A stretch of DNA of 35,751 nt from Candidatus Levyibacteriota bacterium (GTDB taxonomy: Bacteria > Patescibacteriota > Microgenomatia > Levybacterales > UBA12049), in assembly GCA_027459725.1 (NCBI GenBank), contig DAIDHK010000002.1, positions 1-35,751 on the forward strand. The letters are read 5' to 3'. A program made the position numbers and the translations under genes. Under the pieces are notes generated by a model. That model saw nothing but the letters and a program-made list of their open reading frames with translations, did no database searches and had not been told where the DNA came from. Shown here piece after piece: positions 1-35,751 of the stretch (position 1 is its first letter; every line of letters begins with the position of its first letter).

Positions 1-94
1 TTACGATATGATAATCGCATTGATATACACAGTGCGAAATATGTATCAACCCCATACTTGCATTCTACCGCAAAAAAAGTGCAGGGAATACTCC

Positions 95-119
95 ATCCCT
101 CGACCTTACGGTCGGGGAT
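95..119. repeat. 10-bp hairpin with one bulge and a TTAC loop (ATCCC-T-CGACC / GGTCG-GGGAT)
   Basis: Arms 95-105 and 110-119 are complementary except for bulged T100; no strong U-tract follows. Confidence 0.6.
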
Positions 120-249
120 TTAAGTAAGGAGTTGTTAAAATATATGCTGCAGGCTAGTTCATGAGAGGTTCTAATACGAAATGAGAGCCATCTACAATTC
201 TTCTTTCTTGCTTTAATATGAAATATTAAAAATTAACTGACTCTTAGTG

Positions 250-320
250 AGCGGGATACGAGAATTGAACTCGCTTCTCTACCTTGGGAAGGTAGCATAC
301 TACCGGTGTACTAATCCCGC
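250..320 (-). tRNA. tRNA-Gly(CCC)
   Basis: Cloverleaf read on minus strand: GCGGGAT acceptor, CTACC-TTCCCAA-GGTAG anticodon arm, GTTCAATTC T loop; CCA not encoded. Confidence 0.93.
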
Positions 321-393
321 AAATTTATAGATTCTCCATCATTCTACCTCCCAACTAAAGAGTGAACTAGAACGAATTGATTACAACAACCAG

Positions 394-422
394 ATACTGT
401 TTTAATTAAAAAACAACAGTAT
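394..422. repeat. Perfect 8-bp inverted repeat ATACTGTT-N13-AACAGTAT
   Basis: Read directly from sequence in the LysM/tRNA-Gly intergenic region. Confidence 0.6.
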
Positions 423-493
423 AAATTCTAATTTCCTATTTGCTTATTATAACCTGAAAGAAAAAAAATACAATGTGATACTAGAGAAAAATA

Positions 494-1240
494 TTACCGA
501 GGAATAGTGAGTTCATTTCCTGAAAAAATTAAATCAGGATTCCTAAGATGATTAGATTGTGCAATTTTTGTCCACATATATCCATTATTATATGCTCTTA
601 CTGCAATATTCCATAGATTATCACCTTTCTGCACTGTATAGTGATCACCTGAAATGGCATTACCAACTGTCTGATTTGACTGTTGTGTAACAATTTGAGT
701 AGAGTCATTCGTGGACGATGGTTGAATTGGTTTTTCTGCTGGTAAAATGAGAACATCTCCTTTAAAAATCATACCTGGGTTGGCTAAATGATTAACCTTG
801 GCAATATCTACCCAATTATAACCGCTTCCATAATGATTAAGTGAAATATCCCAGAGATCATCATCAGCTTGAACAGTGTATTTTTCTTCTTTCACAATTT
901 TTTCTGGCTGAACGTGTTTGGGAACTGATGTGGGTTTGATTGTGGGTAAAGAAATCATGGTTGGTTTGGGAGTGGGTTTAGTAACGTGGCTCACTGGTGA
1001 TTGAGTAACAGAAACTCTCTGAACAAGTTGTGTTGGAGCTATGCTGATAGAAGACGTTTCCTGTCTTAAAGTAGGATTTGTATGCTTGCCTCGAACTAAA
1101 GTGATTAAAAGGAGAGAAGCAAGAATCACAACTACAATACCAAGTATAAGACTGGTATAAGATTCATCAAGACGTAATAATTCACCCCAATCAATTGATC
1201 TATTTTTTTTGTTTTTATTTGCTGATTTTCTGCCTGGCAT
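494..1240 (-). CDS. Membrane-anchored protein with two LysM domains
   Basis: N-terminal TM (SLILGIVVVILASLLLITLV), two LysM modules (YTVQADDDLWDIS..., YTVQKGDNLWNIA...). ORF-track N-terminus (1241-1369) is translated tRNA-Asp; start moved to ATG 1240 (MPGRKSANK) with AAAGGA upstream. Confidence 0.85.
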   Translation of the reverse strand: MPGRKSANKNKKNRSIDWGELLRLDESYTSLILGIVVVILASLLLITLVRGKHTNPTLRQETSSISIAPTQLVQRVSVTQSPVSHVTKPTPKPTMISLPTIKPTSVPKHVQPEKIVKEEKYTVQADDDLWDISLNHYGSGYNWVDIAKVNHLANPGMIFKGDVLILPAEKPIQPSSTNDSTQIVTQQSNQTVGNAISGDHYTVQKGDNLWNIAVRAYNNGYMWTKIAQSNHLRNPDLIFSGNELTIPR

Positions 1241-1277
1241 AGATTTACATCCTTTGGGCAGAATTATAAATAAGCTG

Positions 1278-1351
1278 CGGGGCCAACGGGACTCGAACCC
1301 GCGACCTCCTCCGTGACAGGGAGGCGCTCTAACCAACTGAGCTACGACCCC
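1278..1351 (-). tRNA. tRNA-Asp(GTC)
   Basis: GGGGTCG acceptor, AGCTCAGTTGGTTAGAGC D arm, CCTCC-CTGTCAC-GGAGG anticodon arm, GGTTCGAGTCC T arm. Confidence 0.95.
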
Positions 1352-1404
1352 AAAACAGTTATTAGTCATTGGTCGCTAGTCCAAAAACCTAAACTATCGT
1401 GTTA

Positions 1405-1433
1405 ATTTTAACAAACTATTGGCTTGGGGTCAA
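1405..1433 (-). promoter_or_regulatory. Promoter for tRNA-Asp: TTGACC-N17-TAAAAT (extended TGTTAAAAT)
   Basis: -35 at 1428-1433 and -10 at 1405-1410 on minus strand, 17-nt spacer. Confidence 0.7.
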
Positions 1434-1498
1434 TCGATACTCTACTTTTTCCAGGCTCAATGATTGCAAACTCGAGTTCAAAAGTATAAACTATCAAT

Positions 1499-3262
1499 GT
1501 GAACAATAAGTCAATTGCTAATCTTTTAAATAAAGTTGCTGTTGCTTATTCAATCAAAGACGAGAAAAAATTTCGCTTTCAAATTCTGGCATATCAAAAA
1601 GCTGCCGATGTTATTTCCAACGAAGTTCGTGAAGTTAGTGATTTATATAAAGAAAACAAGCTTAATACTATCCCCGGCGTAGGAGCCTCTCTGCAAAAAC
1701 ATTTGGAAGAGCTCTGTAAAACAGGCCATGTTTATCAATATGAAACAGTATTAAAAGACATTCCTGAAGCTGTTTTTCCTCTACTTGATCTTCCTACCAT
1801 TGGACCTAAAACAGCATTTAAGCTTGTCTCCGCTTTTAAACTTAAAGATCCTACGACAGTACTAAAAGATTTGTTAGAGATAGCTAAGGCTGGCCGAATC
1901 GCACAAATGGAAGGTTTTGGTGAAAAATCTCAAAGTGAAATAATCAAAACAATTGAACAGGCTAATTTAATTGACAAAGCTGCAGAGCGAATGACCCTAC
2001 CCTTTGCATCACAAATGGCGGATCAACTGATTGAATATATGCGCAAATGCAAAGATGTAAAGGAAATTTATACTTTGGGCAGTTTGCGACGCCGGATGGA
2101 AACCATTGGAGATATAGATATCGCAGTGGCTACTGATAATGCCACAAGTGTTCTGGATCATTTTGTCAACTACCCTTACAAGTCCCGTTTGCTTGATAAA
2201 GGAGATGTATCTGCTTCTATTTTAGCCTCTAATGGCCGGCGCGTTGATATAAAAACACAGTCCGCACAATCATTTGGTGCGATGTTACAGCATTTTACAG
2301 GTAATAAAGAACACAATGTTCACCTTCGTGAAATAGCCATCAAAAAAGGAATGTCTTTATCTGAAAAAGGAATAAAATTTTCCAATACTGGTAAAATAAA
2401 AGAGTATAAAACTGAAAAAGAATTATATCAGGCATTAGGCATGCAGTGGATTCCACCCGAAATGCGTGAAGATGCTGGAGAAATTGAACTTGCTCAAAAA
2501 CATGCTATTCCTCATTTAGTTGAATTAAAAGATATAAAAGGAGAATTTCATATCCATTCCAGCTTTAATATTGAACCAAGTCATGATCTAGGAATAAACG
2601 ACTTTTCCACAATGCTAAAAAAAGCTAAGGAATTAAATTATAAATATTTAGGTTTTTCAGAGCACAATCCTAGTGTTTCCAAACATACCAGCGAGGACAT
2701 CTATAAGTTAATTAAAATGAGAAATACATACTTGGATAATAGCTGTTCGAACACTATTGGTGTTCGCGTACTTAATTTACTCGAAACTGACATTCTTACC
2801 GATGGTAGATTAGCAATTGATGATAAAAGCTTGTCTCTATTAGATGCAAGTATTGTTTCTATACATAGTTCGTTCCAAATGGATAAAGAAACAATGACCA
2901 ACAGAATTATTAAAGGACTATCAAATCCTAAAGCAAAAATCTTAGCTCATCCTACAGGAAGAATAATTAATAGCCGCCCAGGTTACCAGGCCGACTGGGA
3001 TAAAATTTTTAGATACTGTCAACAAAATAACAAGGCACTAGAAATTAATGCATATCCTACCCGCCTGGATTTAATTAGCAATTTAGTTAGAAAAGCTAGA
3101 GAATATAAATTGAAGTTTACTATCGATACTGACAGCCATGCAGTAGACCAAATGAACCTGATGCAGTATGGTGTGGATGTGGCTAGAAAGGGATGGCTGA
3201 CAAGAAATGATATAATAAATTGCTTAGATTACCAAGATGTTATAAAATGGATGAGTAAGTAA
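1499..3262 (+). CDS. polX: Family X DNA polymerase with C-terminal PHP domain
   Basis: HhH region, [17 protein letters not shown] Pol X motif, PHP motifs [29 protein letters not shown] start. Confidence 0.95.
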
Positions 3263-3281
3263 GGAGGTGAATTTACACAAG

Positions 3282-3833
3282 ATGTCCGCAACTTTAATTA
3301 TTATTTTGATCGTAGCGGTTGTATTAATTTTCATATGGATGTTATACAACGGCTTGATAACTGCCAAGATTAGAGTCTCAGAAGCTTTTTCACAAATTGA
3401 TGTTCAGCTAAAACGACGAACAGATTTAATTCCTAATCTAGTAGAAACTGTAAAAGGTTATGCAGCGCATGAAAAGACAGTTTTCGAAGATGTTACTAAA
3501 GCCAGAACTAGTTTAATGTCTGCTCAAGGAACAGCAGCCAAAGCTGAAGCAAATAATCAGCTTAGTCAAACTCTTAAGTCATTATTCGCAGTCGCTGAAA
3601 ACTACCCTGACTTAAAAGCTAGTAATAACTTTATGGAATTACAGCAGGAATTATCTGATACAGAAAACAAGATCGCATATTCTAGACAATTTTATAATTC
3701 AACTGTTCAGGATTACAATACAAAGCTTCAGATTTTTCCTAACGTAATTTTTGCCAGAATGCTTAACTTTCAGCCAGCAGAATTCTTTGCTGCTACTGAT
3801 GAAGAGAAAAAAGCTGTTCAGGTAAAATTTTAA
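3282..3833 (+). CDS. lemA: LemA family protein
   Basis: N-terminal TM then [46 protein letters not shown]-track start GTG 3267 lies inside the SD AAGGAGGTGA, so ATG 3282 is preferred. Confidence 0.92.
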
Positions 3834-3834
3834 A

Positions 3835-3897
3835 GATCGACCAGACGTCATTGTAGGCATAAAAATATTTTTTAAACTTGCAGTGACGTATTCGATC
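3835..3897. repeat. Long interrupted inverted repeat in lemA-htpX intergenic region
   Basis: GATCGA(3835-3840)/TCGATC(3892-3897) plus ACGTCATTG(3845-3853)/CAGTGACGT(3881-3889, one G:T). Confidence 0.6.
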
Positions 3898-3920
3898 AGT
3901 TTGTTATATTATTATCTAAA

Positions 3921-4820
3921 ATGAATATTTATAGTTCAATATCACAAAATAAATGGAAGACATGGCTAATTATGGCCTTATTTGTTTTGCTAATCACTAC
4001 GGTAGCATTTGTATATGGTAAAGCAATCGGCGATCCTATAACTTTTGTTGCTTTAGCCTTTATTATCTCTGGTTTTATGAGTCTGGGAAGTTATTACTGG
4101 TCAGATCAGTTAGTAATTGCTACTACTGGCGCTAAGGAAATACAGCAGAAAGATAATCCTGAATTGTTTCATACTGTAGAGAACCTATGTATAGGTGATG
4201 GCTTAACTATGCCCAAAGTCTATATTCTCAATGATCCTTCACCTAATGCTTTTGCTACCGGACGCGATCCGAAACATGCAGCTGTTTGTGTTACTTCAGG
4301 ACTACTACAGAGATTAAACAAAGTAGAATTAGAAGGTGTTCTTGCACACGAGCTGTCACACATCAAAGATTATGATACCAGATTAATGGCTATCGTAGCT
4401 ATATTAGTCGGATTTATAGCAATTCTGGCCGATTTGTTTATGCGTAATTTGTGGTGGGGAGGCTTAAGAGATAACGAAAGAGAAGGTAATCGCAGTCAGG
4501 GCATTTTTTTATTGATCGGCATAGTTTTTGCCATTCTCTCCCCAATTGTTGCTACTTTAATTCAATTAGCTGTCTCCCGCAAACGTGAATTTCTAGCAGA
4601 CGCCGCTGGAGCCTTATTGACCCGTTATCCAGAAGGTCTGGCCAGTGCTTTGGAAAAGATTTCTTCTGATCCAAGACCTGTAAAAAATGCCAGCAATGCT
4701 ACAGCACACTTGTTTATCGCTAATCCTTTCAAAGGCAAGTCAACAGGTGCGTGGTTTGCCTCTTTGTTTGATACTCACCCCCCCATTGAAGAACGCATTA
4801 AAATCCTAAGATCAATGTAA
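3921..4820 (+). CDS. htpX: HtpX-like M48 membrane metalloprotease
   Basis: AHELSHIKDYDTRL (HExxH), TM helices, SRKREFLADAAGA motif; next to lemA. Confidence 0.95.
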   Translation: MNIYSSISQNKWKTWLIMALFVLLITTVAFVYGKAIGDPITFVALAFIISGFMSLGSYYWSDQLVIATTGAKEIQQKDNPELFHTVENLCIGDGLTMPKVYILNDPSPNAFATGRDPKHAAVCVTSGLLQRLNKVELEGVLAHELSHIKDYDTRLMAIVAILVGFIAILADLFMRNLWWGGLRDNEREGNRSQGIFLLIGIVFAILSPIVATLIQLAVSRKREFLADAAGALLTRYPEGLASALEKISSDPRPVKNASNATAHLFIANPFKGKSTGAWFASLFDTHPPIEERIKILRSM

Positions 4821-4860
4821 ATTGATTTCTTAATTGTGCGAGTATATAATTCAAATTACT

Positions 4861-5181
4861 ATGAGATTTACTGAGATATATGATCATCGTCCTCGAAAAG
4901 TTGTTCATCTTACTAACAATGAAGCCTGGGTTCTATGGGGCTTTGATAAAGGTAGAATTACTCCTTATGCACTATCTAAACAAATACACATGTTACCTTC
5001 TAATACCTATCGTGCAGTCGGAGGCTTAGAACAACAAAGATTAGTAGCTGCGTATAATCTCTCAGGTGAAAAGGAATTAACTAAATGGGGTCGTCAAGTT
5101 AGGAATGTTATTCTCAAACCGAATGGACGGCAAGCTAGAACAATAAATGTCCAGATCTCCGAATCTGATATAACTCTTTAG
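4861..5181 (+). CDS. Small winged-helix-like DNA-binding protein (106 aa)
   Basis: ATG 4861 preceded by TATAAT (4845-4850); wHTH-like segment ITPYALSKQIHMLPSNTYRAVGGLEQQRLV. Confidence 0.55.
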   Translation: MRFTEIYDHRPRKVVHLTNNEAWVLWGFDKGRITPYALSKQIHMLPSNTYRAVGGLEQQRLVAAYNLSGEKELTKWGRQVRNVILKPNGRQARTINVQISESDITL

Positions 5182-5206
5182 CTTATATCCTGTATAATAA
5201 TCCAAG

Positions 5207-6508
5207 ATGAACTTACTAGCGATTTTACTTGGGCAATTTATTAGCTTTATTTCTCGCTCATTCAACCTTGGCAACGGATCCACCTGGCCAGGACATTTAG
5301 CTCTCAAACTAAACCACCATTTTATCTCTTCTTTACTTAAAAACTCCAAGACTCAAATCGTGCTCATTGCAGGTACCAACGGCAAAACGACGACTTCCCT
5401 GCTTATAAAAACGATTCTGGAAAGTAATGGTAAAACAACAATCCATAACTCATCTGGAGCAAATTTGCTCAATGGAATAGCTTCAGCTTTGGTTTTACAA
5501 TCCAGCTGGACAGGAAAATTGAACACAGATTATGCTATCTTTGAAGTTGATGAGAATGCTTTATCTAAAGTTCTACAGGAAATAGATCCACAATACGTCC
5601 TGCTACTAAATTTGTTCCGTGATCAGCTAGACAGATATGGCGAGGTAGCCAATGTAGCTAAAAAATGGGCAGAAGCACTTAAAGATGAACCAACGATAAG
5701 TCTAATACTAAACGCTGATGACCCACAAATCGCTTTTATCGGCCAGCAACTTTTTAACCATAAAAAAGTACAATATTTTGGTCTCTCGCAACAAGGGATA
5801 AATACCCCCGAACATGCTGCTGATTCAACATATTGTCCACGTTGCGGAACCAAACTAAACTATAAAACTGTCTATTATTCACACATAGGTAATTGGGAAT
5901 GCCCGCACTGTCAATTAAAACAACCTCAAACTACTATTGAAGACTTCCCGTATATGCCTTTGGAAGGCCTCTACAATGTCTACAACACACTCGCAGCCGT
6001 TTTATTGTGTAAAGACCTGGATTTATCGGAGAAGCAAATTGAAGCAGGTTTAAAAAGCTTTAATCCAGCCTTCGGAAGACAAGAGAAGATCGAGTACGCT
6101 GGTAAACAACTGCAATTTTTTCTTTCTAAAAACCCAACCGGATTTAACCAGTCAATTCAAACTATTCGTTCTCTCAATGCCAAAACCATTCTATTAGCTT
6201 TAAATGACCGATTTGCTGATGGTACTGATGTGTCATGGATTTGGGACGTAGATTTTGAGAAGCTTTCGGATTTTGCCGATAATATTATTATTACAGGCGA
6301 CCGGGCATATGATTTAGCCGTCCGGTTGAAATATAGCCGACAAAAAATGACTAATGAAAAATTAAAAGTTAATATAGAAACAGATCTAAATACAAGTATA
6401 CAAAGAGCATTAGGATCGACAGCTCAAACAGAGACACTATTTATACTGCCAACATATACAGCTATGCTTGATATACGTAAAATTGTGAGCGGAAGAAAAA
6501 TTTTATGA
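5207..6508 (+). CDS. murT: MurT-like lipid II isoglutaminyl synthase subunit
   Basis: Mur ligase P-loop GTNGKTTT, four-Cys zinc ribbon CPRCG...CPHC, DUF1727-like C-terminus; overlaps gatD. Confidence 0.92.
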   Translation: MNLLAILLGQFISFISRSFNLGNGSTWPGHLALKLNHHFISSLLKNSKTQIVLIAGTNGKTTTSLLIKTILESNGKTTIHNSSGANLLNGIASALVLQSSWTGKLNTDYAIFEVDENALSKVLQEIDPQYVLLLNLFRDQLDRYGEVANVAKKWAEALKDEPTISLILNADDPQIAFIGQQLFNHKKVQYFGLSQQGINTPEHAADSTYCPRCGTKLNYKTVYYSHIGNWECPHCQLKQPQTTIEDFPYMPLEGLYNVYNTLAAVLLCKDLDLSEKQIEAGLKSFNPAFGRQEKIEYAGKQLQFFLSKNPTGFNQSIQTIRSLNAKTILLALNDRFADGTDVSWIWDVDFEKLSDFADNIIITGDRAYDLAVRLKYSRQKMTNEKLKVNIETDLNTSIQRALGSTAQTETLFILPTYTAMLDIRKIVSGRKIL

Positions 6509-7311
6509 CAAACACCCGTTTAAAAAACAATAACCTGTCTTCTATCCTCTATACGTTAAAAATCGGCTGGCTTTATCCTGACTTAATGAGTACTTATGGT
6601 GACAGAGGAAATATCATTGTTCTGCAAAAACGTTGCGAATGGCGAGGAATTGAGGCTAAGATTGAAAAAATAAGCGTTGGGAATGATATACAGAGACTGC
6701 AAACTGTTGATTTTATACTTATGGGCGGGGCCGAAGACAGACAACAAGAGATTGTCAGCAAAGATTTGAAGGCAGGTAAAGATAAAATATTAAGACAATT
6801 GATTGAAAATAAGATTCCAGGTTTGTATATCTGTGGGGCGTATCAATTTTTAGGTAAATATTATAAAGAAGCAAATGGAAATATCATTAACGGTCTAGGA
6901 ATATTTGACGTTTATACTGAAAACTCTGGATCAAATCATACCCGCCTCATAGGAGACATTGTTAGTCAAATAGACCCTGGCAATCCATTCTTTAACTTTG
7001 ATTCTTTAATCGGATTTGAAAACCATGGAGGCAGAACCTACCTAAGCAAAAATATTAAACCATTCGCTCAAGTTATTCGAGGTTTTGGTAATAACGGAAA
7101 AGACCAAACAGAGGGAGCAATTTATAAAAACTCAATCGGAACATATTTACATGGCCCACTCCTTTCCAAAAATCCTAAGCTGGCTGACTGTTTAATTAAA
7201 ACAGCGTTGACTGTTAAATATAAAAAGGAAATTAATCTGGAACCTTTGGATGATAACCTGGAAGATTCAGCCAGAAGAGTAATTGCATCGAGGCTTAAAC
7301 TTCAGTTATAA
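6505..7311 (+). CDS. gatD: GatD-like glutamine amidotransferase (lipid II isoglutaminyl synthase subunit)
   Basis: YPDLMSTYGDRGN, MGGAEDRQQ, nucleophile ICGAYQ, catalytic His in GTYLHGPLL; ATGA overlap with murT. Confidence 0.92.
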   Translation: MTNTRLKNNNLSSILYTLKIGWLYPDLMSTYGDRGNIIVLQKRCEWRGIEAKIEKISVGNDIQRLQTVDFILMGGAEDRQQEIVSKDLKAGKDKILRQLIENKIPGLYICGAYQFLGKYYKEANGNIINGLGIFDVYTENSGSNHTRLIGDIVSQIDPGNPFFNFDSLIGFENHGGRTYLSKNIKPFAQVIRGFGNNGKDQTEGAIYKNSIGTYLHGPLLSKNPKLADCLIKTALTVKYKKEINLEPLDDNLEDSARRVIASRLKLQL

Positions 7312-7324
7312 TAATTTTACTTCT

Positions 7325-7747
7325 ATGAATAAGAATATCTCTGTACGAGTAGTAGTTTACGGCTTTATATTAAACCAGAATGAAAAATTTCTATTGGTCG
7401 AAAGAGCCTCCTATGATTCCTTTCCTGGAATGTGGGAAATGCCGGGTGGGAATTTGGAATTAAAAGAACAGGCTACGATAGGTGCCGTTCGAGAAGTTAG
7501 AGAAGAAACTGAATTGAACGTATATTGTATTAAACCCGTCTCTGTTCATAGCAGCTTTAAAGATACGCACATGAAACAAGTTGTTAGAATTGCGTTTTTG
7601 TGTGAAATGGAAGATAATCAACAACAGGTTCGATTAAGCCCCGATCATTCTAATTTTCGCTGGGTAGATGTCAGCGAACTCCCTGAGAAAATTTCAACAT
7701 TTACATCATATACGATCCAAATGTTAAAAGAACAAAAAATCTTATGA
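7325..7747 (+). CDS. NUDIX hydrolase
   Basis: Nudix box GGNLELKEQATIGAVREVREETEL; ORF-track TTG start 7283 lies in gatD, ATG 7325 preferred. Confidence 0.9.
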   Translation: MNKNISVRVVVYGFILNQNEKFLLVERASYDSFPGMWEMPGGNLELKEQATIGAVREVREETELNVYCIKPVSVHSSFKDTHMKQVVRIAFLCEMEDNQQQVRLSPDHSNFRWVDVSELPEKISTFTSYTIQMLKEQKIL

Positions 7748-8028
7748 AAATAAACGTTAAACACGTGGCTAAACTGGCTAATTTAAAAATTACTGATGAA
7801 GATATAAATAAATTTGAAACTCAGTTGTCTGAAGTTTTGCAGTATGTTGATCATTTACAAAAGATTGACACTACGGGAGTTAATGAAACCAGTCAGGTCA
7901 CTGGCTTAGAAAACGTTATGCGCGAAGATATTGCCAAACAATCATTAACCCAGGAAGAAGCACTAGCTAATGCTAAATCAAAGCATAATGGTCTATATCA
8001 AGTGAAAGGAATTTTGGATAATGAATAA
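7744..8028 (+). CDS. gatC: Asp/Glu-tRNA(Asn/Gln) amidotransferase subunit C
   Basis: VKHVAKLANLKITDEDINKFETQLSEVLQYVDHLQ; upstream of gatA/gatB. Confidence 0.93.
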   Translation: MKINVKHVAKLANLKITDEDINKFETQLSEVLQYVDHLQKIDTTGVNETSQVTGLENVMREDIAKQSLTQEEALANAKSKHNGLYQVKGILDNE

Positions 8029-8644
8029 CAACCTAACAAAGTTTTATATTGTCCGTCATGGACAGACTGATGGAAATGTTCAACAATTATTGCAGGGTCA
8101 GATGGACATTCCTTTAAATAACATTGGGAGGCAACAAGTCAAGGAAACAGCCGGTAAGTTAAAAAATGTTAAATTCGATCTGGCCTTTTCATCTGATTTA
8201 TTGCGTGCCAAAGAAACAACGGAGATTATCGCATTGGAACACAAATTGGAAGTTCAAACGACTCAGCTGCTGCGGGAAAGACATTTTGGCGAGAATGAAG
8301 GAAAGAGTTATTCTGCACTAAAAACGTTCGATGAATTATTCCAAACACTTTCTTACGATAAACAACGAGTAGCTAGATCTGGTAAAAATGCCGAAACTGA
8401 CGAAGAGATCTGCAATCGCCTAATCACTTTTATTCGCGAAACAGCCATTACTCATCCGGGCAAGACTATCTTAGTTGGTACTCACGGAGGCATCATGCGT
8501 GCCTTTCTGATTCATTTAGGAGTTTTAAGCTATAAATCCAGCTTTCAAGCGATAGCAAATTCAGCCTATTTTCTTCTAGAATCAGATGGGGTCGATTTCT
8601 TTATTAAAGATACATACTGTATAAACACAAAATCAGAGATATGA
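8021..8644 (+). CDS. Histidine phosphatase family protein (phosphoglycerate mutase-like)
   Basis: YIVRHGQTDGN catalytic RHG motif, GTHGGIMR second His. Confidence 0.92.
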   Translation: MNNNLTKFYIVRHGQTDGNVQQLLQGQMDIPLNNIGRQQVKETAGKLKNVKFDLAFSSDLLRAKETTEIIALEHKLEVQTTQLLRERHFGENEGKSYSALKTFDELFQTLSYDKQRVARSGKNAETDEEICNRLITFIRETAITHPGKTILVGTHGGIMRAFLIHLGVLSYKSSFQAIANSAYFLLESDGVDFFIKDTYCINTKSEI

Positions 8645-10056
8645 ATTTACGTAATTTAACTATTACAGAGGCAAAAGAAGGATTGAAAAACAAACAATTT
8701 TCAGCTGTAGAATTGACACAAGCCGCGTTAGATCAAATAAAACTACAGGATAATAATCTTAATGCCTTTATTACTGTTACTGAGAACGAAGCTTTGGATG
8801 CCGCTGGACATGCAGACAAGCTCATAACTCAAGGAGAAGACAAACCTCTACTGGGTATCCCGATTGCCTTGAAAGACTTATTCTCTACCAAGGGTATACG
8901 CACGACCGCAGCCTCACGTGTGCTTGATAACTATGTTCCTCAATACGATGCCACAGTAGTTACTAGGCTCAAAGAAGCCGGGGGTGTAATTGTAGGTAAA
9001 ACTAATTGCGATGCCTGGGCGCATGGCTCCAGTGGTGAAAACTCTGATTTTGACCCAACCAAGAACCCATATAACCTTGAATACGTGCCTGGCGGTTCAT
9101 CAAGCGGTTCACCTGTAGCAGTAACTTCGGGAATGAGCCTAATGGCCACAGGAACTGATACTGGTGGATCCATCCGTTTACCAGCCAGCTTTTGTAATGT
9201 TGTAGGTTTGAAACCTACCTATGGCCGCGTCAGCCGGTATGGCATAGTTGCAATGGCCTCCTCCCTGGATTCTATCGGTCATTTCACAAAAACGGTAGCT
9301 GATAGTGCCCTAGTTTTGGGTATCACAGCCGGTCATGATCCTCTGGATGCTACTACCCCAAACCATAGTGTGCCAAATTATAATGAATTTTTAGGGTACG
9401 ATCTTAAGGGTATCAGAATTGGCGTTCCAAAAGAATATTACGCACAAGGACTGGATAAAAACATGCATAAATTAGCAGATGATGCTCTAAAAGTGCTAAT
9501 TTCTCGGGGAGCGAACGTGATTGACATCACACTTCCCTATTCACAGTCAGCCATTGCCGTGTACTATATTATCCAGACCGCAGAAGTATCATCCAATTTA
9601 GGCCGCTATGACGGGATTCGTTATGGTAATGATAGGTCATATTTCGGAGATGAAGCCAAGCGACGTATTATGCTAGGCACATACGTTCTTTCAGCTGGGT
9701 ACTATGATGCATATTATAAAAAAGCCCAGCAGGTTCGTACTCTGATTGTGGATGACTTCAGGAAAGCTTTTGAGCAAGTTGATGCCATTGTGGCTCCTGT
9801 TTCGCCCACTCCACCCTGGAAAATAGGAGCTAAAACAGATGATCCTCTAGCCATGTATCTCTCAGACATCTTTACAGTCACAGCCAATATTGCCGGACTA
9901 CCAGGCTTAGCCGTGCCTGCTGGCTTTATAAATGGACTTCCAAGCGGTATACAAATTCTCGGTCCACATTTTTCCGAAGACAAACTGTTTAAGATTGGTT
10001 ATGCTTATGAGCAGGAAACCCAGTTCTGGAAGGAGGCTCCAAAACTAAATGAATAA
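8641..10056 (+). CDS. gatA: Asp/Glu-tRNA(Asn/Gln) amidotransferase subunit A
   Basis: Amidase signature GGSSSGSPVAVTSGMSLMATGTDTGGSIRLPASF. Confidence 0.97.
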   Translation: MNLRNLTITEAKEGLKNKQFSAVELTQAALDQIKLQDNNLNAFITVTENEALDAAGHADKLITQGEDKPLLGIPIALKDLFSTKGIRTTAASRVLDNYVPQYDATVVTRLKEAGGVIVGKTNCDAWAHGSSGENSDFDPTKNPYNLEYVPGGSSSGSPVAVTSGMSLMATGTDTGGSIRLPASFCNVVGLKPTYGRVSRYGIVAMASSLDSIGHFTKTVADSALVLGITAGHDPLDATTPNHSVPNYNEFLGYDLKGIRIGVPKEYYAQGLDKNMHKLADDALKVLISRGANVIDITLPYSQSAIAVYYIIQTAEVSSNLGRYDGIRYGNDRSYFGDEAKRRIMLGTYVLSAGYYDAYYKKAQQVRTLIVDDFRKAFEQVDAIVAPVSPTPPWKIGAKTDDPLAMYLSDIFTVTANIAGLPGLAVPAGFINGLPSGIQILGPHFSEDKLFKIGYAYEQETQFWKEAPKLNE

Positions 10057-11389
10057 CAAATACACTCCTATTATAGGCTTAGAGGTTCACGTAGAACTAA
10101 AAACAAATTCCAAAATGTTTTGCAGCTGTTCTGCCGACTATTTCGGACATCAACCCAATAGTCATACTTGCCCTATCTGTTTAGGTTTACCAGGTGCTTT
10201 GCCTGTACCAAACCGACAGGCAATTGAATGGTGCATTATGATTGGTCAGGCTTTAAACTGCAAAATAAACCAGTTCTCCAAATTTGATCGAAAAAACTAT
10301 TTTTACCCTGATTTGGCTAAAGGGTTTCAAACCAGCCAGTATGACTTACCCTTTGGTGAAAATGGCTTTGTCCAGCTGAAAAAAGGTAAAATCAGAATCC
10401 GTCGAGTGCATATGGAAGAAGATACGGGTAAATTAATCCACGAAGATATTAAAGGTGAAAGTTTCAGTTTAATTGATTTTAACCGTTCCGGTGTTCCATT
10501 AGTGGAAATAGTCACAGAACCTGATTTTCATGATGCCAATGACGTCGTTGAGTATTTGAAAAAGTTACAAACCATAGTACGTTACCTTGAAGTGTCCAAT
10601 GCTGATATGGAGAAGGGAAATATGAGACTTGAACCTAATATCTCGCTCCAACTCCAAGGTGATGACGGATTACCTAAATATAAAGTCGAAGTAAAAAATA
10701 TCAATTCTTTCAGTTTCGTTGATAAGGCCATTAAATTTGAAATTAAGAGACAGCAGGAAATTCTTGAGTCCGGTAAGACTCCTGTACAGGAGACGCGCGG
10801 CTGGAATGAATTTAAGAATGCAACTGTTTCCCAGCGTGTCAAAGAAGAAGCAAATGATTACCGTTATTTCCCAGAACCTGACATTCCACCAATTATTTAT
10901 TCAAAAAATCAGATTGAACAATTGAAAGAAAAACTGCCAGAACTACAAGAAACAAAACAAATGAGGTTTGTAAAAGACTACCAACTCACTGAATATGATG
11001 CAGAAATATTAACTCGTGAGAAAATCATGGCTGACTATTTTGAAGAAGCGGCTCAAGTAGCAGCTAAGCACAAGTTGACCCCCAAACAAGTTGCCAATCA
11101 CTTGATCAATGGCAAAGTAGATGTTGAACAGCTTTTGCCAGCTGATTTAATTAAAAGAATCATGGAATCAACCAGAGTTAAGCAGATAGATGAGAATGAA
11201 CTAAATAATATCATTACGTCTGTCTTAACTGCCAACGAAAAGGCCGTTGCCGACTACAAATCCGGCAAAGAAACTGTTATCATGTTTCTTGTTGGTCAGG
11301 TTATGCGCCAAATTAAGAAAAAAGTTGACGCACAGATGATAAAAGAACGGCTAAAAATAATCTTGTATAAATATGGATCAAAAAACTGA
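10049..11389 (+). CDS. gatB: Asp/Glu-tRNA(Asn/Gln) amidotransferase subunit B
   Basis: IIGLEVHVELKTNSKMFCSC...CPICLGLPGALPVPN; SD AAGGAGG inside gatA 3' end. Confidence 0.97.
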   Translation: MNNKYTPIIGLEVHVELKTNSKMFCSCSADYFGHQPNSHTCPICLGLPGALPVPNRQAIEWCIMIGQALNCKINQFSKFDRKNYFYPDLAKGFQTSQYDLPFGENGFVQLKKGKIRIRRVHMEEDTGKLIHEDIKGESFSLIDFNRSGVPLVEIVTEPDFHDANDVVEYLKKLQTIVRYLEVSNADMEKGNMRLEPNISLQLQGDDGLPKYKVEVKNINSFSFVDKAIKFEIKRQQEILESGKTPVQETRGWNEFKNATVSQRVKEEANDYRYFPEPDIPPIIYSKNQIEQLKEKLPELQETKQMRFVKDYQLTEYDAEILTREKIMADYFEEAAQVAAKHKLTPKQVANHLINGKVDVEQLLPADLIKRIMESTRVKQIDENELNNIITSVLTANEKAVADYKSGKETVIMFLVGQVMRQIKKKVDAQMIKERLKIILYKYGSKN

Positions 11390-12278
11390 TACCATCCCAG
11401 GTGTTGAGACATCTCAAGGATCCAAAGATTCAAACGAAAGACGCTCAAATCCAGCAAATCCAGATATGTCAGAGAATCCTGAAGTATCTAGAGATAGAAA
11501 TTCTGCTCTCAAACAGATTACAGACAGCTTTCTTGATGAATTAAAAGCCCGTTCAAAAGATGAGATTACTCAAGCTAGTTATTCTGAAGTAAGAACAGTT
11601 TTTGATTTACTTAAAACTGGACACATTAACGAAAAAACAGCTATTCGGACACTAGGTGATATAATTTCCAGTCTGAGACAGAAAAACCAGCAGTTGAAAA
11701 CAAATAGTATGCTGAGTGAAAAGGCAGACACAATAAATAGTAGAGGATTCTATGAGGTTGCCAAAAGAGTACTAGACGCAAATAATAAATTAGAAAATCC
11801 TCAACCTATCTCTGTAGCCTTTGTTGATCTAGCTGGATTTAAGAAAGTAAATGATGTACTACATCATAATATAGGTGACCTGGTTATTAGAGCTGTCGCT
11901 GACTATTTGAGCGTCTGTGTAAGAAAAGGAGATGTGGTGGCACATAAACAAGGAGATGAATATCTCATCCTTTTTTTGAATATGAATGCTCAAGATGCAC
12001 TAACTAGAATGATTGGTTTTCGGAATAATGAAACATCACAGCTTATGCAAGATCTACTTGAAATAGCTAAAACAGTAATGGGAGAAGATAACAAACCCTT
12101 GATTGATCCTGCTGTTGATTTGGCAAGTATCCCTATAAGTATGAGTATTGGTGTATCTCAAGTTAAGCTAACAGTACCATCCGGAGCTGCATTAGAAATG
12201 GCAATAAATGAAGCTGATACAAATATGAGAAAAGACAATGAAGCATTAAAGGAAAAAAATCCCGCTTTCAGCAGATAA
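11373..12278 (+). CDS. Cytoplasmic GGDEF-like domain protein with non-canonical QGDEY motif
   Basis: DTINSRGFYE, FVDLAGFKKVND, GDLVIRAVADYL, HKQGDEYLIL and SMSIGVS align to the GGDEF domain; signature is QGDEY. Confidence 0.8.
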   Translation: MDQKTDTIPGVETSQGSKDSNERRSNPANPDMSENPEVSRDRNSALKQITDSFLDELKARSKDEITQASYSEVRTVFDLLKTGHINEKTAIRTLGDIISSLRQKNQQLKTNSMLSEKADTINSRGFYEVAKRVLDANNKLENPQPISVAFVDLAGFKKVNDVLHHNIGDLVIRAVADYLSVCVRKGDVVAHKQGDEYLILFLNMNAQDALTRMIGFRNNETSQLMQDLLEIAKTVMGEDNKPLIDPAVDLASIPISMSIGVSQVKLTVPSGAALEMAINEADTNMRKDNEALKEKNPAFSR

Positions 12279-12306
12279 GCTTAATTTACTTAGCCAAGTA
12301 TAATGC

Positions 12307-12318
12307 TATAATAATTCT
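12307..12318 (+). promoter_or_regulatory. -10 TATAAT then 6 nt to dnaE ATG (predicted leaderless start)
   Basis: TATAAT 12307-12312 with extended TG upstream (TGCTATAAT), ATG at 12319. Confidence 0.65.
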
Positions 12319-15300
12319 ATGGCCTCGTTTGTTCACCTGCACAATCATTCCGAATTCTCTTTACTAGATGGACTCTCAAAAATAAAAAATATGGCAGCTT
12401 ATGCCAAAGAACTGGGTATGCCTGCTTTAGCAATCACTGATCATGGAAGCATGTATGGAGTAATAAAATTTTATATGGCTTGCAAAGCTGTGAATATAAA
12501 ACCGATTATAGGGTGTGAAATATATGTCGCTAAACGTTCATTGCATGATAAAGAAGCCGGTATTGATAATGAATATAATCATTTAGTTCTTCTGGCCGAA
12601 AATAATACAGGGTATAAAAACCTGATGAAAATTGTTTCAGTCTCCTACCTTGAGGGTTACTACTACAAACCCCGCACCGATCTGGAACTCCTGGAAAAAT
12701 ATCATGAAGGATTAATTTGTCTGTCAGCCTGCGTCAATGGATTTGTCGTGGAACCAATGCTGACGGGAGATGATGAAGAAGGAGAGAAACGTGCTAAAAA
12801 ACTGAATCAGATTTTTGGCCAAAATAATTTTTATCTAGAAATTCAAAGGCACATCGACGTACCTCCTCAGGCTGAAGCGAATAGGAAATTGATTACTTTG
12901 TCAAAGAAACTCGGCATTCCTTTAGTAGCTACTAATGATAATCACTATACCCGTAAAGGTGACGCAGAAGCACAGGAAGTTCTACTTTGCATTCAGACTC
13001 AACAGACTCTACTGGATAAAAACCGCAAACTTTCGATGGTCTCCTCACCTGACTTTTATATCAAATCTGCCGAAGAAATGGAAAATGCCTTCATTGATAT
13101 ACCAGATGCGGTGGAAAACACAGTCAAAATTGCAGAGCGTTGCAATGTTGAAATAACATTGGGTAAATGGATCATGCCGAAGTTTGCAGTGCCACAAAAC
13201 TATACTACTAAAGAGTATCTTAAATATCTGATTGACGAAAGAATTCACAAACGCTATTCAGAAGTAACAGAAGAGATTAAAAAAAGAGTCGATTATGAAC
13301 TGGATATTATTTTTACTAAAGGCTATGAGACCTACTTCTTAACCGTACAAGACTTTGTCAACTGGGCCAAGGATCATGGAATCTCAGTAGGACCAGGTCG
13401 CGGTTCTGCTGCTGGTTCTGTGGTAGCATACATTCTCAATATTACAGACGTTGATCCTTTTTATTTTAAATTGCCATTCGAGAGATTTTTAAATCCTCTA
13501 CGGCCCTCTGCTCCTGATATTGATCTGGACTTTGCAGACGTGCGTCGTGATGAGGTAATTGCTTATGTTACTCAGAAATACGGAGAGGATAAGGTTGCTC
13601 AAATTATCACCTTTGGGACTATGGAAGCCCGAGGTTCTGTTCGCGATGTTGGACGTGTACTGGGTATGCCATACGCTGTACCTGATCGTATCGCCAAAAT
13701 GATTCCTCCAGGCTGGCAAGGACATGCCATGACAATCGAAAACGCCTTGTCACAAAGTCCTGATCTAAAACGTGCTTATGAATCAGAACCAGAAACTAAA
13801 CGTTTGTTAGATCTGGCAACTAAACTTGAAGGAGTAGCTCGTCACGCATCCGTACATGCAGCAGGAGTTGTAATTGCAGATAAACCACTAACTGAATATG
13901 TACCACTGCAAAGAGAAACCAACGGCGATAAAGTCGTTACACAATATGATATGTATACTGTTGGCGAGGACGGGGTAGGACTCTTAAAAATGGACTTTTT
14001 AGGTCTTCGCAACTTAACCATTATCGAAGAAGCTTTAAAATTTATTAAATCCAATCAGGGAGTCGAAATAGATATCTCTACCTTACCATTAGAAGACAAA
14101 AAAACTTATGAGTTGCTTTCACAGGGAGAGACTACAGGCATATTCCAGTTTGAATCTGCAGGTATGAGAAGATATATTAAAGAACTTAAACCTACTTCCA
14201 TATTTGATCTTCAGGCTATGAATGCCTTATATCGTCCTGGTCCCATGGCTAATATTCCGGATTTTATTAAACGAAAAAACAACCCAGCTTTAATCACCTA
14301 TCCTTATCCTGGATTAGAAGATATTTTAAAAGAATCTTATGGAGTGCTGACTTTTCAAGATGATGTTTTACTCACGGTAATTAAACTGGCTGGATATACA
14401 TGGCTGGATGCCGATAAGTTCCGTAAAGCGATGGGTAAGAAAATTCCTGCCGAAATGAAAAAACAGAAAGAGTTATTCATCAATGGCTGCAGGAAAAATG
14501 GTATTACGGAGAAAAAAGCAGATGAGCTATTTGAAATTATTGCCCCCTTTGCAGGTTACGGTTTCAATAAAGCCCACGCAGCATGTTATGCCATTATTGC
14601 CTATCGTACTGCATACTTGAAGGCTCATTATCCGGTTGAATTCATGACGGCATTATTAACTGCTGAATCTCGAGGTACTACAGGTCCTGCTAAGAATGAA
14701 AAAATTTCCCAAGCAGTCGCAGAATGTAAAAGACTAAACGTAGAAGTTTTACCTCCAGATATTAATAAATCACAGGCCGATTTTTCGATAGAAGCAAATA
14801 CTAAAGTCCGCTTCGGCTTAACGGCCATTAAAAACGTAGGTAGTGCAGCAATTGAAAGTATACTTAAGGCAAGAAAAAGCAGCCCATTTATCAGTCTACA
14901 GGATTTTTGTAATCGCGTAAATCTAAGCGCAGTAAATAAAAAAACCTTAGAAAGCCTGTTAAAAGCTGGTACATTTGATCATTTTGGTAACCGTGCAGCC
15001 ATGTTAATTTATATGCCAGATGCAGTAAGTAAAGCAAATGAGGTAAGAAAACAAAATTCCGAGGGTCAAGGCTCTTTTTTTGGAGACTTGTTTGAATCCT
15101 CAGAAATCAGAAACCATACTAAAAATGATGATAATGGTATAGACGATTTTACTCAAAAAGAAAAACTCGCCTTTGAAAAAGAATTTTTGGGTTTTTACTT
15201 GACCTCACACCCCCAAAAGGAAAACTTACAAAAGGTACATAACCACATTTCTCATGAACTGGAACTTTTAGAAGGTGAAGACGAAGGCACCATAGTTACT

Positions 15301-15570
15301 ATTGGGGGTATACTTGATAACGTCAAAAGATTTTTTACAAAGAAATCTAATGCAGAGATGGCATTCTTAAACCTAACCGATGAAAAAGGAATTAGTATTG
15401 AAGTTGTAGTTTTCCCAAAAGTATTCGATCAATACAAAACTTCCCTGTATATTGATAACGTAGTAGTTATTCAGGGTAAACTAAGTAATCGTGATGAAAA
15501 AATATCAATAATTGCGGATCGTATCATTAGTTTGGATAAAATGCTTGACTTACGCTCAAATACACACTAA
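12319..15570 (+). CDS. dnaE: DNA polymerase III subunit alpha
   Basis: N-terminal PHP (FVHLHNHSEFSLLDG), PDIDLDFAD catalytic motif, C-terminal OB domain. Confidence 0.97.
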   Translation: MASFVHLHNHSEFSLLDGLSKIKNMAAYAKELGMPALAITDHGSMYGVIKFYMACKAVNIKPIIGCEIYVAKRSLHDKEAGIDNEYNHLVLLAENNTGYKNLMKIVSVSYLEGYYYKPRTDLELLEKYHEGLICLSACVNGFVVEPMLTGDDEEGEKRAKKLNQIFGQNNFYLEIQRHIDVPPQAEANRKLITLSKKLGIPLVATNDNHYTRKGDAEAQEVLLCIQTQQTLLDKNRKLSMVSSPDFYIKSAEEMENAFIDIPDAVENTVKIAERCNVEITLGKWIMPKFAVPQNYTTKEYLKYLIDERIHKRYSEVTEEIKKRVDYELDIIFTKGYETYFLTVQDFVNWAKDHGISVGPGRGSAAGSVVAYILNITDVDPFYFKLPFERFLNPLRPSAPDIDLDFADVRRDEVIAYVTQKYGEDKVAQIITFGTMEARGSVRDVGRVLGMPYAVPDRIAKMIPPGWQGHAMTIENALSQSPDLKRAYESEPETKRLLDLATKLEGVARHASVHAAGVVIADKPLTEYVPLQRETNGDKVVTQYDMYTVGEDGVGLLKMDFLGLRNLTIIEEALKFIKSNQGVEIDISTLPLEDKKTYELLSQGETTGIFQFESAGMRRYIKELKPTSIFDLQAMNALYRPGPMANIPDFIKRKNNPALITYPYPGLEDILKESYGVLTFQDDVLLTVIKLAGYTWLDADKFRKAMGKKIPAEMKKQKELFINGCRKNGITEKKADELFEIIAPFAGYGFNKAHAACYAIIAYRTAYLKAHYPVEFMTALLTAESRGTTGPAKNEKISQAVAECKRLNVEVLPPDINKSQADFSIEANTKVRFGLTAIKNVGSAAIESILKARKSSPFISLQDFCNRVNLSAVNKKTLESLLKAGTFDHFGNRAAMLIYMPDAVSKANEVRKQNSEGQGSFFGDLFESSEIRNHTKNDDNGIDDFTQKEKLAFEKEFLGFYLTSHPQKENLQKVHNHISHELELLEGEDEGTIVTIGGILDNVKRFFTKKSNAEMAFLNLTDEKGISIEVVVFPKVFDQYKTSLYIDNVVVIQGKLSNRDEKISIIADRIISLDKMLDLRSNTH

Positions 15571-15640
15571 AATTAGATCATTGTGTCAATTTAATTAACT
15601 CAGCAATTATATTTTGAGTTATTAAACTTAGTGACAGATA

Positions 15641-15669
15641 AACGTCAATCAGAAAGGCTGACGTTTTTT
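15641..15669 (+). terminator. Rho-independent terminator between dnaE and atpB
   Basis: AACGTCA (15641-15647)/TGACGTT (15659-15665) followed by T-run. Confidence 0.8.
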
Positions 15670-15695
15670 AATGAACAAGAAGTAGCCTAGTTAAT

Positions 15696-16430
15696 ATGAA
15701 TATATCATTATCTCCAGAAACTTTGTTTAGTATTGGGGGTATTCAAATAACGAATACTCTAACTAATACCCTTCTAGTAGACATTCTTTTAATTACAGTT
15801 TGTTACTTTGTCCATAAAAAGTCTCAATTAATTCCTGGAATATTTCAGAATATTGTGGAAATTATAATTGAAATGTTTTACGATCTAACTGAAACTGTTT
15901 CAAATAAACATGTTCGCCAGATATTCCCTTATGTTATGACCTTTTTCTTCTTCATTGCCTTTGCTAACTGGACTGAGTTAATTCCTGTTTTGGGCGCTTT
16001 CGGCTTTTACCATGGTAATACTTTTATTCCACTTTTTCGTAGCACCTCTACAGATTTAAATACAACATTAGCTTTGGCTCTTGTTTCTTTAAGCATAACC
16101 CATGGAATGAGTATCAAGTATTTGGGTCTTAAAAGCTATTTGGGAAGATTTTTCTCCTGGAATCCATTAAACCTTTATACAGGATTATTGGAATTAGTTT
16201 CAGAATTTACTAAAATTATATCTTTTTCCTTCCGTTTATATGGAAATATTTTTGTTGGAAGTGTGTTTCTTTCTTCAGTAACCGGGGTTTTTGCTTTTTT
16301 CCTGCCAATTCCAGTCTTGTTGTATGAATTGTTTGTTGGTACAATTCAAGCAGCAGTTTTTGCCATGCTGACTATGGCCTTTATGGCAATCATGACAACT
16401 CCGGCACATGGATCGGAGCCACATAAGTAG
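15696..16430 (+). CDS. atpB: F-type ATP synthase subunit a
   Basis: SFSFRLYGNIFVG with essential Arg, multiple TMs, first gene of atp operon. Confidence 0.95.
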   Translation: MNISLSPETLFSIGGIQITNTLTNTLLVDILLITVCYFVHKKSQLIPGIFQNIVEIIIEMFYDLTETVSNKHVRQIFPYVMTFFFFIAFANWTELIPVLGAFGFYHGNTFIPLFRSTSTDLNTTLALALVSLSITHGMSIKYLGLKSYLGRFFSWNPLNLYTGLLELVSEFTKIISFSFRLYGNIFVGSVFLSSVTGVFAFFLPIPVLLYELFVGTIQAAVFAMLTMAFMAIMTTPAHGSEPHK

Positions 16431-16498
16431 CTGTGAAAAAAATAAACTAGAGAAAAATAAGAATGTAAGTAAAATTATATGAAAGTTAATTTATATAA

Positions 16499-16729
<231 letters not shown>

Positions 16730-16736
16730 GAGTCGC

Positions 16737-16772
16737 CTTACCCGTTAGATAAACATTATTGACGCGGGTAAG
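16737..16772 (+). other. Hairpin between atpE and atpF (CTTACCCG-N20-CGGGTAAG)
   Basis: Perfect 8-bp arms 16737-16744 / 16765-16772, no U-tract. Confidence 0.75.
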
Positions 16773-16793
16773 TATGCGAGAAATTAAAATAAT

Positions 16794-17300
16794 ATGGGAA
16801 CAATTTTACAAACATTTGGTATCAATTGGTATCTGCTTGTTGCGCAGGTTGTTAATTTTTTACTAATTTTATATTTATTAAAAAGGTTTGTTTATAAACC
16901 AGTATTCAATATTATAAAAAAACGGGAAGAAATTATTAAAAAAGGCCTCGATGATGCAAAAAAAGGAGAAGAATCATTAAAAACGGCTGAGGAGGAAACA
17001 AAATTAATTGTTAAACAAGCTAGAGATGAAGCAAGAAGTATTTTGGATAGCGCCAGAAAAGAAGCCAGTTTAACTATAGAAGAAGCACAAGAAAAAGCCA
17101 AAAAACAGTCAGCAATTATTATAAAAGAAGGTGAAGAAGCTGTAAAACGAGAAGCTCTTAAAGCTGAAGAGAAATTACTGAAAAAAATAGGTCAAATTGT
17201 TGAAGAGGTTGTAAAACAATCTTTGAAAAATATTCTATCGCCTGAACAACAAAAAGAAGCACTCAAGAATAGTTTGCAATACCTGAATAAACTTAAATAA
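16794..17300 (+). CDS. atpF: F-type ATP synthase subunit b
   Basis: N-terminal TM then long charged Ala/Lys/Glu helix; position in operon. Confidence 0.94.
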   Translation: MGTILQTFGINWYLLVAQVVNFLLILYLLKRFVYKPVFNIIKKREEIIKKGLDDAKKGEESLKTAEEETKLIVKQARDEARSILDSARKEASLTIEEAQEKAKKQSAIIIKEGEEAVKREALKAEEKLLKKIGQIVEEVVKQSLKNILSPEQQKEALKNSLQYLNKLK

Positions 17301-17301
17301 T

Positions 17302-17658
17302 ATGAAGATAAAATTAATTAAACAATTGGCTAAAGCAAGTTTTGATAATAATAGTTTGAACGAAAATAAAATTAAAATTGTCTCGAGTAAGCTTAAACGT
17401 AAAGACTTGCGTTCATACTTACGAGCCTTGAAAATTCTGGATCAGGAAAACACCTTGTTTGTGAGTATGCCTATTACAGATGATGAGAAGGTTAAAAATG
17501 CCTTACAGATACGTTTTCCTAATAAAAAAATTGTCTATACTTTAAATAAAGATTTATTAGCTGGTATAAAGATAGTTAATAACGACCTCTTGTATGATTT
17601 TACGTTACAAGGTAAAATTGAGAGATTGATCGGACACTTTTACGATACAAATGATTAA
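17302..17658 (+). CDS. atpH: F-type ATP synthase subunit delta (short)
   Basis: C-terminal LLAGIKIVNNDLLYDFTLQGKIERL typical of delta; only 118 aa; operon position. Confidence 0.85.
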   Translation: MKIKLIKQLAKASFDNNSLNENKIKIVSSKLKRKDLRSYLRALKILDQENTLFVSMPITDDEKVKNALQIRFPNKKIVYTLNKDLLAGIKIVNNDLLYDFTLQGKIERLIGHFYDTND

Positions 17659-17666
17659 AAATAAAT

Positions 17667-19202
17667 ATGAGTAATACAACTAATATAAATGATGAGTTAA
17701 TTTTACAACAATTAGAAAAGAACTTAATGGATTTCTCATCCGATATTAAAGTTCAGAATGTCGGTAATGTAGAAAAAAATACCGATGGAGTTATCACAGC
17801 TACTGGACTTTCACAGGCAGGTATAGGAGAAGAAGTTGAGTTTGCAAATGGAGTAATGGGAATGATTTTGGGCTTAGATGAGGATTATGCATCTATTATA
17901 GTTTTAGGAGACGGAGATTCTATAGAAGAAGGTTCGAGTGTCAAAAGAACTGGCAGAATATTGAGTATAAACGTTCACGATAGTATTTTAGGTAGAGTGA
18001 TAAACCCAATTGGACAACCGCTTGACGGTAAACCAGAAATTAAAAAAGGAACTTTAATGCCTCTGGAAAAAATTGCTCCAGGGGTTATTGAGCGGGAATC
18101 AGTAGATACACCTTTGAAAACTGGCATCAAAGCTATTGATTCGATGATTCCCATCGGTCGTGGACAACGTGAACTTATCATTGGAGACAGAGGTCTGGGC
18201 AAAACCGCAATTGCTATAGATACAATTATTAATCAAAAAAACCATCCTAAAGATCAGCAGCCTGTTATATGCATCTATGTAGCTATTGGACAAAAACAAT
18301 CAACTGTAGCCCGTGTTATCAATGTTCTGAATGAGTATGGTGCGCTTCCCTATTCTATTGTAGTTTCAGCAAGCGCTTCAGAACCTGTAGCTCTACAATA
18401 TTTATCTCCTTTTGCTGGAGTGGCTATTGCAGAATATTTCTGTGCCAAAGGCAGAGATGTTTTAATTGTTTATGATGATTTAACAAAACATGCTTGGTCA
18501 TACAGACAACTATCACTTGTCCTGCGACGCCCGGCAGGACGAGAGGCTTATCCAGGCGATATTTTCTATCTGCATTCCCGATTGCTGGAAAGAGCAGTCA
18601 AGTTGAGTAAGAAAAATGGTGGCGGATCAATTACAGCGCTTCCCATTATCGAAACACAAGCCGGTGATATTTCGGCATATATTCCAACTAATGTTATTTC
18701 TATAACTGATGGTCAGATTTTCGTCGAATCAGATTTGTTTAATAATGGTATTAGACCTGCCATTAATGCAGGTTACTCAGTATCACGCGTGGGAGGAGCA
18801 GCCCAAACCAGTGCGATGAAATCTGTTATTGGTATGTTGCGCATTGCTCAAGCTCAGTATAGAGAATTAGCTGCATTCGCACAATTTGGGAGTGAGCTCG
18901 ATGCAGAAACTCGTGCACAGTTGGAAAAAGGGAAAAGAACAGTAGAAATACTTAAACAAGCACAATATCACCCACTCTCTGAGCCTTTACAAATTATGTC
19001 AATCTGGTCAGTTAATAATGGTTTTACAGATGATATTCCGACCGATGATGTTCTAAGATTTGAACGTGAGTATCTGGAGTATTTGCAAAGAAAAGGAAAA
19101 AAACTGCTTGATGAATTGTCAACAGGTAAAAAACCCAGTAAAGAAACTCTTGAGCTAATGAAAAAAGTAACTGAAGACTTCAAAAAAACCTTCAGTGCTT
19201 AG
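17667..19202 (+). CDS. atpA: F-type ATP synthase subunit alpha
   Basis: GIKAIDSMIPIGRGQRELIIGDRGLGKTAIA and SVSRVGGAAQ motifs. Confidence 0.97.
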   Translation: MSNTTNINDELILQQLEKNLMDFSSDIKVQNVGNVEKNTDGVITATGLSQAGIGEEVEFANGVMGMILGLDEDYASIIVLGDGDSIEEGSSVKRTGRILSINVHDSILGRVINPIGQPLDGKPEIKKGTLMPLEKIAPGVIERESVDTPLKTGIKAIDSMIPIGRGQRELIIGDRGLGKTAIAIDTIINQKNHPKDQQPVICIYVAIGQKQSTVARVINVLNEYGALPYSIVVSASASEPVALQYLSPFAGVAIAEYFCAKGRDVLIVYDDLTKHAWSYRQLSLVLRRPAGREAYPGDIFYLHSRLLERAVKLSKKNGGGSITALPIIETQAGDISAYIPTNVISITDGQIFVESDLFNNGIRPAINAGYSVSRVGGAAQTSAMKSVIGMLRIAQAQYRELAAFAQFGSELDAETRAQLEKGKRTVEILKQAQYHPLSEPLQIMSIWSVNNGFTDDIPTDDVLRFEREYLEYLQRKGKKLLDELSTGKKPSKETLELMKKVTEDFKKTFSA

Positions 19203-19244
19203 TATCTAACTTTTCGCTTTAAATATTTGACCTTAAACTAAATT

Positions 19245-21559
<2,315 letters not shown>

Positions 21560-21593
21560 TAAATATTTCCTTTTGTTAACTACTCTATAAGTT

Positions 21594-22004
21594 ATGAAAT
21601 TGAAACTGCAAATATTAACTTCAGAACAAGAAATATTTAACGAAGAAGTAGATGAAGTAGTAGTTCCAACCACAGCTGGTGTTATAGGAGTCTTGCCTGA
21701 ACACATGCCGCTAGTTTCACAAATTGCACCAGGAGAACTTGTCATAAAAAATAATGATAAGTCGGAAATGATAGCAGTTTTTGGCGGTTTTATTGAAGTT
21801 AGCAATAATAGTGTCTCAATATTGGCAGATTACGCTGCTCGTGTAGAAGATATTGAATTAGCCAAAGCACAACAAGCTAAAGAACGTGCAGATAAATTGA
21901 TGCAAGAGAAATTATCTGAAAAAGACTTTATTATTGTCGAATCAGAGCTACAGAAGGCACTTATGCAATTACGAATCGCCAATAAATACCGTAAGAACCG
22001 ATAA
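21594..22004 (+). CDS. atpC: F-type ATP synthase subunit epsilon
   Basis: LKLQILTSEQEIFNEEVDEVVVPTTAGVIGVLPEHMPLVSQIAPGEL. Confidence 0.95.
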   Translation: MKLKLQILTSEQEIFNEEVDEVVVPTTAGVIGVLPEHMPLVSQIAPGELVIKNNDKSEMIAVFGGFIEVSNNSVSILADYAARVEDIELAKAQQAKERADKLMQEKLSEKDFIIVESELQKALMQLRIANKYRKNR

Positions 22005-22037
22005 TTCAATCACTTTACCCTCTTTGTTGCTTCATGT

Positions 22038-22043
22038 TAAAAT
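22038..22043 (+). promoter_or_regulatory. -10 TAAAAT (extended TGTTAAAAT) for tRNA-Thr
   Basis: 9 nt upstream of tRNA; weak -35 TTTACC with 18-nt spacer. Confidence 0.5.
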
Positions 22044-22052
22044 ATGCAAGAT

Positions 22053-22124
22053 GCCGAAGTAACTCAGGGGTAGAGTAGCTCTTTCGTAAAGAGCAAGTCG
22101 TGGGTCCGAATCCCACCTTCGGCT
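22053..22124 (+). tRNA. tRNA-Thr(CGT)
   Basis: GCCGAAG acceptor, GCTCT-TTCGTAA-AGAGC anticodon arm, GGGTCCGAATCCC T arm. Confidence 0.94.
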
Positions 22125-22197
22125 CATTACAGCTATTTTTAAGCTTGTTGTGTAATTGATTAGTTATAATATAATTGATAATATACAAATTTAAATT

Positions 22198-22914
22198 ATG
22201 GCTTCACATATTAAAAGACATTCAGAGGAGCAAAAAAAACATACTATCTTCTTTAGTATATTGGGTTCAATTTTGATAATACTGTTTTTGGCCATTTATG
22301 GACTGCCACTATTTACTAAGTATATTTTATATCTAGGTAATTCTAAATCTCCCTCTAACATTACTCCTGCCCAAGATGGAATAAATTATGTAGCACCACC
22401 CGTATTAGATGATACATTTAGTGCTACAAATAGTGCTATTATGACAGTTAAAGGCATTGCCTCCAAAAACCAAGAAGTTAAGTTATTCGTTAACGGTAGT
22501 ATAGTTGATCAACAAACTACTGATAACAAAGGTAAGTTTACATTCAATAACGTAAGTCTAACTCCTGGGAGCAATCAGATAGAAACTAAAGCTTATGCTG
22601 GCGCTAATAAAGAAAGTTCTTATTCTAATGTCTTAAATATTACATATTTAAATAAAGGACCTACCCTAAATATTGTCTCTCCTGTGGATAATCAGTCTTT
22701 TTCTGGCTCAAGTAATCAAACACTACATATTCAAGGAAATACTGACCCAAATTGTAATGTAACAATTAATGGTTCATGGGCAATTGTTAACAGTGATGGT
22801 AGCTTTACTTATGACTTTCCTTTGCAAAATGGGGACAATCATATAACATTTGTGTCGACTGATCAGGCGGGTAACACCACAACTGTTCAAAGAAAAGTTA
22901 CTTTTAATCCCTAA
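22198..22914 (+). CDS. Membrane-anchored protein with two extracellular Ig-like domains
   Basis: N-terminal TM (IFFSILGSILIILFLAIYGLPLF) and two tandem beta-rich Ig-like repeats (VKGIASKNQEVKLFVNG...; IQGNTDPNCNVTINGS...). Confidence 0.75.
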   Translation: MASHIKRHSEEQKKHTIFFSILGSILIILFLAIYGLPLFTKYILYLGNSKSPSNITPAQDGINYVAPPVLDDTFSATNSAIMTVKGIASKNQEVKLFVNGSIVDQQTTDNKGKFTFNNVSLTPGSNQIETKAYAGANKESSYSNVLNITYLNKGPTLNIVSPVDNQSFSGSSNQTLHIQGNTDPNCNVTINGSWAIVNSDGSFTYDFPLQNGDNHITFVSTDQAGNTTTVQRKVTFNP

Positions 22915-24112
22915 ACACAAAAAAAGCTACTGAGCTTAACCATAAAATTATACTTGGATAAAATAAACTATTAATAAACATAGAGTCAATAATTACTCCT
23001 GCAAAAGAAGCAAAAAATACAGCGGAAAAGATATTTTGTCTTGCTGATTTGTAGCTATTTTTTAAGATAAGAAATATAATGTAAATAAAACTGGCAAACC
23101 CAAATATACCAGTAGTTGCCCAAACAAATAACAGACTATTATCTGTACCGGCATTTGCATGACTAATTATAGAAGCCTGCGAAGAATGTTTAATTAAACC
23201 GTAGTTATGTTGAGCATAGCGGTATGCATCAAATCCGACACCTAATAAGATATTTCGCTGAATTACATAGACTACATTATCAATAGCGGCAAATCTAGCT
23301 TCTACAGAAGCTACTCTAAAGTAATCAGTATTTTCAATATTTTGTTTCGGTGCAACAATGATAAGCATGAGTACTAAACATCCTAAGACAATAAATATAT
23401 AACGTTTTCTCATAGTGAATATAAAAAATAGAAACACAGATACAAGTAACATGACTAAAGCGCTACGCGAGAAAGTTAGAAAGATAGCAAAAAGAGTAAT
23501 TAGTAAAAAAAACAAAATCATAACTCTGAAATAGTTATTAACTTTAGACTTGTAAATAAACCAAATACCAAGAAGAAAAGTAAACAATAAAGTGAAATAT
23601 GCACCCGCAAAATTAGGGTCAAAAAAAGAGCTGAAGAGTCTATATAAATGATCATCCCACCCTGCGTAATACAAATTTCGTAAGTTGGAATAAAATATAT
23701 ATTGAATAAATCCAGCAAGTACAAGGCTTAGTCCAGTAAGTGTCAAAGAAAGTAATACAAAACTTTTTTCTTTTGAGTTTTTAAACAATAGTGTTGTAAC
23801 AAAGAAAACCAACAAATAAGTTAAAAAACGTATCAAATAAAGTACTGCGACAACATTTTGAAAAATCGTATAGTTTCTGAAATTAAATATTAATGATACA
23901 AATACGACAAGCAAAAAAAACAATACAGCCTTCGGTAGTTTTAATACTATTTTCTTTAGTTCTTTATACTTAGCAAGTACACCATAAAACACATAGATTG
24001 CAACAGTAGTATCAAGAACTGTTAATGAGATGTCATTTTGAAAATCCAGCCTGCCAGCCTGGTTCAAAAACATGCCCACGCAAACAAATACAAATAGAAT
24101 ACGTTTAATCAT
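22904..24112 (-). CDS. O-antigen ligase/polymerase-like (Wzy-type) polytopic membrane protein
   Basis: ~10 TMs, LTFSRSALVMLLVSV motif and large periplasmic loop GVGFDAYRYAQHN typical of Wzy_C/O-antigen ligase. Confidence 0.8.
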   Translation of the reverse strand: MIKRILFVFVCVGMFLNQAGRLDFQNDISLTVLDTTVAIYVFYGVLAKYKELKKIVLKLPKAVLFFLLVVFVSLIFNFRNYTIFQNVVAVLYLIRFLTYLLVFFVTTLLFKNSKEKSFVLLSLTLTGLSLVLAGFIQYIFYSNLRNLYYAGWDDHLYRLFSSFFDPNFAGAYFTLLFTFLLGIWFIYKSKVNNYFRVMILFFLLITLFAIFLTFSRSALVMLLVSVFLFFIFTMRKRYIFIVLGCLVLMLIIVAPKQNIENTDYFRVASVEARFAAIDNVVYVIQRNILLGVGFDAYRYAQHNYGLIKHSSQASIISHANAGTDNSLLFVWATTGIFGFASFIYIIFLILKNSYKSARQNIFSAVFFASFAGVIIDSMFINSLFYPSIILWLSSVAFFVFRD

Positions 24113-24124
24113 AAATAAATTATA
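24113..24124 (-). promoter_or_regulatory. -10 TATAAT then 6 nt to Wzy-like ATG (predicted leaderless)
   Basis: Minus-strand TATAAT 24124-24119, ATG at 24112. Confidence 0.6.
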
Positions 24125-24156
24125 GCCTAATGCTCTATAAGCGACAAACTAATACT

Positions 24157-25761
24157 TTAGTTAATACCTTTTCTATACAAATTAACCTTCGTAAACTGGT
24201 TAGTATAAACCAAATGCCAACTTTGATATTTTTGTGGTAATCTGGCATTTTGTGTAGCAATATAGTCAAATTTATCATGATTTTTTAACCAAGTTGAATC
24301 AATAAATGGGAAATCTACATAATATAAATTATGGAATCCAATTAAAAGGACCTTATCATTTGATTTTATATGAGTTGCAAAATATCCATCTGTATCATAG
24401 AAATCCCCAAATGAGAAGTTAAGATTTTTCATTAAGAAGTTCTGTTTTGTTTCGAGTCCAAAAACAACGGGAACATATCTAATACTTGCAACTCCCCTGT
24501 AAACAATTGTGGTAAATGATAAAGCAAATATAACAATTAACAAAAAAGTTTTAATAATATTATCTGATCTATATTTTGAGCTTAATATCTGTAATGAATT
24601 TGATACAAGTATTGAAAATACAGGCAAATAAGGCAACAAAAATCTCCCTCCTCCTGTTCTGGGAGTAAAATACCATATTAAAACAGCTAATACTGAATAA
24701 TAAATCAAAACTTTGGCTCTTTTTGGAATTTTTTTCCAATATAAAACAAGAATAGGTATCGTTATCAAATATATCGGCGATATAGGATCATCCGCCATGG
24801 TTAACTCCTTAACTAGTGCAACTATAAAGTTAACAGGATTCAGCAAATTTATATTTATACTTGTAGGGTAAACTGATGTAAAGAAGGGATATATCGGATT
24901 ACCAGTATGTATATATGAAAATATGAACCATGGTAAAGGAACTAATAAACTTATAAGGATAAAAAAAATAATTTTTAAAGCTTTATGCCTATCTTTTCCT
25001 TCAATTAAAAAAATACTTAATAGTAAAACAAAGATAATTAAAGTTCCAAGAGCGATTAGCTTGGACATAATAGAAAAGCCAACAAGTAAAGATGTAGCTA
25101 TTAAATCTTTGAGATTACGTTTTTCTATATAGTAAATAAACGACCATAAAGCGGTTATTTCGAAAATTGTTCTAATTAGATCGATATAGGCAGTTGTCGA
25201 TTCCCAAGCAACTACTAAGTTAGAATAGAAGACAAGCACTGCTAATAGTGAATAAGTCTTATTTAAATATTTTTTGGAGATCTGAAAAATTGCACCGGAT
25301 ACAAAAACACCAGCAAATAGCTGAATCAACTTTGCTGTATTCTCATTACCGATACTTAATGCGACTACATATAATAATTCTCCTAGCTTAGGCATATCAC
25401 TGTAATACAACAAGCCTCCCGGGATATGCCATATTTCATGATGTAATATATATAATTTCGGCAAGGTAAGGTGATACCATAGGGCATCGAACGCAAATTC
25501 AGGCGATAATGAGCCTATTAAGTTAACTAGAAAAAGTGCAAATAAGATTAAACAAATAACAAAATCTACCTTAGAGAAATACTTTCCTAAATTTTTAAAG
25601 TGGTAAAAGTGATAAGTATTTTTATTAAAAAGAAAGTAAAATCCTATTATCCAATATATAGCAGTAATTGTAATGATTACTGTTGTATAATATAGATGGA
25701 AAATACCCAAGAAGTAAATTAATTCTGTAAAAAAACCTAAAAGTATTCCGAATAAAATCAT
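24157..25761 (-). CDS. GT-C/GT39-like polytopic membrane glycosyltransferase
   Basis: Many TMs, first loop FAFDALWYHLTLPKLYILHHEIWHIPGG resembling the PMT/ArnT-like catalytic loop. Confidence 0.7.
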   Translation of the reverse strand: MILFGILLGFFTELIYFLGIFHLYYTTVIITITAIYWIIGFYFLFNKNTYHFYHFKNLGKYFSKVDFVICLILFALFLVNLIGSLSPEFAFDALWYHLTLPKLYILHHEIWHIPGGLLYYSDMPKLGELLYVVALSIGNENTAKLIQLFAGVFVSGAIFQISKKYLNKTYSLLAVLVFYSNLVVAWESTTAYIDLIRTIFEITALWSFIYYIEKRNLKDLIATSLLVGFSIMSKLIALGTLIIFVLLLSIFLIEGKDRHKALKIIFFILISLLVPLPWFIFSYIHTGNPIYPFFTSVYPTSININLLNPVNFIVALVKELTMADDPISPIYLITIPILVLYWKKIPKRAKVLIYYSVLAVLIWYFTPRTGGGRFLLPYLPVFSILVSNSLQILSSKYRSDNIIKTFLLIVIFALSFTTIVYRGVASIRYVPVVFGLETKQNFLMKNLNFSFGDFYDTDGYFATHIKSNDKVLLIGFHNLYYVDFPFIDSTWLKNHDKFDYIATQNARLPQKYQSWHLVYTNQFTKVNLYRKGIN

Positions 25762-25773
25762 TGCTGTTAGAAG

Positions 25774-25908
25774 TTAAATGTGTTTTAGAATGAGATTTAT
25801 TCCCTTCACTCTTTCTATTAAGTTTATATAATATAAGATCAAACAGAAAAAAGTCCAGATGATAAAGATAGTTATATAAAAAATTTTATTATACTTTATT
25901 TTTTTCAT
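25774..25908 (-). CDS. Candidate 44-aa single-TM small protein (not in ORF track)
   Basis: MKKIKYNKIFYITIFIIWTFFCLILYYINLIERVKGINLILKHI*; AAGGA 10 nt upstream of ATG; stop 12 nt before next gene. Confidence 0.5.
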   Translation of the reverse strand: MKKIKYNKIFYITIFIIWTFFCLILYYINLIERVKGINLILKHI

Positions 25909-26650
25909 ACTGTATCCATCCTTTGCTTCTTACTAGATATGAATGGAAGCTCATCATGACTGCCACAATTAAGCCGGGTACACCATCCAAAAAACCCATT
26001 TTAAAAATATAATTGTAAATAAATTTAAGTAAAGGAAATACTATAATTTGCCATGAATAAATTCTCTTATTGTTTTGGTATAGTTCATTAGAGCGCAAAT
26101 CTGTATAATGATTTATTTCAGATAAAAAGTCACTAATATTCTGATGAGGGTAATGAAATAATACATTTGATAATTTATTTGTTTTACCTTTTATTTTCCA
26201 TACTTCATGTACCCTATTTCTCCATAATCCAGCGTCTTTTTTTGCCAATCTAAGAATATAGACGTTAGCTAGTTCGCCGAATTCGAGCTTTTTACCCCAA
26301 AGACAGTCGACTCTTTTTAGGTAATAGCCATTAAAGGATAGAAACTGATTATTAATCTGGTTAGTAATTTCATATTGTAGGGATAAAGTGACTTCTTCAT
26401 CAGCATCAACAAAAAATACCCATGTATTTTTAGCCTGAGTTAGAGCGAAGTTCCTTTGTTGTGCAAAATCGTTATTTAAAGAATGCTGAATTATTTTTGC
26501 GTTATAAGTTTTAGCTATCTCAAGTGTATTGTCAGTAGAAAAATCATCAACTATGATAACTTCGTCGCACCATTTAATTGAATCTAGGCATCTTTTAAAT
26601 GTTTGTTCTTCATTTTTTGTTAAAATAATTGCACTAATACCCTGTTGCAT
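25889..26650 (-). CDS. GT2 family glycosyltransferase (WaaE/KdtX-like)
   Basis: ISAIILTKNEEQTFKRCLDSIKWCDEVIIVDDFSTDNT, FVDADEEV, WRNRVHEVW. Confidence 0.9.
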   Translation of the reverse strand: MQQGISAIILTKNEEQTFKRCLDSIKWCDEVIIVDDFSTDNTLEIAKTYNAKIIQHSLNNDFAQQRNFALTQAKNTWVFFVDADEEVTLSLQYEITNQINNQFLSFNGYYLKRVDCLWGKKLEFGELANVYILRLAKKDAGLWRNRVHEVWKIKGKTNKLSNVLFHYPHQNISDFLSEINHYTDLRSNELYQNNKRIYSWQIIVFPLLKFIYNYIFKMGFLDGVPGLIVAVMMSFHSYLVRSKGWIQYEKNKV

Positions 26651-26651
26651 A

Positions 26652-28835
26652 TCAATAGTTTACCACCTTGTTGATTTTAATTGTTTTATTTTCACTAATT
26701 ACGAATTTTATAATACTATTTTTCATTTTTTCTGGTTTACCTAACCACCATGTTAAATATTGCATGTTCATAGTAAATGATGCGAACTGACTTCCAGTGC
26801 CTTTACCTAACAAACTATAGCTTTCTCCACCTGATTGTTTAATAATACTTTTAGCAGAAATTAATCTGTCTGCATATGAAATTTGTGGGTAAAATGGCAT
26901 TTTTGAAAAAGCTGTTTTAATATTTGATACTCCTAAGAATATTAATAGAACTGTTATAACAAAAGAAGATATTTTATGTCTAACAAATGCTTGCGCAAAT
27001 ATATATCCTTCTAAGAGAAAGATAAGAGGTAAAAACATTGGTAGATAAGCTTGAGAGTTCACACCTCCACCTATAAAACCTATTAATAAAACCAATAATA
27101 TAAAAATAGTACTATTTAAATATATATTTCGATATTTGTATACTGAATAAATCAAATAAAATCCACTAAATAGAGAGATTACTACAGCAATATAAATCAA
27201 ACCTGGAAGAATAGCTTGGTTGTATGCAATCCAGAGAAAAGTCAAAGAATTAAGTGGGTTACCGGAATGATGTAAACTTAGTAACTGTAGTATTTTATAA
27301 ATAATCCAGGCCATATATCCAAATGTCTGAGGAAATCCATGTCCAATATCATAAATTAACATCGGCACTAAAGGTATGATTAATAATACAATTGATTTTA
27401 ATATAATGTGACTATTTTGAATGCTTTTCCACCATTTTGTATTTTTTTTGTATCCATAAACCAGTAAAACACTAACAATGGCAAAAAACAAACTAGTAGA
27501 TATTTCTAAATTATATAGTAAAGATAACATAAACAATACCCAGGGGAAATAGGCCGGTTTGTTATTTATCCAGTTAAATATAAAAAATATTAACAAAGAC
27601 ACTGCAAAAGGAATCAAAGTAGTATGATAAGGCATACGGTCAAACATAATTCCCAAAGGAGAAGTGGCATAAAAAAAAGCTGCAATGATACCGCTAGGAT
27701 AGCCAAAGAAATTATTACCAATCCGATAAAGCAAGTAAGATGTTGCTAAAGCAGACAGTGCAGATATAGCAGCTCCTGCTAAAGGATTAAAGTGAAAGAT
27801 TAATAGCCCGATTGCCAGCACATAAGTCCACAAGGGACCTTGATGCAACCAAACATGACTTGAAGTAATACCAACCAAAGGGATTATATGATCAACAATC
27901 ATATTTTTAGCAGATAAATAAAACCAAGCTTGATCTCCTATAAAGAACATTTCATGAGGTAAGTTATATAGTCTTATACCAATGGTTAATGTTAAAACAA
28001 AAAACAAAATAATATTAACGGGAGTTATATTTAACATAAAATCTAGTATTTTACTTAAAATTGACCCGTAATTCTTCGTAAAATAATACTGCCTGCTGTT
28101 TTTAAATATTAAATCAGTTTTGGAATTTGGTGCAGTGGATTTTCCCCAAAAATGTATTATTTTACTGTCAGGGACTATAGCAATTTTATAACCCATCTTT
28201 TTAACACGATTACAAAGATCAAACTCTTCAAAATATAAAAAGAATTTCTCGTCAAAACCCTTTATTTTTTCATAAATACTTCTTCTAATAACGAATGCAG
28301 AACCAGGCACAACATCAACATTTTTTATTTGTTTTTTATTCCAATTTTTTTGCCAGTAATCGCCGGCAATCCAATTATTTGGAAAATACTTGTTAATAAA
28401 ACTTAAAACAAAGATCGCTCTAAGAAAGGTTAATTTCTTGACCCCCTGAAGTTCATAGACTTGATAATGTTTATTCATTAACTGTGGGGCTGCAATTGCA
28501 TATTCATCATGTTTATTTAAAAAAGTAACTAAATTTTTAATATTATTATTTAAAATAATGGTATCTGGATTGAGAATATACAAATATCTACCTTTAGCAT
28601 CTTTAGCTCCCAAATTCATCCCCGCACCATAACCTATATTTCCCGGACTTTTTATATATTTTATAAATGGGAACTTATTAATCAATTCTTGACCAATTGT
28701 CTTCTTTTCATCATTATCCACTACAATAATCTCAGCTTTTATGTCTGACTTTACTTTAAGAATTGACCAAATGCAATTGAAAAGTATTTTTTTTACTTTA
28801 TAGTGAACGATTATAATTGAGACATCAGGTACCAT
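26652..28835 (-). CDS. Fusion: N-terminal GT2 glycosyltransferase + C-terminal GT39-like polytopic GT-C
   Basis: GT2 motifs VSIIIVHYKVKK, YILNPDTIIL, FFLYFEEFDLCNRVK (~1-260); then FIGDQAWFYLSAKNM and HQGPLWTYVLAIGL with multiple TMs. Confidence 0.85.
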   Translation of the reverse strand: MVPDVSIIIVHYKVKKILFNCIWSILKVKSDIKAEIIVVDNDEKKTIGQELINKFPFIKYIKSPGNIGYGAGMNLGAKDAKGRYLYILNPDTIILNNNIKNLVTFLNKHDEYAIAAPQLMNKHYQVYELQGVKKLTFLRAIFVLSFINKYFPNNWIAGDYWQKNWNKKQIKNVDVVPGSAFVIRRSIYEKIKGFDEKFFLYFEEFDLCNRVKKMGYKIAIVPDSKIIHFWGKSTAPNSKTDLIFKNSRQYYFTKNYGSILSKILDFMLNITPVNIILFFVLTLTIGIRLYNLPHEMFFIGDQAWFYLSAKNMIVDHIIPLVGITSSHVWLHQGPLWTYVLAIGLLIFHFNPLAGAAISALSALATSYLLYRIGNNFFGYPSGIIAAFFYATSPLGIMFDRMPYHTTLIPFAVSLLIFFIFNWINNKPAYFPWVLFMLSLLYNLEISTSLFFAIVSVLLVYGYKKNTKWWKSIQNSHIILKSIVLLIIPLVPMLIYDIGHGFPQTFGYMAWIIYKILQLLSLHHSGNPLNSLTFLWIAYNQAILPGLIYIAVVISLFSGFYLIYSVYKYRNIYLNSTIFILLVLLIGFIGGGVNSQAYLPMFLPLIFLLEGYIFAQAFVRHKISSFVITVLLIFLGVSNIKTAFSKMPFYPQISYADRLISAKSIIKQSGGESYSLLGKGTGSQFASFTMNMQYLTWWLGKPEKMKNSIIKFVISENKTIKINKVVNY

Positions 28836-28838
28836 ATA

Positions 28839-30053
28839 TTAATACAAAACCTTGAGGACATAATAAATTTGTGGAAGTATCCCAATTAATGATCCGATTA
28901 ATACCGCGTAAGCAGCCCCAATTATTCCATATTGAGTAACCATAGGAAAGATAAAGACAACAATTGCTAAAAAGTTTATTAGGGTTACTAAAGTAACATA
29001 CTCCTGCTTTTTTAAAGCAAAAAGCAGTGTTGTGGTCAATCCGAATATTCCTCTCATTACAGCAACGAATAGTAGAACTCTCAGTACTGGTACAATAGAA
29101 ATCCAGCTTGAGCCTAGAATAATATTTACTGCAAAAGGAGCAATTATCCACATAAGCAAACTAAATATAACACTTAAAATAACAGTTATTAAAGTTCTTA
29201 TAAACGCTCTTCTTAACCTATGCAGATCATCGGATATTTTTACGTAGACAGGTAATGTCACTTTTGCAAACATATCGAAAAGCTGAATTATAGGGTATAC
29301 TGAGAATCTATAGGCCATTTGATAAAAACCTAGCTGCGTAGCATTTAATAACCTACCTACTACAAAATCGTCAAAATTTAAGAAAAAGTAGTTAAAAACT
29401 CCTGCTAATGTTATCCATTTACCTCTATGGAATATTTTACTAATATACTGCTTATGGATTTTAAACTTGGGTTTTTCTTTAAATATAATAAAAGATATAA
29501 TAACTTCAGCAAATACACTGAATACCTGACCAAAAACTATACTAAGAACGGAGTGAGTAATGAATGCAAGTGAAATAGCTATTATTGCATCTATTAACAA
29601 CAATCCTGTTCGAAAGTAAAATTCCTTATTGAACTGTAGTTCTTTTTGAAAGATAACTTCAGAAGGATTTATAAAACCCCTTAAAAAGGGTACTATACTA
29701 AGTATTAAAATGACGGTTGTTGCTGCGGGCGAATGAAAAAAATTTGCTATAAGAGGCGCAAATAAAAGCAATACCAAACTAATAATTATTCCTCTTCCAA
29801 TAGAGACAATCCATGCACTATCCAGATGAACGCTAATATCGTCTCTCTCCTGGACTAAAAATACATTTACACCAGTCTCTGTTAAAGTCTCGAGCAACGT
29901 TAACATTAGAGATGCAATACCAAATATCCCAAATTGAATAGGAGTTAAAAATCTAGCTAACACCAATATTTTTGCTAAACCTAGAACTTTAGTTACTCCT
30001 TGCAAAGAGACGGTCCAGGATACGCCCCACAAGGTCTGTTTTGTATATCCCAT
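28839..30053 (-). CDS. Polysaccharide flippase (Wzx/MOP superfamily)
   Basis: LWGVSWTVSLQGVTKVLGLAKILVLARFLTPIQFGIFGIA and polytopic topology. Confidence 0.88.
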   Translation of the reverse strand: MGYTKQTLWGVSWTVSLQGVTKVLGLAKILVLARFLTPIQFGIFGIASLMLTLLETLTETGVNVFLVQERDDISVHLDSAWIVSIGRGIIISLVLLLFAPLIANFFHSPAATTVILILSIVPFLRGFINPSEVIFQKELQFNKEFYFRTGLLLIDAIIAISLAFITHSVLSIVFGQVFSVFAEVIISFIIFKEKPKFKIHKQYISKIFHRGKWITLAGVFNYFFLNFDDFVVGRLLNATQLGFYQMAYRFSVYPIIQLFDMFAKVTLPVYVKISDDLHRLRRAFIRTLITVILSVIFSLLMWIIAPFAVNIILGSSWISIVPVLRVLLFVAVMRGIFGLTTTLLFALKKQEYVTLVTLINFLAIVVFIFPMVTQYGIIGAAYAVLIGSLIGILPQIYYVLKVLY

Positions 30054-30065
30054 ATGTTTATTGTA
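30054..30065 (-). promoter_or_regulatory. -10 TACAAT (extended TGATACAAT) then 6 nt to flippase ATG
   Basis: Minus-strand TACAAT 30065-30060, ATG at 30053. Confidence 0.55.
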
Positions 30066-31034
30066 TCAAATAATTGAGCTTAGAGTGCGTTTATCCAAAA
30101 TCTTTTTTAGTAAAGATATTGAACCAAGCACTGTTCCAGCTATAACACAAATATCAGATATTCCTTGTAATAGAGGCAAAATAATTAATGCTTGCACTCC
30201 AAGTACATATCTATAGTTTTTATAAATAGACCATATACAATATATTATAAAGCAAGTCATTATCCATATGAAAAGAAATAAAGAATGATATAAAATCAGA
30301 TAAACTATTAATATGGCTAAAATCAAATAACGTAAGAAAATTAATATCACTTTTACACGGATTATTCCTGCTTCCGCATCTCCAAGCGCGAATCTAAAAA
30401 TCATTTTTATAAATTTAAAGATATTGGTAGGTGGTATCCATTCAACTATCGCTGATTTAACGAATGTTATGTTCTTTTTGTATAATATTAATTTTTTACT
30501 AAATGCATAATCTTCATTATGTGAAAGTTTTTCATCGAATCCACCTAAATCCTCCCAAACTTTTTTTCTAAACGCCATTGATCTTGTAGCAGGCAAGAAG
30601 TTTGCAGGAGCTATTTTATCCGGCATAACCAGAACATACGGAACTTCACATTGCTCAAAAATATTACTGGCCTTACCTCTATAATATCCCGCCACAACTT
30701 CTACGTGTTTATCTATAAATGGTCTAGTTATATTTTTGATCCAATTCTTATCTAGAACACAACCTGCATCTGAGCATAATATAATATTGTTTCTAGAGTT
30801 TTCAATTGCTAAGTTCCTTCCTACAGAACGATTGCCCTTTTTTTGTAATATAATTATCTTAATTTTATGTTCTATTGAGAATTGTTTAATTATACTTAAA
30901 GTCCCATCAGTTGATCCTCCATCAACAATAATAAGTTCATTAGGTAATATGGACTGATTCACAATTGATTCTAAAAAACTTAAGATATTAATTTCTTCAT
31001 TAAAAACCGTGGAGATAAATGTAGTTTTCATCAT
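30066..31034 (-). CDS. GT2 family glycosyltransferase with C-terminal TMs
   Basis: FISTVFNEEINILSFLESIVNQSILPNELIIVDGGSTDGT; ATGA overlap with upstream GT4 (ORF-track start 31046). Confidence 0.9.
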   Translation of the reverse strand: MMKTTFISTVFNEEINILSFLESIVNQSILPNELIIVDGGSTDGTLSIIKQFSIEHKIKIIILQKKGNRSVGRNLAIENSRNNIILCSDAGCVLDKNWIKNITRPFIDKHVEVVAGYYRGKASNIFEQCEVPYVLVMPDKIAPANFLPATRSMAFRKKVWEDLGGFDEKLSHNEDYAFSKKLILYKKNITFVKSAIVEWIPPTNIFKFIKMIFRFALGDAEAGIIRVKVILIFLRYLILAILIVYLILYHSLFLFIWIMTCFIIYCIWSIYKNYRYVLGVQALIILPLLQGISDICVIAGTVLGSISLLKKILDKRTLSSII

Positions 31035-32038
31035 TGCTTTCCCCATAATTGTAAATATAAATCAGAAACTCTTTCCCATGTTTGATCTTTTGCCCAAAGG
31101 AAACCTTGTTCTACTTTTTTCTTTTCCAACTCTGGATTTGCTAAATATTTTTCAATTATAGCTATAATTTCATTATCGCTGTTTACAATAGTAATAAATT
31201 TAGCAAATGGAGTTAATTCCAAATAATCTTTTTTAAGCGGATTATCATATACAGCAATAACAGGACGTTTAGCAATTAATGCTTCTAAAATAGTTAAGTA
31301 TCCAGAAACAAAGGCGTAATGATGATTTATGTAATAACTTTTCGGATCCCTCTTGACACCTATATAATTTACTGATGAATCTATATGTTTTTTTAATAGG
31401 CCTTCCCCTACCACAGTAAGTGTAAACTTTGAGTACCTACTCCTGATAACTTTATATGCTGACAAGTATGTGTTAATCCCTGTGTCGTTACTCAATCTTC
31501 CGATAAAAAAAGCAGAATATTTATTATTAATATTCTTATTCTTTATCATATCAGCGCCACCATACGATATGTAGTCAGGTTTTGTTCCATACCAGCTTTG
31601 AATAAAACTTCCTATGCATATATTGCCTTTAGATAATATTTCGGCCAGTTTTCTTCCCAAAACTGCTCTATTTTTTAAAGGATAGCCCTCATAACCATGA
31701 AAAGTTATGTATACAGGTTTATTAAAATACAATATTTTTAAGGGAAAATACCAGAAAAATATATCGTGACAATGAACCACATCAGAATCTAATATAATTT
31801 TTTTTAATTTCCAAATCTCTTTCCAAATTCTAAATTTTTTAAACCAGTCTTCTTTGCCTTGATTAATTCTTATTATGTTTATTCCATCTAGATTTTCTTC
31901 AGATTTAAACCCATGATTTTCAGTTATTATTGTAACTTGATGCCCGTATGATATTAGATTTTTACTAATCTTATAAACATGCTTTTCTACCCCTCCAATA
32001 TGAGGGTAAAATAAACGAGTAATAAATATAATTTTCAT
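31031..32038 (-). CDS. GT4 family glycosyltransferase
   Basis: ITRLFYPHIGGVEKHVYKISKNLISYGHQVTIIT, YSAFFIGRLSNDTGINTYLSAY, C-terminal EALIAKRPVIA. Confidence 0.9.
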   Translation of the reverse strand: MKIIFITRLFYPHIGGVEKHVYKISKNLISYGHQVTIITENHGFKSEENLDGINIIRINQGKEDWFKKFRIWKEIWKLKKIILDSDVVHCHDIFFWYFPLKILYFNKPVYITFHGYEGYPLKNRAVLGRKLAEILSKGNICIGSFIQSWYGTKPDYISYGGADMIKNKNINNKYSAFFIGRLSNDTGINTYLSAYKVIRSRYSKFTLTVVGEGLLKKHIDSSVNYIGVKRDPKSYYINHHYAFVSGYLTILEALIAKRPVIAVYDNPLKKDYLELTPFAKFITIVNSDNEIIAIIEKYLANPELEKKKVEQGFLWAKDQTWERVSDLYLQLWGKQ

Positions 32039-32050
32039 GTTTATATTATA
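32039..32050 (-). promoter_or_regulatory. -10 TATAAT then 6 nt to GT4 ATG (predicted leaderless)
   Basis: Minus-strand TATAAT 32050-32045, ATG at 32038. Confidence 0.6.
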
Positions 32051-32071
32051 GCTGATTAATTATACTGGTGT

Positions 32072-32083
32072 TATAATTGCTAT
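32072..32083 (+). promoter_or_regulatory. Extended -10 TGTTATAAT then 6 nt to methyltransferase GTG
   Basis: TATAAT 32072-32077, GTG at 32084. Confidence 0.6.
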
Positions 32084-32842
32084 GTGTCCAAATTTTATAG
32101 TTCGCAAAAATATAAATTATATGAAACCTTTCATAAAGACAGAAGATTACAAAAACGTATCATTGACGAGAATAACTTTACATATAAAGAAATATTAAAA
32201 ACTATTCGCCCATACATAAAAACATCTAAAAAAGTCTTAGATATTGGATCTGGAGTTGGAACAATAGATTTTTACTTAGCCTCAAAAGGAATAAATACAA
32301 CAGGAATTGAAATTTCCCAAAAAGCTGTAGCTTTAGCTAAGGTGAATAGTCGTTTTTTAGGACTTGATAAAAAAACAAAATTTATTTCCGCTAATTTTTC
32401 GAATTATAAATCCAAAGAGAAGTTTGATTTAGTTATTCTATCAGAAGTTATTGAACATCTGGAAAATGAAAAAGAGATTTTATTTAAAATAAAAAACTTT
32501 ATGAATAAAAATTCAGTTCTTATAATTACTACACCCTCTCAAAAGGCTCCATTATATAAATTGGGTTTATTAAAACAATTTGATCTTAACGTAGGACACA
32601 TTAGAAGATATACAACAGAGAGTTTGAAGGATTTATTAGAAAAGAATGGCTTTAAAGTCATACATATTAGTAAACATGAAGGCATTTTGCGTAATTTCCT
32701 TTTTACAAACCCAGTTGCCGGAAGACTAGTCCGCATTATACGTTGGCAAATTGGAGACTTAGTCAGTTTCATGGATAACCTCACTATCCCTTTATTAGGA
32801 GAATCAAATATTCATATAATAGCAAAAGTTCTAAAAGACTAA
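32084..32842 (+). CDS. Class I SAM-dependent methyltransferase
   Basis: KKVLDIGSGVGTIDFYLASKG motif I, FDLVILSEVIEHL. Confidence 0.9.
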   Translation: MSKFYSSQKYKLYETFHKDRRLQKRIIDENNFTYKEILKTIRPYIKTSKKVLDIGSGVGTIDFYLASKGINTTGIEISQKAVALAKVNSRFLGLDKKTKFISANFSNYKSKEKFDLVILSEVIEHLENEKEILFKIKNFMNKNSVLIITTPSQKAPLYKLGLLKQFDLNVGHIRRYTTESLKDLLEKNGFKVIHISKHEGILRNFLFTNPVAGRLVRIIRWQIGDLVSFMDNLTIPLLGESNIHIIAKVLKD

Positions 32843-32896
32843 TAACACAATTTTATATGTTAGAGGATAAGTTGTAGATTATATTTTTAATTTAAG

Positions 32897-32970
32897 TGGA
32901 CTTGAGAGGATTCGAACCTCTGACCTTTCGAATGTGAATCGAACGCTCTAACCAGCTGAGCTACAAATCC
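32897..32970 (-). tRNA. tRNA-Val(CAC)
   Basis: GGATTTG/CAAGTCC acceptor, TTCGA-TTCACAT-TCGAA anticodon arm, AGAGGTTCGAATCCTCT T arm, discriminator A. Confidence 0.93.
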
Positions 32971-32982
32971 CGATCAAACAGT

Positions 32983-33011
32983 ATTTTAACAATTTTTCTT
33001 ACGGTTGACAA
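32983..33011 (-). promoter_or_regulatory. tRNA-Val promoter TTGTCA-N17-TAAAAT (extended TGTTAAAAT)
   Basis: -35 33006-33011, -10 32983-32988 on minus strand. Confidence 0.75.
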
Positions 33012-33033
33012 ACGCATGCCTATTCTCGATAAT
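33005..33033 (+). promoter_or_regulatory. lepB promoter TTGACA-N17-GATAAT
   Basis: -35 33005-33010, -10 33028-33033, 6 nt to ATG 33040. Confidence 0.75.
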
Positions 33034-33039
33034 ATGAGA

Positions 33040-33603
33040 ATGGAAATTTTCAAAAAGGTATGGGCGTTCCTGATCGATAGCTTTCAAACAATCCTTCTTG
33101 CGGCTTCTATATTTCTTGTGGTATATCTTTTTATATTTAGACCATTCCAAGTTAGCGGTTTATCTATGTATCCAAATTTTCATGATAAAGAATATATTCT
33201 CACAAGCATTATCTCAATTAAGCTAGCACCACTTAAAAGAGGAGATGTCATTGTGTTTATTGCACCTGACGATCCTTCTAAAGATTATATTAAACGGATA
33301 ATAGGTCTTCCAGGTGATACAATCATGTTGAAAAATGGTAACGTATATGAGAATGGTAAACTATATAATGAGTCTAGTTATCTTAAACCTACCGTCAAAA
33401 CATACGGAGGAGCCTTTCTGAGAGAAGGAGTGACTATAACGGTTCCTCAAGGAAACTATTTCGTTATGGGTGATAATAGGCCAGAAAGCTCAGATTCGAG
33501 AGAATGGGGTTATGTAAGCTTCGGAGCGGTTATCGGTAAATCTTTCTTGGTATATTGGCCAGCTAATAGAATGCAATTTATAACTAACCCATTTAAAAAC
33601 TAA
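33040..33603 (+). CDS. lepB: Signal peptidase I
   Basis: VSGLSMYPNF (Ser), KDYIKRIIGLPGD (Lys), VMGDNRPESSDSREWG; ORF-track start 33016 overlaps the promoter, so ATG 33040 is preferred. Confidence 0.92.
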   Translation: MEIFKKVWAFLIDSFQTILLAASIFLVVYLFIFRPFQVSGLSMYPNFHDKEYILTSIISIKLAPLKRGDVIVFIAPDDPSKDYIKRIIGLPGDTIMLKNGNVYENGKLYNESSYLKPTVKTYGGAFLREGVTITVPQGNYFVMGDNRPESSDSREWGYVSFGAVIGKSFLVYWPANRMQFITNPFKN

Positions 33604-33639
33604 TACGAGCGTGAGAAGTATATACTGATATTTTAAACC

Positions 33640-34455
33640 TTAAGCTTCCAGAAGTATTTTATGAATTTTTTTAACCGCTTCACCTGTCTTCTCCAAATCT
33701 CCTTTTACTTCAATCACAATTCTAGCTAATTTACTAGATTGTTCGATTTTTACTTTGCTAAACTCATATTTTGATTTAATTTCTTCAGCCATTGCATCCT
33801 GTTCTGGAATCCATAATTTATCCTTTGCTTCATGAGGTTCTTTTTTCTGAACTTCACCTTTTATTTTTCTTGCTATCTCTTCGGTTTGACGAACTGTAGC
33901 ATTTTCACGCAGAATTCTCTTAAACACTTCGAGCATCAGTTTCTGATCCCCAAGAGAAATTAAAGGTCGTACATGTCCTTCAGTGATTACACCGGCCACC
34001 AACGCATCCTTAATAGCATCTGGAAGCGACAACAAACGGATAGTATTCGAAACTGCAGGAGCACTTTTGCCAACTCTTTTTGCAACTTCATTTGTACCAA
34101 GACCAAACTCATCAATCAGTCTCTTATATGCAAGTGCCTTTTCGATTGGATTAAGATCTTCACGCTGGACATTCTCTACAATTGCCATTTCTAACATACC
34201 CTGAGGAGTGGTTATTTTTACTACAACGGGAACTCTAGTCAAACCAGCCAAACGTGAAGCTCTCCACCTTCTTTCACCAGCTATTATTTGATAACCTGCG
34301 GGTGTTTGAGCAACTACAATTGGCTGCAAAACACCCTGTTCACGAATTGATTCGACTAAATCAGAAAGGGACTCTTGAGTAATAACTCCCCGAGGTTGCA
34401 AAGGATTAGATTGAAGCTGGTTAATATCTAACTCAATTACGCTATTATTTTCCAT
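33640..34455 (-). CDS. parB: ParB/Spo0J-type chromosome partitioning protein
   Basis: [28 protein letters not shown] and [23 protein letters not shown]. Confidence 0.95.
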
Positions 34456-34699
34456 GAATTATTTGAACTACTTGCTTACCTTTATGTTGTGCAAAATTAA
34501 CGATACCTTGTTTTACAGCGTACAAAGTAAAATCATGACCCATTTTTACTCCCTCTCCAGGGAAGAATTGACTACCGCGTTGCCGAACAATTATATTACC
34601 TGATATTACTTCATCTCCACCATATTTCTTCACGCCCAAACGTTTAGCGATCGAATCTCTATTACCTTTTACTGAACCTTGTGCTTTTGTATGTGCCAT
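34445..34699 (-). CDS. rpmA: 50S ribosomal protein L27
   Basis: [28 protein letters not shown]...[26 protein letters not shown]. Confidence 0.97.
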
Positions 34700-34712
34700 A
34701 TTTTATTTTTTC

Positions 34713-34750
34713 TTGTGAAAACTTACTCAGTTTAATCAAATTTTTCACAA
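34713..34750. repeat. Perfect 9-bp inverted repeat TTGTGAAAA-N20-TTTTCACAA
   Basis: Arms 34713-34721 and 34742-34750 in rplU-rpmA gap. Confidence 0.75.
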
Positions 34751-34757
34751 ATGTCAA
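34729..34757 (-). promoter_or_regulatory. Candidate rpmA-parB promoter TTGACA-N17-TAAACT
   Basis: -35 34752-34757, -10 34729-34734 on minus strand. Confidence 0.5.
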
Positions 34758-34762
34758 TAGTT

Positions 34763-35149
34763 TTACTCAGCTTTACCTTTGTTTATGCGAGGTTTGGCTG
34801 TCTTAGTTTCCTTTTCTTCAACTTTCTCTGGTTTTGTATTACCAATACTCATAACTTTGACCTCTGATAAAAACTGTCGATGACCAATGACCTTGCGATA
34901 GCGAACTTTAGATTTAAACTTGGAGACTCTAATCTTATCACCTTTAAGATGAGTTACCACTACAGCTTTAACTGGAACATCTCTTACTAAAGGAGTACCT
35001 AATATTACTTTACCTTCCTGATTCACCAATAAAACTTCAGAGAAAGCAAACTCAGAATTAGGTTCCTGACTGATATGTTCAACTTTCAAAGATTCACCTT
35101 CAGACACTCTATACTGCTTACCACCGGTTCTAATAACTGCGTATTTCAT
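34763..35149 (-). CDS. rplU: 50S ribosomal protein L21
   Basis: MKYAVIRTGGKQYRVSEGESLKVEHI...KSKVRYRKVIGHRQFLSEVKV. Confidence 0.97.
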   Translation of the reverse strand: MKYAVIRTGGKQYRVSEGESLKVEHISQEPNSEFAFSEVLLVNQEGKVILGTPLVRDVPVKAVVVTHLKGDKIRVSKFKSKVRYRKVIGHRQFLSEVKVMSIGNTKPEKVEEKETKTAKPRINKGKAE

Positions 35150-35162
35150 AAATAGTTGCTTA

Positions 35163-35191
35163 ATTATAGCAAATTACTAGCTAATTTCCAA
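35163..35191 (-). promoter_or_regulatory. rplU promoter TTGGAA-N17-TATAAT
   Basis: -35 35186-35191 within rodA 3' end, -10 35163-35168. Confidence 0.6.
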
Positions 35192-35751
35192 GACTTGCTT
35201 ATTACGCGTATTCTTAGCCAGAGCAGTAGCTAAGCCAAGAAGAATACCATTGGCAATAAGAGAGCTGCCTCCAAATGAGACAAATGGTAGAGTTACTCCT
35301 ACAATTGGGACTAACCCTATGTTCATACCAATATTTAAGAAAACATGTATTAAAATAAGGGCGAATGCACCAGATAGAAACAGACGTGCGTATGCATCAT
35401 CTGTAGATTTAAAAAGGATATATATACGATACAATAAAACCAGGTACGTCATAATTATTATTACTCCACCGATAAATCCCAACTCTTCAGTTAGTGTGGC
35501 AAAAATAAAGTCACTATGCCTTTCAGGTAAGAAGCGCAAGCTTGATTGAGTGCCCCCATTTAATCCTTTACCCCACAGCATCCCAGAACCGACTGCTATT
35601 AATGCTTGTATTGAATTATAAGATGCCGCTGTACTTGCTGAGGTTGGATGTAAAAAGGTCAAGATACGCTCTCGCTGATAGTCATGTAGTCTAGACCAAA
35701 AAAGCGGCAAGGCAACCAGTACTGGTAAACTTGCGAGCAAAAACCACCGCA
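35177..35751 (-). CDS. rodA: RodA/FtsW-family SEDS protein, C-terminal part (continues beyond window)
   Basis: RERILTFLHP, SIQALIAVGSGMLWGKGLNGGTQSSLRFLPERHSDFIFATLTEELGFIG, VPIVGVTLPFVSFGGSSL; frame open to window edge. Confidence 0.93.
   Translation of the reverse strand, partial: RWFLLASLPVLVALPLFWSRLHDYQRERILTFLHPTSASTAASYNSIQALIAVGSGMLWGKGLNGGTQSSLRFLPERHSDFIFATLTEELGFIGGVIIIMTYLVLLYRIYILFKSTDDAYARLFLSGAFALILIHVFLNIGMNIGLVPIVGVTLPFVSFGGSSLIANGILLGLATALAKNTRNKQVLEIS

What the first reader, a model, noticed from the sequence alone, without database searches (positions are those of the whole stretch)
12307..33042. Recurrent '-10 box / exactly 6 nt / start codon' arrangement predicts leaderless mRNAs at six genes
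Six first-in-transcript genes on both strands have a -10 hexamer ending exactly 6 nt before the start codon: dnaE (TATAAT-AATTCT-ATG 12319), Wzy-like (TATAAT-TTATTT-ATG 24112), flippase (TACAAT-AAACAT-ATG 30053), GT4 (TATAAT-ATAAAC-ATG 32038), methyltransferase (TATAAT-TGCTAT-GTG 32084) and lepB (GATAAT-ATGAGA-ATG 33040). With a usual 6-nt discriminator the transcription start falls on the first base of the start codon. polX and murT have 8-nt gaps. By contrast, operon-internal genes such as lemA, gatB and atpE carry SD-like sequences. The fixed spacing is directly visible; leaderless initiation is an inference from known TANNNT-associated leaderless starts in other bacteria.
Basis: partly seen in the sequence, partly recalled or inferred. 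Interest (0 to 1): 0.72.

Follow-up and report, generated by a model that had tools for sequence, protein, structure and literature searches.

The report
Leaderless-gene promoters in a CPR bacterium
In this uncultured Patescibacterium (Candidatus Levybacteria), many genes have their promoter so close to the start codon that the mRNA should begin at or within a few bases of the start codon, and the same signature runs through most of the Patescibacteria genomes sampled.

Summary
In 836 kb (56%) of the host genome, 55 of 494 operon-first genes carry a -10-like hexamer ending exactly 6 nt before the start codon (5.6 in dinucleotide shuffles, maximum 12). For TATAAT alone the count is 27 against 1.1. 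Spacings below 6 are empty, spacings 7-15 form a decaying tail, and operon-internal genes lack the box. Hexamers at spacing 6, chosen on the hexamer only, also carry unselected promoter parts: TG one base upstream and TTG at -35, with a 17-nt spacer. Spacing is conserved: 11 of 15 sites stay at exactly 6 in a same-genus genome, against 9 of 77 for distant hexamers. At lepB, TTGACA-N17/18-NANAAT sits 6-8 nt before the start in 23 of 29 loci. TATAAT-N6-ATG exceeds TATAAT-N3-ATG in 127 of 144 other Patescibacteria (2.8-fold overall, 1.12-fold in 31 non-CPR genomes). The best reading is sigma-70 promoters that start transcription on or just before the start codon. This is a known kind of system (leaderless genes) in a phylum where I found no report. 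No RNA 5' ends were available.

The parts
12307..12312 (+). dnaE -10 box TATAAT, preceded by TG (12304-12305); 6-nt gap 12313-12318; ATG 12319
   Evidence: TATAAT at the same spacing in the same-genus orthologue (94% protein identity) although the flanks have diverged
12319..15570 (+). dnaE, DNA polymerase III alpha
   Evidence: Pfam PF07733, PF02811, PF17657; start fixed by the PHP domain beginning at residue 6 and by aligned homologues
24119..24124 (-). Wzy-like gene -10 box TATAAT; gap 24113-24118; ATG 24112; -35-like TTGTCG at 24142-24147, spacer 17
   Evidence: spacing kept in the same-genus orthologue
22904..24112 (-). O-antigen ligase/polymerase-like (Wzy_C)
   Evidence: PF04932, E 3e-17
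30060..30065 (-). flippase box TACAAT, 6 nt before ATG 30053; abuts the stop codon of the upstream same-strand gene, so operon-internal by distance
28839..30053 (-). polysaccharide flippase (Polysacc_synt_3)
   Evidence: PF13440, E 1e-64
32045..32050 (-). GT4 -10 box TATAAT; gap 32039-32044; ATG 32038; -35-like ATAACA 32069-32074
31031..32038 (-). family 4 glycosyltransferase
   Evidence: PF13439, E 5e-16
32072..32077 (+). methyltransferase -10 box TATAAT; gap 32078-32083; GTG 32084; the two divergent promoters share 45 bp and overlap
32084..32842 (+). SAM methyltransferase
   Evidence: PF13489, E 5e-22
33005..33010 (+). lepB -35 box TTGACA, overlapping the divergent TTGTCA -35 of tRNA-Val
   Evidence: 11 of 12 sigma-70 match with the -10; TTGACA kept in 29 of 30 loci
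33028..33033 (+). lepB -10 box GATAAT, spacer 17 from TTGACA; gap 33034-33039; ATG 33040
33040..33603 (+). lepB, signal peptidase I; 33040 preferred over the longer start 33016
   Evidence: PF10502, E 2e-46; homologues
5193..5198 (+). murT -10 box TATAAT, 8 nt before ATG 5207 (predicted leader about 2 nt)

Best explanation
These are ordinary housekeeping (sigma-70 type) promoters placed so that the RNA polymerase start site falls on, or a few bases before, the first base of the start codon. The mRNAs therefore have no leader or one too short (0 to about 9 nt) to hold a Shine-Dalgarno site. The ribosome must then recognise the 5'-terminal AUG (or GUG) directly, presumably as a 70S or initiator-tRNA-bound particle as for leaderless mRNAs elsewhere. 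About 19% of operon-first genes have a -10-like box at spacing 6-8 (3% background) and 35% at 6-15 (11% background). Shown: position, excess, promoter anatomy and conservation. Inferred: the exact +1, and the translation mechanism.
For: Peak at 6 with an empty 0-5 zone and a 7-15 tail. Shuffles: 27 against 1.1 and 55 against 5.6. At spacing-6 sites G -14 is 0.58 and T -15 is 0.55; T -35 is 0.64, T -34 0.53, G -33 0.42 (background G 0.15, T 0.35), giving a 17-nt spacer. TG before the box is 42% at spacing 6, 10-12% beyond 25 and 3% at 0-5. Strict SD is absent at spacing-6 genes, 0 of 55. The same spacing is kept in a same-genus genome for 11 of 15 sites, against 9 of 77 for distant hexamers. 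lepB promoter at 6-8 nt in 23 of 29 loci. Phylum-wide N6 against N3: 3337 against 1194; non-CPR 749 against 666.
Against: No mapped 5' ends. The discriminator length of this polymerase is assumed from other bacteria. Start codons were mostly chosen by a simple own gene caller (leftmost ATG rule). The lepB -35 is also constrained by the divergent tRNA-Val promoter. IF3, which opposes leaderless initiation in E. coli, is present. Relatives keep an intact anti-SD, and some operon-internal genes use SD, so the mechanism is not exclusive.
Confidence: 0.88

Rival explanations
1. The hexamers are chance matches in AT-rich (35% GC) upstream DNA.
For: 35% GC and A/T-rich start regions give a background near 1 TATAAT per position over 494 genes.
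Against: 27 against 1.1 in dinucleotide shuffles; spacings 0-5 are empty; operon-internal genes lack the peak; spacing is conserved across species.
Confidence: 0.02
2. The promoters are real but the true leaders are short rather than absent: +1 lies 1-9 nt upstream of the start codon in most cases, and an A/U-rich, unstructured 5' end lets the 30S bind without SD.
For: Tail at spacings 7-15, which also carries TG and -35 elements; lepB gaps of 7-8 outnumber 6 in relatives; T at -1 in all gene classes.
Against: The single highest position is 6, with a sharp edge at 5; a short-leader rule would not predict so sharp a maximum at the leaderless register.
Confidence: 0.2
3. The box is a translational signal (a TATAAT/AU-rich enhancer before the start codon), not a promoter.
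For: Strict SD use is low throughout this genome, so other initiation signals might be expected.
Against: Absent from operon-internal genes; accompanied by -35 and TG elements with promoter spacing.
Confidence: 0.03
4. The start codons are mis-called: real starts lie downstream, so the promoters serve short SD-led leaders.
For: The gene caller is simple; lepB shows that alternative starts exist.
Against: dnaE and lepB starts agree with homologues; spacing is conserved relative to the called ATG, and the annotation-free count also peaks at 6.
Confidence: 0.03

Closest known systems
TANNNT-led leaderless genes of bacteria (Zheng et al. 2011, PMC3160421)
   Same: A -10-type box counted about 12 bp upstream of the start from its first T, i.e. 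a 6-nt gap; classed there as leaderless because the 5' UTR is missing or very short.
   Different: The passages I read name no CPR group; here the host is a Patescibacterium, with an exact TATAAT and often TG and TTG at -35.
'-10 region adjacent to ORF' pattern in Deinococcus-Thermus (PMC12340547)
   Same: The -10 region lies immediately upstream of the ORF; that paper shows by experiment that it works as promoter for leaderless mRNA, and that adding a -35 raises transcription.
   Different: Reported there for about a third of D. radiodurans genes; here about 19% of operon-first genes at spacing 6-8. That survey used completely sequenced species and excluded unclassified or symbiotic ones, so most CPR were probably left out.
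Leaderless transcriptome of Mycobacterium tuberculosis (PMC3898074)
   Same: Many mRNAs without a leader.
   Different: Demonstrated by 5'-triphosphate RNA-seq there; sequence-only here; distant phylum, and low G+C here.
GeneMarkS-2 genome class with leaderless bacterial promoters (Lomsadze et al. 2018; not held in the library, recalled from memory)
   Same: Models a Pribnow box a few nt before starts as the main upstream signal.
   Different: Could not check whether CPR genomes were classed there.

Membership tests
Leaderless genes with a sigma-70 -10 box at the start codon | -10 hexamer ending about 6-7 nt before the start codon, above chance | tested here: met
   27 against 1.1 (TATAAT) and 55 against 5.6 (-10-like)
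Leaderless genes with a sigma-70 -10 box at the start codon | The box is a promoter: -35 and/or extended -10 at correct spacing | tested here: met
   TG at -15/-14 and TTG at -35..-33, 17-nt spacer
Leaderless genes with a sigma-70 -10 box at the start codon | Restricted to first genes of transcripts | tested here: met
   Operon-internal genes: 1 TATAAT at spacing 6 in 254
Leaderless genes with a sigma-70 -10 box at the start codon | No SD at these genes | tested here: met
   Strict SD 0 of 55
Leaderless genes with a sigma-70 -10 box at the start codon | Spacing conserved in evolution | tested here: met
   11 of 15 exact in a same-genus genome; lepB in 23 of 29 loci at 6-8 nt
Leaderless genes with a sigma-70 -10 box at the start codon | mRNA 5' end on the start codon | not testable with these tools
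   No 5'-end RNA data available
Leaderless genes with a sigma-70 -10 box at the start codon | Translation from the 5'-terminal AUG by 70S or an equivalent route | not testable with these tools
   Needs a reporter or in-vitro test; an IF3 gene is present and a short S1 homologue was found
SD-independent genome through anti-SD loss (considered) | 16S rRNA 3' tail lacks CCUCC | tested here: not met
   17 of 18 relatives keep GGATCACCTCC; the host's own 16S is missing from its assembly

The most novel reading that the evidence does not exclude
Leaderless or near-leaderless initiation is an ancestral, phylum-wide default for operon-first genes in Patescibacteria. Together with weak SD use inside operons and a strong U preference at -1 before start codons, it would mean that these reduced ribosomes start most proteins without SD pairing although the anti-SD is intact.
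Probability: 0.4. Interest if true: 0.75.

Novelty: new member of a known kind. Interest (0 to 1): 0.55.

Why it matters
Patescibacteria make up a large share of bacterial diversity, and their small ribosomes are under study, yet I found no account of how they start transcripts or choose start codons. A sequence signature present in most sampled genomes makes leaderless initiation in this phylum directly testable in cultivated members. It also has practical use: it gives promoter positions and corrects start codons (lepB here), which SD-based gene finders can miss.

Tried and rejected
The 'of' option takes only genome handles, so my first non-CPR control calls failed and the control was run with locus handles instead. 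dnaE orthologues across the family were a poor footprint, because in most relatives dnaE appears to follow a neighbouring gene closely; only the same-genus genome, L032 and a Roizmanbacterium (L049) keep TATAAT at 6. I considered T at -1 as a transcription-start signature and rejected it, since it is as strong in operon-internal genes (65%) as at spacing-6 genes (69%). Anti-SD loss as the cause was rejected. Pooled 20-kb stretches from other Patescibacteria families were too small for per-genome profiles, but the pool shows 9 boxes at spacing 6 against a background of 0.97. Literature searches for leaderless transcripts or SD use in Patescibacteria, CPR or Saccharibacteria returned only incidental mentions.

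Full report
WHAT WAS CHECKED. The window belongs to a 1.495-Mb, 52-contig, 98.7%-complete genome. Its DnaE is nearest to Candidatus Levybacteria (Microgenomates, Patescibacteria/CPR), 65-71% identity. All six claimed strings are present at the stated positions.

GENOME-WIDE TALLY. I read 836 kb (the window plus 40 stretches of 20 kb), called 800 genes with a dicodon model that uses no upstream information, and took the leftmost acceptable ATG as start. Among 494 operon-first genes (divergent, or at least 40 nt after a same-strand gene), TATAAT counts by gap to the start codon were: 0-5 nt, 1-2 each; 6 nt, 27; 7 nt, 9; 8 nt, 6; then a tail to about 15 nt; background about 1. In 254 operon-internal genes spacing 6 has one. 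Without any annotation, TATAAT-Nk-ATG also peaks at k=6 (49, against 14-36 at all other spacings from 0 to 20). Dinucleotide shuffles of the upstream 45 nt give 1.1 (max 6 of 300) against 27, and 5.6 (max 12) against 55 for -10-like hexamers.

THEY ARE PROMOTERS. The 55 spacing-6 genes were chosen on the hexamer alone. Their upstream logo shows T 0.55 and G 0.58 at -15/-14 (extended -10) and T 0.64, T 0.53, G 0.42 at -35/-34/-33, i.e. TTG with a 17-nt spacer to a -10 at -12..-7, when A of ATG is numbered +1. By gap class, TG precedes the box in 42% (6), 44% (7), 33% (9-11) and 27% (12-15), falling to 10-14% beyond 16 and 3% at 0-5; spacing 8 is low (2 of 16). So functional promoters concentrate at gaps 6-15, i.e. 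predicted leaders of 0 to about 9 nt. About 19% of operon-first genes have a box at 6-8 (3.4% expected) and 35% at 6-15 (10.5% expected).

CONSERVATION. Against a same-genus genome (G145; 250 orthologue pairs, median 81% protein identity), flanks at -60..-37 are 33% identical in spacing-6 genes but the hexamer is 81% identical. 11 of 15 hexamers stay at exactly 6, 6 of 9 at 7 and 4 of 5 at 8, while hexamers at 16-59 keep spacing in 9 of 77. dnaE and the Wzy-like gene are among those kept. For lepB, 29 of 30 loci (the host and 29 relatives) carry TTGACA; at a 17-18-nt spacer a -10-like NANAAT follows, and the gap to the start is 6-8 in 23 of 29. In several of them the frame upstream of the 33040 equivalent contains stops, so 33040 rather than 33016 is the lepB start.

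BREADTH. Over 144 other Patescibacteria genomes (81 family labels), TATAAT-N6-ATG occurs 3337 times against 1194 for the phase-matched TATAAT-N3-ATG. N6 exceeds N3 in 127 genomes and falls below in 11; 69 genomes are individually significant at 0.01. The reversed pattern gives a ratio of only 1.16, and 31 non-CPR genomes give 749 against 666, ratio 1.12. Gene-level profiles of 19 further Levybacteria-type loci (13 boxes at 6; background 0.9) and of one extreme genome, G109 (124 TATAAT-N6-ATG against 14 N3), agree.

TRANSLATION CONTEXT. Strict SD motifs are scarce: 0 of 55 spacing-6 genes, 5.7% of operon-first genes and 15% of operon-internal ones, with control windows at 4-7%. The anti-SD is intact in 17 of 18 relatives with a full-length 16S match; the host's own 16S is not in its assembly. 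An IF3 gene is present and the best bS1 match is a 361-aa open frame below the rpsA cut-off. So SD pairing is available but little used. T precedes the start codon in 59-69% of genes in every class (29% for all ATG), which I read as a translation-side preference rather than a transcription start signature.

The flippase is operon-internal by distance; its box may still be an internal promoter. polX has TATAAA, not a good -10. The SD contrast holds only weakly. 'Exactly 6' is the mode, not the rule.

VERDICT. The leaderless interpretation is supported at the level of promoter position, anatomy and conservation. The +1 and the translation route are inferred. The mechanism matches the known TANNNT-led leaderless genes (PMC3160421; tested experimentally in Deinococcus, PMC12340547). 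What appears unreported, in the open papers searchable here, is its use in Patescibacteria and its spread through that phylum.

Noticed in passing
window 32983-33033: lepB and the divergent tRNA-Val share one overlapping -35: TTGACA on + and TTGTCA on - within TTGACAA (33005-33011), with tRNA-side -10 TAAAAT (32983-32988) at 17 nt. A nearby divergent tRNA-Val is detected in 28 of 30 lepB loci, and in 24 of 27 testable loci a -10-like hexamer (4 or more of 6) lies at 16-18 nt on the tRNA side, so this looks like a conserved bidirectional promoter.
   Followed up: partly
whole genome sample; window genes: T at -1 before the start codon in 59-69% of genes in all classes (29% for all ATG); 49-55% in other Levybacteria and Paceibacteria loci, 33-36% in Firmicutes, 9-20% in deltaproteobacterial loci.
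   Followed up: partly
window 32039-32083: Two divergent leaderless-type promoters (GT4 and methyltransferase) lie in only 45 bp, each -10 falling in the other's -35 region, so binding should be mutually exclusive.
   Followed up: no
G109 (Patescibacteria, family label f14): Extreme signature: 124 TATAAT-N6-ATG against 14 TATAAT-N3-ATG in about 0.7 Mb; the box also appears at spacing 6 before closely packed genes (6 TATAAT in 61), alongside frequent SD (39-44%).
   Followed up: partly
G202 (genome of L095, recorded as Nitrospirae bacterium): Among non-CPR controls this genome has a clear N6 excess (65 against 31), a possible further leaderless-rich lineage.
   Followed up: no
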